Below the pieces are notes generated by a model. The model was not told where the DNA came from, did not search any database, and was given only the letters and a program-made list of their open reading frames with translations. A program made the position numbers and the translations under genes. Shown here in pieces: positions 1 through 64,000 of a stretch of 64,000 nucleotides of DNA (position 1 is its first letter; each line of letters opens with the position of its first letter). The stretch is from Nonlabens ulvanivorans. GTDB taxonomy: Bacteria; Bacteroidota; Bacteroidia; Flavobacteriales; Flavobacteriaceae. The DNA lies in NCBI RefSeq assembly GCF_000732625.1, contig NZ_JPJI01000032.1:930001-994000 (forward strand), read 5' to 3'.

Positions 1-370
1 TTTTTAAAAATATAAATGTAGACATGTTACGAGCTCGGTTTTTAGCAAGTTGTGCAATTTCTCCATGGAAATAGTTGTCAATCGTGTCAAACCACAATTG
101 CAGCCATATTCCAAAGTGTTCCATCTCAATAGAATGATTAACTGCAGTATCAACCTCTTGATGCTTTTCAATAGGATTGCCATGATAGCTTTTTGCTCTT
201 AATAAGCTAGTGTCCCAGAAATCAGTCAAGTGATTAAGATGTGCAGGCCAATCGTTGATTACACTATTAAAAATGGGGCCTAAATGCTCATTTTTACGAA
301 CCTTTTTATAGAACTCGTTAACTAGTAAAGCGATTTGTTCTCTAGAGTTAAGGAGCGATGTAGAGGTCAT
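1..370 (-). CDS. Group III truncated haemoglobin (partial, runs off window start)
   Basis: A reading frame opens at the ATG on the minus strand at 370 and stays open to base 1, giving about 123 residues; the stop lies outside the window. The protein carries the group III truncated-globin signature: an aromatic pair FY (residues 20-21) at the B-helix position, KSYHGNP (60-66), and an H-x-x-x-W-x-x-L stretch (HFGIWLQLW, from His85) in which His85 should be the proximal haem ligand. Family members are about 130 residues, so only a few residues are missing. Such globins bind O2 or NO in the cytoplasm; their exact role varies. A TAnnTTTG-like box (TACTTTTG, 408-415 read on the minus strand) lies upstream of the start. 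It is divergent from the zinc peptidase gene. Confidence 0.85.
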   Translation of the reverse strand, partial: MTSTSLLNSREQIALLVNEFYKKVRKNEHLGPIFNSVINDWPAHLNHLTDFWDTSLLRAKSYHGNPIEKHQEVDTAVNHSIEMEHFGIWLQLWFDTIDNYFHGEIAQLAKNRARNMSTFIFLK

Positions 371-497
371 GATACAATGGTCGATTAAAAAGGTGAATAA
401 ACACTTTCAAAAGTAAGTTTAATAAAATGGTTTTGCTTTTTTTAAAGAGTCATTTATAAGAGCTATTTTTAAATAATAATTAAAAAATAAAAATATC

Positions 498-1193
498 ATG
501 GGTGGAATGATGGGTTACTATATAATCGGTGGAGCAGTTTTTTTACTGAGCATGTTTGTAAGTAACAAGCTTAAAAGTAAGTTTAAAAAATACTCTCAAA
601 TTCATTTAAAAAACGGTATGAGTGGTGCAGAAATTGCTCAAAAAATGTTAGATGATAATGGTATTACTGATGTTAAGGTAATATCTGTAAAAGGTCAACT
701 AACAGATCATTACAATCCTTCTAATAAAACCGTAAATTTAAGTGAAGTTGTATACTCTGAACGTAATGCAGCAGCAGCAGCAGTTGCGGCACATGAAGTA
801 GGTCATGCTATACAACATGCAACAGCCTATAGCTGGATAGGGATGAGGTCTAAGTTGGTTCCTGTAGTAAGCATTGCGTCTAAATATTCACAATATGTAA
901 TTATGGGTGGACTTGCACTAGCAGCGGCATCTGCCTTTGGTAGTACCGTACTCTTAATAGGTATTATTATGTATGCAGTAGGTACTTTATTTGCCTTTGT
1001 AACTTTACCAGTGGAGTATGATGCTAGTAATAGAGCACTAGCCTGGTTAGAGAATGAAAACATGTTGACTCAAGAAGAGCATGCCGGTGCAAAAGATGCC
1101 CTTAAATGGGCTGCGCGCACCTATCTAGTAGCGGCAATAGGCTCATTAGCAACTTTATTATATTTCATATCAATCTTTCTAAGAAGACGATAA
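498..1193 (+). CDS. YugP-like membrane zinc metallopeptidase
   Basis: 231-residue protein of the neutral zinc metallopeptidase family 2 (Zn_peptidase_2, YugP type). The zinc motif HEVGH is at residues 99-103, within AAHEVGHAIQH, and a glutamate in PVEYDAS (about 173) is a candidate third ligand. A first hydrophobic segment (about 7-21), a pair around 135-171 and a C-terminal one (about 210-227) make it an integral membrane protein. It opens with MGGMM, so starts at residues 4 or 5 are equally possible; the first ATG is kept. The gene stands alone and ends at a bidirectional hairpin shared with the convergent saccharopine dehydrogenase. The substrate is not known from sequence. Confidence 0.88.
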   Translation: MGGMMGYYIIGGAVFLLSMFVSNKLKSKFKKYSQIHLKNGMSGAEIAQKMLDDNGITDVKVISVKGQLTDHYNPSNKTVNLSEVVYSERNAAAAAVAAHEVGHAIQHATAYSWIGMRSKLVPVVSIASKYSQYVIMGGLALAAASAFGSTVLLIGIIMYAVGTLFAFVTLPVEYDASNRALAWLENENMLTQEEHAGAKDALKWAARTYLVAAIGSLATLLYFISIFLRRR

Positions 1194-1212
1194 ATAAAAC
1201 AGAATTTTATTA

Positions 1213-1247
1213 AAAAAGGAGGATGATTTAAAACCATCCTCCTTTTT
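1213..1247. terminator. Bidirectional rho-independent terminator
   Basis: Arms AAAAAGGAGGATG (1213-1225) and CATCCTCCTTTTT (1235-1247) form a 13-bp stem with a T-run on each strand, between two convergent genes. Confidence 0.9.
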
Positions 1248-1259
1248 ATTTAATGTCAC

Positions 1260-2624
1260 TTATAAACTTAAGGGATTGTATCCCAGATATTCTATTTCGC
1301 TTTCGCGAAAGCGTATTCCATAATCTTCCAGCTCTTTTAAAATAGGCTCGTAAATAGGCGCTGTAATAGGTATTTGTACTCCAGGTGAGGTGATCTCGCC
1401 ATTTAAGATTTTAAGAGCGGCAATTGCAACAGGTAGACCAACTGTTTTTGCCATGGCAGTTTGCATATTGCCATCACCTAAACACACCATCGTACTGTCT
1501 ATCTGCTTCTTTTCACCATTAATCTCATATCCAAATTTATGATACATAACAATCATATCTTTTTCTCCATCTTGAAGAGTCCATGAGTCTTCTAAGATTT
1601 TTTGTAAAATCTGTGCAGGTGTAGCTTCTTTTAATGCTACCATCTTAGTAGCATTAAATAAATCTAATTCTACTAATTTATTCCACATGATATCGTCTTG
1701 ATCAATTTTTAGAACGTGACGCATTTTAAGTTCTGCAGAGTCTGTAGGTGAATATGGTAAAAAGCTATTCACAAAATCCCGGTAACTCATATTTTCAGAA
1801 TCTTCAATGGTGTAAGTATCGTCAGTCATTCCTAATTGTACGAACATATTCCAAGCCTTGCTAAAACCTACACGACGCATGGTGCCTCGATACAATGTGA
1901 GGATGTCATCGAGTCCGTATACCGAACGGTATTTTAAACTATTACGATTAGCATAAGCTTCAAATCTACCATAGACATCTACATCTAGAAATTCTGTTCT
2001 TCTAAATAACTTATGGTATGGTATGTATTTGTATTGACCTTCCTGAATGAATTTTGCCGCACCACCTTGACCTGCGGTAACAACATTACGAGGATTCCAA
2101 GTGAACTTATAATTCCACAAGTTATCGTCATTTTCAGGGGCAACTAATCCACCGGTAAAGGACTCAAATAATAAGATTTTACCACCTTGTGATCTTATTC
2201 TATCTAGCACTTGCATGGCGCTCATATGGTCGATACCAGGATCAACACCTATCTCGTTCATAAAGACAAGATTTTTTTCTATAGCACTTTCATTTAAGGC
2301 TTGCATTTCAGGACTTACATAACTGGCGGTAACCATTGATTTTCCATAAGCAATGCAATCTCTCGCCACTTCAATGTGAAACCTTGCAGGCAACATTGAT
2401 ATAACTATCGATGCTTTTTTTATATAAGATTTACGCTGGTCTTCATTAAAAATATCTAGTTGAACAGCTTCAACATTTTTATGATTTTGGCCTAGTAATT
2501 TTGCTTGATCTATATTTTTATCTGCTATCAAGAGCTTTAAATTCTCTTCTTCTGATTTTTTTAAAAGGTAATCGACTAGCACTCCAGTTGATTTACCTGC
2601 TCCTATAATCAGTATATCACGCAT
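1260..2624 (-). CDS. Saccharopine dehydrogenase family protein
   Basis: 454 residues, usual length for the saccharopine dehydrogenase/reductase family. An N-terminal Rossmann fold starts with GAGKSTG (8-14) and an acidic residue (Asp35) ends the second strand. The C-terminal catalytic domain has GVDPGIDHM (126-134) and WNYKFTWNPRNVV (170-182), typical of this family. The expected reaction is NAD(P)-dependent interconversion of saccharopine in lysine degradation. A glutaryl-CoA dehydrogenase at 23.2-24.4 kb would act later in such a route. Near the C terminus the sequence RFRESE (438-443) is encoded by a copy of the dispersed palindrome. Divergent from the DUF423 gene (53-bp gap). Confidence 0.85.
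   Translation of the reverse strand: MRDILIIGAGKSTGVLVDYLLKKSEEENLKLLIADKNIDQAKLLGQNHKNVEAVQLDIFNEDQRKSYIKKASIVISMLPARFHIEVARDCIAYGKSMVTASYVSPEMQALNESAIEKNLVFMNEIGVDPGIDHMSAMQVLDRIRSQGGKILLFESFTGGLVAPENDDNLWNYKFTWNPRNVVTAGQGGAAKFIQEGQYKYIPYHKLFRRTEFLDVDVYGRFEAYANRNSLKYRSVYGLDDILTLYRGTMRRVGFSKAWNMFVQLGMTDDTYTIEDSENMSYRDFVNSFLPYSPTDSAELKMRHVLKIDQDDIMWNKLVELDLFNATKMVALKEATPAQILQKILEDSWTLQDGEKDMIVMYHKFGYEINGEKKQIDSTMVCLGDGNMQTAMAKTVGLPVAIAALKILNGEITSPGVQIPITAPIYEPILKELEDYGIRFRESEIEYLGYNPLSL
1298..1313. repeat. Dispersed palindrome, exact 16-bp copy (in coding sequence)
   Basis: CGCTTTCGCGAAAGCG, inside the 3' end of the saccharopine dehydrogenase gene, read as RFRES. Confidence 0.95.
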
Positions 2625-2677
2625 ATCTGTTGTAATTTTGAGGCAATTTAAAAGACTTCTTATAAATAGATATACAA

Positions 2678-3073
2678 ATGGTTAAAAAGTTATTGATTGT
2701 AGGTATTATATATGCATTAACAGCTGTTGTTTTAGGAGCTCTAGGAGCGCATGCCTTAGAGAAATATCTAACAATCTACCAGTTGAAAAGTTTTGAAACA
2801 GGTGTACGTTATCAAATGTATCATGCCCTAGCACTTATATTATTAGCTTCTATTCCGCTTATAAGCGATAAGACTAAAAAAGTTGTTTTTTATTTATTTA
2901 CCATTGGTGTTATTCTGTTTTCTATTAGTATTTACCTGTTAACAACTACAAACTTGTGGAACATTGATTTTTCTTTTCTCGGGCCAGTAACTCCTATAGG
3001 TGGATTGCTACTTATCTCTGGTTGGATTGTGCTTCTGTGGAAAATTATTTCAAATAATTCTGTTAATAGATAG
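2678..3073 (+). CDS. DUF423 family membrane protein
   Basis: 131-residue inner-membrane protein with four predicted hydrophobic helices. It carries the DUF423 pattern GALGAHAL (21-28), VRYQMYHALAL (43-53) and a late PIGG (107-110) followed by GW. The family (YgdD in E. coli, TMEM256 in animals) is small and widespread and has no assigned function. The gene is divergent from the saccharopine dehydrogenase gene and precedes pckA, which has its own promoter box. Confidence 0.88.
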   Translation: MVKKLLIVGIIYALTAVVLGALGAHALEKYLTIYQLKSFETGVRYQMYHALALILLASIPLISDKTKKVVFYLFTIGVILFSISIYLLTTTNLWNIDFSFLGPVTPIGGLLLISGWIVLLWKIISNNSVNR

Positions 3074-3093
3074 GGAGAGAGATATATGATTTC

Positions 3094-3101
3094 TATTTTT
3101 G
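3094..3101 (+). promoter_or_regulatory. -7 promoter box of pckA
   Basis: TATTTTTG matches the Bacteroidetes -7 consensus TAnnTTTG, 33 bp before the pckA ATG. I see no clear TTG at the -33 position. Confidence 0.5.
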
Positions 3102-3134
3102 CATCCTAAACCTTAGCTAAACAAAAGGATAATC

Positions 3135-4745
3135 ATGGGTTCAAATACCTTAGTTACGAAAACGATTTCGTTAGAAGAATGGGGAATTAAAAATTCCAAA
3201 ATTAATTATCAACTACCACCAGCAGAGCTGCAAAAGATTAGTGTTGCTAGCTATGATGGTAAAGAAACCGCAAACGGCACACTCGCTGTTAACACCGGTG
3301 AATTTACTGGTAGATCGCCGATGGACCGCTTCATTGTAAGAGATGAGGTTACCGAGGACAAAGTCTGGTGGGGTAATATCAATATACCTTTTGAATCGGA
3401 TAAATTTGATGCATTACTTCATAAAGTGACCTCTTACCTGGATGGTAAAGATGTTTTTGTGAGAGATGCGTATGCCTGTGCACATCAAGATTATAGACTC
3501 AATATTAGAGTCATTAATGAGTATCCGTGGTCTAACATGTTTGCTTATAATATGTTCTTAAGGCCAGAGAATGAAGAGTTAGAGAATTTCTCTCCAGAAT
3601 GGACTGTTATAAATGCACCGGGATTTATGGCAGTACCTGATCAAGACGGTACAAGACAGCATAACTTTGCTATTCTTAATTTTTCTAGAAAGATTGCTTT
3701 AATAGGTGGAACCGGTTATACTGGCGAAATCAAAAAAGGAATTTTTAGTGCGCTCAACTTTATTTTGCCTGTGTATAAAAATACTTTGCCTATGCACTGT
3801 AGCGCAAACGTAGGAAAAGATGGAAGTACAGCCATCTTTTTTGGTTTAAGTGGTACAGGTAAAACAACTCTTTCTACAGATCCAGATCGAGCATTGATTG
3901 GTGATGATGAGCATGGCTGGACTTCAAATAACGATGTTTTTAATTTTGAAGGTGGTTGTTATGCAAAGGTGATAAATCTGGATGCAGAAGGTGAGCCAGA
4001 AATTTACAATGCTATTAAGCCTGGTGCGATTTTAGAAAATGTTATCTTGAACGCTGATAAAACAGTAGATTTTAAGGATACATCTATTACCCAAAATACG
4101 AGAGTAAGTTATCCTATCTTCCATATCGACAATATTAAGAAACCTTCTGTAGGAGATAATCCTAAGAATATTTTCTTCTTAACTGCAGATGCTTTTGGAG
4201 TATTGCCTCCTATATCTAAATTAACTCCTGGTCAAGCAGCATATCATTTCATTAGTGGTTATACTGCAAAAGTAGCAGGAACAGAAGCTGGTATTACAGA
4301 GCCAGTTCCTAGCTTCTCTGCTTGTTTTGGAGCCCCATTTATGCCTCTTCACCCTACAAAGTATGCTGAGATGTTGAGTGCGAAAATGAAAGAAACAGGT
4401 GTTAATGTATGGTTAGTAAATACAGGATGGACCGGTGGACCATATGGTGTTGGTTCGCGAATGAAGTTGAAATATACTCGAGCGATGATTACAGCAGCAA
4501 TGGACGGTAGTCTAGAGGCTGCAAATAAGGACAATTATCACGTGCATTCTGTTTTTGGTGTTGCACAACCACGTACTTGTCCAAATGTCCCTACAGATGT
4601 TTTAAGTCCTAGAGCAACATGGAAAAATGATGAAGGTTATTATGAAACCGCATCAAAGTTGACTAATGCATTTAGAGATAACTTCAAACAATTTGAAGAT
4701 TATGCTTCTTCAGAAATAATGGCAGGAGCACCACTGAAGTATTAA
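3135..4745 (+). CDS. pckA: Phosphoenolpyruvate carboxykinase (ATP)
   Basis: 536 residues, normal length. It converts oxaloacetate and ATP to PEP, CO2 and ADP, the first committed step of gluconeogenesis, in the cytoplasm. Visible signatures are the substrate loop TGRSPMDRF (58-66), the kinase-1a P-loop GLSGTGKT (237-244) and the kinase-2 motif GDDEHGW (256-262). Start is the ATG at 3135, just after an AAAAGGA stretch. The gene is monocistronic: own promoter box upstream and a strong hairpin terminator downstream. Confidence 0.97.
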   Translation: MGSNTLVTKTISLEEWGIKNSKINYQLPPAELQKISVASYDGKETANGTLAVNTGEFTGRSPMDRFIVRDEVTEDKVWWGNINIPFESDKFDALLHKVTSYLDGKDVFVRDAYACAHQDYRLNIRVINEYPWSNMFAYNMFLRPENEELENFSPEWTVINAPGFMAVPDQDGTRQHNFAILNFSRKIALIGGTGYTGEIKKGIFSALNFILPVYKNTLPMHCSANVGKDGSTAIFFGLSGTGKTTLSTDPDRALIGDDEHGWTSNNDVFNFEGGCYAKVINLDAEGEPEIYNAIKPGAILENVILNADKTVDFKDTSITQNTRVSYPIFHIDNIKKPSVGDNPKNIFFLTADAFGVLPPISKLTPGQAAYHFISGYTAKVAGTEAGITEPVPSFSACFGAPFMPLHPTKYAEMLSAKMKETGVNVWLVNTGWTGGPYGVGSRMKLKYTRAMITAAMDGSLEAANKDNYHVHSVFGVAQPRTCPNVPTDVLSPRATWKNDEGYYETASKLTNAFRDNFKQFEDYASSEIMAGAPLKY

Positions 4746-4764
4746 TTGTATCAACTTTATTATA

Positions 4765-4797
4765 TAAAAAAAGTCCCTTTATCTAAGGGACTTTTTT
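4765..4797 (+). terminator. Rho-independent terminator of pckA
   Basis: AAGTCCCTT and AAGGGACTT arms flanked by an A-run and a T-run, 20 bp after the pckA stop. The symmetrical runs also allow it to act for hemD on the other strand. Confidence 0.88.
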
Positions 4798-4805
4798 GTG
4801 TTTAA

Positions 4806-4833
4806 ACATTACGCTTTCGCGAAAGCGTAATGT
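4806..4833. repeat. Dispersed palindrome, extended to a 28-bp perfect dyad
   Basis: The 16-bp core CGCTTTCGCGAAAGCG (4812-4827) is flanked by ACATTA and TAATGT, so the symmetry reaches 28 bp with no mismatch. Its last base is the first base of the hemD stop codon (minus strand), and it sits right after the pckA terminator. Confidence 0.95.
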
Positions 4834-5579
4834 TATTTATCTTCTTTAATGTAATTTTCAATAGCCATAGTCATTGAAGGAGACTCAGGTGTAGGAGCTT
4901 GTATATCGATACGTAGTCCCATGTCCTCGGCAGTTTTCATAGTAGTATTTCCAAAAACAGCGATTCGTGTTTTATCCTGAGTAAATTCAGGAAAATTCTT
5001 AAACAATGATTCTATTCCACTAGGACTGAAGAATACTAAAATATCGTATTTCACGTCTGCTAGATCAGAAAGATCACTTATTACGGTACGGAAAAAAGTT
5101 CCCGAGGTCCACACTACTCCTAAAGCATCCATTTGTTCTGGTACTTCATCTTGAAGTTTGTCAGAACTTGGGATTAAAAACTTTTCGTTTTTATGCTTTT
5201 TAATAAGAGGAACTAGTTCTTTGAAGGTACGTTTACCAACATAAATTTTACGCTTGCGGTACACTACATATTTTTGCAAATAATAAGCAACAGCTTCACT
5301 TTGGCAGAAGTATTTCAACGAGTCTGGAATTTTATATCTCATTTCTTCGGCAACTCTGAAGAAATGGTCGACACTATTACGGCTAGTTAAAACAATGGCA
5401 GTGAACTTGCTAATGTCTATTTTTTGCTCGCGTACTTCTTTAGAAGGAACACCTTCTACATGTATAAACGAACGGAAATCTATCTTAACCTTAGTACGAT
5501 CTACTAAAGTCTGATAGGGTGAATTTTCCATTTTAGGTTCAGGTTGGGAAACTAAAATTGTCTTCACTTTCATAGGCAT
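4833..5579 (-). CDS. hemD: Uroporphyrinogen-III synthase
   Basis: 248 residues, HemD fold: two alpha/beta domains with little sequence conservation. The family features visible are VLTSRNSVDHFF (64-75) and a late FFSPSGIESLF segment. It cyclises hydroxymethylbilane to uroporphyrinogen III in haem synthesis. The start region reads MPMKVKTILVSQPEP; the second Met (5573) is a possible alternative since homologues usually begin MKVKTILVSQPEP. It lies 11 bp after the DUF4271 gene on the same strand, a pairing common in flavobacteria. Confidence 0.9.
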   Translation of the reverse strand: MPMKVKTILVSQPEPKMENSPYQTLVDRTKVKIDFRSFIHVEGVPSKEVREQKIDISKFTAIVLTSRNSVDHFFRVAEEMRYKIPDSLKYFCQSEAVAYYLQKYVVYRKRKIYVGKRTFKELVPLIKKHKNEKFLIPSSDKLQDEVPEQMDALGVVWTSGTFFRTVISDLSDLADVKYDILVFFSPSGIESLFKNFPEFTQDKTRIAVFGNTTMKTAEDMGLRIDIQAPTPESPSMTMAIENYIKEDK

Positions 5580-5590
5580 TCTTTTCTTTA

Positions 5591-6244
5591 TTAGTAGGCT
5601 CTAGACAGCATAATATACTTATATAAAAGTAGATAGGGTGCTGTTTCAAGCGCGCAAAGATACAAAATAAAATAAAAAGAGTGTTGAAGTAGTGACTTTG
5701 AATAGGTATAAAGGATTATAAAATTATAAATAACAAACATGAAAATACTTACAAAGCTTATCAATCGTACCGCTACTATAGAATCATGAAAGGTGTAATA
5801 AATTAATAGATTAACAATAATTAGTAATATACCTAAGACGGCTCTATAAGTATTTCGATGGTATTCGATTAATTCTAATATCTCATCAAACTTCATTAAA
5901 GACGCAATCATCATAGAGAAATATCGCTTTGCAAGAATAAATATGGTTAGTCCAGTTAAGATGAGTGTAAATGTCTTAAAATCTAATAATGATTGACCTT
6001 CAGTAAAGGATAGTTTTGTAATCCATAAAGCCAAACCAATAGTGTATACGGTCACTGTAATGATTCTGAGACCATGATTTGGGTTCTCGTTCCTAGAGAC
6101 TTTAATGTATCGATTACTTATCGCAGCACTTAGTAAGTGATAAAATTCACTTTTGTAAATCCACTTTGCAATTACTAATAGTAACAGACAAAATGCGATA
6201 ACTATGGTAGCCCAGTTATTTATATATGATTCTCTCAGTTCCAT
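5591..6244 (-). CDS. DUF4271 membrane protein
   Basis: 217-residue polytopic membrane protein with about six hydrophobic helices and short loops, matching DUF4271, a Bacteroidetes-only family of unknown function. It is the first gene of a two-gene unit with hemD, so a link to the envelope or to haem metabolism is possible but unproven. It is divergent from the glycosyltransferase gene at 6319. Confidence 0.82.
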   Translation of the reverse strand: MELRESYINNWATIVIAFCLLLLVIAKWIYKSEFYHLLSAAISNRYIKVSRNENPNHGLRIITVTVYTIGLALWITKLSFTEGQSLLDFKTFTLILTGLTIFILAKRYFSMMIASLMKFDEILELIEYHRNTYRAVLGILLIIVNLLIYYTFHDSIVAVRLISFVSIFMFVIYNFIILYTYSKSLLQHSFYFILYLCALETAPYLLLYKYIMLSRAY

Positions 6245-6318
6245 AGGTTGTAAAAATAAGTTCTTTTGTTTTTCGTTAGTACAGCTAGGCTATTTATTTC
6301 GTTATTTTTACCAACTCT

Positions 6319-7047
6319 ATGAAGAAATCAATTGTAATAATTCCTACTTATAACGAAAAGGAAAATATATCCATGATAATTGAGTCTGTGTTCTCTCTTT
6401 ATCAAGATGTACATGTATTAATTGTAGATGATAATTCACCAGATGGTACATCTGCGATTGTAGAGGATTATCAGTCAGGTTTTTCTGATAGACTTTTTTT
6501 AGAAAAAAGAGCTGGGAAACAAGGCCTAGGTACTGCTTATATACATGGTTTTAAATGGGCTCTAGTTAGAGATTATGATTACATATTTGAAATGGATGCA
6601 GATTTTTCACATAACCCTGCAGATCTATTTAAACTTTACACCGCCTGTGAGCTTGGTGCAGATCTTGCTATAGGAAGTAGATATGTAAAAGGTGTTAATG
6701 TGGTAAACTGGCCTATGTCACGTATTTTACTGTCTTATGGAGCTTCAAAATATGTTAGATGGATTACTAGAATGCAAATTCACGATACTACAGCAGGATT
6801 TGTATGTTATAAAGCTAGTTTATTAAGAAAATTTAATTTGAATAAGATTAAATTTGTAGGCTACGCATTTCAAATAGAAATGAAGTTTAAAGCGTGGTTA
6901 CTTAGAGCTCAGATTGTTGAGGTGCCAGTAATTTTTACAGACCGCTCTAGAGGTCATTCTAAGATGAGCGGCGGTATTATAAGTGAAGCCGTTTTTGGGG
7001 TTTTAAAAATGAAGATAAGTAGTTTATTAGGGAAACTAGATATATGA
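6319..7047 (+). CDS. Polyprenol-phosphate mannosyltransferase-like GT2 glycosyltransferase
   Basis: 242-residue family 2 glycosyltransferase resembling dolichol-phosphate mannose synthase (DPM1 type). VDDNSPDGT (36-44) binds the nucleotide sugar and EMDADFSHNP (91-100) carries the DxD metal motif. GHSKMSGG near the C terminus is also typical. No C-terminal membrane anchor is present. It probably transfers a sugar from a nucleotide sugar to polyprenyl phosphate; the sugar cannot be told from sequence. First gene of an operon: its stop overlaps the pyrC start (ATGA). Confidence 0.88.
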   Translation: MKKSIVIIPTYNEKENISMIIESVFSLYQDVHVLIVDDNSPDGTSAIVEDYQSGFSDRLFLEKRAGKQGLGTAYIHGFKWALVRDYDYIFEMDADFSHNPADLFKLYTACELGADLAIGSRYVKGVNVVNWPMSRILLSYGASKYVRWITRMQIHDTTAGFVCYKASLLRKFNLNKIKFVGYAFQIEMKFKAWLLRAQIVEVPVIFTDRSRGHSKMSGGIISEAVFGVLKMKISSLLGKLDI

Positions 7048-8384
7048 GAAAGACGTTAATTAAAAATGCCAAGATTGTTACTGATGGAATCACTAGAAAT
7101 GGTGATCTTCTTATTGAAGGTGATGTTATAAAAGAGATTTCTGAAAGTATAAGTGCCAAAGATGGTAATACAATTATTATCGATGCAGAAGGTAAATACT
7201 TATTACCAGGTGTTATAGATGATCAGGTTCATTTTAGAGAGCCTGGATTGACTCATAAGGGAAATATTGAATCTGAAAGTGCAGCTGCGGTCGCCGGAGG
7301 AATTACCACCTACATGGAAATGCCTAATACCTCTCCACAAACGACAACCATTAAAGAATGGGAAAATAAAATGGCTATAGCTGCTAAAGATAGTTATGCC
7401 AATTATGCTTTCATGTTTGGTGGGACGAATGATAATCTAGACGAAATTCTTAAGGTAGATGTAACTAAAGTGCCTGCGTTAAAGCTGTTTTTAGGATCGT
7501 CTACTGGTAATATGCTGGTTGATGATAAAGAAGTGCTTAAAAAAATATTTTCTAACGTAAAGTTGAGAATAGCACTACATTGTGAAGATGAAGCAACCAT
7601 CAAAGCTAATTTACAGCAGGCTATTGATACCTATGGAGATGATATCCCTATGGAGCAACATCCTATTATAAGAAGTGAAGAAGCTTGTTATCTAAGTAGT
7701 TCTGGAGCAGTTGAATTAGCCAAAGAAACGGGTGGTAGGATTCATGTATTCCATCTTTCAACAGGGAAAGAAACAAATCTTTTTAATAATAAAAAGGCTA
7801 TTAAGGATAAGCAAATCACATCAGAAGTCTGTATACATCATCTGTGGTTTAGTGATGAAGATTATGCTGCAAAAGGTTCATTAATTAAATGGAATCCAGC
7901 TGTGAAAACAGCAAAGGATCGTGAAGAAATATGGGAGGCATTACTAGATGATCGTATCGATGTAATTGCCACAGATCATGCGCCTCATACTATTGATGAG
8001 AAATCTAATTCTTATTTAAAGTGTCCTAGTGGTGGACCATTAGTGCAACATGCTTTACCGGCTATGATGCAGTTTGTTGCAAAAGAGAAAATATCGATTG
8101 AAAAAGTAGTAGAAAAAATGTGCCATAATCCAGCATTGTTGTTTGGTATTGCAGATCGTGGTTTTATTAGAGAAGGCTTCAAAGCAGATCTTGTACTTGT
8201 TGATCCCAATAATCCATGGACGGTAACTAAAGATAATATATTGGCAAAATGTGGGTGGTCACCTTTTGAAGGTGTTACCTTTAATAGTCGTATCACTCAT
8301 ACGTTTGTAAATGGTCACCTAGCATATCAAAATTTCAAGGTAAATCAGGTGAAAAATGCTCAAGCGCTTACTTTTCAACGATGA
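7044..8384 (+). CDS. pyrC: Dihydroorotase
   Basis: 446-residue amidohydrolase of the class I dihydroorotase group. It forms dihydroorotate from carbamoyl-aspartate in pyrimidine synthesis. Candidate metal and catalytic residues: His63 in QVHFREPG, His179 in ALHCED, His237 in VFHLST and Asp311 in ATDHAPH; Lys147 in ALKLFLG is a candidate carbamylated lysine. In the usual DxHxH motif the first His is Gln61 here; as I recall this replacement is normal for Bacteroidetes enzymes. It overlaps both neighbours by 4 bp, so the three genes are likely translationally coupled. Confidence 0.92.
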   Translation: MRKTLIKNAKIVTDGITRNGDLLIEGDVIKEISESISAKDGNTIIIDAEGKYLLPGVIDDQVHFREPGLTHKGNIESESAAAVAGGITTYMEMPNTSPQTTTIKEWENKMAIAAKDSYANYAFMFGGTNDNLDEILKVDVTKVPALKLFLGSSTGNMLVDDKEVLKKIFSNVKLRIALHCEDEATIKANLQQAIDTYGDDIPMEQHPIIRSEEACYLSSSGAVELAKETGGRIHVFHLSTGKETNLFNNKKAIKDKQITSEVCIHHLWFSDEDYAAKGSLIKWNPAVKTAKDREEIWEALLDDRIDVIATDHAPHTIDEKSNSYLKCPSGGPLVQHALPAMMQFVAKEKISIEKVVEKMCHNPALLFGIADRGFIREGFKADLVLVDPNNPWTVTKDNILAKCGWSPFEGVTFNSRITHTFVNGHLAYQNFKVNQVKNAQALTFQR

Positions 8385-8800
8385 GAAAGTTGTTAGCGAT
8401 TTTAAGTTTATTGATAATAGGAGCTTGCTCTGGTATAGAAAGAACACCAAAGCCAGATCCTTTTTTTGATACTGAAAAAATGGCTTCTATAATGACAGAT
8501 GTTTATTTAATTGAAGGTTCTATGACTTCTAATCGTAAATCTTTTGTCGATTTGGGAATTATACCGGATCAATACGTTTATCAAAAACACGGTATTGACA
8601 GTATCTCATTTAAGAACAATTTTAATTATTACGCAGATAGGGTAGAGGATTTTATTGAAGTTTTAGACTTAGTTGATAAAAAATTACTAGTCATTAAAGA
8701 TAGCGTGACAGCAAGACAAAATAATATCAATAAAGCTGTTCCCCAATTAGACTCTATATCAAAAAATAAGATTGATAAAGTTCTAGAGTCTGTAAAATAA
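8381..8800 (+). CDS. DUF4296 lipoprotein
   Basis: 139 residues beginning with a lipoprotein signal: hydrophobic MRKLLAILSLLIIGAC with the lipobox cysteine at 16. The mature part matches DUF4296 (MASIMTDVYLIEGS region), a Bacteroidetes family of unknown function. It overlaps the pyrC stop by 4 bp (ATGA), so it is the last gene of the glycosyltransferase-pyrC operon. No terminator hairpin is visible in the 8 bp before the convergent next gene. Confidence 0.85.
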   Translation: MRKLLAILSLLIIGACSGIERTPKPDPFFDTEKMASIMTDVYLIEGSMTSNRKSFVDLGIIPDQYVYQKHGIDSISFKNNFNYYADRVEDFIEVLDLVDKKLLVIKDSVTARQNNINKAVPQLDSISKNKIDKVLESVK

Positions 8801-8808
8801 GCTTCTTC

Positions 8809-9810
8809 TTATTTTAAAGTTTTTAAGTAGTAATCGCTTACTCGCTGGATGCTTTTATCAATTGGTGTGTAGTTAAAATCTACATGCTCTTTAATCTTTA
8901 AACCATCATACTTACTGTGAGAGGTTAATGATTGAACGGTAGCACGTTCTAGGCCTCTATTAAAACCTATCCAGTGGCCTATCTTCATTGTTGCAGATAT
9001 GAGATATAATATCCATTTAGGGACCATGATCTTAGGTGCTTTCTTTTTTAAGCTATGACTTATTTTACTTAAAATTTCTTTATAATGAATCGATGATTGA
9101 ACGATAATAAAACGTTCATTTACGATATCAGAATTCATAAGTTGTATCATCGCGTTGGTAACATCTCTTACGTCTACAAAACCACTGGATCCATCGGTAT
9201 AAAAAGGTTGTTTCCTATAAGTTTGAGAGAATAATTTTCCAGATCCACTTTCCCAATTTCCTTCACCTATAATAACACCAGGATTAACTATAATAACATT
9301 CATCCCTTCTTGAGTAGCACGCCATACTTCCATCTCGCCACCATATTTTGAAATGGCATAGTTGCTGTTTTTTGCGTCTAGATTAAAAAAGTCTTCTTCA
9401 TTTATAGCTCGTTGTCCTACTGGTTCGCCCAGCGTTGCTATACTACTTACATAGCATAGTTTCTCTATTTGATGAGCTTGCGCGGTATTGATAACATTAG
9501 AAGTTCCTGTTACATTAGCCTTCTTCATTTGCCAGAAAGGAGCGCCATCTACAATAGCTGCGCAGTGATAAACCTGTGTAATGCCATCCATGGCTTCTTC
9601 TAGGCTTGGTATTTCTAGAATATCACCTTGTACCCATTCAATCTCGTCAACTAACTGATCTTTGTTAGCACCATAAGAATTAAATATAGCACGTGTTTTA
9701 TCGATACTCTTAAGATCTCGATATATCGCTCTTGTTGGAGTTCCGCTTTCGCAAAAGCGATATAACAAATGTCCACCTACTAGTCCAGTGCCGCCAGTTA
9801 CTAAAATCAT
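8809..9810 (-). CDS. NAD-dependent epimerase/dehydratase family protein (extended SDR)
   Basis: 333 residues from the ATG at 9810; an upstream in-frame ATG (9825) would add only MYFYH, and the family normally begins MILVTGGTG. The NAD motif TGGTGLVG lies within the first 12 residues; the catalytic YxxxK is YAISK. The closest types are dihydroflavonol-reductase-like or sterol-dehydrogenase-like SDRs; the substrate is unknown. A one-mismatch copy of the dispersed palindrome encodes RFCES near the N terminus. It is convergent with the DUF4296 gene. Confidence 0.85.
   Translation of the reverse strand: MILVTGGTGLVGGHLLYRFCESGTPTRAIYRDLKSIDKTRAIFNSYGANKDQLVDEIEWVQGDILEIPSLEEAMDGITQVYHCAAIVDGAPFWQMKKANVTGTSNVINTAQAHQIEKLCYVSSIATLGEPVGQRAINEEDFFNLDAKNSNYAISKYGGEMEVWRATQEGMNVIIVNPGVIIGEGNWESGSGKLFSQTYRKQPFYTDGSSGFVDVRDVTNAMIQLMNSDIVNERFIIVQSSIHYKEILSKISHSLKKKAPKIMVPKWILYLISATMKIGHWIGFNRGLERATVQSLTSHSKYDGLKIKEHVDFNYTPIDKSIQRVSDYYLKTLK
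9744..9759. repeat. Dispersed palindrome, one-mismatch copy (in coding sequence)
   Basis: CGCTTTCGCAAAAGCG: one G-to-A change from the 16-bp consensus; read as RFCES in the SDR gene. Confidence 0.85.
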
Positions 9811-9866
9811 ATGGTAAAAGTACATAAACCGCGCTTTAAATACTCTTAAAAGTGCGGTAAAGCCTA

Positions 9867-9874
9867 TATATTTG
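9867..9874 (+). promoter_or_regulatory. -7 promoter box of tyrS
   Basis: TATATTTG, a perfect TAnnTTTG. It contains the TTG that would be the start of the longest tyrS frame, so the true start must be the ATG at 9893, leaving a short leader. Confidence 0.75.
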
Positions 9875-9892
9875 CAGCTTAAATATTTTGAG

Positions 9893-11191
9893 ATGGCTTA
9901 CAATTTTGCAGAAGAACTAAGATGGAGAGGTATGATACATGATATCATGCCAGGAACTGAAGAATTACTTGAAAAAGAAGTTGTTACAGGATATATAGGT
10001 TTTGATCCTACTGCAGATTCTTTACATATAGGTAGTATGGTGCAAATCATTTTATTGATGCATTTGCAACGTGCAGGTCATAGACCTATTGCTTTAGTAG
10101 GTGGTGCTACAGGTATGATAGGCGATCCATCTGGTAAAAGTGATGAACGCAATTTGTTGACTCAAGATATATTAGATAAAAATATTGCTGGTGTACAGTC
10201 TGTATTATCCAGATTTATCGATTTTGAAAAAGGAGATGATGCGACCAAAGCTGTTCTAGTGAATAACTATGACTGGATGAAAAACTTTAGCCTTATAGAT
10301 TTTGCTAGGGATGTAGGGAAACACATAACTGTTAACTACATGATGGCTAAAGATTCTGTAAAGAAACGTGTTCAAGGTGAAGGCGAAGGAATGAGCTTTA
10401 CAGAGTTTACATATCAACTTTTTCAAGGTTATGACTATGTTCATCTTTATGAAAATATGGGTTGTAAGCTACAAATAGGTGGTAGCGATCAATGGGGAAA
10501 TATAACAACTGGTACAGAATTAGTGCGTCGTAAATTAGGTGGTAAAGCGTATGCCTTAACGACACCATTAGTTACCAAGGCAGACGGAACTAAATTTGGT
10601 AAAACAGAGTCTGGAAATGTTTGGTTGGATACAGATAAAACATCGGTTTATAAGTTCTTTCAATTCTGGATTAATGCTACTGATGAAGATGCAATAAATT
10701 GGATTAAAATTTTCACATTCTTGGATAAAGAAACTTGTGAGTCTTTAATTGAAGAGCATGCAAAAGATCCTGGCTATAGAGTTTTGCAAAAACGTCTTGC
10801 AGAAGAAGTGACAGTTATGGTGCATGGTCGTGAGGCTTATGATACCGCTCTTAAAGCTTCGCAAATATTATTTAGTAAAACGGTAACTCCAGAGCAGTGG
10901 AGTGAATTTAATCAAGAAACTTTACTCGATATTTTTGAAGGTGTTCCACAAGCCGAAATTGCTAAAGATGCTTTAAAGGATGGTGTAGATCCTGTAACTC
11001 TCATGGCAGACTTAACAAGTTTCTTGCCGTCAAACAGTGAGGTACGTCGTGCTCTTAAAGAAAATAGTCTTTCTATCAATAAGAATAAAATAAACGCGGA
11101 GACAGTAATTACCACTGATAATTTAATTGCAGAGAATATGTTGTTGCTTCAACGTGGTAAACGTAATTACTTTTTAGTGTTAGTGAAGTAA
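9893..11191 (+). CDS. tyrS: Tyrosine-tRNA ligase
   Basis: 432-residue class I aminoacyl-tRNA synthetase charging tRNA-Tyr. The HIGH-type motif is HIGS (45-48), the KMSKS-type loop is KFGKT (234-238), and an S4-like RNA-binding domain follows at the C terminus. The frame is open from a TTG at 9872, but that codon lies in the -7 promoter box, so the ATG at 9893 ([13 protein letters not shown], the usual family start) is chosen. It is convergent with the next gene (3-bp gap). Confidence 0.96.
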
Positions 11192-11194
11192 AAG

Positions 11195-12166
11195 TTATTC
11201 CACAGCCATCAAATTGCAGCCTCTTATATCAGACTGATCAAACCTTCCTAGAACTTGAAAAGTGCCATCGGGTAATACTTTACCTAGATCTTGTGTAGCA
11301 ATAAAGGAACAGGAATTATAGTTAGCTAGATCTATTATGTTAAGTCCACCAGTTTTTGAGGATTTTAATAAACTCAATGGATCATTAGTGTCTCGAGTAG
11401 TCACTTTCATCCATGGTGGCGTGGTAAAATTAATACCATCGCTAGCATAGGCTTGTGATAATAGCTCTGTCATGCCGTATTCACTTTGTATGCTTGCTTT
11501 CGCGAAAGCGGACTTTAAAATATCATGCAGCTCCTGTTTAATGATTTCCTTACGCATGCCTTTCATTCCACCAGTCTCAATGATGATGGTTTGAGATAAT
11601 TCTTGAGGGAACTTTTCTGCTAGTTGAAGTAGCGCAAAGGTGACTCCTATAAGAATGACCTTTTGATTATTTTGCTGTAAGGTTTTAAGCACTTGTGCAA
11701 GTTCATCTATATTATTAAGATAGAAGCCGCTAGATGGATGTTTACTCTTTTCTATCCAGCGTTGTGCCATATAAACCAAAGAAGATCCACTGCGCTCTAA
11801 GTAATGCGGTAGTAAGGCGAGTACAGCATAATCTTCATGATTACCATAAGTGATGTCAAAGCTTTTATCCAAACTTAAATCATATACACCAGTATCAGTG
11901 ATATGATGTTTAGATGTGGTCATGCCTGTGGTTCCGCTACTGGTAAAAGTAATTTCTGACTTATTAGTATTACTAACAATATGGTGGCTCTTGAAAAACG
12001 AAATTGGAAGATATGGGATTTCATCTACCGATTGTGGTGTCGTTCTACCTATTAAATGACAGTATTTATGATATACAGCGTTGTGATCTAATTGATGTTT
12101 AAAGATGGCTAGTGCCAATTCTTCAAAATTAGATGATGATGTTATATTAAAAACTGACTGAAACAA
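11195..12166 (-). CDS. LuxE-like acyl-activating enzyme (acyl-protein synthetase/PaaK relative)
   Basis: 323 residues. The adenylate-binding loop is SSGTTG (76-81) and YGMTELLSQAY (230-240) is the second conserved adenylation motif. This matches LuxE acyl-protein synthetase and relatives, which activate a carboxylic acid with ATP. It stands alone with no luciferase or reductase gene, so its acyl substrate is unknown. The start is a TTG at 12166; no in-frame ATG lies nearby and a -7 box (12187-12194) is well placed for it. Residues 219-225 (SAFAKAS) are encoded by an exact copy of the dispersed palindrome. Confidence 0.78.
   Translation of the reverse strand: MFQSVFNITSSSNFEELALAIFKHQLDHNAVYHKYCHLIGRTTPQSVDEIPYLPISFFKSHHIVSNTNKSEITFTSSGTTGMTTSKHHITDTGVYDLSLDKSFDITYGNHEDYAVLALLPHYLERSGSSLVYMAQRWIEKSKHPSSGFYLNNIDELAQVLKTLQQNNQKVILIGVTFALLQLAEKFPQELSQTIIIETGGMKGMRKEIIKQELHDILKSAFAKASIQSEYGMTELLSQAYASDGINFTTPPWMKVTTRDTNDPLSLLKSSKTGGLNIIDLANYNSCSFIATQDLGKVLPDGTFQVLGRFDQSDIRGCNLMAVE
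11496..11509. repeat. Dispersed palindrome, exact 14-bp core (in coding sequence)
   Basis: GCTTTCGCGAAAGC in the LuxE-like gene, read as AFAKA. Confidence 0.95.
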
Positions 12167-12186
12167 TAGGAAGTGTTTATTGATTT

Positions 12187-12194
12187 CAAAAGTA
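12187..12194 (-). promoter_or_regulatory. -7 promoter box of the LuxE-like gene
   Basis: TACTTTTG on the minus strand (TAnnTTTG), 20 bp before the TTG start; it separates this gene from the terminated gene upstream. Confidence 0.5.
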
Positions 12195-12201
12195 AATAAA
12201 A

Positions 12202-12228
12202 AAGCGCCGCAGTAACACTGCGGCGCTT
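12202..12228 (-). terminator. Rho-independent terminator of the lamin-tail protein gene
   Basis: GC-rich 11-bp stem AAGCGCCGCAG/CTGCGGCGCTT with a 5-nt loop, followed on the minus strand by a T-run. Confidence 0.92.
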
Positions 12229-12251
12229 GATTTATAAAAGTTTTGTAATTC

Positions 12252-14168
12252 TTATTGAACGACTAACTTTCTAGTTTGTGAATTTCCATTTTGAGAAATC
12301 TTTACAATGTAAAGACCAGCATTTAATGAAGATACATTGATAGAGTTAGTTACTGCTTTTTGAGAAATAACTTGCTGTCCTAATGCAGAGTAAATAATGA
12401 CATCTACAGGATTACCATTCTCTACAGAGATATTGATTTCATTACCAGAAACTGGATTAGGGAATAATTTAAAGCTGTTTTTAGTAAACTGCTCATTTGA
12501 TAATGTAAAGTCGTTTACAGCACCTGGTGTGCCTAAGTCACCTGCGCCAAAAGTACTTGTTGCAAGTCCCCAGTTAACACCTAGATCATTGTCTGTCGCA
12601 TTATACTTTGATACTGCAAGTTCCATACTAGCGCCATTACCGTCAGGGAATGTAGCGCCGTTATCCCAAGATACTTCATCGATTACTGTTCCGCCGCACT
12701 GAATCGATAGTTCATCTAATCCATTTCCTAAGAAAGTAGAAGTTCCATCATAAACATAATCAGGTGTAATTCCACCGTTTAATGTTGTGTTTGCATTCGC
12801 TACAAAAACAGCATATCCATTTGCAGGAACTATGACAGATGTAACAATCGTAAAGTTTTCTCCAGAATTAGTAAGATCAACTATTTCATAACCTAACATA
12901 TCGATAGGTGCGCTTGTCGTATTGTAAACCTCAAAATACTCACCTTCATTATCCTGGGACGCATTTGGGTTTTGCATGATCTCTGTTAAAATAATATCAC
13001 CAGGATTTGCACATGTAACGTTTGCTAAACAAGCTGGGCTTGAAATATTACGAGATAAATTACAAGCGCTATTTGCTGGGTCACCTGTTACTGTAACTGT
13101 AAAGTCAACACCTTCAGTAACACCAGTAATCATAATTTGACCAGCTGCAACCGTTGATGGATTGTCTCCAGCAATAGTTCCATTTCCTGCCGTATCTATT
13201 GTATAAGTAGAAGTACCACCGCCGGTATAATCGATAGTTACATCATATAAATCTACACCAGATGTTGAAGTCTGACAAGTTTCAGTTATAGTCGCTAATT
13301 GTAAATCACATGGGAAAGAAACGTCAAAGCTAGTAGCGTCTGTAGCAAGTACGGTTGCGCCATCTAACATGTCAACTGTTACAGCATAAGCCATACCATC
13401 ACTTACTGCTACTGCAAAAGGCGATGTAGCATTCGCAGTTGCCGTTCCATTTACAGTTACCGTAAAAGTTCCACCTGCAGGTAAGTTAAGCGCTGTCCAT
13501 GTAACATCTACACTAGTTGTTCCTCCTTGTAGGCTACTACCATTTCCAGGAGCGGTAATGGTTACTGTAGGGTTAGTGTTAGGAGTTGAAGAGTAAGAGC
13601 CTGTTCCAATTATTGATTCAAATGTTGTAGATCCACACTGACCATCTAAAGTATTAGGAGTGCTTGTCACCCAATTTGCTTGATTAAAAGTAGCATCAGG
13701 ACCTGTACCATCTACTCTTTTTGCATAAGAATCTAAATATTCCCAAGTTTCTCCAGTTCCGTCTACTTGAGTTCCGTAAGTATCAATAACAGTCATTGTA
13801 GCGCTTTCAATAATACGTACAGCATCATCTCCATTGTTGTTTGCTGTTCCAGCTGCTTGATAGTCTGCAGCAACAATGCCAGGGAATTCGCTATTTAATA
13901 AAGCTTCAGTTCCTGAGTATACATAAACGAAAGAATTTGTTCGAGTTCCAAAAGGTGTCAAATCAAATGGAGTACCAAAAGCACCCCCATTTGCAGATTT
14001 CTCTAATGTAAACTGTGTGAAATCTACAGTTCCATTTGCATAAATTTCGATAAGTTTTGGTGTTCCACCTGTACAAGTACCATCAACTATAGAAGTGATT
14101 ATAGGTTGTTGTGCGAAAGAAATTGCTGCAACGAAGAACATTGCAACCGTAAAGTAAATTTGTTTCAT
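12252..14168 (-). CDS. Secreted lamin-tail-domain protein with T9SS sorting domain
   Basis: 638 residues from the ATG at 14168. The longest frame starts 27 bp earlier, but that ATG lies inside the -7 promoter box. Signal peptide MKQIYFTVAMFFVAAISFAQ; then a lamin-tail-like domain (IEIYANGTVDFTQFTLEK region), Ig-like beta domains (PTVTITAPGNGSSLQGG onward), a second lamin-tail domain (ILTEIMQNPNASQDNEGEYF onward) and a T9SS type A C-terminal domain (LFPNPVSGNEINIS to the end, GLYIVKI). It should be exported through the Sec and type IX systems to the cell surface or medium. Function unknown. Next to another T9SS cargo gene but probably transcribed separately. Confidence 0.88.
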   Translation of the reverse strand: MKQIYFTVAMFFVAAISFAQQPIITSIVDGTCTGGTPKLIEIYANGTVDFTQFTLEKSANGGAFGTPFDLTPFGTRTNSFVYVYSGTEALLNSEFPGIVAADYQAAGTANNNGDDAVRIIESATMTVIDTYGTQVDGTGETWEYLDSYAKRVDGTGPDATFNQANWVTSTPNTLDGQCGSTTFESIIGTGSYSSTPNTNPTVTITAPGNGSSLQGGTTSVDVTWTALNLPAGGTFTVTVNGTATANATSPFAVAVSDGMAYAVTVDMLDGATVLATDATSFDVSFPCDLQLATITETCQTSTSGVDLYDVTIDYTGGGTSTYTIDTAGNGTIAGDNPSTVAAGQIMITGVTEGVDFTVTVTGDPANSACNLSRNISSPACLANVTCANPGDIILTEIMQNPNASQDNEGEYFEVYNTTSAPIDMLGYEIVDLTNSGENFTIVTSVIVPANGYAVFVANANTTLNGGITPDYVYDGTSTFLGNGLDELSIQCGGTVIDEVSWDNGATFPDGNGASMELAVSKYNATDNDLGVNWGLATSTFGAGDLGTPGAVNDFTLSNEQFTKNSFKLFPNPVSGNEINISVENGNPVDVIIYSALGQQVISQKAVTNSINVSSLNAGLYIVKISQNGNSQTRKLVVQ

Positions 14169-14184
14169 CTCTGATTGTTTTTTG

Positions 14185-14192
14185 CAAATATA
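14185..14192 (-). promoter_or_regulatory. -7 promoter box of the lamin-tail gene
   Basis: TATATTTG on the minus strand, 17 bp before the ATG at 14168; it overlaps and so rules out the upstream ATG. Confidence 0.7.
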
Positions 14193-14291
14193 CATTATTC
14201 ATAATCCTGCAGTCTTGACTTTAAGGGATTTAATGTTAACATAACATCAGATGTAATAAATTAATCAACCATTTAACACAACGGATTTTGT

Positions 14292-16892
14292 CTATTTTAC
14301 GACGATTTTCTCTACGTGATTAATGTCCTCTCCAGATATTGAGATTAAGTATATTCCTGCTTTCAAAGAGCTTAAATCAACTTTTACTATTTCATTAAAG
14401 TTTGATGTTTTATTGAAAACAATTCTTCCATTGAAGTCATATATGGTAAGAAGACCATTGTTGACTTGATTCAATGAAGCAATTGAGACTAGTCCGTTAG
14501 TAGGATTAGGGAAGATATTGAAAGAGTTAATGGATTCATTATCATTGCTTAGAGGTGCTGGTGTATCAAATGCTTCAATTTGATCAAATCGGTTGTTGCT
14601 GTCTCCTTGTGTAGCGCTAAAACCTAAACCTCTGGCTGCAAAAACTTCCCATATTCTATCACTGTTAACACCGCCATTTGCAATCATGTCTGCCTGTAGA
14701 ATGGCGTCTCTACCATCTACAAAGCCAGGATTACAAGGCTGTAGTTTCATGCCGTCCATAATTAGTTGCATTGCAATATTGTTTCCGCCAGTTCCATTAA
14801 ACAGATCAGGATCATATCCATAATCACTTATAAATCTCCAGGATAGATCCCATAGCATACTAGCCCATATAGAGCCAATCCCATGTGGTGCGGAAAAGTT
14901 TGCATTGTTAGTGTCGCCAAATGTTACTGGATTGATATTAAAATCAGTGCTATAAGGAAAATTTCTAATTCCAGGTCCAGTTACAGATTGATTTGTAGAA
15001 TAGGTTCCTATACCTCTTATATCGGTACCTAAATCTCCTGGTTCTATAGTAATGATAAGACTGAACCAGTCACTCCAGCCTTCACCCATTTGTTCATTAT
15101 TACTTAAGCAACTAGGGTTTGCAGGACCACCTGTCAATCGTGTTGAAATACCATGCCCATATTCATGTGCTACAATTCCATTATCTAAACTACCATCTTT
15201 TCTAAAAAGACCCGTATTGTTCAAACTAGCGTTGATAGTCGTGCCACCTTGTAATGCTGCAATTAAAGAATTACCATCATTTTGACTAATCATAATTGAT
15301 GGAATAGTGACTAGATTTCCGTCATTCCCTGGTGCCATCGCGATAGGTGCAGTCGCAGCATTATTGACTACAATCACGGCAATAGCTCCTTGATTTTGCG
15401 CAGCAAGAACTTTAGTCCCAAATTGGCAATTACCACGACGCATTACTACAATTTTTCCATTTAATGATGGGCCGTTTGTAATAACATCACAAGCATCGCT
15501 AATGTCTGTAGATACACCTCCGGAATTATCGTCTATAACCAAGGCTAAATCTGATACTAAAGGACTATTAGGACTCGGTAAACTATTGCCGAAAGCTGCT
15601 GGCTCACCATCATAACTGCCAGCGAGGTTACTGTTGTTTATCGTTAAAGGGTTTACTCCACCAGTGGTAGGCGCGTTCCATAAAAACATATTCATTCTAG
15701 GATTACCACCATCTCCAGGAGTACCAAAGGTTGCGTTATTAAATCCGCTACCATCCTGAGCATCTGCAACGACAAAGTCTCCTTCTAGACCACCATTACC
15801 ATAGTTATTAGATTGGAAATTTCCACTGGCTTCATCAAATCCGTACTGATACCAAATATCATGCATCATGTTATTCATATAGAATAGGTTAACAGTTGAT
15901 CCATTAATATTATCTCTAGCAGGAACGTCCAGCTGCTGTGGGAAACTAAAGTCTAGTGTAATCCCACCATCTGGTGATGCACCTATAGTGGATCCATCGC
16001 CATCAAAGTCGTCTTGAGCAAATACATTATTTCCTCTTGTAATAGTGAAATCAGGTCCTACAACAGCATTAGTGTCATGCCATCCAAAAGGTGATGCAAC
16101 TGGATCTGCAGGACTATTTACTATAGATTCATTCCCATGATTAGGACTTTCTAATGGAAGAGCATAAACGTTATATTGAGAATTGTCCATGAAAGTAGTA
16201 GCTGTTTGTGTACTAAACGTCTCTGTAAAATAGCTGCTATGACGTGGTTGATGTTGATTTTCTTCATCATGACTGAAGTTACAACTAATTACTAAATCAA
16301 TTTCCTTAATTAATTCACCAGATATACTGTCAATGTATAATAAATACATGTGTTGATTATCATTAGTTTCTATGTAGACTTGCCAGGTGAGTCTTAATAT
16401 ATTTTCAGTTTTAATATAAATAGGATTAAGCTTGATCGGTTTTGATGATAAAGAGCTATTTGAGAAATGTAATATGCCGTTTTGATCGGTTCCAGTAGCA
16501 TACGTATTGGTGTTAAAATTTAATTCCATCGAGCTAGCAGCTTGATGAATTGCAGTTATTGGTTCAATAGCGTTATTGGTCGAGTTTATTTTACTAATAA
16601 TGTTCTTTTCAAATGAAATGGAGCTACTAATCACCTCATTATCTTTAATTAAGAACATAGAAGAGCTATTTGCAATTTCAATCCCTTGATAGTATTGAGA
16701 TATATAAACGGTCTGAGCATTCAGACTTTTTGAAAAAGAGCTTGTAGTGACTTTTAGTTCGTTAATATCTTGAACTTCAAAAAGATAAGTGCTTTTGTTT
16801 TGATTTAAAAATTCTTTCGCTATACTGGTATATTCTTGTGCAGTGGCCTGTAAGCAAGTGATTGTTATAAATAGGGATATTAAAATTCTCAT
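14292..16892 (-). CDS. M36 (fungalysin-type) metallopeptidase with PA domain and T9SS sorting domain
   Basis: 866 residues. Order: signal peptide (1-19), fungalysin-type propeptide (about 20-210), M36 catalytic domain carrying zinc motif HEYGH (576-580) and the downstream glutamate motif GEGWSDW (603-609, Glu604 as third ligand), with a protease-associated domain inserted at about 445-550 (GKIVVMRRGNCQFGTK), and a C-terminal T9SS type A domain (FNIFPNPTNG, from about 791, ending GIYLISI...IVVK). It is a secreted endopeptidase, probably for extracellular protein feeding, activated by propeptide removal. It lies 123 bp upstream of the lamin-tail gene on the same strand. Confidence 0.93.
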   Translation of the reverse strand: MRILISLFITITCLQATAQEYTSIAKEFLNQNKSTYLFEVQDINELKVTTSSFSKSLNAQTVYISQYYQGIEIANSSSMFLIKDNEVISSSISFEKNIISKINSTNNAIEPITAIHQAASSMELNFNTNTYATGTDQNGILHFSNSSLSSKPIKLNPIYIKTENILRLTWQVYIETNDNQHMYLLYIDSISGELIKEIDLVISCNFSHDEENQHQPRHSSYFTETFSTQTATTFMDNSQYNVYALPLESPNHGNESIVNSPADPVASPFGWHDTNAVVGPDFTITRGNNVFAQDDFDGDGSTIGASPDGGITLDFSFPQQLDVPARDNINGSTVNLFYMNNMMHDIWYQYGFDEASGNFQSNNYGNGGLEGDFVVADAQDGSGFNNATFGTPGDGGNPRMNMFLWNAPTTGGVNPLTINNSNLAGSYDGEPAAFGNSLPSPNSPLVSDLALVIDDNSGGVSTDISDACDVITNGPSLNGKIVVMRRGNCQFGTKVLAAQNQGAIAVIVVNNAATAPIAMAPGNDGNLVTIPSIMISQNDGNSLIAALQGGTTINASLNNTGLFRKDGSLDNGIVAHEYGHGISTRLTGGPANPSCLSNNEQMGEGWSDWFSLIITIEPGDLGTDIRGIGTYSTNQSVTGPGIRNFPYSTDFNINPVTFGDTNNANFSAPHGIGSIWASMLWDLSWRFISDYGYDPDLFNGTGGNNIAMQLIMDGMKLQPCNPGFVDGRDAILQADMIANGGVNSDRIWEVFAARGLGFSATQGDSNNRFDQIEAFDTPAPLSNDNESINSFNIFPNPTNGLVSIASLNQVNNGLLTIYDFNGRIVFNKTSNFNEIVKVDLSSLKAGIYLISISGEDINHVEKIVVK

Positions 16893-16992
16893 ATATAATT
16901 GATAATCTGCGTAGTATTAAAGTCCCAATATACGTCTTGAATCTCATAATTCTATCACAAGACTTTGTTCATGTAACTGGTTTATGAAATTT

Positions 16993-17008
16993 CGCTTTCG
17001 CGAAAGCG
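16993..17008. repeat. Dispersed palindrome, exact 16-bp copy (intergenic)
   Basis: CGCTTTCGCGAAAGCG in the 223-bp divergent gap between the M36 peptidase and the response regulator. Confidence 0.95.
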
Positions 17009-17115
17009 GCTCTCAAAAAAGAGCATAGATTTAATATCGCTTAACTTAAAGCTAACAATCAATTAATTTTAATTGCTGATAAACTTATTAACTTAGCAGC
17101 TTACTTTACACTAAG

Positions 17116-17802
17116 ATGAAAGACGCTATTGCAAAGATTTTATTGGTAGATGATGAGCCAGATATTCTAGAAATCGTAAGCTATAATTTGAAAAACGAAG
17201 GTTATCAAGTTTTTACAGCTGAGAATGGAAAAGAAGGTGTTCAAAAGGCCAAGAAGAAAAAGCCAGACTTGATCATTCTAGACGTTATGATGCCTATCAT
17301 GGATGGTATTGAAGCTTGCGAGCAAATCCGTAAAATTCCAGAATTAGATCATACTATTATTACGTTCTTAACTGCACGTGGTGAGGATTATTCAATGATC
17401 GCCGGTTTTGATGCTGGTGCAGATGATTATATTGCAAAACCTATCAAGCCACGCGTATTAGTTTCTAAAGTAAAATCTTTATTGCGTCGCAATACGATGC
17501 CTAAAGGTGATGAAGGTAATATTGTTAAGATAGGTGACCTAGTTATCGATAAAGATCAATATAAAATCATCTTTAAGAAAGAAGAAATTATTTTGCCACG
17601 CAAAGAATTTGAACTACTTTCATTACTTACTTCAAAGCCTGGAAAGGTTTTTAAAAGAGAAGAGATTCTCGATGTGGTATGGGGTAATGAAGTTATTGTA
17701 GGTGGTAGAACTATTGATGTTCATATCAGAAAACTAAGAGAAAAACTAGGTGACGATAGCTTTAAAACCGTAAAAGGTGTAGGCTATAAATATGTCAAAT
17801 AA
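17116..17802 (+). CDS. OmpR/PhoB-family response regulator
   Basis: 228 residues. Receiver domain with acidic pocket Asp12/Asp13 (VDDEPD), phospho-acceptor Asp56 (LDVMMP), Thr86 and Lys108 (AKPIKP), followed by a winged-helix DNA-binding domain ending KTVKGVGYKYVK. It is activated by the histidine kinase whose gene overlaps its 3' end by 11 bp. The pair resembles PhoB/PhoR, but the signal and target genes cannot be read from the window. Confidence 0.93.
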   Translation: MKDAIAKILLVDDEPDILEIVSYNLKNEGYQVFTAENGKEGVQKAKKKKPDLIILDVMMPIMDGIEACEQIRKIPELDHTIITFLTARGEDYSMIAGFDAGADDYIAKPIKPRVLVSKVKSLLRRNTMPKGDEGNIVKIGDLVIDKDQYKIIFKKEEIILPRKEFELLSLLTSKPGKVFKREEILDVVWGNEVIVGGRTIDVHIRKLREKLGDDSFKTVKGVGYKYVK

Positions 17803-18886
17803 CTCTTCTAATACTAAACGCAGCTATCGATTTGCAATTAGATCATCTCTATTTATTACAATAGTTTTTGGTCTATTATTGCTATTGTTCCATCTTATTT
17901 TTGATCTTGAGTTTAAAAAATGGTGGCATGAACTGATCATGGTTTTGCTTCTTTTTTCTAGTTCCTTTTTTATAATACAATATCGTGTACAGCGATTTAT
18001 ATATCGTCGTATTAAAAAGATTTATGAGGATGTAAGTCTTTTAGAAACCAGCAGTTTTACAGATCGAGAGATTGCGACAGATATGCGTACATTAACAGAG
18101 CAGGTAGAGCGATTTGCAAAAGATAAAAAGATAGAAATTGAAACTTTGAAAGTTAGAGAAGCTTATAGAAAAGAATTCTTAGGTAATATCTCTCACGAAC
18201 TTAAAACGCCACTTTTTACAGTACAAGGCTATATTGACACACTTATTGACGGAGCTCATAAAGATAAAGCCATACGTAAAAAGTATTTACAAAGAGCACA
18301 AAAAGGTGTGGAACGACTAACCTATATCGTTAAAGATATGGACATGATTACAAAGCTAGAGGTAGGCGACATGTCTCTAGAGGTGATAGATTTTGATATT
18401 GTAGAATTAGTGCAACAAGTCTTTGATCAATTTGAGATGAAGGCCGCAAAAAAGAACATTTCTCTAACCTTTGATATGGATTATACAGATCCTATTATAG
18501 TTTTTGCAGATCAAGAACGCATACAACAAGTGATTGCCAATCTAGTTGTTAATTCTATCAAATACGGTAAGCAAAACGGTACAACAGAGATAGCCATTGA
18601 AGATCTTATAAATAATAAAGTGATCGTTAGAGTTACAGACAATGGCGAGGGAATTAAGGCAGAATTTATACCACGATTATTTGAGCGATTCTTTAGAGTA
18701 GATCAAAGTGGTTCTCGTCGTGAAGGTGGATCTGGTTTAGGTCTAGCTATAGTAAAACACATTATAGAAGCCCATAATGAGAGCATCTATGTGGATAGTG
18801 AGCCTGGTATCGGTTCGGAGTTTTCGTTTACGTTAGAAAAAGTCTCTGATAATATATCAGATATTGAAGTAGTAGTTGAAGAGTAG
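17792..18886 (+). CDS. Sensor histidine kinase (PhoR-like)
   Basis: 364 residues. Two adjacent N-terminal membrane helices (about 18-37 and 47-63) are separated by a very short loop, so there is almost no periplasmic sensor domain. HisKA phospho-acceptor His135 (GNISHELKTP), N box around Asn254 (LVVNSIKYG), G1 DNGEGI (283-288) and G2 GGSGLGLAI (312-320). It phosphorylates the response regulator encoded just upstream with 11-bp overlap. The last 100 bp overlap the antiparallel MurG-like gene; the catalytic boxes all lie before the overlap. Confidence 0.93.
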   Translation: MSNNSSNTKRSYRFAIRSSLFITIVFGLLLLLFHLIFDLEFKKWWHELIMVLLLFSSSFFIIQYRVQRFIYRRIKKIYEDVSLLETSSFTDREIATDMRTLTEQVERFAKDKKIEIETLKVREAYRKEFLGNISHELKTPLFTVQGYIDTLIDGAHKDKAIRKKYLQRAQKGVERLTYIVKDMDMITKLEVGDMSLEVIDFDIVELVQQVFDQFEMKAAKKNISLTFDMDYTDPIIVFADQERIQQVIANLVVNSIKYGKQNGTTEIAIEDLINNKVIVRVTDNGEGIKAEFIPRLFERFFRVDQSGSRREGGSGLGLAIVKHIIEAHNESIYVDSEPGIGSEFSFTLEKVSDNISDIEVVVEE

Positions 18887-19899
18887 ATAGAATCTAATCC
18901 TTTATAAAGTTTTATTTTTTCTAACATCTCAATTTTAAAATCTTCTTGACTGGCAAAAGGAACAATGCCTTGATCATCTAATGATTGAGCGAGATACTCT
19001 TGTTCAAACTGTCCAGGTGTAGGTATAAAGAAAGCTTTTTTCCCTAGTTTATGTAGATCCATAATGGTAGTGTAACCACTGCGACTTAAGATGATATCAC
19101 TGCGATCTAGAGCCTTTTGTAATCCTTCGGTAGATAAATAATTATAATAGGTGATATCACCTTTCTTTTCCATTTGTTGTTTTCCACTTACGTTACCTGC
19201 AATAAAAAGTACCTCGCCACTAAAACGTTTCACTTCGCTTAATAATTTACGTTCTAAAATACTACGTTGAGGTTCTGGACCAGAGAGAAGAACCATTAAA
19301 TCGTATTTTATCTGTGATTTAGGATTGCGTTCAAACCTACTTAATGGTCCCAGATAAACTTTAAAAATATCGTCATCGGTATGTTGAGATAATAATCCAG
19401 ATAAATTCTGTATACCATCTACATCGGGTATCCAACAATAATCAAACTTTTTTATATAATGCAAGTGTAGTTGGGTGCTTAACCAAGTCGTTGAGCCCGA
19501 TAATACTTGCAATTGATGTGTGATAATCACACTAGGAATAATTTTACTATACAAGCCTAATCTATTGTCCGATATAACACCGTCTAATTGATGATGCGCA
19601 ATTAACTCAGCTAGCATCAAGTGTTCTTTACGTATAGCATTCCAGATTTTAGGAGAGTCCTTAAGTAATTTAAGTTTTAAGAATTGTCCTTTTTCTGGAT
19701 ACGAAATCTCATAACTAGGTAATTCAATAAATTTTAATCTCGGAAATTCTTTTTTTAATAGTTCTAAAGCCATTCCATCGCTTGCTATGATAGGGTTGTC
19801 ACCATTTCTGATAATAGCATTGATGATAGGAATACAACGAGTTGCATGACCTAATCCCCAATTTAGTGGTGCAACCAGAATGTTTTTAGATATTTGCAT
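18787..19899 (-). CDS. MurG-like glycosyltransferase family protein
   Basis: 370 residues from the ATG at 19899. The longest frame starts at a TTG that is part of a TATATTTG promoter box, so it was rejected. GT-B fold: NWGLGHATR near the N terminus is the acceptor-site glycine loop and LSRSGYTTIMDL in the C-terminal half resembles the nucleotide-sugar site of MurG-type enzymes. No membrane segment. The donor and acceptor are unknown; such proteins are often annotated as UDP-GlcNAc-transferase-like in flavobacteria. Its last about 33 residues (Ser/Thr/Glu-rich) are encoded antisense to the histidine-kinase 3' end and may be a late extension. Confidence 0.82.
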   Translation of the reverse strand: MQISKNILVAPLNWGLGHATRCIPIINAIIRNGDNPIIASDGMALELLKKEFPRLKFIELPSYEISYPEKGQFLKLKLLKDSPKIWNAIRKEHLMLAELIAHHQLDGVISDNRLGLYSKIIPSVIITHQLQVLSGSTTWLSTQLHLHYIKKFDYCWIPDVDGIQNLSGLLSQHTDDDIFKVYLGPLSRFERNPKSQIKYDLMVLLSGPEPQRSILERKLLSEVKRFSGEVLFIAGNVSGKQQMEKKGDITYYNYLSTEGLQKALDRSDIILSRSGYTTIMDLHKLGKKAFFIPTPGQFEQEYLAQSLDDQGIVPFASQEDFKIEMLEKIKLYKGLDSIYSSTTTSISDILSETFSNVNENSEPIPGSLST

Positions 19900-19902
19900 A
19901 TT

Positions 19903-19910
19903 CAAATATA
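19903..19910 (-). promoter_or_regulatory. -7 promoter box of the MurG-like gene
   Basis: TATATTTG on the minus strand, only 3 bp before the ATG at 19899, which predicts a leaderless or nearly leaderless mRNA. Confidence 0.65.
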
Positions 19911-19967
19911 AGTGTCTTTAAACCATAAGGGTTTAAGGATTAATTATCCATCTATTAAATAATTGTA

Positions 19968-20636
19968 TTGGGATCTAAGAATAAATTAAAGCGATTTAAC
20001 GAAAACGAAACATTCGATAACGTTATTCAACCTACTCGGGAAGAGATGACTACTGCTTTTGAGTGGAAAGGTAAATGGGCTACATTTTTTAAAAACGATA
20101 ATCCTATAACCTTAGAATTAGGTTGTGGTAAAGGAGAATATACCATTGACCTAGCACGCAAATACCCTAACCGTAATTTTATAGGTGTAGATATAAAAGG
20201 TGCTCGTTTCTGGCGTGGTGCAAAAACAGCTATTGAGGAAGGACTCACTAATGTCGCTTTTTTGAGAACTCAAATAGAACTAGTTGAGTATGCTTTTGGA
20301 AAGAATGAGATAGATGAAATATGGATTACTTTTCCAGATCCACAAATAAAATATAAGCGCACTAAGCACCGCATGACTAATCCAGAATTTTTATCTAAGT
20401 ATAAAAACATTCTTGTAGAAGGTGGATTTATTAATCTCAAAACAGATTCTGAGTTTATGCATGGTTATACATTGGGTTTATTGCAAGGACTAGGTGAAGA
20501 TATTGTCTTTGCGCATCATGACATCTATACACACACTGAAGCGCCTGAAGAAGTAGTAAGTACCCAGACTTTTTATGAAAAGCAGTATCTTGAGCAAGGT
20601 AAAGCCATAACTTACCTTAAATTTAGACTGCGATAA
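19968..20636 (+). CDS. trmB: tRNA (guanine-N7-)-methyltransferase
   Basis: 222 residues, SAM-dependent enzyme making m7G46 in tRNA. SAM loop LELGCGKGEY (49-58); the family motif TFPDPQIKYKRTKHR follows. The start is a TTG at 19968: homologues begin MGSKNKLKRF, and this codon precedes GSKNKLKRF exactly, so a TTG start is well supported. The LysE-type transporter gene starts at the very next base after the stop. Confidence 0.93.
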   Translation: MGSKNKLKRFNENETFDNVIQPTREEMTTAFEWKGKWATFFKNDNPITLELGCGKGEYTIDLARKYPNRNFIGVDIKGARFWRGAKTAIEEGLTNVAFLRTQIELVEYAFGKNEIDEIWITFPDPQIKYKRTKHRMTNPEFLSKYKNILVEGGFINLKTDSEFMHGYTLGLLQGLGEDIVFAHHDIYTHTEAPEEVVSTQTFYEKQYLEQGKAITYLKFRLR

Positions 20637-21266
20637 ATGATTACGTTTTTACATTTTATTTTTGGTTTTTGTGTCGGTTTTGTAGGAGTCATTCCTCCAG
20701 GATTATTGAATTTAACAGCTGCTAAAATAAGTGTAAAACAAAGTAGACGAGCCGCAGTCGTATTTGCCTTAGGTGCCGCTGTTGTTGTAATTGCGCAGGT
20801 TTATGTAGGAGTGTTTTTTTCTAAATTGCTTAATGATAATCCAGAGATTTTAATTACTCTTGAAAAATTTGCGATTGCCGTTTTTATAGCCTTATCTATT
20901 TTCTTTTTTATAAAAGCTAGACTGGATAATTCTCCAGAAATACAACCAGTAGATAAATCAGATGTAAAGCTTTTTAGTCAAGGTATTATTTTGTCAGCAT
21001 TAAATATTTTCCCGATTCCTTTTTACATAGGTTTTAGCTCGTTCCTTGCAGGTCGCGGTCTATTTACCTTTGAATATCCCATGGCTCATTTGTTTATACT
21101 AGGTGCTTCTATGGGGACTTTTATGATGCTGTTTGCATACATCAAATATGTTAAGAAATTTGGTTTTGACAGTCATACATTTGCTAGTAAAATCAATTAT
21201 CTACTTTCCGCTTTAACCATGGTCATTGCCTTATTCACTTTAATACGTATTTATGAAATCTTCTAA
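20637..21266 (+). CDS. LysE/RhtB-family transporter
   Basis: 209 residues with six hydrophobic helices. The N-terminal helix GFVGVIPPGLLNLTAAKISV carries the PPG-type motif of the LysE amino-acid exporter superfamily. Likely an inner-membrane efflux protein for amino acids or other small molecules; the substrate is unknown. It directly abuts trmB and overlaps the next gene by 14 bp, so the three form one operon. Confidence 0.85.
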   Translation: MITFLHFIFGFCVGFVGVIPPGLLNLTAAKISVKQSRRAAVVFALGAAVVVIAQVYVGVFFSKLLNDNPEILITLEKFAIAVFIALSIFFFIKARLDNSPEIQPVDKSDVKLFSQGIILSALNIFPIPFYIGFSSFLAGRGLFTFEYPMAHLFILGASMGTFMMLFAYIKYVKKFGFDSHTFASKINYLLSALTMVIALFTLIRIYEIF

Positions 21267-21597
21267 TGATTTTTATGATCGTGTTTTTAAGGTAGTAAGA
21301 CTAATTCCTTATGGTCGTGTCACTAGTTATGGCGCCATAGCACGATATATTGGTGCGCCGCGCAGTAGTAGGACAGTAGGGTATGCTATGAATGCTAGTC
21401 ACAATGTGCCAGGCATACCAGCGCAACGCGTTGTAAATCGCAATGGTTTATTAACGGGTAAGCACCATTTTCAGGGCACTAATCTTATGCAACAACTTTT
21501 AGAAAGTGAAGGGATCACTGTAATCGAGGATCAAATTCAAAATTTCAAAGAAATCTATTGGGATCCTAATCTAGAGTTACCTGATTTTAAAGAATAA
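21253..21597 (+). CDS. Alkyltransferase-like (ATL) DNA-binding protein, MGMT family without active cysteine
   Basis: 114 residues matching only the DNA-binding domain of O6-alkylguanine-DNA alkyltransferase. The helix-turn-helix part is PYGRVTSYGAIARYIG (20-35) and the arginine-finger/RVVNRNG part follows. The active-site PCHR is here PAQR (residues 56-59), so both the acceptor cysteine and the following histidine are missing. Such ATL proteins bind alkylated guanine and hand the lesion to nucleotide excision repair. It overlaps the LysE-type gene by 14 bp. Confidence 0.88.
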   Translation: MKSSNDFYDRVFKVVRLIPYGRVTSYGAIARYIGAPRSSRTVGYAMNASHNVPGIPAQRVVNRNGLLTGKHHFQGTNLMQQLLESEGITVIEDQIQNFKEIYWDPNLELPDFKE

Positions 21598-21615
21598 TAG
21601 AGGTTATTTTGACTT

Positions 21616-21631
21616 CGCTTTCGCGAAAGCG
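21616..21631. repeat. Dispersed palindrome, exact 16-bp copy (intergenic)
   Basis: CGCTTTCGCGAAAGCG followed by TAATTC, between the ATL gene and apbC. Confidence 0.95.
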
Positions 21632-21695
21632 TAATTCTTAACAACAGATTATCAGTTTCTTATTTAGATTGCTTTTAATTAAGTGTCTTGCTGCT

Positions 21696-21703
21696 TATCT
21701 TTG
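21696..21703 (+). promoter_or_regulatory. -7 promoter box of apbC
   Basis: TATCTTTG (TAnnTTTG), 18 bp before the apbC ATG. Confidence 0.55.
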
Positions 21704-21721
21704 TAGTATTCTAAAGAAGCT

Positions 21722-22861
21722 ATGAAAATAGAAAAACAACAAGTAATGAAGGCGCTAGAAACCATATCGGTTCCTGGTCATGGACAAAATATGGTAGAAA
21801 GTGGTGCCATTAAAAACGTACTCGTTTTTGGAGATGAGGTAGTGGTAGATGTCACTATTGATAATCCTAGCTTACAAGCTAAAAAAAAGACAGAGGTTTC
21901 TATTCTACAAGCTATTCATAAAGAGGTTTATGAAAAAGCTCAGATTAAAGTAAATCTTAAAGTAGAAGCACCTGTTACTGAAAACAAGGCTCCAGAAATT
22001 AAAGGAAAAGCGATTCCTGGTATTGATAATATTATCGCTGTGGCCTCTGGAAAAGGTGGTGTAGGGAAATCTACCGTAACTGCAAATCTAGCAGTGTCAC
22101 TTGCAAAAATGGGCTTTAAAGTAGGATTACTAGATGCAGATATCTATGGTCCTAGTGCTACCATAATGTTTGATGTAGTAAATGAAAAGCCACTATCGGT
22201 TAATGTAGATGGTAAATCTAAAATGAAGCCCGTGGAGAGTTATGGGGTTAAGATCCTTTCCATAGGATTCTTTACACAACCAGATCAGGCGGTCGTATGG
22301 CGAGGACCTATGGCTGCAAAGGCTTTAAATCAGATGATTTTTGATGCTGCATGGGGTAATTTAGATTTTCTAGTAGTCGATTTACCGCCAGGTACGGGAG
22401 ATATTCACTTATCAATAATGCAATCATTACCATTAACAGGTGCTGTTGTTGTTAGTACTCCACAGACTGTTGCTCTTGCAGATGCTCGTAAAGGTGTTGC
22501 AATGTTTCAACAAGAAAGCATAAATGTACCTGTATTAGGGATCATTGAGAATATGGCTTATTTCACACCACCAGAATTACCAGAGAATAAATATCATATT
22601 TTTGGTAAAGATGGAGCAAGGCACCTAGCAGAAGATCTTAAAGTACCATTCTTAGGAGAGTTACCTTTATTACAAAGTATAAGAGAAGCAGGTGATGTAG
22701 GTCGTCCGGCGGCTATGCAAGAAGGAACTGAAATAGAATCTGCTTTTACAGAGATCACTAAAAACGTTGTAGAGCAAACTGTGCGACGCAACAGTGCTTT
22801 ACCACCTACGAGAGCGATAGAAATAACAACTATGGCAGGTTGTAGTGCAGTAAATAAATAA
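21722..22861 (+). CDS. apbC: Mrp/NBP35-family iron-sulfur carrier ATPase
   Basis: 379 residues. An N-terminal MIP18/DUF59 domain (about 1-85) precedes a P-loop NTPase with the deviant Walker A GKGGVGKS (110-117) and DADIYGPSA. It carries and delivers Fe-S clusters to apoproteins. It is followed after 4 bp by a NifU-like scaffold gene, so the two form an Fe-S assembly unit. Own -7 box upstream and a terminator after the second gene. Confidence 0.93.
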   Translation: MKIEKQQVMKALETISVPGHGQNMVESGAIKNVLVFGDEVVVDVTIDNPSLQAKKKTEVSILQAIHKEVYEKAQIKVNLKVEAPVTENKAPEIKGKAIPGIDNIIAVASGKGGVGKSTVTANLAVSLAKMGFKVGLLDADIYGPSATIMFDVVNEKPLSVNVDGKSKMKPVESYGVKILSIGFFTQPDQAVVWRGPMAAKALNQMIFDAAWGNLDFLVVDLPPGTGDIHLSIMQSLPLTGAVVVSTPQTVALADARKGVAMFQQESINVPVLGIIENMAYFTPPELPENKYHIFGKDGARHLAEDLKVPFLGELPLLQSIREAGDVGRPAAMQEGTEIESAFTEITKNVVEQTVRRNSALPPTRAIEITTMAGCSAVNK

Positions 22862-22865
22862 AATT

Positions 22866-23147
22866 ATGACAGGAACCGAACTTAAGGCCGCTGTTGAAGC
22901 TGGGCTAGAAGAAATCAGACCTTTTTTACAACGCGACGCTGGTGATATCGAGCTCGTAGATATTAAAGATGATAAATATGTCACAGTACGCTTGTTGGGA
23001 ACTTGTGTCGGTTGTCATGTAAATCAGATGACTTTAAAGTCTGGTGTGGAACTCACCGTTAAGAAACACGCTCCTCAAATAGAAAGTGTAATAGACATTT
23101 CTGGTCAGGATTTAAAAGAAGAATATCGTGATAATATAGAGTTGTAA
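22866..23147 (+). CDS. NifU C-terminal domain Fe-S scaffold protein
   Basis: 93 residues, a stand-alone NifU-like C-terminal domain. The cluster-binding CxxC is Cys47 and Cys50 in LGTCVGCHVNQMTLK. Acts as scaffold or carrier of Fe-S clusters, probably with the ATPase encoded 4 bp upstream. Confidence 0.92.
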   Translation: MTGTELKAAVEAGLEEIRPFLQRDAGDIELVDIKDDKYVTVRLLGTCVGCHVNQMTLKSGVELTVKKHAPQIESVIDISGQDLKEEYRDNIEL

Positions 23148-23161
23148 ACTCTATCAAGCAT

Positions 23162-23194
23162 AAAAAAGCCGATTCGTATGAATCGGCTTTTTTT
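23162..23194 (+). terminator. Rho-independent terminator after apbC-nifU unit
   Basis: Stem AAAAAAGCCGATTC/GAATCGGCTTTTTT with a 4-nt loop; the A/T flanks also suit the convergent gcdH gene. Confidence 0.92.
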
Positions 23195-23218
23195 ATGATG
23201 TAATTTGTCTATTAGTAA

Positions 23219-24397
23219 TTAAGAAAAGGCGTTTTCTCCAGTAATATCTAAACCTGTTATTAATAAATGAATGTCGTGAGTACCTTCATAAGTTATAACA
23301 CTTTCTAGGTTCATAGAGTGACGCATAATGCTATACTCGCCAGTAATTCCCATACCACCTAACATTTGTCTTGCTTCTCTAGCTATGTTGATGGCTATTT
23401 CTACATTATTACGTTTAGCCATAGAGATTTGAGCACTAGTCGCCTTTCCTTGCTCACGCAGTACACCTAATCGCCAAGCTAGCAATTGGGCTTTAGTGAT
23501 TTCAGTAATCATTTCTGCGAGCTTCTTTTGCTGTAATTGGAAACCAGCGATTGGTTTGCCAAACTGTATGCGTTCTTTTGAATATCTTAGTGCTGTGTCA
23601 TAGCAATCCATAGCTGCACCTATCGCGCCCCATGCAATCCCAAAACGGGCACTATCTAGACAACTTAATGGTGCGCCTAGTCCACTGCGCCCTGGTAAAA
23701 TATTTGATTTAGGAACTTTTACATCTTGAAAAATTAATTCTCCTGTAGCACTTGCTCTTAAAGACCATTTATTATGGGTTTCTGGTGTTGTAAATCCTTC
23801 CATTCCACGTTCTACTAAAAGGCCATGAATACGATCATTTTCATCCTTTGCCCATACAACAGCAACATCGCAAAATGGACTGTTAGATATCCATAGTTTT
23901 GCACCGTTAAGTATGACATGATCACCAGCATCTTTAAAACGAGTAACCATTCCGCTAGGATTAGATCCATGATCTGGCTCTGTTAAGCCAAAGGACCCCA
24001 TAAACTCACCACTAGCTAATTTAGGTAGAAATTTTTGTTTTTGCTCTTCAGTACCATATTTCCATATAGGATACATTACTAAAGAAGATTGAACAGATGC
24101 AGTAGAGCGCACTCCACTATCACCGCGTTCTATTTCTTGCATGATTAAACCATATGAAATCTGATCCAATCCAGCTCCACCATACTCTTCTGGTATATAA
24201 GGTCCGAATGCACCAATGGAAGCAAGTCCTGGAATAATACTTTTAGGAAACTTTGCATCTTGTGCTGCCTGTTCAATGATAGGGGAAACGTCACGCTTGA
24301 CCCATGCACGGGCAGCATCACGTATCATTATATGTTCCTCAGTTAAAAGGTCGTCCAGGTTATAATAATCTGGTGCTTCAAATAAGTCTGGTTTCAT
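23219..24397 (-). CDS. Glutaryl-CoA dehydrogenase-type acyl-CoA dehydrogenase
   Basis: 392 residues, FAD-dependent acyl-CoA dehydrogenase. The flavin/substrate segment FGLTEPDHGSNPSGM and the catalytic glutamate Glu371 in TYEGTHDIH are present. GVRSTASVQSSLVMYPI resembles glutaryl-CoA dehydrogenase, which oxidises and decarboxylates glutaryl-CoA to crotonyl-CoA in lysine breakdown. It would pass electrons to the electron-transfer flavoprotein (etfBA at 55.9-57.7 kb). The upstream methyltransferase gene is on the same strand but 56 bp away. The substrate assignment is by resemblance. Confidence 0.87.
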   Translation of the reverse strand: MKPDLFEAPDYYNLDDLLTEEHIMIRDAARAWVKRDVSPIIEQAAQDAKFPKSIIPGLASIGAFGPYIPEEYGGAGLDQISYGLIMQEIERGDSGVRSTASVQSSLVMYPIWKYGTEEQKQKFLPKLASGEFMGSFGLTEPDHGSNPSGMVTRFKDAGDHVILNGAKLWISNSPFCDVAVVWAKDENDRIHGLLVERGMEGFTTPETHNKWSLRASATGELIFQDVKVPKSNILPGRSGLGAPLSCLDSARFGIAWGAIGAAMDCYDTALRYSKERIQFGKPIAGFQLQQKKLAEMITEITKAQLLAWRLGVLREQGKATSAQISMAKRNNVEIAINIAREARQMLGGMGITGEYSIMRHSMNLESVITYEGTHDIHLLITGLDITGENAFS

Positions 24398-24453
24398 CGT
24401 TTCAATCGTTTTCGTAAATATACTTTTCTTAAGTCAGATGCTCAAAGTGTTGC

Positions 24454-25182
24454 TTACATTTTTAAATAGAAATCTCTGACTAGGTTAATATAGTCTGTAG
24501 TGTAAAGGTGTCTACTTATTTCAATAGTGAGTAGGTCTGGTTTTATCTCGCTTTCGCAAAAGCGTAATTCTAATAAGCTTCTCTTGATTGGGCTAGATTC
24601 TGTCCCTTTAACATGTGTGATTCGAGCTGGAAAGAGTTTGTAATGTGCCGCAATACCTAAGAAATGACGCTCTCTGTCGATAGGTATAACACATGCAAAA
24701 ATCCCATCCTCATCTAGTAACTTATAAACTCCATAGATGAGTTCCTCAAAGGGTAGGGCATCATCAAAACGTGCTTGCTCTCGATTTTTTTTAATATCGG
24801 TGTCTGTTGTAATATTACTAGAGTTAAAAAATGGTGGATTGCTTATGATTAAATCGTAAGTCTCATCTATTTCTTCAAAAAACTCTTGAAACGAAGCATG
24901 AAAACAGAACAATCGATCACCCCATGGGCTGTTTTCAAAGTTAGTAGCGGCTTGCTCAAAAGCGTCTTCATCTAGTTCTACAGCTTCTATCTGTGCGCTA
25001 TGAAAACGTTGTGCCATCATTAAAGAAATAACACCAGTTCCAGCTCCTATGTCTAATATACGATCGGGATCTGGAGTGCTGTCTTCGCTGGCCCATGCTC
25101 CTAAAAGTACGCCATCTGTACCTATTTTTTGAGCACAACGATCTTGAGCTACTTCAAATTCTTTGAATTTAAAAATGCTCAT
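24454..25182 (-). CDS. tRNA1(Val) (adenine37-N6)-methyltransferase-like protein
   Basis: 242 residues, SAM-dependent methyltransferase of the TrmN6/YfiC group. SAM motif DIGAGTG (44-50) and the N6-adenine catalytic motif NPPF (115-118). The start MSIFKFKEFEVAQDRCAQKIGTDG is typical. It follows rimM after 6 bp on the same strand, so rpsP-rimM-methyltransferase form one operon. A one-mismatch palindrome encodes RFCESE in the C-terminal part. Confidence 0.88.
   Translation of the reverse strand: MSIFKFKEFEVAQDRCAQKIGTDGVLLGAWASEDSTPDPDRILDIGAGTGVISLMMAQRFHSAQIEAVELDEDAFEQAATNFENSPWGDRLFCFHASFQEFFEEIDETYDLIISNPPFFNSSNITTDTDIKKNREQARFDDALPFEELIYGVYKLLDEDGIFACVIPIDRERHFLGIAAHYKLFPARITHVKGTESSPIKRSLLELRFCESEIKPDLLTIEISRHLYTTDYINLVRDFYLKM
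24549..24564. repeat. Dispersed palindrome, one-mismatch copy (in coding sequence)
   Basis: CGCTTTCGCAAAAGCG followed by TAATTC, in the tRNA methyltransferase gene; same G-to-A change as the copy at 9744. Confidence 0.85.
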
Positions 25183-25188
25183 ATAGTA

Positions 25189-25719
25189 TTATTCTGTAAG
25201 GTACATTTCTATAAGACCATCAGGCGTTTCAACGGTAATGGTTTGAGTCTCACGATTTACTTCTTTTATGAAGTCATCGTTCATCGGGATTAATATTTCT
25301 ATCCCATTTTGTTCCACCTCAAATAAGGCTTGAGATGTAGTGTCATTAACTCCGGTAATAATCCCTACTTCTCCATAGTTTACATCAACCATTTTGTAAT
25401 TGATGATTTCATGAAAATAGAATTTATTTCCTTTTAATGGTGGTAAAGCTGTAAGTGGTAGGAACAAGTCGTGTTTCATTAATGCGTCTGCAGCAGCTTC
25501 ATCATCGATGTCCTCAAACCTAACCCTTAATAGGAGCGATTTGTGTAGTTGACTAGATTCAATAAAAAATGGAACCAAGTTTTTACCGATTTCGATAAAA
25601 ACTGATTCCATTTCTGTAAATAGCTCAGGTTCGTCAGTGTCTAATTTGACAAGCAACTCACCTTTAAAGCTAAATTTATTTACTATAGTACCTACGTAGA
25701 AACAATCCTTCTTACGCAT
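25189..25719 (-). CDS. rimM: Ribosome maturation factor RimM
   Basis: 176 residues, normal length. An N-terminal beta-barrel (FYVGTIVNKFSFKGELLVKLDTDEPE region) and a C-terminal PRC-type barrel (EVGIITGVNDTTSQALFEV, EILIPM) are visible. Helps 30S subunit maturation through S19. It lies 9 bp after rpsP. Confidence 0.93.
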   Translation of the reverse strand: MRKKDCFYVGTIVNKFSFKGELLVKLDTDEPELFTEMESVFIEIGKNLVPFFIESSQLHKSLLLRVRFEDIDDEAAADALMKHDLFLPLTALPPLKGNKFYFHEIINYKMVDVNYGEVGIITGVNDTTSQALFEVEQNGIEILIPMNDDFIKEVNRETQTITVETPDGLIEMYLTE

Positions 25720-25728
25720 GACTATAAT

Positions 25729-26214
25729 TTATTCTTCTTCGCTAGATGCGTCTGCAGTTTCTACTACAGGTGCATTTGCAGCGATACGAGCTTCATTGAT
25801 AGCTTTTTCTGCATCAAGTGCTTTAGCAGCAGCTGCATCAGCATCTTTTTGAAGTCCACCAGCTTTTGCAGCAATCTTAGCTTCTTTTTCAGAGGTCCAA
25901 GCGTTGAATTTTTCTTCCATTTGCTCTTCAGTAAATGCTCCTTTTTTAACACCACCTTTAAGGTGTTTTTTAAGCATTACTCCTTTATAACCTAAAATTG
26001 CACGAGCAGTATCTGTAGGTTGTGCTCCATTTTCTAACCATTTTACAGCTCCGTCAACATCAAGGTTGATTGTCGCAGGGTTAGTGTTAGGGTTGTAAGT
26101 ACCTATTTTGTCTAGATATTTACCATCTCTCTTTGAACGTGCATCTGCTGCAACGATCCAATAGAATGGTTTACCTTTCTTTCCGTGTCTCTGTAATCTA
26201 ATTTTTACTGGCAT
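25729..26214 (-). CDS. rpsP: 30S ribosomal protein S16
   Basis: 161 residues. The first about 80 are the conserved S16 fold (MPVKIRLQRHGKKGKPFY start, DKIGTYNPNT, GAQPTDTARAIL). The rest is an Ala/Lys/Glu-rich extension ending in an acidic tail, longer than the 80-90 residues of most bacteria but usual in Bacteroidetes as far as I recall. First gene of the rpsP-rimM-methyltransferase unit. Confidence 0.95.
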   Translation of the reverse strand: MPVKIRLQRHGKKGKPFYWIVAADARSKRDGKYLDKIGTYNPNTNPATINLDVDGAVKWLENGAQPTDTARAILGYKGVMLKKHLKGGVKKGAFTEEQMEEKFNAWTSEKEAKIAAKAGGLQKDADAAAAKALDAEKAINEARIAANAPVVETADASSEEE

Positions 26215-26311
26215 ATCATTAAAATTTGTGGGTGCCCGACCCTAGTTATTAATTTGAGTGTGCAAAAATATACTTATTTTAATAATGAGCAGCATATCTT
26301 TTATTTTTATT

Positions 26312-26319
26312 TACATTTG
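26312..26319 (+). promoter_or_regulatory. -7 promoter box of the lipoprotein gene at 26339
   Basis: TACATTTG (TAnnTTTG), 19 bp before the ATG at 26339; it lies inside the longest open frame and so argues for the downstream start. Confidence 0.6.
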
Positions 26320-26338
26320 CTCAAACACATTTTTAAGA

Positions 26339-27166
26339 ATGAGATTGATTAAACAGCTTTTTATTTATTCACTTGCGCTATTTGCATTTACCGCTTGTGA
26401 AGACAATTTAGAGGATGATAACATCCCAGCAATCCAGGCCGTACGCAACGGTGATTTTTTTAAGTCTACTCAAATGACTGCTGTGGCAAACGCAGATGGC
26501 TCAGTGACAATCACTGGTTTGAATAGAATTGAACAACTTCAATTTAATCTAGAGTCTGCAAATGCAGGTACCTATCCGCTAGGTTCTGGATCACCAAACG
26601 AGGCTGTCTACACATTTAATAATACAGACGTTTATTCAACAAATGAAGGAGCTGGTACTGGTCAGGTAGTATTATCTGCTGGTACACCTGCTGGAACTTT
26701 AACAGGTACTTTTTCTTTTGTGAGCTATTTACCTATGAATGCAGATTCATTATACATGCGTCAAGGTGTTATCTTTCAAGTACCATTTGGTAGTCCTATA
26801 GGGCCTGGAAGTAGTGCTACTGCTAGTAGTCTTGCTGCTGATGTTGATGGAGTAGCTTTTACACCTACTGTTATTTCCCCTATTAATGCAGGTGGTTCTA
26901 TTGTGGTAAATGCATCAAATGGAGCTAATTCAATTGTGTTAACTTTTCCCGAGACTATCACGGTAGGTTCTTATACATTTGCTAGTTCAGGCATGTATAC
27001 GGCAAATTATATATCTGGTGGTACACCTACACCGGCAATATCTGGTACATTAGATATTACAGCGGTAGATGCGGTTGCTGGTTCAGTAACAGGTACGTTC
27101 TCTTTTATGACAGGACCGCCTAATGATTTCAATATTACAAACGGAGCTTTTACTGTGTTTTATTAA
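26339..27166 (+). CDS. Putative lipoprotein (DUF6252-like)
   Basis: 275 residues from the ATG at 26339, chosen because it gives a clean lipoprotein signal (MRLIKQLFIYSLALFAFTAC) and has a -7 box just upstream. The mature protein is Ser/Thr/Gly-rich beta-structure with two similar halves, each closing with a repeated VTGTFSF/LTGTFSF strand. It resembles DUF6252-type flavobacterial lipoproteins, a tentative match. Function unknown. It stands alone and shares a terminator with the convergent protease gene. Confidence 0.75.
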   Translation: MRLIKQLFIYSLALFAFTACEDNLEDDNIPAIQAVRNGDFFKSTQMTAVANADGSVTITGLNRIEQLQFNLESANAGTYPLGSGSPNEAVYTFNNTDVYSTNEGAGTGQVVLSAGTPAGTLTGTFSFVSYLPMNADSLYMRQGVIFQVPFGSPIGPGSSATASSLAADVDGVAFTPTVISPINAGGSIVVNASNGANSIVLTFPETITVGSYTFASSGMYTANYISGGTPTPAISGTLDITAVDAVAGSVTGTFSFMTGPPNDFNITNGAFTVFY

Positions 27167-27182
27167 GTAAAAATCTTTAAAT

Positions 27183-27215
27183 AAAAAAAGCCTCTTGAAC
27201 TAAGAGGCTTTTTTT
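27183..27215. terminator. Bidirectional rho-independent terminator
   Basis: AAAAAAAGCCTCTT/AAGAGGCTTTTTTT with a 5-nt loop between convergent genes. Confidence 0.93.
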
Positions 27216-27221
27216 ATGGAG

Positions 27222-27662
27222 TTAATTTTTTAGATAGATTTTTTTACCAGAATAATCTATAATAGCTTTAGATTTTATTAAAAAGTCTGCACCAAGTAAG
27301 CCGTTAATGCTACGCATTCCTTCGGCTTTTAAAGCCTGATTAATAAAACTCATATCCATGGTTAGTAGACTGCAATCGTTATCAATCCATTCCCCTAATT
27401 GCATAATGTTGTTATGTGCGATTTGTGGAATTAAGGATCCGCTTGCGGTACCTATTTCTTGATTCATTTTTTCAGATTGCAATTGATATCTTTCTGATAA
27501 ATCTTGATTTAAGCAAGTTGCACTGGCGCCAGTATCTATTATAAAACGTCCTGTATGTCCGTTAATAGATGCTTTGGTTATAATATGGCCACTTTTTTCA
27601 GATAGTCGGATAGTGTGTGATAAGTATCCACGACTTTCTAGTGTTTTTTTAAGTGAAAACAT
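27222..27662 (-). CDS. Retropepsin-like aspartic protease domain protein
   Basis: 146 residues from the ATG at 27662 (MFSLKKTLES). A longer frame starts at 27713, but its extra residues include AFAKA from the dispersed palindrome and make no signal peptide. The active-site motif IIDTGASATCLN is that of single-domain retropepsin-like proteases, which work as dimers; GLLGADFLI is the second hallmark. No export signal, so probably cytoplasmic. Target unknown. Confidence 0.78.
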   Translation of the reverse strand: MFSLKKTLESRGYLSHTIRLSEKSGHIITKASINGHTGRFIIDTGASATCLNQDLSERYQLQSEKMNQEIGTASGSLIPQIAHNNIMQLGEWIDNDCSLLTMDMSFINQALKAEGMRSINGLLGADFLIKSKAIIDYSGKKIYLKN

Positions 27663-27689
27663 GAGTTGAGTTTGTGGTAAATATAAATA

Positions 27690-27705
27690 CGCTTTCGCGA
27701 AAGCG
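27690..27705. repeat. Dispersed palindrome, exact copy between divergent genes
   Basis: CGCTTTCGCGAAAGCG (symmetry extends to 20 bp, 27688-27707), midway between the protease and tatD starts. Confidence 0.95.
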
Positions 27706-27722
27706 TACTTCAAACAAATCTT

Positions 27723-27730
27723 TATTTTTG
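27723..27730 (+). promoter_or_regulatory. -7 promoter box of tatD
   Basis: TATTTTTG, 4 bp before the tatD ATG, predicting a leaderless transcript. Confidence 0.55.
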
Positions 27731-27734
27731 TAAA

Positions 27735-28502
27735 ATGATTTTAACAGATACACATACACATTTATATAGCGAAGCATTTGATGAAGACCGAAAAGAGATG
27801 ATGCAACGAGCAATTGATGCTGGTGTGGAACGTTTTTTTGTACCGGCTATTGACTCTACTTATACACCAGCGATGCTGAAATTGAAAAAGGATTATCCTA
27901 GCTATGTACATTTGATGGCTGGTTTACATCCGACGCATGTTAAAGAGAACTATCTAGAAGAGCTAGCGCATGTTCATGAGATGCTGGATAAAGAACAATT
28001 TGTTGCGATTGGTGAAATAGGTTTGGACTTATACTGGAGTGATGAGTTTAAGTCTCAACAAATTGAGGCGTTTAAAACTCAGATTGACTGGTCTATTAAG
28101 CGTGAACTTCCCATTGCAATCCACTGTAGAGATGCGTTTGATGAGGTTTTTGAGGTGCTTGAATCTTATCGCGGCACTTCCTTAAATGGTATATTTCATT
28201 GTTTCACGGGCTCATTTAAGCAGGCTCAACTAGCTGTGGATTTAAATATGAGTTTAGGCATAGGTGGTGTTGCCACTTTTAAAAATGGAAAGATTGATAA
28301 ATTTTTAAGTGAAATTGATTTAAAACACATCGTTTTAGAAACGGACGCACCTTATCTCGCGCCAGTTCCTTATAGAGGTAAACGTAATGAAAGTGCTTAT
28401 ATAGCGCTTGTAGCACAGAAATTGGCAGAGGTTTACGATACCGGTATAGAGCACATTGCCGAGGTAACAACCTTAAATTCTACTAAAATCTTCGGAGTGT
28501 AA
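27735..28502 (+). CDS. TatD-family metal-dependent deoxyribonuclease
   Basis: 255 residues, TIM-barrel hydrolase with the full metal set: His7 and His9 (THTH), Glu94 (GEIGLD), His130 (AIHCRDA), His155 (FHCFTGS) and Asp204 (LETDAPY). A 3'-5' DNA exonuclease or tRNA/DNA phosphodiesterase family. It starts within a few bases of its -7 box. The acyltransferase gene follows 47 bp later. Confidence 0.92.
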   Translation: MILTDTHTHLYSEAFDEDRKEMMQRAIDAGVERFFVPAIDSTYTPAMLKLKKDYPSYVHLMAGLHPTHVKENYLEELAHVHEMLDKEQFVAIGEIGLDLYWSDEFKSQQIEAFKTQIDWSIKRELPIAIHCRDAFDEVFEVLESYRGTSLNGIFHCFTGSFKQAQLAVDLNMSLGIGGVATFKNGKIDKFLSEIDLKHIVLETDAPYLAPVPYRGKRNESAYIALVAQKLAEVYDTGIEHIAEVTTLNSTKIFGV

Positions 28503-28549
28503 GTGTTGAGATACTTACATTTACAGCCCCTAACTTAACTAGAAATATA

Positions 28550-29680
28550 TTGGCCCAATTTGATGACATAAGATTTTTTAATGATGCCGAGGTGAATATT
28601 GCGCTTCAAAGTGCAGTGCGTCACCCAATGATTAAAACTCTATTTCAATATACTTTTCCAGACATGCCTTATGAAGAGGTCAAGGAAATCGTGTTGAATT
28701 GTAAATCGATTAATGATTTTCAACGAGATGTGATTAGGGAATCTGTAATGAGAATTTTAAAAGAAAGTTCTGCGGGATTAACAACTTCAGGATTTGAGAA
28801 TTTAGAAAAAGATCAGTCTTATCTGTATATTTCAAATCATAGAGATATTATATTAGATACTTGTTTGCTTAATGTGAAACTGTTTGATCATGATTTAATT
28901 AGAACAGCCAGTGCCATTGGTGATAATCTCGTGCAACGACCATTTGTTAATGCGTTAAGTAAATTGACACGTAATTTTATTGTTAAAAGAGGTGTAGGTC
29001 CACGAGAAACCTTGTTAAGTAGTAAAAAGCTAAGTGAATACATCAGGACATTACTCCAAGAAGAGAATAGAAGTGTATGGATTGCGCAAAGGCAAGGAAG
29101 GACTAAAGATGGTAATGATGTAACCGAACAAGGGGTGCTTAAAATGATTGGCCTTGCGTCTGGTAATATGCCAGTGCATGAGTATCTTAATGATCTTAAA
29201 ATAGTGCCGGTAAGTATTTCTTATGAATATGATCCTACTGATATATTAAAAGTGCCAGAATTATTAGCGAAAGCTGCTGAAGAGGAGTATATCAAGTCAG
29301 AGAATGAGGACTTCAATAGTATTTTAAAAGGAGCTTTAGGGCAAAAAAAACATATACACATTGCAGCTGGAAAACCTCTAATCTTCTCAAATGATACGGC
29401 TGCAGGCACTAATCAAGTTTTACAACAAATAGTAAGTCAGCTGGATGATACTATACAATCTAATTATAAATTATGGCCTACTAATTACGTAGCTTATGAT
29501 TTAGTGTCAAACAAAAAGAAATATGGCGAGTATTATACGGATCAAGATCTAGCTTATTTTGAACGCCGTTTGCGACTCAGAGTTAATGTTGAAGATGAGA
29601 AAGCCGTAGAAAGTTTTCTAATGATGTATGCTAGACCTGTCTTTAATAAGGAAAAACTGGCGGTTGTAGATGAAGCCTAG
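28550..29680 (+). CDS. 1-acylglycerol-3-phosphate acyltransferase-like protein
   Basis: 376 residues of the glycerolphosphate acyltransferase superfamily. The acceptor motif is SNHRDIILD, with FIVKRGVG (glycine-arginine block) and the late PVSISYEYDP block. No obvious membrane span; it may bind the membrane peripherally. Start is a TTG at 28550 giving (M)AQFDDIRFF; homologues begin with a similar FDDIR segment and no ATG lies nearby. It overlaps ansA by 11 bp. The substrate is not certain from sequence. Confidence 0.8.
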   Translation: MAQFDDIRFFNDAEVNIALQSAVRHPMIKTLFQYTFPDMPYEEVKEIVLNCKSINDFQRDVIRESVMRILKESSAGLTTSGFENLEKDQSYLYISNHRDIILDTCLLNVKLFDHDLIRTASAIGDNLVQRPFVNALSKLTRNFIVKRGVGPRETLLSSKKLSEYIRTLLQEENRSVWIAQRQGRTKDGNDVTEQGVLKMIGLASGNMPVHEYLNDLKIVPVSISYEYDPTDILKVPELLAKAAEEEYIKSENEDFNSILKGALGQKKHIHIAAGKPLIFSNDTAAGTNQVLQQIVSQLDDTIQSNYKLWPTNYVAYDLVSNKKKYGEYYTDQDLAYFERRLRLRVNVEDEKAVESFLMMYARPVFNKEKLAVVDEA

Positions 29681-30737
29681 AATACTTCTTATATACACTG
29701 GTGGTACTATTGGGATGATTAAAGATCCAGAAACAGGTGCTTTAAAATCTTTTGACTTTACTGAGCTACTATTCCATATACCAGAACTTAAGCAATTGGA
29801 TTGTCAGATAGAAACTACTTCTTTTGATGAACCTATTGATTCTTCTGATATGGATTTGGGTTACTGGAAGATTCTGGGTGATATAATTAATGCAAAATAT
29901 GATGACTATCACGGTTTTGTAGTGTTGCATGGTAGTGATACTATGTCGCATACTGGTAGCGCATTGAGTTTTATGTTTGAAAATCTTACTAAGCCAGTGA
30001 TATTAACGGGATCACAACTTCCTATAGGAGATTTGCGAACAGATGCCAAGGAAAATCTGATTACGAGTATTCAGTTGGCGAGTGAATGGGATAATGATGA
30101 GCCTATAATAAAAGAGGTGTGCGTGTATTTTGAATACCAATTATATCGAGCAAATCGAACAGCTAAAATGAATGCAGAGCATTTTGAAGCTTTTAGCTCT
30201 CCTAATTATCCGCCGCTAGCCATAAGTGGTGTTCATTTAAATATTGATAGACAGTTGTTATGGAAAGGTGGTTTTGATCGCGTATCGATGGCAAAAAAAG
30301 ATTCCTTAGAATTGAGTCCGCTTAAAATGATATATAGACCCGAAATGGACTCTAAAGTTGTGGTGCTGAAGTTATTTCCTGGAATTACCAAAGAGGTGGT
30401 TAAGGCTATATGTGAAATAGAAAGTTTGCGCGGTATAATTCTAGAAACTTATGGTAGCGGTAATGCTCCTACTTCAAGTTGGTTTATAGACGCATTAAAG
30501 CAAGCCTTGACGAAGGATGTTAGAATCGTTAATGTAACGCAATGCCGTGGCGGTGCAGTTGATATGGGGAAATATGAAACCAGTGTAGCCTTAAAAAAAT
30601 TAGGCATGGTGTCAGGTTATGATATTACTACAGAGGCTGCGCTTGCTAAAATGATGTATTTGTTAGCATATATGCCAGAAACTGGTGATTTTAAAAAATA
30701 TTTTGAAACTTCATTAAGAGGAGAGATAAGTGTTTAA
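29670..30737 (+). CDS. ansA: Type I (cytoplasmic) asparaginase
   Basis: 355 residues. Hydrolyses asparagine to aspartate and ammonia. Two catalytic threonine motifs: YTGGTIGM (9-16, Thr13 as nucleophile candidate) and HGSDTM (87-92). No signal peptide, as in the cytoplasmic type I enzymes. Overlaps the acyltransferase gene by 11 bp, indicating one transcript; tRNA-Ser follows 46 bp later. Confidence 0.93.
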   Translation: MKPRILLIYTGGTIGMIKDPETGALKSFDFTELLFHIPELKQLDCQIETTSFDEPIDSSDMDLGYWKILGDIINAKYDDYHGFVVLHGSDTMSHTGSALSFMFENLTKPVILTGSQLPIGDLRTDAKENLITSIQLASEWDNDEPIIKEVCVYFEYQLYRANRTAKMNAEHFEAFSSPNYPPLAISGVHLNIDRQLLWKGGFDRVSMAKKDSLELSPLKMIYRPEMDSKVVVLKLFPGITKEVVKAICEIESLRGIILETYGSGNAPTSSWFIDALKQALTKDVRIVNVTQCRGGAVDMGKYETSVALKKLGMVSGYDITTEAALAKMMYLLAYMPETGDFKKYFETSLRGEISV

Positions 30738-30783
30738 AATATTCTTATGATAAGGTTAATTTTTTGTAATCTTGTCGTCAATT

Positions 30784-30868
30784 AGAGAGGTGGCCGAGTG
30801 GTCGAAGGCGCACGCCTGGAAAGCGTGTAAACGGCAACGTTTCGAGGGTTCGAATCCCTTCCTCTCTG
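30784..30868 (+). tRNA. tRNA-Ser (anticodon GGA)
   Basis: Cloverleaf: acceptor AGAGAGG (30784-30790) pairs with CCTCTCT (30861-30867), D-arm region GCCGAGTGGTCGAAGGC, anticodon stem CACGC/GCGTG around loop CTGGAAA (anticodon GGA), a long class II variable arm AAACGGCAACGTTT, and T-arm GAGGG-TTCGAAT-CCCTT. Discriminator G at 30868; the CCA end is not fully encoded. Confidence 0.96.
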
Positions 30869-30869
30869 C

Positions 30870-30907
30870 AAAAACCCTTCTTGTCTTCATGGCTTGAAGG
30901 GTTTTTT
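30870..30907 (+). terminator. Rho-independent terminator after tRNA-Ser
   Basis: AAAAACCCTTC (30870-30880) pairs with GAAGGGTTTTT (30896-30906), then more T. Confidence 0.85.
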
Positions 30908-31143
30908 ATTGTACCGTCTTATTAATTATATCGGAGTATTTATGCTTGTTTTCTCTATAATTCAAGTCTTATGGAGAAAGATTTCGTTACTTCAAAAGCC
31001 GTTATTTTGCTGTTATTCAGAAGTTAGGCTTGTTAATTAATAATAATTAACATTGGTATAATAATAGAAGTTCTGTTTTTTGAGAGATAAATTATATATT
31101 TACCCCTTGACTCGAAAATTCAAATAAATCAATAAATCTTAAA
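30908..31143. promoter_or_regulatory. Non-coding leader of the ExbB operon with a 20-bp dyad
   Basis: 236 bp of AT-rich non-coding DNA. GTTAATTA-ATAA-TAATTAAC at 31032-31051 is a perfect inverted repeat with 8-bp arms, about 93 bp before the exbB ATG, and could be an operator. TATATTTA at about 31094-31101 is a near match to a -7 box. No gene seen. Confidence 0.4.
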
Positions 31144-31935
31144 ATGAAACGATCACTTTCAATTTTGTTCATGGCTGTAGTAATGATGTTAGGTCTATCT
31201 ACAACTGCAAATGCTAGCACAACTGCAACTACAACTAGCGCAATTACAACTATTATTTCTCAGGATGACGATGCTTCGGCTAACGTTACTGAAGAGATCA
31301 CATTCCACCAAGAGCTTAAAAAGCGTTTTATAGAAGGTGGTCCAGTATTCATGTCATTTGTATTGATATGTCTTATTTTAGGTTTAGCAATCGCTATCGA
31401 AAGAATTATTTATTTAAATCTTTCTACTACTAACTCTAAGAAATTAGCAGCACAAGTAGAAGACGCTCTTAAGAGTGGTGGTGTTGAAGCGGCTAAAGAG
31501 GTTTGTAGAAATACAAAAGGACCTGTTGCTTCTATTTACTATCAAGGTCTTGATAGAGCAGACGAAAGTGTTGAAGCGGCAGAGAAAGCTGTTGTAGCTT
31601 ACGGTGGTGTTCAAATGGGACAGTTAGAGAAAAATGTTTCTTGGGTTTCTTTATTTATCGCACTAGCACCGATGCTTGGTTTCATGGGTACGGTATTAGG
31701 TATGATTGATGCTTTTGATAATATCCAGTCTGCTGGAGCTATGGAGCCTGCACTTGTGGCTGGTGGTATTAAAGTAGCACTATTAACAACTGTATTTGGT
31801 CTTATCGTAGCGATTATACTTCAAATCTTTTATAATTACATCGTTGCAAAAATCGATAGTATTGTAAACGACATGGAGGATGCTTCTATAACACTTATTG
31901 ATATTCTTGTAGACTACAAGAATGGAAAGCTGTAA
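31144..31935 (+). CDS. MotA/TolQ/ExbB proton channel family protein
   Basis: 263 residues. An N-terminal hydrophobic, signal-like segment and a Thr/Ser/Ala-rich linker (to about 45) precede the ExbB/TolQ core with three membrane helices (about 68-88, 174-195 and 212-235) and the family segment APMLGFMGTVLGMIDAF. With the ExbD proteins encoded downstream it forms a proton-driven motor energising TonB-type or gliding/T9SS-related envelope machinery. First gene of the operon. Confidence 0.92.
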   Translation: MKRSLSILFMAVVMMLGLSTTANASTTATTTSAITTIISQDDDASANVTEEITFHQELKKRFIEGGPVFMSFVLICLILGLAIAIERIIYLNLSTTNSKKLAAQVEDALKSGGVEAAKEVCRNTKGPVASIYYQGLDRADESVEAAEKAVVAYGGVQMGQLEKNVSWVSLFIALAPMLGFMGTVLGMIDAFDNIQSAGAMEPALVAGGIKVALLTTVFGLIVAIILQIFYNYIVAKIDSIVNDMEDASITLIDILVDYKNGKL

Positions 31936-31961
31936 TTAACCCTTTAAACCAGATTTAAATC

Positions 31962-32456
31962 ATGGTATTACATAAAGTATTTAAATATCTAGCGCTTTTG
32001 CTGTGTGTTATCGCAGCTGGTTTCTTTCTCTATACGATTTCGGTAGGAGATGAGGCTATCCAAGCAGAAGCAGCAGATTTAACAAATGATGGTGCGTTGC
32101 AAAATGCGACACTGGCACCTATGATGTATCTAGCATATGCGGTAATGGCTATTACTGTCGGTCTAGTTTTATTCTTTGTTTTGAAAGGGATTTTTAGTAG
32201 CCCAGCTGTATTAAAGCGTTCTTTAATATCAGTTGGTATACTTGTTGCTATTTGTTTAATAGCATATTTCGGTTTTGCAGATGATGCAGTAACTGATCCT
32301 GGAACTGGACAATTAGTGATGTTAGATGAAGGTGAACCATTAACGGCAGACACTTCTAAATTAGTAGGAGCTTCTATCTATACTTTCTATATCGTCGCTG
32401 TTCTTGCAGTAGGTTCAATTTTGTGGACTGGAGTAAGCAAATTATTAAATAGATAA
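31962..32456 (+). CDS. Hypothetical membrane protein in ExbB-ExbD operon
   Basis: 164 residues with four hydrophobic helices (about 8-24, 50-74, 84-103, 138-158). I do not recognise a named family, but a protein like this commonly sits between exbB and exbD in flavobacteria. It lies 26 bp after exbB and 3 bp before the first exbD-like gene, so it is co-transcribed and may belong to the same membrane complex. Confidence 0.8.
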   Translation: MVLHKVFKYLALLLCVIAAGFFLYTISVGDEAIQAEAADLTNDGALQNATLAPMMYLAYAVMAITVGLVLFFVLKGIFSSPAVLKRSLISVGILVAICLIAYFGFADDAVTDPGTGQLVMLDEGEPLTADTSKLVGASIYTFYIVAVLAVGSILWTGVSKLLNR

Positions 32457-32459
32457 ATT

Positions 32460-33086
32460 ATGGCTAGAAGAGCAGCACCTGAGGTAAATGCAGGATCAAT
32501 GGCAGATATTGCCTTCCTACTTTTGATTTTCTTCCTAGTAACTACTACTATTGAAGTTGATAGTGGGATTGTAAGTAAGCTGCCGCCAGAAGTTGATGAG
32601 AAGACTCCACCACCACCAGTTAAGAAGAAAAATATTTTTCAGGTTTTGGTGAATAAGGACAATCAACTATTAGTTGAAGAAGAGTTAATGGAGTTGAAGG
32701 ATTTAACTGATGCCGCAGTAGCGTTTATAGATAACGGTGGTGGTGAAGGTAAAAGTGGATGTGCTTATTGTGAGGGCGAAAGAAGTCCTGATTCATCTGA
32801 TAATCCTAAAAAAGCCATTGTTTCTTTAGTTAATGATAGACAAGCAACTTATAATTATTACATAACTGTAACTAATGAGTTGGTAAGGGCTTATACGATA
32901 CTTAGAAACCGCGCGGCAACGCAACGTTATGGTGAGACTTATGAATCTATGTATGCTAGATATAAGGATACACAAGAGGCAGATAAGGAGACACCTGAGT
33001 ATTTAGAGTTAGAGAAAAGATTAGACGTCATAAGAGAGCTTTATCCAAGAAATCTTTCTGAGGCAGAACCACAAGTAGCAGGATAA
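32460..33086 (+). CDS. ExbD/TolR-family biopolymer transporter (first copy)
   Basis: 208 residues. Short cytoplasmic N terminus, then one membrane helix with the conserved proton-relay aspartate Asp16 (SMADIAFLLLIFFLV), a proline-rich linker (TPPPPVKKK) and a periplasmic domain. It contains an unusual CAYCEG insertion (about 101-106) in the periplasmic part. Partner of ExbB; 3 bp after the preceding gene and 1 bp before the second ExbD. Confidence 0.92.
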   Translation: MARRAAPEVNAGSMADIAFLLLIFFLVTTTIEVDSGIVSKLPPEVDEKTPPPPVKKKNIFQVLVNKDNQLLVEEELMELKDLTDAAVAFIDNGGGEGKSGCAYCEGERSPDSSDNPKKAIVSLVNDRQATYNYYITVTNELVRAYTILRNRAATQRYGETYESMYARYKDTQEADKETPEYLELEKRLDVIRELYPRNLSEAEPQVAG

Positions 33087-33087
33087 T

Positions 33088-33576
33088 ATGTCAAAGTTTA
33101 ATAAGAAAAAGAGTGGTGATTTACCACCAGTATCGACAGCATCTTTACCAGATATCGTATTCATGCTTTTATTTTTCTTCATGGTTGCAACCGTGATGAG
33201 AGATGATGAGATGCTTGTAGAAAATCAATTACCTGCCGCAAATCAAGTGGAGAAGTTAGAAGATAAAAATAAACTGGTTAATATTTATATAGGTAAGCCA
33301 GGTGTTAATTATCAGAAAACCTTCGGTACTAGTGATGTGGTGCAATTAGGTGATAAAATTTCTCGTGTTGATGATGTGTATAATTACGTTAACACTAAAA
33401 GATCTGCAATGCCAGAAAATTTACAAGATCAGATGATGGTATCTTTAAAGGTTGATAGAAATGCAAAAGTAGGTGTTCTTACTGATGTGAAGCAAGAATT
33501 AAGAAAAGCGCAAGCACTTAAAATTACTTACACTTCTAATCAAGGTGATCCAATGAATAACATAAAGAGAAGATAA
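33088..33576 (+). CDS. ExbD/TolR-family biopolymer transporter (second copy)
   Basis: 162 residues. A lysine-rich start (MSKFNKKKSG), a membrane helix with the conserved aspartate Asp22 (SLPDIVFMLLFFFMV) and a periplasmic domain. Only 1 bp separates it from the first ExbD; two different ExbD proteins in one operon are usual in this group. A terminator follows at 33599. Confidence 0.92.
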   Translation: MSKFNKKKSGDLPPVSTASLPDIVFMLLFFFMVATVMRDDEMLVENQLPAANQVEKLEDKNKLVNIYIGKPGVNYQKTFGTSDVVQLGDKISRVDDVYNYVNTKRSAMPENLQDQMMVSLKVDRNAKVGVLTDVKQELRKAQALKITYTSNQGDPMNNIKRR

Positions 33577-33598
33577 TAATTCTCTTATTCATATCTAG

Positions 33599-33628
33599 AA
33601 GCCGTTTCTTATTGAAACGGCTTTTTTT
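33599..33628 (+). terminator. Rho-independent terminator after the ExbD genes
   Basis: AAGCCGTTTC/GAAACGGCTT with a 5-nt loop and a T-run. Confidence 0.9.
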
Positions 33629-33661
33629 ATTAGCGACGTTTCAAATTCATATCTTTACTAC

Positions 33662-34375
33662 ATGAAACAACTTATGATTCTATTAGGTCTTTTAATGACC
33701 TTTTCTGGAAATGCACAAAGTAGTGAGGATGATAGAAAGGAAAACGCTATTCCTACTGTTGTCGATTCTCTGTATAGAGAAGATCAGTTCTACATAGGCT
33801 TATCTTTTAATCTTATCAATAATGAACCGGCAGATTTTACACAAAATGGATTTTCCGGAGGTTTACATTTAGGCTTTATCAGAGATATGCCTCTTAATAA
33901 ACGTCGTAATAAAGCGATAGGCGTTGGGCTGGGCTTCTCTACTAACACTTATAATTCAAACCTGTTTATAGGTGAAGATGAGGATGGTAATTCCATATAC
34001 TCCATCTTGGATTCCGATGTTGATTATAAATCAAATAGATTGAATACTAATTTAATTGAAATGCCTATTCAATATAGATGGAGAACTTCTACAGCAACTA
34101 AGTATAATTTCTGGCGTATTTACACTGGTATTAAACTAGGTTATATTTATTATTATAAAGCGCGATTTGAACAAGCTAATAACACTGTAGTACAAACTAG
34201 TATTCCAGAACTTAACAAGTTTAGGTACTCCGCAACTCTTACTTTGGGGAATGGTAGTTTTAACGCTTTTGTTCAATACAATTTAAATACGTTATTCGAT
34301 AAATCAGCCCAGATTAATGGAGAGTCTGTCAACTTGCAGCCTATAAAATTTGGGATAGAATTTTATTTATTATAA
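33662..34375 (+). CDS. Outer-membrane beta-barrel protein (porin/PorT-like)
   Basis: 237 residues with a signal peptide (MKQLMILLGLLMTFSGNAQ) and alternating beta-strand segments ending in a C-terminal FYLL. The strand pattern (FYIGLSFNLINN, AIGVGLGFSTNTYNS, WRIYTGIKLGYIYYY) resembles the porin-like family that includes T9SS protein PorT. The specific PorT assignment is tentative. It follows the ExbB/ExbD operon but lies behind a terminator. The 3' end overlaps the next, convergent gene by 6 bp. Confidence 0.78.
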   Translation: MKQLMILLGLLMTFSGNAQSSEDDRKENAIPTVVDSLYREDQFYIGLSFNLINNEPADFTQNGFSGGLHLGFIRDMPLNKRRNKAIGVGLGFSTNTYNSNLFIGEDEDGNSIYSILDSDVDYKSNRLNTNLIEMPIQYRWRTSTATKYNFWRIYTGIKLGYIYYYKARFEQANNTVVQTSIPELNKFRYSATLTLGNGSFNAFVQYNLNTLFDKSAQINGESVNLQPIKFGIEFYLL

Positions 34376-34972
34376 GAAGTATATGCCTGTCGTTATTTGT
34401 GCAATCAGTCCAGTAATGAAACCAAAGAGTAATTCATGACCTTTATGTGCCTTCATGGATAATCTAGATGTTGCTGTTAATCCAGAAAGTATAAATAGAA
34501 TTGCTATTGATAGTACTGATGGTGTCTCAATGCTCGCGTGCAGCATGATGCTAAATCCTATTACTCCACCCATCGCCATCATATGTAAGCTCAATTTATA
34601 ATGTGCTATAGTCATAACAAAGGCTACAATCGTTGCAATGAGTACACCAACAAAAAAATAGTAAAGAGGTAAATCAGTGAAGTCATTAAAGCCACCTCTT
34701 ATTAAAATAAGCAATAAGATAGCATATGTGGCTAGCGGTGTACGTCGTTCTCTAATATTTGGTAGGTGAATGCTTTTAACTACTCCTAACAGCTTTAAAA
34801 TGGCAAATATTAGCATCGGAAGAACAGCCGTTAATACTAGAATTAAATACATTTTCAATTCTATAATCGTACCGTCGGTGAAGGACACATTTAAAAAGTA
34901 CCATAAAGCAACAACTGCTGGGACAAATAATGGGTTAACTAGATAACTCCAGAACCTCAAAAAACCTTTCAT
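34370..34972 (-). CDS. Integral membrane protein, possibly PAP2-phosphatase-related
   Basis: 200 residues with about six membrane helices. Three short segments, IRERRTPL (74-81), SLHMMAMGG and SRLSMKAHKGHELLFGF, are spaced like the three motifs of PAP2 phosphatases, but the motif residues are not standard, so this is only a suggestion. It is a known type of flavobacterial hypothetical protein. It lies 9 bp after rpoN on the same strand. Confidence 0.65.
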   Translation of the reverse strand: MKGFLRFWSYLVNPLFVPAVVALWYFLNVSFTDGTIIELKMYLILVLTAVLPMLIFAILKLLGVVKSIHLPNIRERRTPLATYAILLLILIRGGFNDFTDLPLYYFFVGVLIATIVAFVMTIAHYKLSLHMMAMGGVIGFSIMLHASIETPSVLSIAILFILSGLTATSRLSMKAHKGHELLFGFITGLIAQITTGIYFL

Positions 34973-34981
34973 GACTTTCTT

Positions 34982-36439
34982 TTAAATTTCCTTGCGTAAG
35001 CGTGCGACAGGAATGTCTAATTGCTCTCTATATTTTGCAACAGTACGCCTTGCTATAGGATATCCCTTTTCTTTAAGCAGTTCTGCTAGTTTTTGATCGG
35101 TCAATGGCTTTCTCTTACTTTCTTCACCTATAACGGTTTCTAGTATTTTTTTAATTTCTCTAGTAGATACTTCTTCACCATCAGAATTGGTCATGGATTC
35201 AGAAAAGAATTCTTTAATCAATTTAGTACCGTACGGTGTGTCTACATATTTAGAATTTGCTACTCGTGACACGGTTGACACATCCATTCCTATTTCGTCT
35301 GCAATATCTTTAAGAATCATCGGTCTTAAATTACGTTCATCACCTGTTAAGAAATATTCTTTCTGATAATACATAATAGAGGACATAGTCATAAAAAGTG
35401 TTTCCTGACGTTGTTTAATAGCCTCAATGAACCATTTTGCGCCATCTAACTTTTGTTTAATGAACATAACGGCATCCTTTTGGGATTTACTTTTTTCTTT
35501 AGCCTCTTTGTAACCTTTTAACATGTTAGAGTAATCTCTAGAGACATGCAATTCTGGCGCGTTACGACCATTCAAAGTAAGTTCTAATTCACCATCTTTA
35601 ATACGAATTGTAAAATCAGGAACTACTTGTTCCACCATTCTGGTGCTACCACCAGCATAGGCACTACCAGGTTTAGGGTTCAAGTGTTCTATTTCTTCTA
35701 TAGCATCACGCAGCTCATCTTCATCAATATGGTATTTTTCTAGTATTTTTTTATAATGCTTTTTACTAAATGCGTCAAATGATTCACCTACTAACTTCAT
35801 CGCTAGCTCAGTGCTTTCATTATTACGCTTTCGCGAAAGCTGAATTAATAAACACTCTTGTAAATCACGAGCTCCTACACCAGCAGGATCTAGCTGTTGT
35901 ACCACTTTTAGAACTTGTTCAACTTCTAAGACATCTGTGTAGATGTTCATGGTAAAAGCGAGGTCGTCTGCGATGTCTTCCATGGATCTACGGATGTATC
36001 CACTATTATCTATGCTACCTACTAAAAATTGAGCTATTCCATAGTGTTGCTCGCTTAATCTTCTTGTATTTAATTGATCAGTTAAAGATTGTGTAAATGA
36101 TGTCCCAGAGGCATATGGAATACTTTTCTCATCGTCATCTGCACTGTAATTATTTGCTTGAGTTCTGTATTCTGGTATATCATCATCACTTAGGTATTCA
36201 TCGACGTTGATATCTGCTTCAATAGTGTCGTTCTCGTCCCCATATTCATCTTGATTAGAGAACTCATCATAATCGTCATCTAGACTGTCTTTACTATCAT
36301 CTAGGGCAGGATTCTCTTCTAACTCTTGTTTAACACGTTGTTCAAATGCCTGTGTAGGCAATTGAATCAACTTCATCAACTGGATTTGTTGAGGAGAAAG
36401 CTTTTGTGATAGCTTGAAATTTAACGACTGTCTAAGCAT
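34982..36439 (-). CDS. rpoN: RNA polymerase sigma-54 factor
   Basis: 485 residues. Region I is Q/L-rich (MLRQSLNFKLSQKLSPQQIQ), region II is a strongly acidic stretch (about 45-90), then the core-binding region and C-terminal DNA-binding region ending with the RpoN box ARRTVAKYRE (463-472). It directs transcription from -24/-12 promoters and needs an AAA+ activator, none of which is encoded in this window. An exact copy of the palindrome encodes LSRKR at about residues 200-204. The membrane-protein gene follows. Confidence 0.95.
   Translation of the reverse strand: MLRQSLNFKLSQKLSPQQIQLMKLIQLPTQAFEQRVKQELEENPALDDSKDSLDDDYDEFSNQDEYGDENDTIEADINVDEYLSDDDIPEYRTQANNYSADDDEKSIPYASGTSFTQSLTDQLNTRRLSEQHYGIAQFLVGSIDNSGYIRRSMEDIADDLAFTMNIYTDVLEVEQVLKVVQQLDPAGVGARDLQECLLIQLSRKRNNESTELAMKLVGESFDAFSKKHYKKILEKYHIDEDELRDAIEEIEHLNPKPGSAYAGGSTRMVEQVVPDFTIRIKDGELELTLNGRNAPELHVSRDYSNMLKGYKEAKEKSKSQKDAVMFIKQKLDGAKWFIEAIKQRQETLFMTMSSIMYYQKEYFLTGDERNLRPMILKDIADEIGMDVSTVSRVANSKYVDTPYGTKLIKEFFSESMTNSDGEEVSTREIKKILETVIGEESKRKPLTDQKLAELLKEKGYPIARRTVAKYREQLDIPVARLRKEI
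35827..35840. repeat. Dispersed palindrome, exact 14-bp core (in rpoN)
   Basis: GCTTTCGCGAAAGC in rpoN, read as LSRKR. Confidence 0.95.
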
Positions 36440-36543
36440 GGGATTATTAATTACCTAGTAAAAATAACAAAAGCCTTATTTATAAAGGCAGTTTGTTTAT
36501 TAAATATAAACTAATACTGGTGTAGGGTACTTAATTAAAAATA

Positions 36544-36576
36544 AAGTCCCAAAACCAGAGTATGGTTTTGGGACTT
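36544..36576 (-). terminator. Rho-independent terminator of asnS
   Basis: AAGTCCCAAAACCA/TGGTTTTGGGACTT with a 5-nt loop, followed on the minus strand by a T-rich run. Confidence 0.88.
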
Positions 36577-36599
36577 AGTAAATGTTATGCGATAATTAT

Positions 36600-38054
36600 T
36601 TAAAACTCTGCATTTCCAGGTGTTCTAGGATAAGGTATTACATCTCTAATGTTGCTCATTCCTGTAACAAACATTACTAATCTTTCAAATCCAAGACCAA
36701 AACCACTATGTGTAACACTACCGAACTTTCGTGTTTCTAAATACCACCATAGTTCTTCTTCAGGAATGCCCATGGTGTCCATTTTATCTTTAAGTACCTC
36801 ATAACGTTCTTCACGTTGTGATCCACCTATTATTTCACCTATACCTGGGAATAAAATATCCATAGCTCTCACCGTTTCACGACCTTCACTATCTGGGTCA
36901 TTTAATCTCATGTAAAATGCTTTAATGTCTGCAGGATAATCAAATAAAATTACTGGGCATTCAAAATGCTTTTCAACAAGGTAACGCTCGTGTTCACTTT
37001 GTAAATCTGCGCCCCATTCTTCAATAAGATATTTAAACTTCTTTTTCTTATTGGGCTTAGAACTTTTTAAAATATCAATAGCTTCGGTATAGGAAACTCG
37101 TTTAAAATTATTTTTAAGAATAAACTCTAGTTTCTTGCGCAACTCCATAGGGCTACGTTCAGCTTGTGGTTTACTTTTGTCTTCTTGTATTAACCTGTTT
37201 TCAAGGAAATCTAAATCGTCTTTACAGTTGTCCAGTGCATATTTTACTACTGATTTGATAAAGTCTTCTGATAGATCCATGTTTGCATCCAGATCGTTAA
37301 ATGCAACCTCAGGCTCTATCATCCAAAATTCTGCAAGGTGTCTAGAGGTGTTTGAGTTTTCTGCTCTAAAAGTAGGGCCAAAAGTATATACCTGTCCTAA
37401 TCCCATAGCATATGTCTCAGCTTCTAGTTGACCAGAAACAGTAAGGTTAGATTCTTTTTCAAAGAAATCTTGTTTGTAGTCTATGTTTCCGTCCTCATCG
37501 AGCGGTGGATTCTTTGGGTCTAAAGTTGATAATCGGAACATTTCGCCGGCTCCTTCTGCATCACTACCGGTAATTATAGGTGTGTGTGCTTGATAAAATC
37601 CATTTTCTTGAAAGTACTTGTGGACTGCAAAAGATAATGCAGCACGCACTCTCATCACTGCGCCAAAGGTGTTAGTACGCACTCTTAAATGTGCCTGCTC
37701 ACGTAGTGTTTCAAGTTTGTGACGTTTAGGAGATAGAATTGTTTTTGCAACTTCTTCTGGATCTGCTGTACCTAATATGGTAACATTTTTTGCTTGTAGT
37801 TCAACACGCTGGCCGCTTCCTGCGCTTTCTACTAGAGTACCAGTTACGGCAACCGCTGCCGCTACATTAACTTGGTCTAGAAGAGTGCGTTCAAAGTTAT
37901 CTGGCTCAATAACACACTGTAAATTATGAATGGTAGATCCGTCGTTTAATGCGATGAATCGATCGTTTCTAAAACTACGTACCCAACCTTTTACAGTAAT
38001 CTCCTGCATGCTAGGTTCTGCTTGCAATAATGCGGCAATTCTTTGATGTTGCAT
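36600..38054 (-). CDS. asnS: Asparagine-tRNA ligase
   Basis: 484 residues from the ATG at 38054. The longest frame adds 17 residues, but these span the -7 promoter box. An N-terminal OB-fold anticodon domain (ITVKGWVRSFRNDRFIALNDG) is followed by the class II catalytic core with FRAENSNTSRHLAEFWMIEPE and motif 3 GFGLGFERLVMF. It charges tRNA-Asn directly, so this organism need not rely on the amidotransferase route. Monocistronic, with its own terminator. Confidence 0.95.
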   Translation of the reverse strand: MQHQRIAALLQAEPSMQEITVKGWVRSFRNDRFIALNDGSTIHNLQCVIEPDNFERTLLDQVNVAAAVAVTGTLVESAGSGQRVELQAKNVTILGTADPEEVAKTILSPKRHKLETLREQAHLRVRTNTFGAVMRVRAALSFAVHKYFQENGFYQAHTPIITGSDAEGAGEMFRLSTLDPKNPPLDEDGNIDYKQDFFEKESNLTVSGQLEAETYAMGLGQVYTFGPTFRAENSNTSRHLAEFWMIEPEVAFNDLDANMDLSEDFIKSVVKYALDNCKDDLDFLENRLIQEDKSKPQAERSPMELRKKLEFILKNNFKRVSYTEAIDILKSSKPNKKKKFKYLIEEWGADLQSEHERYLVEKHFECPVILFDYPADIKAFYMRLNDPDSEGRETVRAMDILFPGIGEIIGGSQREERYEVLKDKMDTMGIPEEELWWYLETRKFGSVTHSGFGLGFERLVMFVTGMSNIRDVIPYPRTPGNAEF

Positions 38055-38074
38055 TCTCGATTTTTTAAGAACAG

Positions 38075-38082
38075 CAAATATA
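38075..38082 (-). promoter_or_regulatory. -7 promoter box of asnS
   Basis: TATATTTG on the minus strand, 21 bp before the ATG at 38054. Confidence 0.7.
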
Positions 38083-38133
38083 ATTTTTATGACATGGAAT
38101 GCCAATGATTATCAAAGGGATTGTTGTGATAAT

Positions 38134-38147
38134 GCTTACGCGAAAGC
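38134..38147. repeat. Dispersed palindrome, one-mismatch copy (intergenic)
   Basis: GCTTACGCGAAAGC (one T-to-A change), between the exporter stop and the asnS promoter. Confidence 0.75.
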
Positions 38148-38157
38148 AAAATATTAA

Positions 38158-40554
38158 TTACTCTTGCTCATCATCACCATCTTTATGGATGATAGGTATA
38201 GGTAGTTTCTTAAAGGTGCGCTCATTTGCAATACTACGTTCTAGTGATAAAAGCATACTAGGAAGTAATAATAGGTTAGAAAGCATTGCAAATAATAATG
38301 TGGCACTGACTAATGCACCTAGCGCCACTGTGCCGCCAAAGCTAGAAATTGTAAATGTTGAAAATCCAAAGAACAATACAATAGAAGTGTAAAACATGCT
38401 GACACCCGTTTCTCTTAAAGCTGCATAAACTGATTTCTTAACACGCCACTTATTGGCTATTAATTCTTGTCTATATTTTGCCAAGAAGTGAATGGTGTCA
38501 TCTACAGATATACCAAAGGCTATCGAGAATACTAAAATAGTTGATGGTTTTATAGGGACACCTAGGTAGCCCATTAAGCCAGCTGTAATAATTAATGGTA
38601 AAATATTAGGTACTAGCGAGACTAGAATCATGCGCACAGACTTAAACATCCATGCCATAAAGAGAGCAATAAGGATAATGGCAAGGGTAAGTGATATGAT
38701 TAAATTATTAATCAGGTAATTCGTTCCTTTTTGAAACACGAGTGCTTTACCTGTTAATAAAACTTCATACTTCTCCTCAGGGAAAACCTTAGCAATTTCA
38801 TCACGTAAATCCTCTTCTACACGTTCCATGCGATCTGTTCCCATGTCTTTCATAAACGTCGTTATGCGTGCATATTGGCCTGTACTATCTACATAGCTTT
38901 TCATAAGCATGGCATCACCACCGCTATCATCCAATAGTGTAGAAATACCAACGCGTTCATAGGTAGTTGGTAGGTCATAAAATTCTGGGTCACCACCATA
39001 AAATGCCTGTTTAGTATATTTTACTATACTTACGATAGACATAGGTCTAGACAGCTCTGGTGTTTCAATAATATGAGCCTCAAGTTCATCTAGTTTTTTA
39101 AGTGTCTTGGCCTTAGAAACTCCTTTTTTGCTTTTAGTATTTACCACTATTTCTAGCGGCATGATACCGTCAAAACTTTCTTCAAAGAATTTAATGTCTT
39201 TATAAAATTGCATAGACTTGGGCATGTCTTCTATAAGGCTACCAGAAACTCTTATTTGATACATTCCTATTATAGAAATAACTAATACAATCAAGCTGGT
39301 AATGTATATAGCAATACGATTTTCCTTTACCATGCGCTCTGTCCAGTCTACAAATGTACCTATCCAGCGCTTTCTTAAATGCTCTAGATGTCTATCTTTA
39401 GGAACTGGTAGATAGCTGTATATGATAGGGATTATCATTAAGCTTAAAAGAAAAATGGAAACGATACATATAGAGGCTACGATTCCGAATTCACTCAGTA
39501 GTGTACTGTCGGTAAAGATAAATGTAGCAAATCCACTAGCTGTAGTAAGATTAGTCATTAAGGTCGCATTACCTACTTTGGTAATCACACGTTGAAGTGA
39601 TTTAGCTTGGTTCCCATGTTCTTTAATTTCTTGTTGGTATTTATTAATTAAGAAAATACAGTTAGGGATTCCTATAACAATAATTAATGGCGGTATGAGA
39701 GCGGTCAATACAGTAATCTCATAGTTAAGCAATCCTAGAAAACCGAAAGCCCACATCACACCTATAATCACAGTGACTATAGATATAAAGGTAGCTCTCC
39801 ATGATCTAAAGAAGAAAAAGAAAATTGCTGATGTAATAAGTAGTGCTGCTAGTAAAAACATACTTATCTCATCAACTATATTCTGTGAGTTTAACGTCCT
39901 GATATATGGCATTCCAGAAACTCTTAATTCTGATAGACCGTGATTTTCTTTATAATCCTCAATAAGTGGATTGAATTTCTCAAGTACAAACTCTTTTCTG
40001 ATAGAGCTATTTACGATATCCTTTTTGATGTAAATCGCTGTTCTAAGAACTGAGTCTTTTTCACTGAATATAAGGTTGCGATAAAATGGCAACTCTCCAA
40101 ATAGCTTTGTTTTATATGCTGAGAGCTCTTCTTTAGATGTTAAAGGAGCTTTAGATAACTGCTCTATAATAAACTTAGAGGCGTCATCAGATTTTTTAAG
40201 TACTGGAAGGTTAGATGTAGATAGAACAAGTTCTACTTCATCATATTTTTCAATAGAGTCGGCAAGTGAGTTCCAAGCGTTAAAATCTTCATACGTGAGA
40301 AGGTCACTATTTTTTATACCTAGAATAATTAAGTTTCCTTCTTCACCAAATTTTTCTAGAAACTGCCTGTATTCTTGATTTACAGGATGGTTGTCAGGTA
40401 ACAGATTTGCCTCAGAATGGGTAAATCGCATATTACTCCATTGGGTAGCAAGACCGATGGTGGCCAGAATTATAAGGCCTAAAAGAATCTCTCGATTACG
40501 CAAAATGATTCTTGCGATGCCATTCCAAAACGAAAAACTAAATAACTTTTGCAT
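38158..40554 (-). CDS. RND superfamily (MMPL-type) membrane transporter
   Basis: 798 residues with about 12 membrane helices in two similar halves, each with a large periplasmic loop after its first helix. The second half carries ILVFSIAFGISVDDTIHFLAKYR, the acidic helix typical of RND proton-driven exporters, and a sterol-sensing-like arrangement. Probably moves lipids or other hydrophobic molecules; the substrate is unknown. No adaptor or outer-membrane partner gene is adjacent. 68 bp downstream of the DUF5686 gene on the same strand. Confidence 0.88.
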   Translation of the reverse strand: MQKLFSFSFWNGIARIILRNREILLGLIILATIGLATQWSNMRFTHSEANLLPDNHPVNQEYRQFLEKFGEEGNLIILGIKNSDLLTYEDFNAWNSLADSIEKYDEVELVLSTSNLPVLKKSDDASKFIIEQLSKAPLTSKEELSAYKTKLFGELPFYRNLIFSEKDSVLRTAIYIKKDIVNSSIRKEFVLEKFNPLIEDYKENHGLSELRVSGMPYIRTLNSQNIVDEISMFLLAALLITSAIFFFFFRSWRATFISIVTVIIGVMWAFGFLGLLNYEITVLTALIPPLIIVIGIPNCIFLINKYQQEIKEHGNQAKSLQRVITKVGNATLMTNLTTASGFATFIFTDSTLLSEFGIVASICIVSIFLLSLMIIPIIYSYLPVPKDRHLEHLRKRWIGTFVDWTERMVKENRIAIYITSLIVLVISIIGMYQIRVSGSLIEDMPKSMQFYKDIKFFEESFDGIMPLEIVVNTKSKKGVSKAKTLKKLDELEAHIIETPELSRPMSIVSIVKYTKQAFYGGDPEFYDLPTTYERVGISTLLDDSGGDAMLMKSYVDSTGQYARITTFMKDMGTDRMERVEEDLRDEIAKVFPEEKYEVLLTGKALVFQKGTNYLINNLIISLTLAIILIALFMAWMFKSVRMILVSLVPNILPLIITAGLMGYLGVPIKPSTILVFSIAFGISVDDTIHFLAKYRQELIANKWRVKKSVYAALRETGVSMFYTSIVLFFGFSTFTISSFGGTVALGALVSATLLFAMLSNLLLLPSMLLSLERSIANERTFKKLPIPIIHKDGDDEQE

Positions 40555-40622
40555 AGTCCTTTAACAGGGCTGCAAAGGTAGGTTTTAAAGATAGTTTATA
40601 CAGATTTTTGAGAGTATGAATT

Positions 40623-42812
40623 TTAAATTTCTAGGTAGAAAGTAAATTTAAGCGCTAGGTTGTCAGAAAATTGAGGCAAATGATAGGCGCCGTATCGATA
40701 GGTCGCGCTAATTCCAAAACCGTAAATTAATTTATTTAATTCAAAACCAGATTCTGTATAACCTTTATTAAGTCTCTTAAAATCGATATTAAGGTGATCT
40801 CCTATATCATTGAAGTCGCCAATAGCATATCGCGAGGTAATTACTAATTCTGGGTTGAGCCAAGAAGTTATATGAAATGGCGCAAAATTATGACGCATTT
40901 GTAGCGTCGCGATACGATCAGAGAAAAACTCATTAAAGTACATGGTCTCAAAACTATTTCTGCCTGCTACAGAGAACCGTTGTAGTACTTCATCTTTAGT
41001 AGGTGCGTTGGGATAAGCATGAAATAAATGACTTAACGGTACGTCACCACTTGCATAATGACCTTCTAATAAAAATGCTGTTTTAGAACCGTTTATTCTA
41101 TTGATGGTATAAGACGCTTTACCAGAAAATTTTAAATAATTAAAGTCGCTGTCTAATAATCCTTGAATTCCCTTAGTGACTTGCCCACTTAAAATTGGAT
41201 ATCCTTTTGTTGTTTCTTGGTATCCTTTAGGTGTTTTCATGAATTCACTTTTTGGACTCCAACGGGCAGCAATTGTTGCCTCAGCTAACACATAGTTGAT
41301 AAATGGATTACCATCAGGTGCAAACACATAATTTGTGGTTTGTGAAATACGCTTTCGCGAAAGCGAGAACTCACTAATCACAGATGGAAATAAGCGTTGT
41401 TGTAATGATACACCGTATTCTTTGTATAGATAAAATGTAGGGATGTTAATGAGTCGTGGTTCAAATAGTGAGTAAACTCTAGCGTCAGTTAGAAATCTAG
41501 CTCCTGCAAACTCATTAATATCATCTGTTTTATAGGCGCTAATCCATGTGTTGTTTTCTTCACTAATTCTATAACCCAAAGTAATATTATGTTTAAATAC
41601 CTTGTCTTTGGTCCCAAAGGCGCCGTAGCCACTCACTCGCCATTTCTCAGAAAATTTATCGTTGGTCGTGCCACCTACACCTATTCTGAAGGCTTCGTAT
41701 TCATTAAATTTTATAAGGTATTTAAGGTCTATATCAAAGAAGCCTACCGGATAATAACCTACCTTAAACTTTTCTATGACTTCAAGTTTCCGTGTTACTT
41801 TCTCAGCCATTACGATGCTGTCTAGCTGCATGAAGTTAGCGAGTTCTTGAGTTGTAAAAGGTTCTTCATTGCGATATGTGTCCCAATAATTGAGTGGTTT
41901 ATCAATGGAGGTTTCTGGGATTTCAATGGAAACTCCTTTTTGACCAAAATTAACCTTGCGGTTAGTTTTAAAGTTTTTTTGATACCTTTTCATTATGAGA
42001 TAAAGCTCATCGGTCTCACTATCAATATCTTTTTGCTTGCGTGTTCCTACCTCAAAACGACCACCAAAAAGCTCAATTTCTTTAATGTTATTTGTCTTTT
42101 TTATGAATAACTCACTATAGGAACAATACCATAGATGGTGTAAGGAGTCATAAACAAAATCATGTTTGGTCTCAACTCTTAAGTCCTTATAGATATTATA
42201 ATGAGCTTTTGCAATGGCTTTAGTTTCTTGGTCTATATAAAGAGTGCCTGATAGGGTAGAGATAGATGTTTCAATAGGGGCAAATCCTATAATATTAATT
42301 TTTCTATTTTCAATTAAAGTGTCACCTATCGTTTCATAATTATAACTATTGAGCCCATTATTAGAAATAGGATTGATATAATGCTGGTCAAAAACAACAT
42401 AGGTGTCTTGATATAAATTGCGTGATTGAAAATTGATGTTATAGATAGGGTAAACCGGTGTTTCAAAACCAGGCATAAAAGCCGCCGTGATAAGTTCTTT
42501 AAAACCTTGGGATTGATCGTTTACGATGTCAGATGTTTTTTCAGATAAAAAAACTCCTGTTTTAAGTAATGTTCTCCTTAGTTCTGTCTTTTTATAGCCG
42601 GAACCCGTAATAGCTTCGGGATTACCTGCTATCTTAAGGTTTTCATAGCTATCATACTGAAAGGTGTTTAAAGTCTCTAAAGGGTTGTTTACATCCTTAT
42701 TCTCAATACAAGTTTTAATTATTTCTAATGCAGGCGTCACATCTTTTTGTGCTTGAACAACGATGCTTAAAAAAAGAAAAGAAATGAAAGGCCAGTACCT
42801 CATTGAGAACAT
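40623..42812 (-). CDS. DUF5686 family outer-membrane protein
   Basis: 729 residues with a signal peptide (MRYWPFISFLFLSIVVQAQ; the Met at codon 4 is an alternative start). The mid part resembles the DUF5686 region found after carboxypeptidase-regulatory domains in TonB-associated flavobacterial proteins; here that N-terminal domain is missing. The C-terminal half has alternating beta strands ending LKFTFYLEI, consistent with an outer-membrane barrel. A paralogue with the regulatory domain lies at 59962-62487. Residues coded by an exact palindrome read LSRKR in the barrel part. Confidence 0.8.
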   Translation of the reverse strand: MFSMRYWPFISFLFLSIVVQAQKDVTPALEIIKTCIENKDVNNPLETLNTFQYDSYENLKIAGNPEAITGSGYKKTELRRTLLKTGVFLSEKTSDIVNDQSQGFKELITAAFMPGFETPVYPIYNINFQSRNLYQDTYVVFDQHYINPISNNGLNSYNYETIGDTLIENRKINIIGFAPIETSISTLSGTLYIDQETKAIAKAHYNIYKDLRVETKHDFVYDSLHHLWYCSYSELFIKKTNNIKEIELFGGRFEVGTRKQKDIDSETDELYLIMKRYQKNFKTNRKVNFGQKGVSIEIPETSIDKPLNYWDTYRNEEPFTTQELANFMQLDSIVMAEKVTRKLEVIEKFKVGYYPVGFFDIDLKYLIKFNEYEAFRIGVGGTTNDKFSEKWRVSGYGAFGTKDKVFKHNITLGYRISEENNTWISAYKTDDINEFAGARFLTDARVYSLFEPRLINIPTFYLYKEYGVSLQQRLFPSVISEFSLSRKRISQTTNYVFAPDGNPFINYVLAEATIAARWSPKSEFMKTPKGYQETTKGYPILSGQVTKGIQGLLDSDFNYLKFSGKASYTINRINGSKTAFLLEGHYASGDVPLSHLFHAYPNAPTKDEVLQRFSVAGRNSFETMYFNEFFSDRIATLQMRHNFAPFHITSWLNPELVITSRYAIGDFNDIGDHLNIDFKRLNKGYTESGFELNKLIYGFGISATYRYGAYHLPQFSDNLALKFTFYLEI
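41350..41365. repeat. Dispersed palindrome, exact 16-bp copy (in coding sequence)
   Basis: CGCTTTCGCGAAAGCG in the DUF5686 gene, read as LSRKR. Confidence 0.95.
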
Positions 42813-42906
42813 TAATATAATACTTAACTAAGTAACGATAAAAATACAAGAAGCATATGCCCTAATAAAGAATCTTATTACTTATTTAGAAATTTATCAA
42901 TCAAAA

Positions 42907-42934
42907 AAAACGCCAGCGAAATAGCTGGCGTTTT
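42907..42934 (-). terminator. Rho-independent terminator of frr
   Basis: AAAACGCCAGC/GCTGGCGTTTT with a 6-nt loop, 19 bp after the frr stop, with a T-run on the minus strand. Confidence 0.9.
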
Positions 42935-42952
42935 AATACAAAAAGTATGTGT

Positions 42953-43507
42953 TTATACTTTCATGATTTCTGCTTCTTTTACCGTTACGATTTTATCAAT
43001 CTTAGCGATATAAGCATTAGTAAGTTCTTGTACCTCTTCTTCAGATGTTTTTAATAAATCTTCTGATAAACCAAGCTTTTTCAAATCATTCATGGCAGTT
43101 TTACGATCGTTACGAACACCAATTTTGGCATCTTCACCTTCACTTTTAGATTGCTTTGCAAGATCTATACGTCTTTCTTCAGTTAATGCTGGTACGTTGA
43201 TAATAACGCTTTCTCCATTATTCATAGGATTTAAACCTAGGTTAGCATACATGATACCTTTTTCAATTTCTGTAATCATGCCTTTCTCCCATGGAGTGAC
43301 GGTGATGGTTCTGGCATCTGGAGCAGCAACATTTGCTACTTGTCCTAAAGGTGTCTGGCTACCATAATAGTCTACAAATACACTACCTAGCATTGCTGGA
43401 CTAGCTTTACCAGCACGGATATTTAATAATTGCTTTTCAAGATGTACAATGGCAGAATCCATTCCTTCTTTACAAGCATCTATAACTAGTTCTAATTCTT
43501 CGTTCAT
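42953..43507 (-). CDS. frr: Ribosome recycling factor
   Basis: 184 residues, normal length. Splits post-termination ribosomes together with EF-G. Typical sequence: HLEKQLLNIRAGKASPAML near the N terminus, GQVANVAAPDARTITVTPWE, and a C-terminal helix of the three-helix bundle. It follows pyrH by 44 bp, the usual pyrH-frr order, and ends at a strong terminator. Confidence 0.97.
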   Translation of the reverse strand: MNEELELVIDACKEGMDSAIVHLEKQLLNIRAGKASPAMLGSVFVDYYGSQTPLGQVANVAAPDARTITVTPWEKGMITEIEKGIMYANLGLNPMNNGESVIINVPALTEERRIDLAKQSKSEGEDAKIGVRNDRKTAMNDLKKLGLSEDLLKTSEEEVQELTNAYIAKIDKIVTVKEAEIMKV

Positions 43508-43551
43508 AGCTCAAATTTATACTTAACGGTTAGCAAATATATTGCCACTAT

Positions 43552-44259
43552 TTATAATTGTACTCTCGTTCCTATATTTTCACCACTTAAAACTTTCATC
43601 AAATTACCTTTCTTGTTCATGTCGAAAACGATGATCGGCAATTCATTCTCTTGACTTAATGTAAATGCTGTGGTGTCCATTACTTTTAATCCTTTACGTA
43701 AAACATCATCAAAGCTTATGAAGTCAAATTTAGTAGCATTATCATCTTTTTCTGGGTCTGCTGTGTAAATACCATCTACACGTGTACCTTTTAGAATAAC
43801 GTCTGCTTCAATTTCTATGGCTCTTAATACAGCTGCGCTATCTGTCGTAAAATAAGGGTTACCTGTTCCTCCTCCAAAGATGACTACTCGACCTTTTTCT
43901 AGATGTCTCATCGCCTTACGACGTATAAAAGGTTCTGCTACTTCATTAATCTTAATTGCAGATTGTAATCTAGTAGGTATGCCAGCATCTTCAAGCGCGC
44001 TTTGCAAGGCAAGGCCATTAATAACAGTAGCAAGCATTCCCATATGGTCTCCTTGTACACGATCCATTCCTGCACTAGCGCCAGCAACACCTCTAAAGAT
44101 ATTACCACCACCTATAACGATAGCTACTTCTATCCCTTTGTCAATAGCTTTTTTAATTTCTTGAGCATATTCTGAAAGACGTTCTGGATCAATACCATAT
44201 TGTCTATTTCCCATTAATGCTTCTCCGCTTAATTTAAGAAGGATGCGATTGTATTTCAT
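43552..44259 (-). CDS. pyrH: Uridylate kinase
   Basis: 235 residues of the amino-acid-kinase fold. Phosphorylates UMP to UDP. Motifs KLSGEALMG (9-17), [10 protein letters not shown] (48-57) and a [14 protein letters not shown] segment are typical of bacterial UMP kinase. It is followed by frr; the upstream gene is a lipoprotein that separates it from tsf. Confidence 0.97.
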
Positions 44260-44357
44260 AAGGTGTGTCTGAGGTTGTGCAAATATAAAGGAATTCCTTT
44301 TTGATTCAGAGTGCGATTTTAATCTTCGTGTTATTCTTGTTTAGTAATCTATTCTCT

Positions 44358-45242
44358 TTATTCGGGCCAGATCAATTTATAAAGTTCTCCGGCAACTTTT
44401 GCTTCATCATCTCCTAGTCTAACATTTACAGCTTCGCTAGTAAGGTAATAAACATCTTGGTCTTTCTGATTTTTGCCGTAATAGGCTATTGCTTCAATTT
44501 GCGCACCTTCGATAGGTAAATCTACTTTCTTAATTAGAGTGAAATTACCATCTTTAAATTTTAATTGAGCTATAAAAGGTTGAAGGCTTTGATTGTAACC
44601 ACATAACAATACTGTGTCATTATTATTAAAAGCAGCATCAGTAACGAGGCCCTTTGTATTTATTGATTGATGGCTATTTAAAGACGTATCTTGATAAAGT
44701 GGTAAGCTGTAAATTGAAGTAGTAAAATTGATCCAGTCTTTTGAAAATAAATACATCACTTCATTTATGATGATTATAGCTTCTGCATCATAAGAATGTT
44801 GTTGATTACGTTGTTTAAAATCCGTTTGTGTTGAATATGTAATGGTAGATATGTCTATATCAATATCTTCTTGCCAAATGCCGTTTTTTATGATATTATA
44901 GATTTTTAAATCTTTTCTGTCACCTAGATTATTTCCGATATCGGCAATATGTATTGCGTTGTTTGACTGAGCGATTGCTTCCCAGTCGTGATTTGCAAGA
45001 TAGTTGTATTTAATATAGTCTGTAATAATACCTGTAGTATCTAATTGATACAACATGGGCATATTACCAGAGTCATTATGAGTGATTAATTTACCGTCTA
45101 TTATAATCAATCCAGAGCTTTCATTGATTGATGGTGGTAATTCACTTACCTTTTTAAATGTAAAAGATGTAGTGTCGGGCTTAGACAGATTAGCGCAGCC
45201 AGTAACAGCTATTATTAGTAGTGGAATCAGGTATTTGAGCAT
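44358..45242 (-). CDS. Hypothetical lipoprotein, beta-propeller-like
   Basis: 294 residues with a lipoprotein signal, lipobox Cys16 (MLKYLIPLLIIAVTGC). The mature part has repeated strand-turn segments such as ESSGLIIIDGKLITHNDSG, HDWEAIAQSNNAIHIADIGNN and EAIIIINEVMYLFSKDW, suggesting a beta-propeller like those of SdiA-regulated or phytase-like lipoproteins. I do not recognise a specific function. A TACCTTTG -7 box lies 5 bp before the ATG, so the mRNA may be leaderless. It interrupts the tsf-pyrH neighbourhood. Confidence 0.78.
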   Translation of the reverse strand: MLKYLIPLLIIAVTGCANLSKPDTTSFTFKKVSELPPSINESSGLIIIDGKLITHNDSGNMPMLYQLDTTGIITDYIKYNYLANHDWEAIAQSNNAIHIADIGNNLGDRKDLKIYNIIKNGIWQEDIDIDISTITYSTQTDFKQRNQQHSYDAEAIIIINEVMYLFSKDWINFTTSIYSLPLYQDTSLNSHQSINTKGLVTDAAFNNNDTVLLCGYNQSLQPFIAQLKFKDGNFTLIKKVDLPIEGAQIEAIAYYGKNQKDQDVYYLTSEAVNVRLGDDEAKVAGELYKLIWPE

Positions 45243-45246
45243 AATA

Positions 45247-45254
45247 CAAAGGTA
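45247..45254 (-). promoter_or_regulatory. -7 promoter box of the lipoprotein gene
   Basis: TACCTTTG on the minus strand, 4 bp before the ATG; leaderless start predicted. Confidence 0.5.
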
Positions 45255-45279
45255 AAAATAAGATAGATATAACAGTTTC

Positions 45280-45293
45280 GCTTTCGCGAAAGC
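45280..45293. repeat. Dispersed palindrome, exact 14-bp core (intergenic)
   Basis: GCTTTCGCGAAAGC between the tsf terminator and the lipoprotein promoter. Confidence 0.95.
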
Positions 45294-45305
45294 AAAATTA
45301 TAAAC

Positions 45306-45345
45306 AAAAAAAATCCCATCTAAGTAAATCTTAGATGGGATTTTT
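45306..45345 (-). terminator. Rho-independent terminator of tsf
   Basis: TCCCATCTAA/TTAGATGGGA stem with A/T flanks and a 7-nt loop, followed by a T-run on the minus strand. Confidence 0.9.
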
Positions 45346-45365
45346 AAAATTCTATTGAAAGCTTA

Positions 45366-46328
45366 TTAAGCGATAGAAACTCTTTTGAATCCTACAACGC
45401 TAGCACCTTTAGACTCTACATATTGTGCAACAGTTTTGCTGTCGTCCATAATGAAATCTTGATCTAACAAAGCAAGTTCTTTATCTAAAGAAACGTTGTC
45501 AGAGATAAAACGTTCAAGTTTACCAGGGATAATACGATCCCAAATAGCTTCTGGTTTACCTTCAGCTTTTAATTCTTCTTCAAAACGTACTTTAGCCTCA
45601 GCTAGAGCAGTGTCGGTAACTTGAGATCTTGAAATGAAAAGAGGGATATTTTTCAACGCCTTTCCTAAACGTCCGCGCTCGATGTTATCTTTTTCGATAG
45701 CAGCGATACGAGCTTCAGTTTCTGATTGTACAAAATCAGCATCAAAATCTTTGTAAGAAAGTGTCGTTGCTCCCATAGAAGCTACTTGCATAGAAACCGA
45801 TTTTGCTACTTCACTTGAATTGTCAGATGCTGTAGAAAGTCCAGTTAAAGCACCAATTTTTCCACCGTGTACATATGCACCTACAAATGGAGCTTCAAAT
45901 GCTTCAAAACCACCTATTTCTAATTTTTCACCTATTACACCTGTTTGCTCGATAAGTTTCTCAGCCACGGTCATACCATCAAAGCTTGCAGCAAGCAATT
46001 CTTCTTTAGTATTAGTGTTAAGAGCAACATCAGCAATTTTATTAGCTAGTGCAACGTAATCATCGTTTTTTGCAACAAAGTCAGTCTCACAGTTAAGTGA
46101 AATCATAACACCTCTAGTGTTGCTTTCATTTACTTTTGCAACTACTACACCTTCGGAAGAGTCACGGTCAGCACGCTTTGCAGCTACTTTTTGACCTTTT
46201 TTTCTTAGGATTTCAATTGCTTTTTCAAAATCACCTTCAGCTTCTACAAGGGCTTTTTTACAGTCCATCATACCAGCACCAGTGGTCTTTCTTAATTTTC
46301 CTACTTCAGCAGCGGTTATTTTTGCCAT
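45366..46328 (-). CDS. tsf: Elongation factor Ts
   Basis: 320 residues. GDP/GTP exchange factor for EF-Tu. The N-terminal UBA-like region has LRKTTGAGMMDCKKALVEA and the EF-Tu-contacting segment GVMISLNCETDFVAKND is present. It follows rpsB by 41 bp in the usual rpsB-tsf order and ends at its own terminator. Confidence 0.97.
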   Translation of the reverse strand: MAKITAAEVGKLRKTTGAGMMDCKKALVEAEGDFEKAIEILRKKGQKVAAKRADRDSSEGVVVAKVNESNTRGVMISLNCETDFVAKNDDYVALANKIADVALNTNTKEELLAASFDGMTVAEKLIEQTGVIGEKLEIGGFEAFEAPFVGAYVHGGKIGALTGLSTASDNSSEVAKSVSMQVASMGATTLSYKDFDADFVQSETEARIAAIEKDNIERGRLGKALKNIPLFISRSQVTDTALAEAKVRFEEELKAEGKPEAIWDRIIPGKLERFISDNVSLDKELALLDQDFIMDDSKTVAQYVESKGASVVGFKRVSIA

Positions 46329-46369
46329 GTTGAAAATATTTTAGATTCTGGATTCCCAGAGATTATGAT

Positions 46370-47179
46370 TTATTCTTCTTCTTCAGTTTTTACAGCCTCT
46401 TTTGCTGCTTTTGCAGTCTTTTCAGCTTTTGCTGCTTTAGCATCCTTCTCAGCCTTTTCAGCTTTTGCTGCCTCGTTGTTCTTTTCGTTCTTACGATCTT
46501 CAAGACCAGCTTTAATAGCTTCGGCGGCAGAGTTTACTATAATATCGATAGATTTTGATGCATCATCATTTGATGGTATAACATAATCGATATCACGAGG
46601 ATTTGCGTTAGTATCAGCCATTGCAAAAATAGGAATACCTAATTTCAATGCTTCTTTAACAGCGATGTGCTCACGTACAGTGTCAACGATGAAAAGTGCT
46701 GCTGGCATACGAGTCATGTCTACAATAGAACCTAAGTTCTTTTCTAGTTTAGCTCTCATACGGTCTACTTGTAAACGTTCTTTTTTAGAAAGAGTTTCAT
46801 AACGACCATCTTTCTTCATGCGATCTACAAGAGCCATTTTCTTAACAGCTTTACGGATTGTTACAAAGTTTGTAAGCATTCCACCTGGCCATCTTTCAGT
46901 GATATAAGGCATGTTAGCATCACCTGCATGTTGTGCAACGATGTCTTTTGCTTGCTTTTTAGTAGCAACAAAAAGAATCTTACGACCAGATGCAGCGATT
47001 TTACGTAAAGCATCATTAGCCTCATTCAGCTTAGCTTTAGTTTTGTAAAGGTTGATGATGTGAATCCCGTTACGCTCCATATAAATATATGGTGCCATAT
47101 TTGGATCCCATTTGCGTGTAAGGTGACCGAAGTGGACACCTGCGTCAAGAAGATTCTTGACTTCTGTGTTATTTGCCAT
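46370..47179 (-). CDS. rpsB: 30S ribosomal protein S2
   Basis: 269 residues. The S2 core (DAGVHFGHLTRKWDPNMAPYI start, RWPGGMLTNF) covers about 225 residues; the rest is a tail made almost only of Ala, Lys and Glu (KAEKAEKDAKAAK type) ending TEEEE. The tail is a low-complexity extension like that on S16 in this genome. It is upstream of tsf. Confidence 0.96.
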   Translation of the reverse strand: MANNTEVKNLLDAGVHFGHLTRKWDPNMAPYIYMERNGIHIINLYKTKAKLNEANDALRKIAASGRKILFVATKKQAKDIVAQHAGDANMPYITERWPGGMLTNFVTIRKAVKKMALVDRMKKDGRYETLSKKERLQVDRMRAKLEKNLGSIVDMTRMPAALFIVDTVREHIAVKEALKLGIPIFAMADTNANPRDIDYVIPSNDDASKSIDIIVNSAAEAIKAGLEDRKNEKNNEAAKAEKAEKDAKAAKAEKTAKAAKEAVKTEEEE

Positions 47180-47273
47180 GTTTAGATAGTTTACGTTCTG
47201 TCAGATAGCAATGATTAAGTGGTCATTTCAATAGAATTGAAAATCGCCATAATCATTTAGATGCTAAACTAGG

Positions 47274-47291
47274 TCCCGACGGCAATCGGGA
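47274..47291. repeat. Small inverted repeat, possibly REP-like
   Basis: TCCCGA-CGGCAA-TCGGGA in the rpsI-rpsB gap, followed by TGACAG. GC content is higher than the surroundings. It may be one copy of an interspersed element, but no second copy was seen in this window. Confidence 0.4.
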
Positions 47292-47328
47292 TGACAGCAA
47301 ATTAAAAATTAAAAAAATATAAGAACAA

Positions 47329-47358
47329 ATCCCATTTGATTGTGAAACCAAATGGGAT
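47329..47358 (-). terminator. Probable terminator after rpsI
   Basis: ATCCCATTTG/CAAATGGGAT stem with a 10-nt loop 19 bp after the rpsI stop, followed on the minus strand by a T-rich stretch. Confidence 0.75.
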
Positions 47359-47376
47359 GATAATTTCTTTGCAGTA

Positions 47377-47763
47377 TTAACGCTTAGAGAATTGGAATTT
47401 CTTCCTTGCTTTCTTCTGACCAAATTTCTTACGTTCAACCATTCTTGGGTCACGTGTCATAAGGCCTTCAGGTTTCAATACTAGACGATTCTCTTCGTCG
47501 ATCTCTACTAGAGCTCTAGAAAGTGCAAGACGTATAGCCTCTGCTTGTCCAGTGATTCCACCACCATATACGTTTACTTTTACGTCATATGTTCCAGTAG
47601 TTTCAGTTAAAGCAAACGGTTGGTTTACTTTATATTGAAGAGTACCAGTTGTGAAGTAGTCTTTAAGGTCTTTATTGTTTATAGTGATATTACCTTCTCC
47701 ATCGCTAAGGTATACACGAGCTACGGCAGTTTTTCTTCTACCTATTTTGTGTAATGTTTCCAT
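47377..47763 (-). CDS. rpsI: 30S ribosomal protein S9
   Basis: 128 residues; the core [12 protein letters not shown] near the start, [19 protein letters not shown], and the invariant C-terminal FSKR that reaches the P site. One base separates it from rplM, the usual rplM-rpsI pair. Confidence 0.97.
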
Positions 47764-47764
47764 C

Positions 47765-48220
47765 TTACTTGATCTCGTTTAAGTTGATAGTCGTAGGTTG
47801 TTGTGCGTCTTGACCGTGTTCAGCGCCGCTGTACACTTTTAAGTTACGGAATATTGCTGCTCCTAATTTGTTTTTAGGTAACATTCCTTTCACAGCTTTT
47901 TCAACTACTCTTGTAGGGTCTTTATCGTAAAGCTCCTGAGCAGTAAGGCTGCGCTGCCCACCTGGATAACCTGTGTGGCGTATGTAAGTCTTCTCAGACC
48001 ACTTATTACCAGAAAGCTTCACCTTGTCAGCATTTATCACAATTACATTGTCTCCACAATCTACGTGTGGAGTGAAATTTGTCTTATATTTTCCTCTTAA
48101 TAGTTTTGCAACTATTGAAGACATACGACCTAGTGGCTGGTCTGCTGCATCTACAAGTACCCATTCTTTGTTTACTGTAGCGCTATTAGCAGAAACTGTT
48201 TTGTAACTTAACGTATTCAC
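47765..48220 (-). CDS. rplM: 50S ribosomal protein L13
   Basis: 151 residues; [16 protein letters not shown] (20-35), HTGYPGG and [13 protein letters not shown] are typical L13 segments. It begins the rplM-rpsI operon, with a full promoter 50 bp upstream (48270-48299). Confidence 0.97.
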
Positions 48221-48269
48221 TTTGAACCTGTTTTAAATTGTAACGATTTCAATGGTTAAAATCGGGCTG

Positions 48270-48299
48270 CAAATGTATGATTTTATATTTGATTGACAA
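48270..48299 (-). promoter_or_regulatory. Complete Bacteroidetes-type promoter of rplM-rpsI
   Basis: Minus strand: TTG (48299-48297), 19-bp spacer, then TACATTTG (48277-48270). This is the clearest TTG-N19-TAnnTTTG promoter in the window. Transcription would start near 48263, leaving a leader of about 40 nt. Confidence 0.8.
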
Positions 48300-48488
48300 G
48301 CAGTGAGATTCAAAAAAAATAAAGTTGTTCTTCACTTTTAATTGTTTTGCTCTTCTTTTTTCATTTTAATATTACGTTTTGTAATATCGCTACGATGTCT
48401 CGATGTCAATAGATTCAAGGGTTGTGCTGTGCTAATTGCTTCAAAAATAGTACATTATTATAATTTGTTATCTTTAACAAAAATAATA

Positions 48489-49004
48489 ATGATGAAAAAA
48501 TTAATTTTTCCCTTAATCGCTATATTATTTGCTTTCACGGCTTGTACTAATGATGAAAATCAATCAATTAATAATAATGCAGCTCTTGTTGGTAATTATG
48601 TGTTAAGTACGCTTACAGCCGATGTTGCTGTTGATTTAAATCAAGATATGATCACAAATATGGAATTAACTAATGAAACTAATTGTTTTGATAGCATGGC
48701 GATTAGCTTTAATGCAGATGGTACTTTTACATCTACAATTGCAGAGGTTAGTTTTGATGCTTCTAATAATTTAGTTTGTAATACAAATGTTGAAAGCGGT
48801 ACTTATTCTTATGCAAACGGTACTTTAACAATCACGGTTAATGTTAATGGAGGAACAGCTACAGAATCTCAACAAGTTCTACTTACCACATCTACCTTAT
48901 CATTTAATGTTGATGATAATGACGTTGCGCAATATTTTAGTGGAGCGGCAGGTACTCCTGCTAGTGGTATTATGAGTTTAGATTTCGTTTACAACAAAAT
49001 CTAA
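48489..49004 (+). CDS. Lipocalin-like putative lipoprotein
   Basis: 171 residues from the ATG at 48489 (a second ATG follows directly). The longest frame begins 147 bp earlier but adds no signal sequence and is not credible. Lipoprotein signal MMKKLIFPLIAILFAFTAC; the mature part (LVGNYVLSTLTADV, FNADGTFTSTIAEVSF, ESGTYSYANGTLTITV) has the eight-strand pattern of lipocalin-like flavobacterial lipoproteins. Ligand unknown. Monocistronic with a long hairpin terminator. Confidence 0.8.
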   Translation: MMKKLIFPLIAILFAFTACTNDENQSINNNAALVGNYVLSTLTADVAVDLNQDMITNMELTNETNCFDSMAISFNADGTFTSTIAEVSFDASNNLVCNTNVESGTYSYANGTLTITVNVNGGTATESQQVLLTTSTLSFNVDDNDVAQYFSGAAGTPASGIMSLDFVYNKI

Positions 49005-49039
49005 CATCTTCATTAGTAGACTGAGAAGGTCACTAACTT

Positions 49040-49083
49040 AAAAGTCCATAATCAAGAAACATTTTCTTAATTATGGACTTTTT
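49040..49083. terminator. Bidirectional long-stem terminator
   Basis: A 19-bp stem with a single mismatch (left arm 49040-49058, right arm 49064-49082) and a 5-nt loop, between convergent genes. Confidence 0.9.
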
Positions 49084-49096
49084 GTTAGAATTACTT

Positions 49097-49378
49097 TTAT
49101 TCAGAGATGGTTACGCCTTTCCAAAAAGCTACATATCCTTCAATTTCTTTTGCAGCGTGTTTAGTGTCTGGATAATACCATGCAGCATCCTTATTTGTTT
49201 CTCCGTTTACCTCTAAAGTGTAATAACTAGCTAGTCCTTTCCAAGGACAGTTAGATTGAGTGTTGCTGTTTTTAAAATACTCATTTTTTATACTGTTTTT
49301 AGGGAAGTAGTGATTGTTTTCAATAACTTTAGTATCGTTACTTTCGGCAATAATTTGATTATTCCAGATGGCTTTCAT
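49097..49378 (-). CDS. DUF427 domain protein
   Basis: 93 residues, a single DUF427 domain: AIWNNQIIAES start, VIENNHYFP, TQSNCPWKGLASYYTLEV and AAWYYPDTKHAAKEI. Small beta-tent-like cytoplasmic proteins of unknown function. It follows egtD by 6 bp, so it is part of the ergothioneine operon here. Confidence 0.9.
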   Translation of the reverse strand: MKAIWNNQIIAESNDTKVIENNHYFPKNSIKNEYFKNSNTQSNCPWKGLASYYTLEVNGETNKDAAWYYPDTKHAAKEIEGYVAFWKGVTISE

Positions 49379-49384
49379 AAACTT

Positions 49385-50350
49385 TTATTTTTTTATTTTA
49401 AATAAATAATCCTTGAAGAGCTTTTGATGATCTTCATAAATCTTTTCAATTTCTAAACCTGATTTATTTGCTAACCACTCTACGGTATCGTCATCATATT
49501 TTTGAGATATTTCACAGTGTATGGTTTCCCATTTTTTGAAAGTCGTCTTTAGTTGTAACTTTTTAATTTCTACAACACAAGGTTCTGTTGCTATCAGGTA
49601 GCTTTTTGCAGTGCCTGTTTCTGGGTCGTAAGATTCCCAGTGTTCAAAGTTATTGACTGGAAAGTCTCCGTCCATTTCTTTGTTGATACGATGTAATAAG
49701 TTGCGATTAAACTCTTGAGTTACTCCTTGAGAATCGGCATATGCATGCTGAATTGTTAATGGATCTTTCTTTTGGTCAAACCCCATAAAAAGAAAATCTT
49801 GGTCAGACATTACGTCTTTGATTTTTATCAAAAAATCTATTGCTTGAGGATGGTCAAGGTTACCTATGTTAGATCCTAAAACGATAATGACTTTAGGTCT
49901 TTTGTTGTATGTGGCTAGTCTTTCTAGGACTTTAAAATATGTTCCTTGTTCTCCTTGTACTTCTAGATCTGGTAATAATGTGGTTAGAGAGTTAGTTAAA
50001 TCATCAATTGCGTGTTGACTTATATCTATTGGTATGTATGTAAAATCTACTTTGTTTGTTACTAGTTCTTTTAATAATACTTTAGTTTTTTTACCATCTC
50101 CAGCACCTAACTCGATCAGATCAAACGCTCCATGAGTGTTAAAAACCTTTCTTAAGTTATCCTTATGAGTATCGATAATATTGTATTCTGCCTCGGTAAG
50201 GTAATATTCTGGAAGAGCCATGATTTGTTGAAATAATTCATCACCACGGTCATCATAAATGTATTTGGAACTTAAAAATTTAGGAAATGCTTTTAGCCCT
50301 TCTGTTACGTGATTTTCAAATTCTAATTGAAATATTTCTTGCTTTGTCAT
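49385..50350 (-). CDS. egtD: L-histidine N-alpha-methyltransferase (ergothioneine synthesis)
   Basis: 321 residues from the ATG at 50350, chosen because its ATGA overlaps the egtB stop by 4 bp and the length equals that of characterised EgtD; a longer frame to 50386 would overlap egtB more. It trimethylates histidine to hercynine with SAM. SAM motif LIELGAGDGKKT (78-89); the N-terminal YIYDDRGDELFQQI and LPEYYLTEAEYNII segments are typical. Coupled to egtB. Confidence 0.92.
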   Translation of the reverse strand: MTKQEIFQLEFENHVTEGLKAFPKFLSSKYIYDDRGDELFQQIMALPEYYLTEAEYNIIDTHKDNLRKVFNTHGAFDLIELGAGDGKKTKVLLKELVTNKVDFTYIPIDISQHAIDDLTNSLTTLLPDLEVQGEQGTYFKVLERLATYNKRPKVIIVLGSNIGNLDHPQAIDFLIKIKDVMSDQDFLFMGFDQKKDPLTIQHAYADSQGVTQEFNRNLLHRINKEMDGDFPVNNFEHWESYDPETGTAKSYLIATEPCVVEIKKLQLKTTFKKWETIHCEISQKYDDDTVEWLANKSGLEIEKIYEDHQKLFKDYLFKIKK

Positions 50351-51513
50351 ATAGATTGTGCGAGTCTCAAACTCGTAAATTGCCATCTTAAATTAGGATG
50401 AAAAAAGTTTCTGTAAGTCGATCTTGTGTGATTGTTAGGAGTTGCGACAGAGCTACCTCTAAGCACCTTCTGGTTCACCATAAATTTACCATTATATTCT
50501 CCTAGGGCACCATCAGGTTTTTGGTAATTAGGGTAAGGTAGGTAAGCGCTTTCTGTCCATTCCCATCTTTTTCCCCAACTAAATTTTTGTTGTGCGGCTT
50601 CCCATTCAAACTCAGTAGGTAGTCGCATGCCTCTCCATTGTGCAAAGGCAAATGCTTCATAGTAGGATACATGAGTAATAGCACTAGATTTATCTATACC
50701 AGTAATACCATTCAAAGTGTATTGATTCCATTGATCGTTTTCTTGAAACCAATACATAGGTGCGCATATATTGTTTTTTTGAACCCAATCCCAGCCTTCT
50801 GTGTGCCATAGCATTACATTTGCGTAGCCGCCATCATTAATAAAGTCTATCCATTCTCCGCAAGTAACTAACTCACTAGATATTTGATATGCTTCTAGAA
50901 ATATGCGATGGCGTGGTTGCTCATTATCATAGCAAAACTCCTTTTTAGAATGTCCTACTTCATAGATTTGCGCTGGCATCTCAAGCCATTTAGGAGTTTT
51001 ATTATTTATGAATACTTCATCCTCTATGTTTCCGTACACAGGTGATAAAGGGTTATTACCTAATATATATTTAATATCAGTGAGTAATAGTTCTTGGTGT
51101 TGTTTTTCGTGATGAATACCTATTTCTAGTACTGGGATCAGGTCCTCGTTCCAGTGATTTTCAATAAGCTGTGCCATGTGCTTTGTAACATATGCGCGAT
51201 ATTCATAAACTTCATCCACACTAGGTCTTGATAGGTTTCCTCGATCTGTGCGTACAACACGAGCACCTATACTTTCATAATAGCTATTAAATACATAAGC
51301 ATATTGACTATGAAATCTTTTATAATCAGCAAGGTATCCGTCTAATAAGAATTCCTCAAAAAACCAGGTTGTGTGTCCTAAGTGCCATTTAGGTGGCGAT
51401 ACATCTACTATAGGTTGCACTACATAGTCTTCTTTTTGCAATGGTTTGCATAAAGCTTCTGTATGCTTTCTAGTGTCTAAAAACAGTTTAAGAAGATTTT
51501 CTTTTGAATTCAT
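50347..51513 (-). CDS. egtB: Ergothioneine biosynthesis sulfoxide synthase EgtB-type
   Basis: 388 residues from the ATG at 51513, placed 6 bp after a TAACTTTG box; a longer frame to 51540 would include this box. An N-terminal DinB-like domain holds the iron ligands in WHLGHTTWFFEE and HHEKQHQE; a C-terminal FGE-sulfatase-type domain follows (RLPTEFEWEAAQ, FTSLRLA). It joins hercynine to a cysteine-type thiol donor by C-S bond formation using Fe(II) and O2. No egtA, egtC or egtE neighbours, so a cysteine-using variant or an unlinked lyase is inferred. Confidence 0.9.
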   Translation of the reverse strand: MNSKENLLKLFLDTRKHTEALCKPLQKEDYVVQPIVDVSPPKWHLGHTTWFFEEFLLDGYLADYKRFHSQYAYVFNSYYESIGARVVRTDRGNLSRPSVDEVYEYRAYVTKHMAQLIENHWNEDLIPVLEIGIHHEKQHQELLLTDIKYILGNNPLSPVYGNIEDEVFINNKTPKWLEMPAQIYEVGHSKKEFCYDNEQPRHRIFLEAYQISSELVTCGEWIDFINDGGYANVMLWHTEGWDWVQKNNICAPMYWFQENDQWNQYTLNGITGIDKSSAITHVSYYEAFAFAQWRGMRLPTEFEWEAAQQKFSWGKRWEWTESAYLPYPNYQKPDGALGEYNGKFMVNQKVLRGSSVATPNNHTRSTYRNFFHPNLRWQFTSLRLAQSI

Positions 51514-51518
51514 TCTCT

Positions 51519-51526
51519 CAAAGTTA
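51519..51526 (-). promoter_or_regulatory. -7 promoter box of the egtB operon
   Basis: TAACTTTG on the minus strand, 6 bp before the egtB ATG; a TTG (51551-51549) lies 22 bp further upstream. Confidence 0.6.
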
Positions 51527-51592
51527 AAAGTAATTTTCAAAAGTCTAGCAAACTAATAGGATTTTGTGAAATAGTTAGGATGTTTATGATAT

Positions 51593-51608
51593 CGCTTTCG
51601 CGAAAGCG
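51593..51608. repeat. Dispersed palindrome, exact 16-bp copy (intergenic)
   Basis: CGCTTTCGCGAAAGCG between egtB and the preceding membrane-protein gene. Confidence 0.95.
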
Positions 51609-51615
51609 TGCTTAA

Positions 51616-52197
51616 TCAAGGCTTTCGGTTGCGTCTATCATAGTCTTTAAACTCTGCCTTATTGCCAGCAAATCTTGCAATCAACCCTATGACTAGCGCA
51701 AGTAAACCAATACCTCTAAAAATCCATCGCCATGGAATCTCTTTTGAAGATTGATGATTGCGATTATCTTGCTCTTGCATTTGCTTTAAGAGCTTATCCA
51801 TGTTCTTGCGTTGTTCTATCTGTAATTTATAATTACTTTGAGATAGAGTAGTGGTCTTAGATTTTCCCTTAAGATTTAAGTGGATAGGTGATACAACTAA
51901 TTTTGCACTAGCTGGTATTTCTATTGATTTATCTCTATAAATCTTGCGGTGAAACAATGTATTGTTAGTAGGGTCATAAAGCTCTACTAGGAACTTAGTA
52001 AGTGATTTGTGAGCGTCCCAACTTGCTGTAGCCATTCCTGGATCAGAAGATATCATTTTTAAATCAACTACATAAAAGCTGGGTGAATCCTTGTATTCTG
52101 TATCATCAATTTCCAAAAAATCTTCATATGCAGGATCGGTATCTTGGGCAATTGTAAAAGTTGAAACAAAAAATAATAGTAGAATTATCGATTTCAT
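51616..52197 (-). CDS. Hypothetical secreted or membrane-anchored protein
   Basis: 193 residues from the ATG at 52197, chosen because it begins a clean signal peptide (MKSIILLLFFVSTFTIAQ) and follows the thyA stop by 1 bp; the longer frame overlaps thyA by 41 bp. The middle is a soluble domain of unknown type, then a charged linker and one C-terminal membrane helix (about 152-175) before a basic tail. I recognise no family. Co-transcribed with thyA. Confidence 0.7.
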   Translation of the reverse strand: MKSIILLLFFVSTFTIAQDTDPAYEDFLEIDDTEYKDSPSFYVVDLKMISSDPGMATASWDAHKSLTKFLVELYDPTNNTLFHRKIYRDKSIEIPASAKLVVSPIHLNLKGKSKTTTLSQSNYKLQIEQRKNMDKLLKQMQEQDNRNHQSSKEIPWRWIFRGIGLLALVIGLIARFAGNKAEFKDYDRRNRKP

Positions 52198-52198
52198 A

Positions 52199-53023
52199 CT
52201 ATATAGCAACGGCACCTTTAATTGCTGGATACGGATCATAATTCTCTAATGTAAAGTCATCAAATGTGAAATTGAAAATATCCTTGATATCTGGATTCAT
52301 TTTCATAATGGGTAGTGCGCGAGGTTCTCTAGACAGTTGTAATTTGACTTGCTCCATGTGGTTTGAGTATATATGAACATCGCCAAAAGTGTGAATAAAA
52401 TCACCATATTCAAAACCGCATACTTGTGCCATCATCATGGTAAATAAGGCATAACTGGCAATATTAAAAGGAACGCCTAAAAAAACATCAGCACTACGTT
52501 GATAGAGTTGACAACTCAGCTTATTGTCTGATACATAAAATTGAAAAAAGGCATGACATGGCGGTAGTGCTGCCTTTCCATTTGCCACGTTTTCAGAAAA
52601 GCTAACGCTAGTGTCTGGCATGACGCTTGGGTTCCAGGCGCTTACCATCATACGACGGCTATTAGGATTGTTTTTTAGTGTGTGAATTATATCTTTAATT
52701 TGATCAATGTCTTCGTTATTCCAGTTGCGCCATTGATGTCCGTAAACAGGTCCTAAATCACCGTTTTCATTTGCCCATTCATTCCAGATACGCACACCAT
52801 TATCTTGTAAATATTTTACGTTTGTATCACCAGTAAGAAACCATAATAACTCGTGAATTATCGATTTAAGGTGTAATTTTTTAGTGGTAACCATGGGAAA
52901 GCCTTCTTGCAGGTTAAACCTCATTTGATAACCGAAAACGCTTCTCGTTCCGGTACCTGTGCGATCACCTTTATCGGTTCCTTCATTTAATATGTGTTGT
53001 AGTAAATCGTGATACTGTTTCAT
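52199..53023 (-). CDS. thyA: Thymidylate synthase
   Basis: 274 residues. Methylates dUMP to dTMP with methylene-tetrahydrofolate. The nucleophile is Cys156 in [12 protein letters not shown]; the phosphate-binding [12 protein letters not shown] and the late [12 protein letters not shown] are present. Followed after 1 bp by the hypothetical membrane protein. Confidence 0.97.
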
Positions 53024-53147
53024 TTTTTCCTGCTTGAATTATAGAATAAAAGAATGACTCTATGTAGGGTACAAAATAGGAGAATTAATTATCCAATCTA
53101 CTGAAAAATAAATTTAAAAATAAAGACTTTATCAACGGGTTTTAAAA

Positions 53148-53546
53148 CTATCCTTCTACTTTTTGAAAGGTGTTAGCCCAGGCAATAGCGCTTTCTACAT
53201 TTTTAAATAAACCAAAAGAGCCAGAGTATAATTGTTGTTCTTCAACTGCGCGCTCTATTTCATTTTCATGAGGTGATACTATGGCAATCCCTACTAGTTT
53301 TTTAGGATTTACTAGTTTATACACAGATAAATCAATATTATGTGAAAAAGCTCGATTAGCAATGTATACAAATTGTTTGCCTGTAAAATACTTGTTCAAG
53401 GCGTTAAGAATAGTTTTTGCTTCTGTGGTGCCAATATTAATTTGGTCATTTATAATACCAATTACATAATTGTCAAAACAATAAAGATTGCCAAAATCAT
53501 ATTGAAAATGGTGGTTTGCATGTGCAATATGATCAGATGGTAACAT
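53148..53546 (-). CDS. Hypothetical protein, possibly STAS/SpoIIAA-like
   Basis: 132 residues, no signal or membrane segment. Alternating strands and helices (NYVIGIINDQINIGTTEAKTI, GKQFVYIANRAFSHNID, LVGIAIVSPHENE) ending in a SAIAWANTF helix recall the SpoIIAA/STAS-like folds annotated in flavobacteria. That is a weak match. It is alone, 124 bp upstream of thyA on the same strand. Confidence 0.6.
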   Translation of the reverse strand: MLPSDHIAHANHHFQYDFGNLYCFDNYVIGIINDQINIGTTEAKTILNALNKYFTGKQFVYIANRAFSHNIDLSVYKLVNPKKLVGIAIVSPHENEIERAVEEQQLYSGSFGLFKNVESAIAWANTFQKVEG

Positions 53547-53672
53547 AACTTTAAACCAAATTTTAGGTAAGCAAAGTTATTAAAATTTTCTTAAAAAATC
53601 ATTTCCTGTTTAAGAAGTGCCCTTGTAATAGGATTAAAGGTTTAAATATTTAAGCAGTTGTTATAATCTTAA

Positions 53673-55140
53673 TTATCCAAAAAGCATTCCTGCAATAGTT
53701 GCTGTAAGTAATGCGGCACAAGTACCGCCTATTAAAGCTTTGATACCAAAAGCAGCTAATGTTTTGCGTTGACTAGGAGCTAATACACCTATTCCTCCTA
53801 TTTGAATACCTATAGAAGCAAAGTTTGCAAAACCACAAAGAGCATATGTCGATATAACTATAGATCGATAGTTAGTCAACACGCCTGCGGCTTTTAATTT
53901 ACTTAATGAAGCATATGCAAAGAATTCATTAAGAATTGTTTTCTCACCTAATAACTGACCTACGGCTACAATATCTGCAGCAGGCACACCGATAATCCAT
54001 GCAATTGGGGACAAATAAATTACCTAAAATATATTGCATGGAGAATTTTTGATAACGTCCATCAGTAGCGTCCACTATTAAATCGTTAAGTCCGCTAGGT
54101 GCACCTATAAGATCCCCTAGAAACCAGTTGACAACAGCGATAATTGCGGTAAATACTAATAGCATGGCACCTACGTTAACAGCAAGTTTAAGACCATCTG
54201 TTGTTCCTCTTGAGATAGCGTCTAGAACGTTGGAACCTATTTTTTCTTTAGAGATATCTAGTTTGCGGTCTATTTTATCTGTGTCTGTTTCAGGGAAAAG
54301 CATTTTTGCCATCACAATTGCAGCTGGAGCACTCATAATAGATGCTGTTATCAAGTGTCTAGCAAATTCTGCTTTAGCTATGGGATCTGTACCACCTAGA
54401 AATTCGATAAAGGCAGCAAGAACTCCACCGGCTATAGTAGCCATTCCACCAACCATTAAGCAAAGAATTTCTGATTTTGTCATTTTGTCTAAGTATGGCT
54501 TTACTACTAATGGAGCTTCCGTCTGACCGATGAAAATATTTGCTGCTGCAGCAAGGGATTCTGCACCACTTAAACGCATGGTTTTACTCATAACCCAAGC
54601 AAATACGTAAACGATTTTTTGTAAAATACCTAGATAATAAAGTAATGAAGTAAACGCTGAAAAGAAAACGATTGTAGGTAACACTTTAAAAGCAAATATG
54701 TAACCCATACTTTGAGATGGATCTACAAGATTTCCAAAAACAAACTGGGCTCCTTCTTCTGCTACTGCTAGAAATTCTACAACTTTCTCTGCAATCCATT
54801 GAAAAACGGCTGCAACTTCTTCCACTAATAAAAATAAGGTTGCAAAAATTATTTGTAAACTAATGCCGATAATGACTAATCGCCAATCTATTTTTCTTCT
54901 ATTGGCACTAAAAGCAAATCCTATTCCCAGTAAAAATGCGATCCCGATAAGTCCTCTGTAAATACTTTCAAAAGTCACATTAGGTTCAGTGACGTTAGAA
55001 ATTGAAATGTTATTTGTAGTTATTTCTTGAATCACAATATTGCTGGACGATGGCAATACTGCTTGTGCTGTAAAAGAGATAAATAATAATAAAACACTCA
55101 AACACACATTGCGTTGAGAAAGTATGGATGGCAGATTCAT
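53673..55140 (-). pseudogene. Concentrative nucleoside transporter (CNT/NupC), frameshifted
   Basis: Two overlapping minus-strand frames together make one CNT nucleoside transporter. The first (from 55140) has a signal-like N terminus and the CNT core (GQTEAPLVVKPYLDKMTKSE, GGMATIAGGVLAAFI) up to LGNLFVP; it then runs into nonsense (CMDYRCACC). The second resumes at IAWIIGVPAADIVAVGQLLG to the natural end at 53673. A one-base excess at 54005-54010 (minus CCCCAA) separates them; removing one base restores VPIAWIIG and a 488-residue protein. Whether this is a real mutation, a sequence error or a +1 frameshift is open. It overlaps the preceding gene by one base (TAATG). Confidence 0.85.
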
Positions 55141-55760
55141 TATCGTTTTGATATTTCATCACGCAGTCGCGCGGCTAGTTCATAATTTTCATTCGATACA
55201 GCATCATCTAGCATTTTGTGTAATTCTTTAACGCTTAAATGGCTGTAATTATCTTCCTCATCGTGATGCTCAGTATTGATTAGTTCTTCAATGAACTCAT
55301 CATTGCTTAGATCTAGAGGATCTTCTTGTAATTCTTTATCGGGTCTGATGTGTGATTGTACACCGGCCTCGTCTAGAATGTTTTCATAGGTAAAAACAGG
55401 AGCTTTGAATCTTACAGCAAGTGCAATCGCATCACTTGTTCTTGCATCTATAATTTCTTCAATTTTATCTCTCTCACAAATAAGGCTTGAGAAAAAAACA
55501 CCATCCACTAGTTTGTGAATAATAACTTGCTTTACAATTATACCAAAACGTTCTCCAAACGTTTTAAAAAGATCATGAGTAAGTGGCCTAGGTGGACTTA
55601 TTTCTTTCTCAAGTGCTATAGCAATGCTTTGTGCTTCAAAAGCACCTATTACTATAGGAAGCTGTCGATCGCCACCTACTTCTTTGAGAACTAGTGCATA
55701 AGCACCGTTTTGTGTCTCGCTGTATGATATACCGCGTATGTTAAGTCGTTTTAGACTCAT
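55140..55760 (-). CDS. Bifunctional nuclease family protein (DUF151 with UVR motif)
   Basis: 206 residues from the ATG at 55760 (MSLKRLNIRGISYSETQ); the longest frame adds 21 residues without homology. The DUF151 core (GAYALVLKEVGGDRQLPIVIGAFEAQSIA, DARTSDAIALAVRF) occupies the first about 135 residues and a UvrB/UvrC-type motif (MLDDAVSNENYELAARLRDEI) the C terminus. The family has reported DNase/RNase activity. Its stop overlaps the start of the transporter gene. Confidence 0.88.
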   Translation of the reverse strand: MSLKRLNIRGISYSETQNGAYALVLKEVGGDRQLPIVIGAFEAQSIAIALEKEISPPRPLTHDLFKTFGERFGIIVKQVIIHKLVDGVFFSSLICERDKIEEIIDARTSDAIALAVRFKAPVFTYENILDEAGVQSHIRPDKELQEDPLDLSNDEFIEELINTEHHDEEDNYSHLSVKELHKMLDDAVSNENYELAARLRDEISKR

Positions 55761-55851
55761 AGAGTTACACCCTTTATAAATGAAAAAAGCTGTGCAAAAA
55801 TGAGTGTTTTTCTCATAATGCACAGCCTTAAAGCTAACAAATTATTAAGAA

Positions 55852-56820
55852 TTAAGCATTTGCTGCTTTGAATGCTTTTAATTTTTCAATTAAAGCAGGT
55901 ACTACTTCAAAAGCATCGCCTACGACACCATAGTCTGCAGCCTTAAAAAACGGCGCTTCTGGGTCAGTGTTGATAACTACTTTTACTTTTGATGAACTAA
56001 CACCTGCGAGGTGTTGAATCGCTCCAGAGATTCCTATAGCAATATAAAGATTAGTGGCTACTGGTTTACCAGTTTGACCTACGTGTTCTCCATGAGGTCT
56101 CCATCCCATATCGCTTACAGGCTTAGAACAAGCTGTTGCTGCTCCTAGAACTTCTGCAAGTTCTTCTACCATTCCCCAGTTTTCAGGTCCTTTAAGACCA
56201 CGTCCTGCACTTACTACGACATCTGCATCTGCAATACTTACTTTATCAGTGGCTTTATCTACAGATTGAACCTGTACTTTAAAGTCATCATCACTTAATG
56301 TAGGTGTAAAAGCTTCTGTACTACAATCTGTAGTGTTTTCTTTTAAACCGTAAGAATTATTTGCAAGACCTACCAGTTTGTTTGCAGTAGAGATTTCAGT
56401 CATTGCAAACGCTTTGTTTGTGAAGACTGATCTTTTAACAGTGAATGGACTAGTTGATGCAGGTAATTCCATCACGTTAGTTGCATATCCTGCTTCTAGG
56501 TGTACACTTAATAAAGCGCCTAGGTATTTAGAATTTGCGCTTGAGCTTATGATTACGGTCGTTGCTCCTTCAGCTTTTGCTGCTTGTGCAATCGCGTCTG
56601 CATAGGCAGCTGCATTAAATTTTTCTAGTTTTGAGTCTGTTATGTTAAGTTGTTTAGACACTCCATAAGTTCCTAAATCACCAGCACCATTGGCATTAAA
56701 TGATATAGCTGTAACTGATGTTCCTAGCTGGTCTGCGATGCCTTTTCCATAGCTCGCAACTTCATAAGCTGCTTTCTTAAAAGAGCCGCCTTCTGATTCT
56801 GTATATACTAATACTGACAT
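55852..56820 (-). CDS. etfA: Electron transfer flavoprotein alpha subunit
   Basis: 322 residues. The N-terminal ETF domain is followed by the C-terminal FAD domain with VVVSAGRGLKGPENW and the late YIAIGISGAIQHLAG signature. With EtfB it accepts electrons from acyl-CoA dehydrogenases such as the glutaryl-CoA dehydrogenase at 23.2 kb and passes them to the quinone pool. It follows etfB after 91 bp. Confidence 0.95.
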   Translation of the reverse strand: MSVLVYTESEGGSFKKAAYEVASYGKGIADQLGTSVTAISFNANGAGDLGTYGVSKQLNITDSKLEKFNAAAYADAIAQAAKAEGATTVIISSSANSKYLGALLSVHLEAGYATNVMELPASTSPFTVKRSVFTNKAFAMTEISTANKLVGLANNSYGLKENTTDCSTEAFTPTLSDDDFKVQVQSVDKATDKVSIADADVVVSAGRGLKGPENWGMVEELAEVLGAATACSKPVSDMGWRPHGEHVGQTGKPVATNLYIAIGISGAIQHLAGVSSSKVKVVINTDPEAPFFKAADYGVVGDAFEVVPALIEKLKAFKAANA

Positions 56821-56879
56821 AGTTATAATATTTTTAGTAGAGCATGATGCTCTTTACTTGTTAATGATAATGTTATTTC

Positions 56880-56893
56880 GCTTTCGCGAAAGC
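56880..56893. repeat. Dispersed palindrome, exact 14-bp core (between etfB and etfA)
   Basis: GCTTTCGCGAAAGC in the 91-bp gap inside the etfBA unit. Confidence 0.95.
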
Positions 56894-56911
56894 ATAATTA
56901 GAATAGATCTA

Positions 56912-57658
56912 TTATATCGCTTTTGCCTCGTTGTGTAACAAGTCAATAAGTTGATCTAGATTATCTGCAGCTACTAATTTCACATCTCCTTTAGGAGCAG
57001 GCTTCTCAAAAGAAACTGTCTTTGTTTCTGTAGCTGTTGCTACAGATGGTACCACATTTAATGGTTTTTTACGAGCCATCATGATTCCACGCATGTTAGG
57101 AATTCTTAGGTCGCTTTCTTCCACAAGACCTTTCTGTCCACCGATGATAAGAGGTAGTGTTGCGCTTACAGTTTCTTTACCGCCATCTATTTCTCTAGTT
57201 GCAGTCGCGGTACTACCGTCTATCTCTAGCGATATACAAGTGTTTACAAAACTAGCACCTGTCATGGCAGCTACCATTCCTGGTACCATACCACCATTGT
57301 AGTCTATTGATTCACGTCCAGCAATGACTAGGTCATAACCGCCGTTTTTTACAACTGCTGCAAGTTCTTGAGCAACGGCATAGCCGTCTAACGCAGGTGC
57401 GTCAACACGTGTTGCACTATCTGCACCTATCGCAAGGGCTTTTCTAAGAGTAGGTTCAACTTCTGATCCACCTACTGTTACAACTTCCACACTAGCGCCT
57501 TGTTTTTCTTTAAACCACATGGCTCTAGTTAGACCAAATTCATCATTTGGGTTAATAACATATTGAACACCATTTGTGTCAAACTGAGTATTATTGTCAG
57601 TAAAATTAATCTTTGAAGTGGTATCTGGCACGTGGCTGATACAAACTAAAATCTTCAT
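56912..57658 (-). CDS. etfB: Electron transfer flavoprotein beta subunit
   Basis: 248 residues, AMP-binding ETF subunit. MKILVCISHVPDTTSKI start, NPNDEFGLTRA, and VIAGRESIDYNGGMVPGMVA are typical. It is first in the etfB-etfA order and divergent from pdhB. Confidence 0.95.
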   Translation of the reverse strand: MKILVCISHVPDTTSKINFTDNNTQFDTNGVQYVINPNDEFGLTRAMWFKEKQGASVEVVTVGGSEVEPTLRKALAIGADSATRVDAPALDGYAVAQELAAVVKNGGYDLVIAGRESIDYNGGMVPGMVAAMTGASFVNTCISLEIDGSTATATREIDGGKETVSATLPLIIGGQKGLVEESDLRIPNMRGIMMARKKPLNVVPSVATATETKTVSFEKPAPKGDVKLVAADNLDQLIDLLHNEAKAI

Positions 57659-57955
57659 ATTTCACGGTTTTATTATGAGTTTTCAAACGTTTGCGAAAAT
57701 ACGTAAAAAACACTAAAAAAACTATGCATGCATAATAAATTTAATGTCTTTTATGCTCTTAATCAGCATTAGAGACTTTTATTATATCAGTGTACTTGCT
57801 TTTTTAACGCAACCATAACGCAGTTACGAAAACGATTTCAATGACATAACGCACTTTTTTATAACCTCAAAGGGACATTTTTTATCTTAAAAATGTGGTG
57901 TGCTAAGGTTGGGTAAACTATTTTTGTTGTTCTTTTGTTATAAACAGTAGTATTT
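57659..57955. promoter_or_regulatory. etfB-pdhB divergent regulatory region with three TAACGCA boxes
   Basis: 297 bp without a gene. TAACGCA occurs three times in the same direction at 57805, 57816 and 57847, spaced 11 and 31 bp, about one and three helical turns; the last two extend to CATAACGCA. They may bind one regulator. I see no other structure here apart from the pdhB -7 box. Confidence 0.4.
57919..57926 (+). promoter_or_regulatory. -7 promoter box of pdhB
   Basis: TATTTTTG (TAnnTTTG), 29 bp before the pdhB ATG. Confidence 0.5.
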
Positions 57956-58936
57956 ATGAAGACTATTCAATTCCGCGAGGCAATAGCCGAAGCAATGAGT
58001 GAAGAAATGCGCCGTGATGAGTCCGTTTATTTAATGGGTGAAGAGGTTGCAGAATATAATGGAGCTTATAAGGCTTCAAAAGGAATGCTAGACGAGTTTG
58101 GTGCAAAGCGTGTTATTGATACACCAATTGCAGAATTAGGTTTTGCAGGAATCGCTATAGGAAGTACCATGACTGGTAATAGACCGATAGTAGAGTATAT
58201 GACCTTTAACTTCTCGCTAGTAGGAATTGATCAGATAATCAACAATGCTGCAAAAATTCGTCAGATGAGCGGTGGGCAATTTCCATGTCCTATTGTTTTC
58301 CGTGGTCCTACAGCTAGTGCTGGACAATTAGCGGCGACACACTCTCAGGCTTTTGAAAACTGGTTTGCAAACACACCAGGTCTTAAGGTAATTGTACCTT
58401 CAAACCCGTATGATGCAAAAGGTCTTTTAAAAGCAGCGATACGTGATGATGATCCAGTTATTTTTATGGAATCTGAACAAATGTATGGTGACAAAGGAGA
58501 AGTGCCAGAAGGTGAATATATCCTACCTATAGGTGTTGCTGAAATTAAAAGAGAAGGAACTGATGTCACAATCGTTTCTTTTGGTAAAATTATAAAAGAA
58601 GCATATAAAGCTGCAGACGAGCTTGAGAAAGATGGTATCTCTTGTGAGATTATCGATTTAAGAACAGTACGTCCGTATGATAAAGAGGCTATTTTAAAAT
58701 CTGTTAAAAAGACCAATAGATTAGTTATTCTTGAAGAAGCGTGGCCGTTTGGTAACGTGTCCACTGAGATTTCTCACATGGTACAAGCAGAAGCATTTGA
58801 TTATTTAGATGCGCCTATCTATAAGATTAATACACAGGATACTCCAGCACCGTACTCTCCAGTGTTATTTGCAGAGTGGTTGCCTAATCACACTCACGTT
58901 GTTGATGGAGTTAAGAAAGTGATGTACAAAAAGTAA
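57956..58936 (+). CDS. pdhB: Pyruvate dehydrogenase E1 component beta subunit
   Basis: 326 residues. With the alpha subunit (not in this window) it forms the thiamine-diphosphate E1 that decarboxylates pyruvate and acetylates E2. Typical stretches: MGEEVAEYNGAYKASKGM (27-44) with the TPP-contacting glutamate near Glu58 (PIAELGFAG), and the C-terminal SKGLVTEEGH-like segment replaced here by ILEEAWPFGNVSTEI. It stands alone with a strong terminator, as often in flavobacteria where pdhA and pdhC lie elsewhere. Confidence 0.94.
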   Translation: MKTIQFREAIAEAMSEEMRRDESVYLMGEEVAEYNGAYKASKGMLDEFGAKRVIDTPIAELGFAGIAIGSTMTGNRPIVEYMTFNFSLVGIDQIINNAAKIRQMSGGQFPCPIVFRGPTASAGQLAATHSQAFENWFANTPGLKVIVPSNPYDAKGLLKAAIRDDDPVIFMESEQMYGDKGEVPEGEYILPIGVAEIKREGTDVTIVSFGKIIKEAYKAADELEKDGISCEIIDLRTVRPYDKEAILKSVKKTNRLVILEEAWPFGNVSTEISHMVQAEAFDYLDAPIYKINTQDTPAPYSPVLFAEWLPNHTHVVDGVKKVMYKK

Positions 58937-58956
58937 TTCTTTTATTAAGAAGATTT

Positions 58957-58985
58957 AAAACCCAGCTCAAAAAGCTGGGTTTTTT
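58957..58985. terminator. Bidirectional rho-independent terminator
   Basis: AAAACCCAGCT/AGCTGGGTTTT with a 5-nt loop; its right edge touches the stop of the convergent gene at 58984. Confidence 0.92.
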
Positions 58986-59847
58986 ATTTGTCTATTAAAT
59001 AGCCGTTCATGGTGCTTCCAGATTGCATATTGTTTATAGTCTCTCCGGCGTCTAAAAATAAAGGCATAGCAAGTGCCTCTACATTTCCACTACGACTGTT
59101 ATTTGTTCCTGATTGAGTTACCGCGGTGGCACCTATTCTGATTTCGGCAATGGGAAGTGAAGAGCTATTGTTATTACTAGTTAAATAAATAAAAATTTTG
59201 TTTGCTGGTACTGTATAAGAAGAAAAGGTATAAATAGGGTCTACCGTGGCATCAACTAAAAAGCCATTAAATACAAAAGTACCTCCTAAAAGATCATTTT
59301 GCCCTATGAGAATGGGATTGTTAAATGTTGGAAAAGTATAACTAGCCTCAGTATTAGAAATTAGAGTAAAACTTAAGGATGTTGTATTATCTAGAACAAT
59401 CATATTGCCGATATTTCTTGAGTTATAGAGTGAAGTTATGTAAAGATTCTTGCCTGCCGGGACAGAATATCCTCCTGTTTTTAAGTCATGAGTGACAGGC
59501 TGTATTCCTTTCATCCCATCAGGAAACTTCGGATTGCGATACATTTGCAAACTTTCAGCACTGGTACTATCGATTAATTTACGCCAACCGCTTCCATGTT
59601 CATAAAACCAGTAACCTTTATTTACGCTACCATTTCCAGTAATATAAATCATCATACTATCTTGATCTGCGGTCATGGTAACGGGAAATTCGTCCAGTTG
59701 AGGTAAAATAATTCCGTTTTTCTCGTTATCTGAAATGTTGTTAATGTGCAACGCTGCGGCAGGATTAGAAGTGTTGATACCTACTTGAGCATCAGAGTGA
59801 TGAAGTAGTAAAAAGAATATAATGTAGTAAAAATATTGACGTTCCAT
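58984..59847 (-). CDS. Hypothetical secreted protein
   Basis: 287 residues with a signal peptide (MERQYFYYIIFFLLLHHSDAQ). The mature start VGINTSNPAAALHI is a recurring N-terminal motif of flavobacterial surface proteins that resemble phage tail fibres. The rest is strand-rich with two similar halves (GGYSVPAGKNLYITSLYN and SSYTVPANKIFIYLTSN, each followed by a GxxFNGFLVD/ MNGYLID-type end). No T9SS sorting domain is present. Function unknown. Confidence 0.72.
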   Translation of the reverse strand: MERQYFYYIIFFLLLHHSDAQVGINTSNPAAALHINNISDNEKNGIILPQLDEFPVTMTADQDSMMIYITGNGSVNKGYWFYEHGSGWRKLIDSTSAESLQMYRNPKFPDGMKGIQPVTHDLKTGGYSVPAGKNLYITSLYNSRNIGNMIVLDNTTSLSFTLISNTEASYTFPTFNNPILIGQNDLLGGTFVFNGFLVDATVDPIYTFSSYTVPANKIFIYLTSNNNSSSLPIAEIRIGATAVTQSGTNNSRSGNVEALAMPLFLDAGETINNMQSGSTMNGYLIDK

Positions 59848-59961
59848 ATGAGAGTTTATGGATTAATGACTAGTTGAGATAAAAGGTTAACAACTATTTT
59901 TAAAATTTGTACCTCTGTTTTATTGCAAGAAACCTACTTTTGATTTTTACTTTCTTATAAT

Positions 59962-62487
59962 ATGATTGATTTTTTTAAATATGCTTTCGCGAAAGCGAGT
60001 TCATCACAATTGATGGTAATCATCATGTTTCTTGTGTCTAATACTATAACCGCACAAACTAAAGTAGGTGGTGTGGTCTATGATGAATTTGGTGATGGTG
60101 TGCCATTTGCAAATGTCTTTTTTCCTGGTTCTAGTGAAGGAACGATTACCAACGATAATGGTCGTTTCTACTTACAATCTGATAATAATTATGATACCAT
60201 TCAGATTTCATTCATAGGTTATGAAACACTTACATATACATTAGAATCCCGTGTTAATCTTGAGCTCAATTTAACCTTAAAGACTGAAGCCGCAGCACTA
60301 GATGCTGTTGTGATTTATACCGGTAAAACATCTAAAAAGAATAACCCAGCGCTTGACATCTTGCGTAAAGTATGGGAAAATCGTCGTAAAAATGGACTTT
60401 CTCAATTCAAGCAATATCAATATGATAAGTATGAAAAACTTGAGTTTGATATGAACACCATCGATAGTCAGATGGTAAATTCAAAGCTTTTCCGTGGTAT
60501 GGAATTCATATTTGACTATGCAGACACCAGCAATGTGACAGGTAAAACATATCTACCTATTTTCATTAATGAATCCTTATCTACCGTATATGGTGATAAT
60601 GAAATTAATAAAGAAAAGGAAAATATAAAGGCAAACAAGAACTCTGGATTTTCAAACAATCAAACGATTATAGCTTTTGTGAAGGACCTGTATGCAGACA
60701 TTGATGTGTATGAGAGATATCTTAAATTTTTTGATAAGAGTTTTACTAGTCCAGTAGGTAAAAGCGGTATTGACACTTATAATTATATTTTAAGAGATAC
60801 GGCTATTATTGATGGAGTTGAAGCATATAATATTATTTATTATCCACGTAGGAAAGGTGAGTTAACATTTAAAGGAGACTTTTGGGTAGCGGCAGATTCT
60901 TATGCGATTAAGGAGATCAACCTACAAGCAACAAAAAGTGCCAATGTTAACTGGGTGAAAGAAATTTATATCGAGCAAGAGTATGACGTTTTAAATGATA
61001 GCCTTTTCCTTATTACTAGAGATTATTTTATGAGCGATTTTGCGCTTAATAAAAAAGAAGAGTCGAAAGGTATGTACGGAAAGAGAACGACACTTTTTAA
61101 TAATTATCAATTTGATATTTCTAAAGATAAAGATTTTTATAAGCGCAGAGTCAATGATTATGATCCAGAAATCTATAATCGTGATGAGGCTTACTGGGAT
61201 GAAAATAGATTAGAAAAACTCAATAAAGATGAGAAACAAATCTATACCATGCTAGACACTCTTAAGACCAATAAGAAATTCAAGCGTTTATATAATATCG
61301 GGACCATTCTAGCGTCTGGATACTACGAAATTGACAATTTTGATATAGGGCCTGTTTTCAGTGTTTTTGGTTTTAATGACGTAGAAGGCTTAAGGTTGCG
61401 TGGTGGTGGAAGAACTTATTTTTCTGCAAATGATATGTGGAGATTAGAAGGCTATGGTGCTTATGGTTTTAGAGATAATCAGTTCAAATATGGTATCGCT
61501 GGTAAATGGTTAATGGATAAAAAAAGCAGATTAACCATTTCTGGAGGAAACCGTCGGGATATAGAACAATTGGGCGCTAGCTTGACTAATACAAATGATG
61601 TGTTAGGACGCAGTCTAGCATCAAGTGCCTTGATCACCTCGGGAAATAACTCCAGTTTATCCAGTATCAATTTATCTACACTAGCATTGAGCTTTGAGCC
61701 TAAGTATAATCTAGAATTTAGATTAGGTACCAGTTATCGTACCATTAAGAGTGGTAATCCTGATGTTTTTAGTCTAGATTATTTTGATGCAGATGCACCA
61801 GGTGGAATAGAGACAGAAACCAGACAAGCAGATGCTAGTCTGACAATGACCTATACACCAGGCCGTAAAACCTCTAACTATGGAGTAGATAGGACGATCA
61901 TCAATAGTGGTGAATATCCTATTCTTTTTGCTAGTTATACTCGAGGCTTTGAAGGTTTACTAGAAAGTGATTTTAACTTTGACAAAGTACAATTCTATTA
62001 CAGTCATCCCTTGCAGATAGGTGCTTTTGGTAGATTAACTGCTCGCGTAGAGGCTGGTAAGACGTTTGGAGAAGTGCCACTAGCATTACTAAATGTAGTT
62101 CCTGGTAACCAGACTTACTTCAATATTACAGGAGCATTTAATACCATGAATTTTTATGAATTTGTGACTGATGAATATGTGACACTTCACTTAAATCATA
62201 ATTTTAATGGTAGACTCTTTTCACGTGTTCCATATTTACGTGATTTGAATCTTAGAGAGCTTGTAGGAGTACGCGCTGTTTATGGAAAGATTAGTGATGA
62301 AAATGTAGCTTTAAATGCAAGCGGTTTAACTTATCTCGCTCCCGAAGATATTTACTGGGAATACAGCGCTGGAATAGGTAATATCTTCAAAGTATTCAGA
62401 CTAGACGTAAGTTTTAGAGGTGGATACAACTATTTACCTGACGCTCGATCTATGGCGATAACGGGTAGTTTTGGGTTTAGTTTCTAG
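59962..62487 (+). CDS. Carboxypeptidase-regulatory-like domain plus DUF5686 outer-membrane protein
   Basis: 841 residues. The signal peptide is MIDFFKYAFAKAS (n-region) then LMVIIMFLVSNTITAQ. A carboxypeptidase-D-regulatory-like beta sandwich (about 35-115, VVYDEFGDGVPFANVFF) is followed by a DUF5686 region and a strand-rich C-terminal half ending in GSFGFSF, consistent with an outer-membrane barrel. The n-region residues AFAKA are encoded by an exact copy of the dispersed palindrome. Paralogue of the protein at 40623-42812, which lacks the regulatory domain. Role unknown. Confidence 0.83.
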   Translation: MIDFFKYAFAKASSSQLMVIIMFLVSNTITAQTKVGGVVYDEFGDGVPFANVFFPGSSEGTITNDNGRFYLQSDNNYDTIQISFIGYETLTYTLESRVNLELNLTLKTEAAALDAVVIYTGKTSKKNNPALDILRKVWENRRKNGLSQFKQYQYDKYEKLEFDMNTIDSQMVNSKLFRGMEFIFDYADTSNVTGKTYLPIFINESLSTVYGDNEINKEKENIKANKNSGFSNNQTIIAFVKDLYADIDVYERYLKFFDKSFTSPVGKSGIDTYNYILRDTAIIDGVEAYNIIYYPRRKGELTFKGDFWVAADSYAIKEINLQATKSANVNWVKEIYIEQEYDVLNDSLFLITRDYFMSDFALNKKEESKGMYGKRTTLFNNYQFDISKDKDFYKRRVNDYDPEIYNRDEAYWDENRLEKLNKDEKQIYTMLDTLKTNKKFKRLYNIGTILASGYYEIDNFDIGPVFSVFGFNDVEGLRLRGGGRTYFSANDMWRLEGYGAYGFRDNQFKYGIAGKWLMDKKSRLTISGGNRRDIEQLGASLTNTNDVLGRSLASSALITSGNNSSLSSINLSTLALSFEPKYNLEFRLGTSYRTIKSGNPDVFSLDYFDADAPGGIETETRQADASLTMTYTPGRKTSNYGVDRTIINSGEYPILFASYTRGFEGLLESDFNFDKVQFYYSHPLQIGAFGRLTARVEAGKTFGEVPLALLNVVPGNQTYFNITGAFNTMNFYEFVTDEYVTLHLNHNFNGRLFSRVPYLRDLNLRELVGVRAVYGKISDENVALNASGLTYLAPEDIYWEYSAGIGNIFKVFRLDVSFRGGYNYLPDARSMAITGSFGFSF
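59983..59996. repeat. Dispersed palindrome, exact 14-bp core (in signal-peptide codons)
   Basis: GCTTTCGCGAAAGC at codons 8-12 of the DUF5686 gene, read as AFAKA. Confidence 0.95.
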
Positions 62488-62620
62488 AATGTCATACCGC
62501 TGGATAGCGGAATTGGTTAGTATTACTTGAATATCTCTTAATACTTCCTTCTAAAGATTTTCCTTACAATTAACTATTAATCGTATTTTGTGGGCGGTTT
62601 TTAAATACTATAGATAATAT

Positions 62621-64000
62621 ATGAGAATTTTTACGATTGTTTTTTTGTTTTTTGGAATCATTGCGAGTTCTCAAACCATCGATGATTTTGTCTTCGATGT
62701 AGATGTAACTAATTCATATAGGTTTAGAATCACTTCAAATGCTAACATTACCATAGATTGGGGCGATGGGATGACTAATTCCTATGGATCACCTTATGAT
62801 ATGCAAGTGTCACATACTTATCCAACGGCTGGAATGTATACGGTTGTAGTGACAGGTCCATTAGAGTCTGTAAATTTTTATCTTAACAATAATATAACCG
62901 TTACTCAATGGGGTAATTCACAGTTTCAAACGATGGAAGAGTCATTTAAATACTGTCAAAACCTATCCATAAACGCTACAGATGTACCAGACTTAAGTAG
63001 TGTGACAAACATGTCTGAAATGTTCTCCTATGCCATAAATTTTAATTCGGACATATCAAACTGGGATGTTTCAAACGTTACGGACATGGAAAATATGTTT
63101 AAAGGAGCATATGCTTTTAATTCACCATTGTCCAGTTGGAACGTCTCTAATGTCACTGAGTTTAATGGAATGTTTCATCTCGCTAGAAGTTTTAACCAAC
63201 CTTTAAATACATGGGATATAACTAACGCAAGAATATTGACATCAATGTTTACTGGTGCGGAAGATTTTAATCAAACATTAAAATCTTGGGATGTGAGTAA
63301 TGTCACTTTAATGAGTGGGATGTTCTTCGGTGCTTTAGAGTTTAATCAAGATTTAAGTTCTTGGGCATTTAACTCTGGAGTAAACCTAACTAACCTTGTT
63401 CAAAATACTAATCTTGATACCTACAATTATGATGCGTTATTAAGCCGGTTTGTAGATTTACAGTATCAAAATAAAAACCTTGGTATTACAAATTTAGAAT
63501 ATTGTGATGCTTTTTCTAGAGCTGTATTAACTAATAGAGGTTGGACCATAACTAATGATACTTTAGCTCAGAATTGTGCTGTTCAAACCTTGAATGGTTT
63601 ATTTTCTTATGATATAGATATGAGTGGATGTGATGTCAACGATCCTAAAGCATTAAATATACCTTTGAATATTAGTAATACTGAAACTTCAATAGATGTG
63701 GTTGCTATAAATGGAGAGTATAGTGCAAACTTGCGACCTGGAACTTATAATATCACGCCTATAATCGATAATCAGCGTTTTAATATTTCTCCTAGTAACC
63801 CTAGCGTAACAATCAATCAGTCAGGCATAATCACTCAAGATTTTTGCATTACTGATTTAGGTTTGTTTAATGATTTAGAGATTGTTCTTTTTCCTATCAG
63901 TGACAGTAGACCTGGATTTGAAGCTAATTACAAGTTAGTTTATAAAAATAAAGGAACGAGTGTATTGTCAGGCACAATTAATATGCAGTTTGAAAACGAT
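62621..64000 (+). CDS. BspA-family repeat surface protein (partial, runs off window end)
   Basis: An ATG at 62621 opens a frame that stays open to the window end (460 codons). Signal peptide MRIFTIVFLFFGIIASSQ; then a PKD-like domain (about 20-90, ITIDWGDG...HTYPTAGMYTV), and BspA/DUF285-type repeats (about 110-240): FNSDISNWDVSNVTDMENMF, LSSWNVSNV, FNQPLNTWD, FNQTLKSWDVSNV, FNQDLSSW. Beyond them is a region that ends ANYKLVYKNKGT, like the beta domains preceding T9SS sorting signals. Likely a cell-surface protein; the C terminus is missing. Confidence 0.87.
   Translation, partial: MRIFTIVFLFFGIIASSQTIDDFVFDVDVTNSYRFRITSNANITIDWGDGMTNSYGSPYDMQVSHTYPTAGMYTVVVTGPLESVNFYLNNNITVTQWGNSQFQTMEESFKYCQNLSINATDVPDLSSVTNMSEMFSYAINFNSDISNWDVSNVTDMENMFKGAYAFNSPLSSWNVSNVTEFNGMFHLARSFNQPLNTWDITNARILTSMFTGAEDFNQTLKSWDVSNVTLMSGMFFGALEFNQDLSSWAFNSGVNLTNLVQNTNLDTYNYDALLSRFVDLQYQNKNLGITNLEYCDAFSRAVLTNRGWTITNDTLAQNCAVQTLNGLFSYDIDMSGCDVNDPKALNIPLNISNTETSIDVVAINGEYSANLRPGTYNITPIIDNQRFNISPSNPSVTINQSGIITQDFCITDLGLFNDLEIVLFPISDSRPGFEANYKLVYKNKGTSVLSGTINMQFEND

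Follow-up and report, generated by a model that had tools for sequence, protein, structure and literature searches.

Dispersed palindromes are found as the sites of Noc, SlmA and MatP, which are bound by dimers, number in the tens and either avoid the terminus or occur nowhere else, and as the REP/RAYT palindromes. Closest to the sequence described here are the uptake sequences of the Pasteurellaceae (USS) and Neisseriaceae (DUS): near-identical short motifs present in hundreds to thousands of copies, for which passages of three reports give a bias to permissive regions, rarity in new DNA, fairly even spacing and stepwise emergence through point mutation and recombination (PMC7811141, PMC2397512, PMC1939737). 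Part of one of these states that a more or less even distribution is expected where uptake bias drives accumulation, with under-representation in newly acquired segments, in rRNA and in coding DNA under constraint (PMC7811141), and a section of another ties the spacing to the size of conversion fragments (PMC2397512). Known uptake sequences are portrayed in portions of the third as non-palindromic and as less even than compaction sites should be (PMC1939737). The HIP1 sequence of cyanobacteria is a highly iterated perfect palindrome, an 8-mer linked to methylases of its inner motifs in the pertinent part of its description (PMC4390886).

The palindrome described here was found in Nonlabens ulvanivorans (assembly GCF_000732625.1). 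The window analysed is the 64,000-nt stretch from 930,001 to 994,000 (forward strand) of contig NZ_JPJI01000032.1, and site coordinates below are window positions. It contains 12 exact copies of the 14-bp palindrome GCTTTCGCGAAAGC and three one-mismatch copies; the preliminary description had reported all 15 of them, although several of its positions are off by one base. With up to two mismatches allowed, 15 matches are observed compared to 0.13 expected from dinucleotide-preserving shuffles, which bears out the statement that chance expectation is far below one. The whole genome carries 566 copies (one per 5.7 kb) and the reversed control none, so the count is not at chance level. Spacing and context statistics were taken from 1.654 Mb of the main contig, C32 (C32:1-1654000), where the density is one per approximately 5.4 kb. 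The mismatch spectrum there is all-or-none: 306 copies are exact, 55 have one mismatch and 24 have two. A 16-mer form is present at seven of the 12 exact window copies and at 240 of the 306 on C32.

As first described, the copies are spread rather than clustered; the extreme evenness, the conserved places and the occurrence in two other genera reported below go beyond that description. The spacing on C32 has a coefficient of variation (CV) of 0.47, with none of 10,000 simulations as even, and the Fano factor of the sites is 0.31. Not one of the 305 gaps is shorter than 1.1 kb, and the pair correlation between sites is 0 below 1 kb, 0.18 at 1–2 kb, 0.42–0.46 at 2–3 kb and approximately 1 at greater distances. 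This evenness is a direct measure of the distance within which a second site is redundant, approximately 1–3 kb. Each full 50-kb bin has 7–12 copies (the first bin has 5). C32 includes both the skew minimum (0.60 Mb) and the skew maximum (1.51 Mb), and density drops only mildly away from the minimum, from approximately 19–21 to 15–16 sites per 100 kb. The largest gap, 18 kb, holds gyrA, and the sole 16S match falls in a 13.2-kb gap. The division of copies into about half genic and half intergenic holds for the window (eight and seven of 15, respectively). On C32, 189 of the 306 sites are genic and 117 intergenic in DNA that is 91% coding; the sites are therefore enriched approximately four-fold in intergenic DNA.

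The window sites were compared with three close relatives and with eight distant congener stretches or named congener loci. The exact palindrome at 1299..1312 lies at codon 438 of ORF 1260-2624(-); it is exact in two close relatives and at the same codon in all eight distant stretches. The exact site at 4813..4826, between pckA (3135-4745) and ORF 4833-5579(-), follows pckA in six of the eight distant stretches, and the close relatives have one exact copy, one with two mismatches and one with a 2-bp deletion. At 9745..9758, codon 23 of ORF 8809-9825(-) contains a one-mismatch copy (G9 to A) that is exact in one close relative, has one mismatch in the other two and is exact at the same codon in seven of eight distant stretches. 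The exact copy at 11496..11509 (ORF 11195-12166(-), codon 220) is exact in all three close relatives, and one of eight distant stretches has a one-mismatch copy at this codon. Despite diverged flanks, the cores of the exact intergenic sites at 16994..17007 and 45280..45293 are exact in all three close relatives; the former is upstream of ORF 17116, as is a site in six of the eight distant stretches.

The remaining exact intergenic sites are at 21617..21630 (close relatives: two exact, one with one mismatch), 51594..51607 (one of three exact) and 56880..56893 (three of three exact). One close relative is exact at the one-mismatch copy at 24550..24563, in codon 207 of ORF 24454-25182(-), and two of three are exact at the palindrome at 27691..27704, at the 5' end of ORF 27222-27713(-). 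The exact palindrome at 35827..35840 lies within rpoN (34982-36439, minus strand) at codon 200, where it is read as L-S-R-K, and is exact in all three close relatives. The one-mismatch copy at 38134..38147, in the gap that separates asnS from the gene at 38158-40554, is exact in no close relative (zero of three), and four of eight named congener loci (L031, L032, L033 and L037) have an exact copy in this gap. The palindrome at 41351..41364, codon 483 of ORF 40623-42812(-), is exact in all eight named congener loci, in six of which the protein is just 54–60% identical. Finally, the palindrome at 59983..59996 occupies codon 8 of ORF 59962-62487(+) and is exact in all three close relatives.

The preliminary description noted that the 16-mer is often followed by TAATT or TACTT. 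This is a tendency only: on each strand, approximately 18 bp 5' of the core are rich in G/T and avoid C, a symmetric arrangement, and symmetric signal extends approximately 25 bp from the palindrome centre. Left-right pairing of the flanks shows no excess over the marginals, and a hairpin stem running into the flanks was rejected on this basis. Amplitudes for a helical or 18-bp flank periodicity are broad and differ in two sets, and no claim is made for either. A recent repeat family with long conserved flanks was also looked for, and no long common flank was found. An intrinsic terminator was rejected: T-rich sequence lies on the 5' side of the core, 189 of the 306 sites are inside genes and convergent gaps are depleted (16/116). 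Among RNA families, only a tRNA reached the gathering score in the window.

Judged from the alignments, the sites arise by substitution, not insertion. In the printed rows the palindrome columns of rpoN and of the gene at 40623 are ungapped against other genera, which have L-K-R-K or similar at the rpoN site (29 gap-free rows), and none of the 37 sites alignable with genome G016 shows insertion or deletion of an element. Exact empty sites between close strains were not seen in the relatives compared. Mutations fall mainly on two of the seven half-site positions, and constraint is limited to the core, which has diverged by 2.5% versus 10–12%. No broad dip in divergence around the sites, as a trace of recombination, was seen between species, a comparison that is a weak test. 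Divergence in the bin more than 4 kb from a site is also low (0.026 over 5,675 bases).

All 22 Nonlabens congeners carry the palindrome, in 288–857 copies each, and sites hold orthologous places between species. Of the 393 Flavobacteriaceae genomes sampled beyond Nonlabens, two have dense arrays (408 and 857 copies) and belong to two further genera, which rules out restriction to the genus; together with the genome-wide count and the even spacing, these arrays support the genome-wide signal proposed earlier. The three array genera form no clade in a tree of one gene, pckA, and have sites at different places in the one block compared. No palindrome of at least 12 bases with three copies was found in 72 outgroup loci. 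An 11-mer scan of loci longer than 15 kb detected nothing beyond clustered repeats in a handful of Flavobacterium loci; its sensitivity is limited, as it also missed the Nonlabens locus L035.

Twelve phage contigs were picked among the motif matches listed, on the basis of low G+C together with either extended flanks or multiple copies (some contigs nearly duplicate one another). Some carry 5–8 sites, which are host-like numbers; because the contigs were picked by motif, this density is biased and silent on the average phage. One integrase-bearing phage contig carries sites. The related Nonlabens phages P12024S and P12024L, without an annotated integrase, have zero sites; recombination genes of the ERF and YqaJ types are annotated in their records. 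Some genomic islands carry sites, and those of genomes G019 and G014 leave gaps of 33 and 53 kb, respectively.

Our best reading, to which we give slightly less than an even chance, is a palindromic DNA-uptake-type signal accumulated through biased uptake and recombination. On DNA outside the cell or entering it, a putative protein would recognize the symmetric GCTTTCGCGAAAGC together with the G/T-rich flanks 5' of it, so that site-holding DNA would be favoured in natural transformation, and recombination would then spread site-bearing alleles through the population. The reader would be an uptake protein, and drive rather than a benefit from each site would maintain the sites. One site per fragment would suffice: under this mechanism the spacing would be even because extra sites within approximately 1–3 kb of an old one bring no gain. 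Sites would settle where they do least harm, in gaps between genes and permissive codons, and would be scarce in rRNA, strongly constrained genes and newly arrived DNA. Counted for this reading are the even spacing with its redundancy range, the all-or-none mismatch spectrum, the wide gaps at 16S and gyrA and in the islands of G019 and G014, and the lack of sites in P12024S and P12024L. The non-clade distribution of array genera and their differing positions fit an acquired or conserved reader that may have rewritten each genome. A protein of the ComEC family was found in 22 of 22 Nonlabens genomes searched and in 13 of 14 array-less relatives. DUF5689, which part of one report (PMC8459023) lists as a domain in a transformation protein of R. 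anatipestifer, was found in 30 of 30 genomes searched, including all array-less relatives searched; neither family is discriminating, since both are also present in array-less relatives. R. columbina favours its own DNA in uptake competition, according to a passage in PMC7965970, and no report of natural transformation of Nonlabens was found in the literature searched.

Besides the lack of transformation reports, the non-discriminating ComEC and DUF5689 and the missing divergence dip (a weak test between species), two observations count against the uptake reading: known uptake sequences are non-palindromic and less even than compaction sites should be, whereas the Nonlabens sites are palindromic and very even on C32, and some of the motif-picked phage contigs have host-like site numbers, above expectation for new DNA. 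Somewhat less probable than the uptake reading itself is the wider proposal that this DNA-uptake signal is the first to be palindromic and the first from Bacteroidota, with a transferable reader that independently rewrote at least three flavobacterial genera to one exact 14-bp site per 4–8 kb, resident phages and islands included. If the palindrome is an uptake signal, Bacteroidota natural transformation gains a sequence code and a route to the receptor, and the evolution of uptake signals becomes testable by comparing the three genera that share the motif.

The main rival, which we consider rather unlikely, is the site of a chromosome-organizing protein: a homodimer would bind each palindrome, bend the T/A-rich flanks and bridge or bound loops of approximately 5 kb, with selection keeping one site per loop. 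Perfect symmetry, signal to approximately 25 bp and no pairing beyond the marginals are dimer-like, and the Fano factor on C32, the core-only constraint and the conserved positions suit such a protein, as do sites in phage contigs and islands. An older view, cited in part of PMC1939737, takes even spacing as a sign of replication, repair or compaction. Against this, gaps of 33 and 53 kb are tolerated in islands, only three of the genera sampled have dense arrays, an oddly narrow range for a basic chromosome function, and a new binder would presumably gain little before its sites exist. Exactly one ParB_N match is present in 20 of 23 Nonlabens genomes, that of N. ulvanivorans included, and G014, G018 and G019 have additional matches, located in open frames of 602–616 aa. 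The chromosome thus lacks a ParB paralogue of ordinary length, and a Noc-like ParB was rejected. A chromosome site would be, to our knowledge, the densest exact one, and loop-scale organization in Bacteroidota would become testable.

A Chi-type signal, to which a repair nuclease or recombinase would respond and whose palindrome would work in both directions, is improbable. The G/T-rich flank 5' of the site on each strand would suit RecA loading, the density resembles that of E. coli Chi, and the sites are absent from P12024S and P12024L, phages with annotated recombination genes of their own. However, the Chi sites known to us are 5–8 nt and non-palindromic, and a 14-bp core with symmetric flanks resembles a duplex-binding site.

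A methylase target or a mismatch-repair bias, as argued for HIP1, is very improbable. The highly iterated palindrome is HIP1-like at first sight, going by part of PMC4390886, and certain half-site words are in excess outside the exact core (e.g. CGCTTTCG, 31 versus 10.3), which may be due to unmasked one-mismatch copies. The modification site suggested earlier is contradicted because the inner hexamer TCGCGA is not in excess outside the palindrome (137 versus 138.7 expected), and 306 of the 310 CTTTCGCGAAAG on C32 belong to complete 14-mers. Least credible is the self-propagating mini-element that had also been suggested: it would explain many identical copies but is contradicted because sites emerge in place without insertion and no exact pair lies within 1.1 kb on C32; one core has a 2-bp deletion.

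Compared with Noc, SlmA and MatP sites, which are few and terminus-biased, the Nonlabens palindrome has 566 copies that thin only mildly along all of C32, and terminus exclusion or confinement was rejected. It shares dispersal with REP/RAYT palindromes but lacks element flanks and visible insertion, and is mostly genic on C32; ungapped alignments likewise speak against presence or absence of a defined REP- or MITE-type insert. It is as highly iterated and as perfect a palindrome as HIP1, but at 14–16 bp is longer, has a minimum spacing and has no over-represented inner motif. With USS and DUS it shares genome-wide over-representation, near-identical copies, a bias to permissive regions, fairly even spacing, an origin by point mutation and a host with competence genes (ComEC family, DUF5689); it differs in its perfectly palindromic core of 14–16 bp, symmetric flanks, Bacteroidota host and wide spacing without close pairs on C32 (USS and DUS recur at approximately 1 kb). 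One-mismatch copies number 55 to 306 exact, compared to 815 to 1,892 for the DUS of one strain in Table 1 of PMC2397512. Because its core is palindromic, the site is not filed in the USS or DUS family; by analogy, and claiming no more than that, we suggest that it works like them.

The preliminary description reported a dispersed perfect palindrome, GCTTTCGCGAAAGC, in 12 exact and three one-mismatch copies in the window; recounting gives the same numbers, against 0.13 expected from shuffles. The genome-wide signal that it considered plausible is also supported: the 3.21-Mb Nonlabens ulvanivorans genome, in which the window occupies positions 930001-994000 of contig 32, contains 566 exact copies of GCTTTCGCGAAAGC and none of its letters in reversed order. 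The region C32:1-1654000 (contig NZ_JPJI01000032.1) carries 306 exact copies, plus 55 with one mismatch, 24 with two and 57 with three. Control palindromes generated by shuffling the letters of the half-site (up to 200) average 0 exact copies over this region and 0.1, 2.8 and 36 copies at one, two and three mismatches, with maxima of 0, 2, 78 and 424 from exact to three-mismatch.

The 14-bp core is preceded by C and followed by G in 88-89% of the copies on C32. Each strand has a T- and G-rich, C-avoiding 5' flank that extends to approximately 25 bp from the centre, and the 3' flank is its mirror image; distant Nonlabens genomes show the same flank composition, and no pairing between left and right flanks is observed above base-frequency expectation. 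When the 55 one-mismatch copies are folded on the half-site, the mismatches fall at positions 5 (33 copies), 6 (14), 1 (4), 2 (2) and 3 (2), with none at positions 4 and 7. Outside of the exact core, the inner hexamer TCGCGA is not in excess (137 versus 138.7 expected); some half-site words, including CGCTTTCG (31 versus 10.3 expected), are, perhaps owing to unmasked one-mismatch copies. Judged from the sequence, this anatomy is what would be expected of double-stranded DNA recognised by a symmetric protein. The 3' half of the core, GCGAAAGC, is identical to a DNA mini-hairpin of unusual stability; the mismatch pattern of GCTTTCGCGAAAGC follows no hairpin rule, as far as is visible.

Site positions on C32 are non-random. 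Gaps between the 306 exact sites have a mean of 5,379 bp (CV 0.47) and range from 1,107 to 18,027 bp; the observed CV, gaps below 1 kb, largest gap and Fano factor were each matched by 0 of 10,000 simulated placements in which the numbers of sites in genes and in gaps were kept. The pair correlation is 0 for separations below 1 kb, rises to 0.18 for 1-2 kb and to 0.42-0.46 for 2-3 kb, and is approximately 1 at greater distances. Between the minimum and maximum of the cumulative GC skew the array is unbroken, with a mild fall in density from approximately 19-21 to 15-16 sites per 100 kb in that direction. The largest site-free gap contains gyrA, and the 16S match sits within one of 13.2 kb. Evenness in the other sampled genomes is weaker than on C32, yet present: the gap CV is 0.61 in G016 (480 kb; smallest gap 772 bp), 0.68 on contig C4 of G004 (61 listed sites; 4 of 60 gaps below 1 kb versus 14.7 expected), and, in two Flavobacteriaceae genomes from outside Nonlabens, 0.68 in G246 (first 100 sites; 0 of 99 versus 12.6) and 0.72 in G262 (first 50 sites; 2 of 49 versus 9.9).

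All 45 comparisons of the 15 window sites with three close relatives (84-90% nucleotide identity) were alignable: by eye, 31 are exact, nine have one mismatch, four have two and one has a 2-bp deletion. The cores at 16994 and 45280 are still exact despite diverged intergenic flanks. All eight named congener loci carry an exact core at the 41351 site. A homology search with the gene at 40623-42812 places the genome in Nonlabens, Flavobacteriaceae, the closest named loci being 95% and 92% identical at the protein level. Eight stretches from more distant congeners were also compared: a copy occurs at the same codon of the ORF at 1260 in all eight and of the ORF at 8809 in seven, and the copy after pckA (3135-4745) is present in six. 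Seven of these eight stretches share a further copy, within the ORF at 19968, that the window lacks, indicating turnover. In the comparison with G016 (480 kb, just 36% of which aligned to C32), 37 of the 306 C32 sites were alignable (269 were not), with 33 exact, one one-mismatch, three two-mismatch and no gaps; conversely, 34 of 85 G016 sites were alignable to C32 (33 exact, one two-mismatch). The core diverges by 2.5%, compared with 10-12% at distances of 8 bp to 4 kb. Farther than 4 kb from any C32 site, divergence from G016 is low too (0.026 of 5,675 bases), perhaps reflecting strongly constrained genes in site-poor zones. Coding sites align without gaps to other genera (27 and 29 other-genus rows printed). 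At its site, rpoN (34982-36439, minus strand) reads L-S-R-K, where other genera have L-K-R-K or similar, as do two Nonlabens loci without the site (L031 and L032, both L-K-R-K). From these comparisons it follows that substitution wrote the sites and that selection or drive keeps them.

The array is present in 22/22 congeners (288-857 copies each). Of 36 other genomes of the family and order, 35 have no copies and one, G033, has six. One or more copies occur in 80 of 397 Flavobacteriaceae genomes (four being Nonlabens), with more than 19 only in the four Nonlabens, G246 (408) and G262 (857); in a phylum draw of 394 genomes, 22 have a copy and only N. ulvanivorans itself has more than six. Intermediate counts (16 and 19 in G132 and G342, 17 in G107) may reflect islands, an array at an early stage of accumulation, or one in decay. 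PckA identity to the window's protein is 78% for G262 and 69% for G246, no higher than for genera lacking dense arrays, whose best copies give 66-80%. In a pckA tree (22 rows; one gene, with G246 as a long branch), array carriers need three changes, at least two of them forced by well-supported branches. In the conserved pckA blocks of G262 and G246 (7 kb each), neither of the two Nonlabens places compared, codon 438 of the ORF at 1260 and the gap following pckA, holds a site; the exact copies of G262 lie at other points, one approximately 230 bp from the codon-438 place, and G246 has just one one-mismatch and one two-mismatch copy, both elsewhere. Independent accumulation in the array genera is the simpler reading; a single old origin of the arrays, with later losses and turnover, may also account for them.

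G033's six exact copies all fall within an island (G033:C18:62001-182000, L374-L379) whose G+C content is 37-41% (other contigs: 43-45% in stretches of three, 32% in a fourth, short contig). Many blocks of this island match Nonlabens G019, at 85-97%, and G014, at up to 93%; other blocks match less well. The corresponding G019 and G014 islands are poor in sites (33- and 53-kb gaps). The G033 island also holds three one-mismatch sites and a 616-aa open frame that matches ParB_N. Twelve virus contigs were picked from among the motif matches listed, on the criteria of low G+C and of extended flanks or multiple copies. They carry 1-8 copies each at one mismatch or fewer, some contigs being near-copies of one another; among them are contigs with eight copies in 37 kb, six in 31 kb and six in 27 kb. 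Ten proteins from three of these contigs include an integrase and tape-measure protein from one and terminase, portal and head proteins from the second; the third yielded none with a known function. P12024S and P12024L, two closely related Nonlabens phages whose records annotate no integrase, have no copies at two mismatches or fewer in 35.7 kb each, where host density predicts approximately six. Site-free phages alongside site-bearing virus contigs and islands suggest that incoming DNA needs no site and that some resident DNA acquired sites. Two genera share four copies at identical spacing (933, 10754 and 3991; G216:C1:311231-326922 and G271:C1:1156266-1171957), and the 933-bp pair is also present in G134, G143 and G157; this is probably one mobile element spreading sites through Flavobacteriaceae. 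Separately, three Flavobacterium-type loci (L058, L068 and L087) contain several AAACCTGAAAC-type repeats, and window positions 12252-16892 encode two adjoining proteins that both have a T9SS sorting domain; one of the two is an M36 metallopeptidase.

Two readings suit these data. We tentatively prefer to read GCTTTCGCGAAAGC as an uptake-type signal, at somewhat below even chances. According to passages of one study, uptake bias with recombination is expected to give fairly even spacing and permissive locations, with uptake sequences scarce in new DNA and rRNA (PMC7811141). Excerpts of other reports state that uptake-sequence spacing in Neisseria matches conversion-fragment length (PMC2397512), that Riemerella columbina, of the same wider group, favours its own DNA, although it has no established signal (PMC7965970), and that the Riemerella transformation machinery includes proteins of unknown function (PMC8459023). 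If a biased receptor by itself sufficed to fill a genome with sites, accumulation in other genera would be easily explained. Binding of GCTTTCGCGAAAGC inside the cell by a chromosome-shaping protein is the second reading and a less probable one: the symmetry of the site, its strong evenness and the copies in phage contigs count in its favour, and the tolerance of long gaps and the narrow distribution count against it.

The 14-mer GCTTTCGCGAAAGC and three 12-base parts of it are absent from the open-licence literature searched, and searches on palindromes, uptake and transformation in Nonlabens or Flavobacteriaceae listed no report of the array. Iterated genomic signals are a known kind; within the reach of these searches, a signal in Bacteroidota that is at once long, palindromic and evenly spaced is a new variant.
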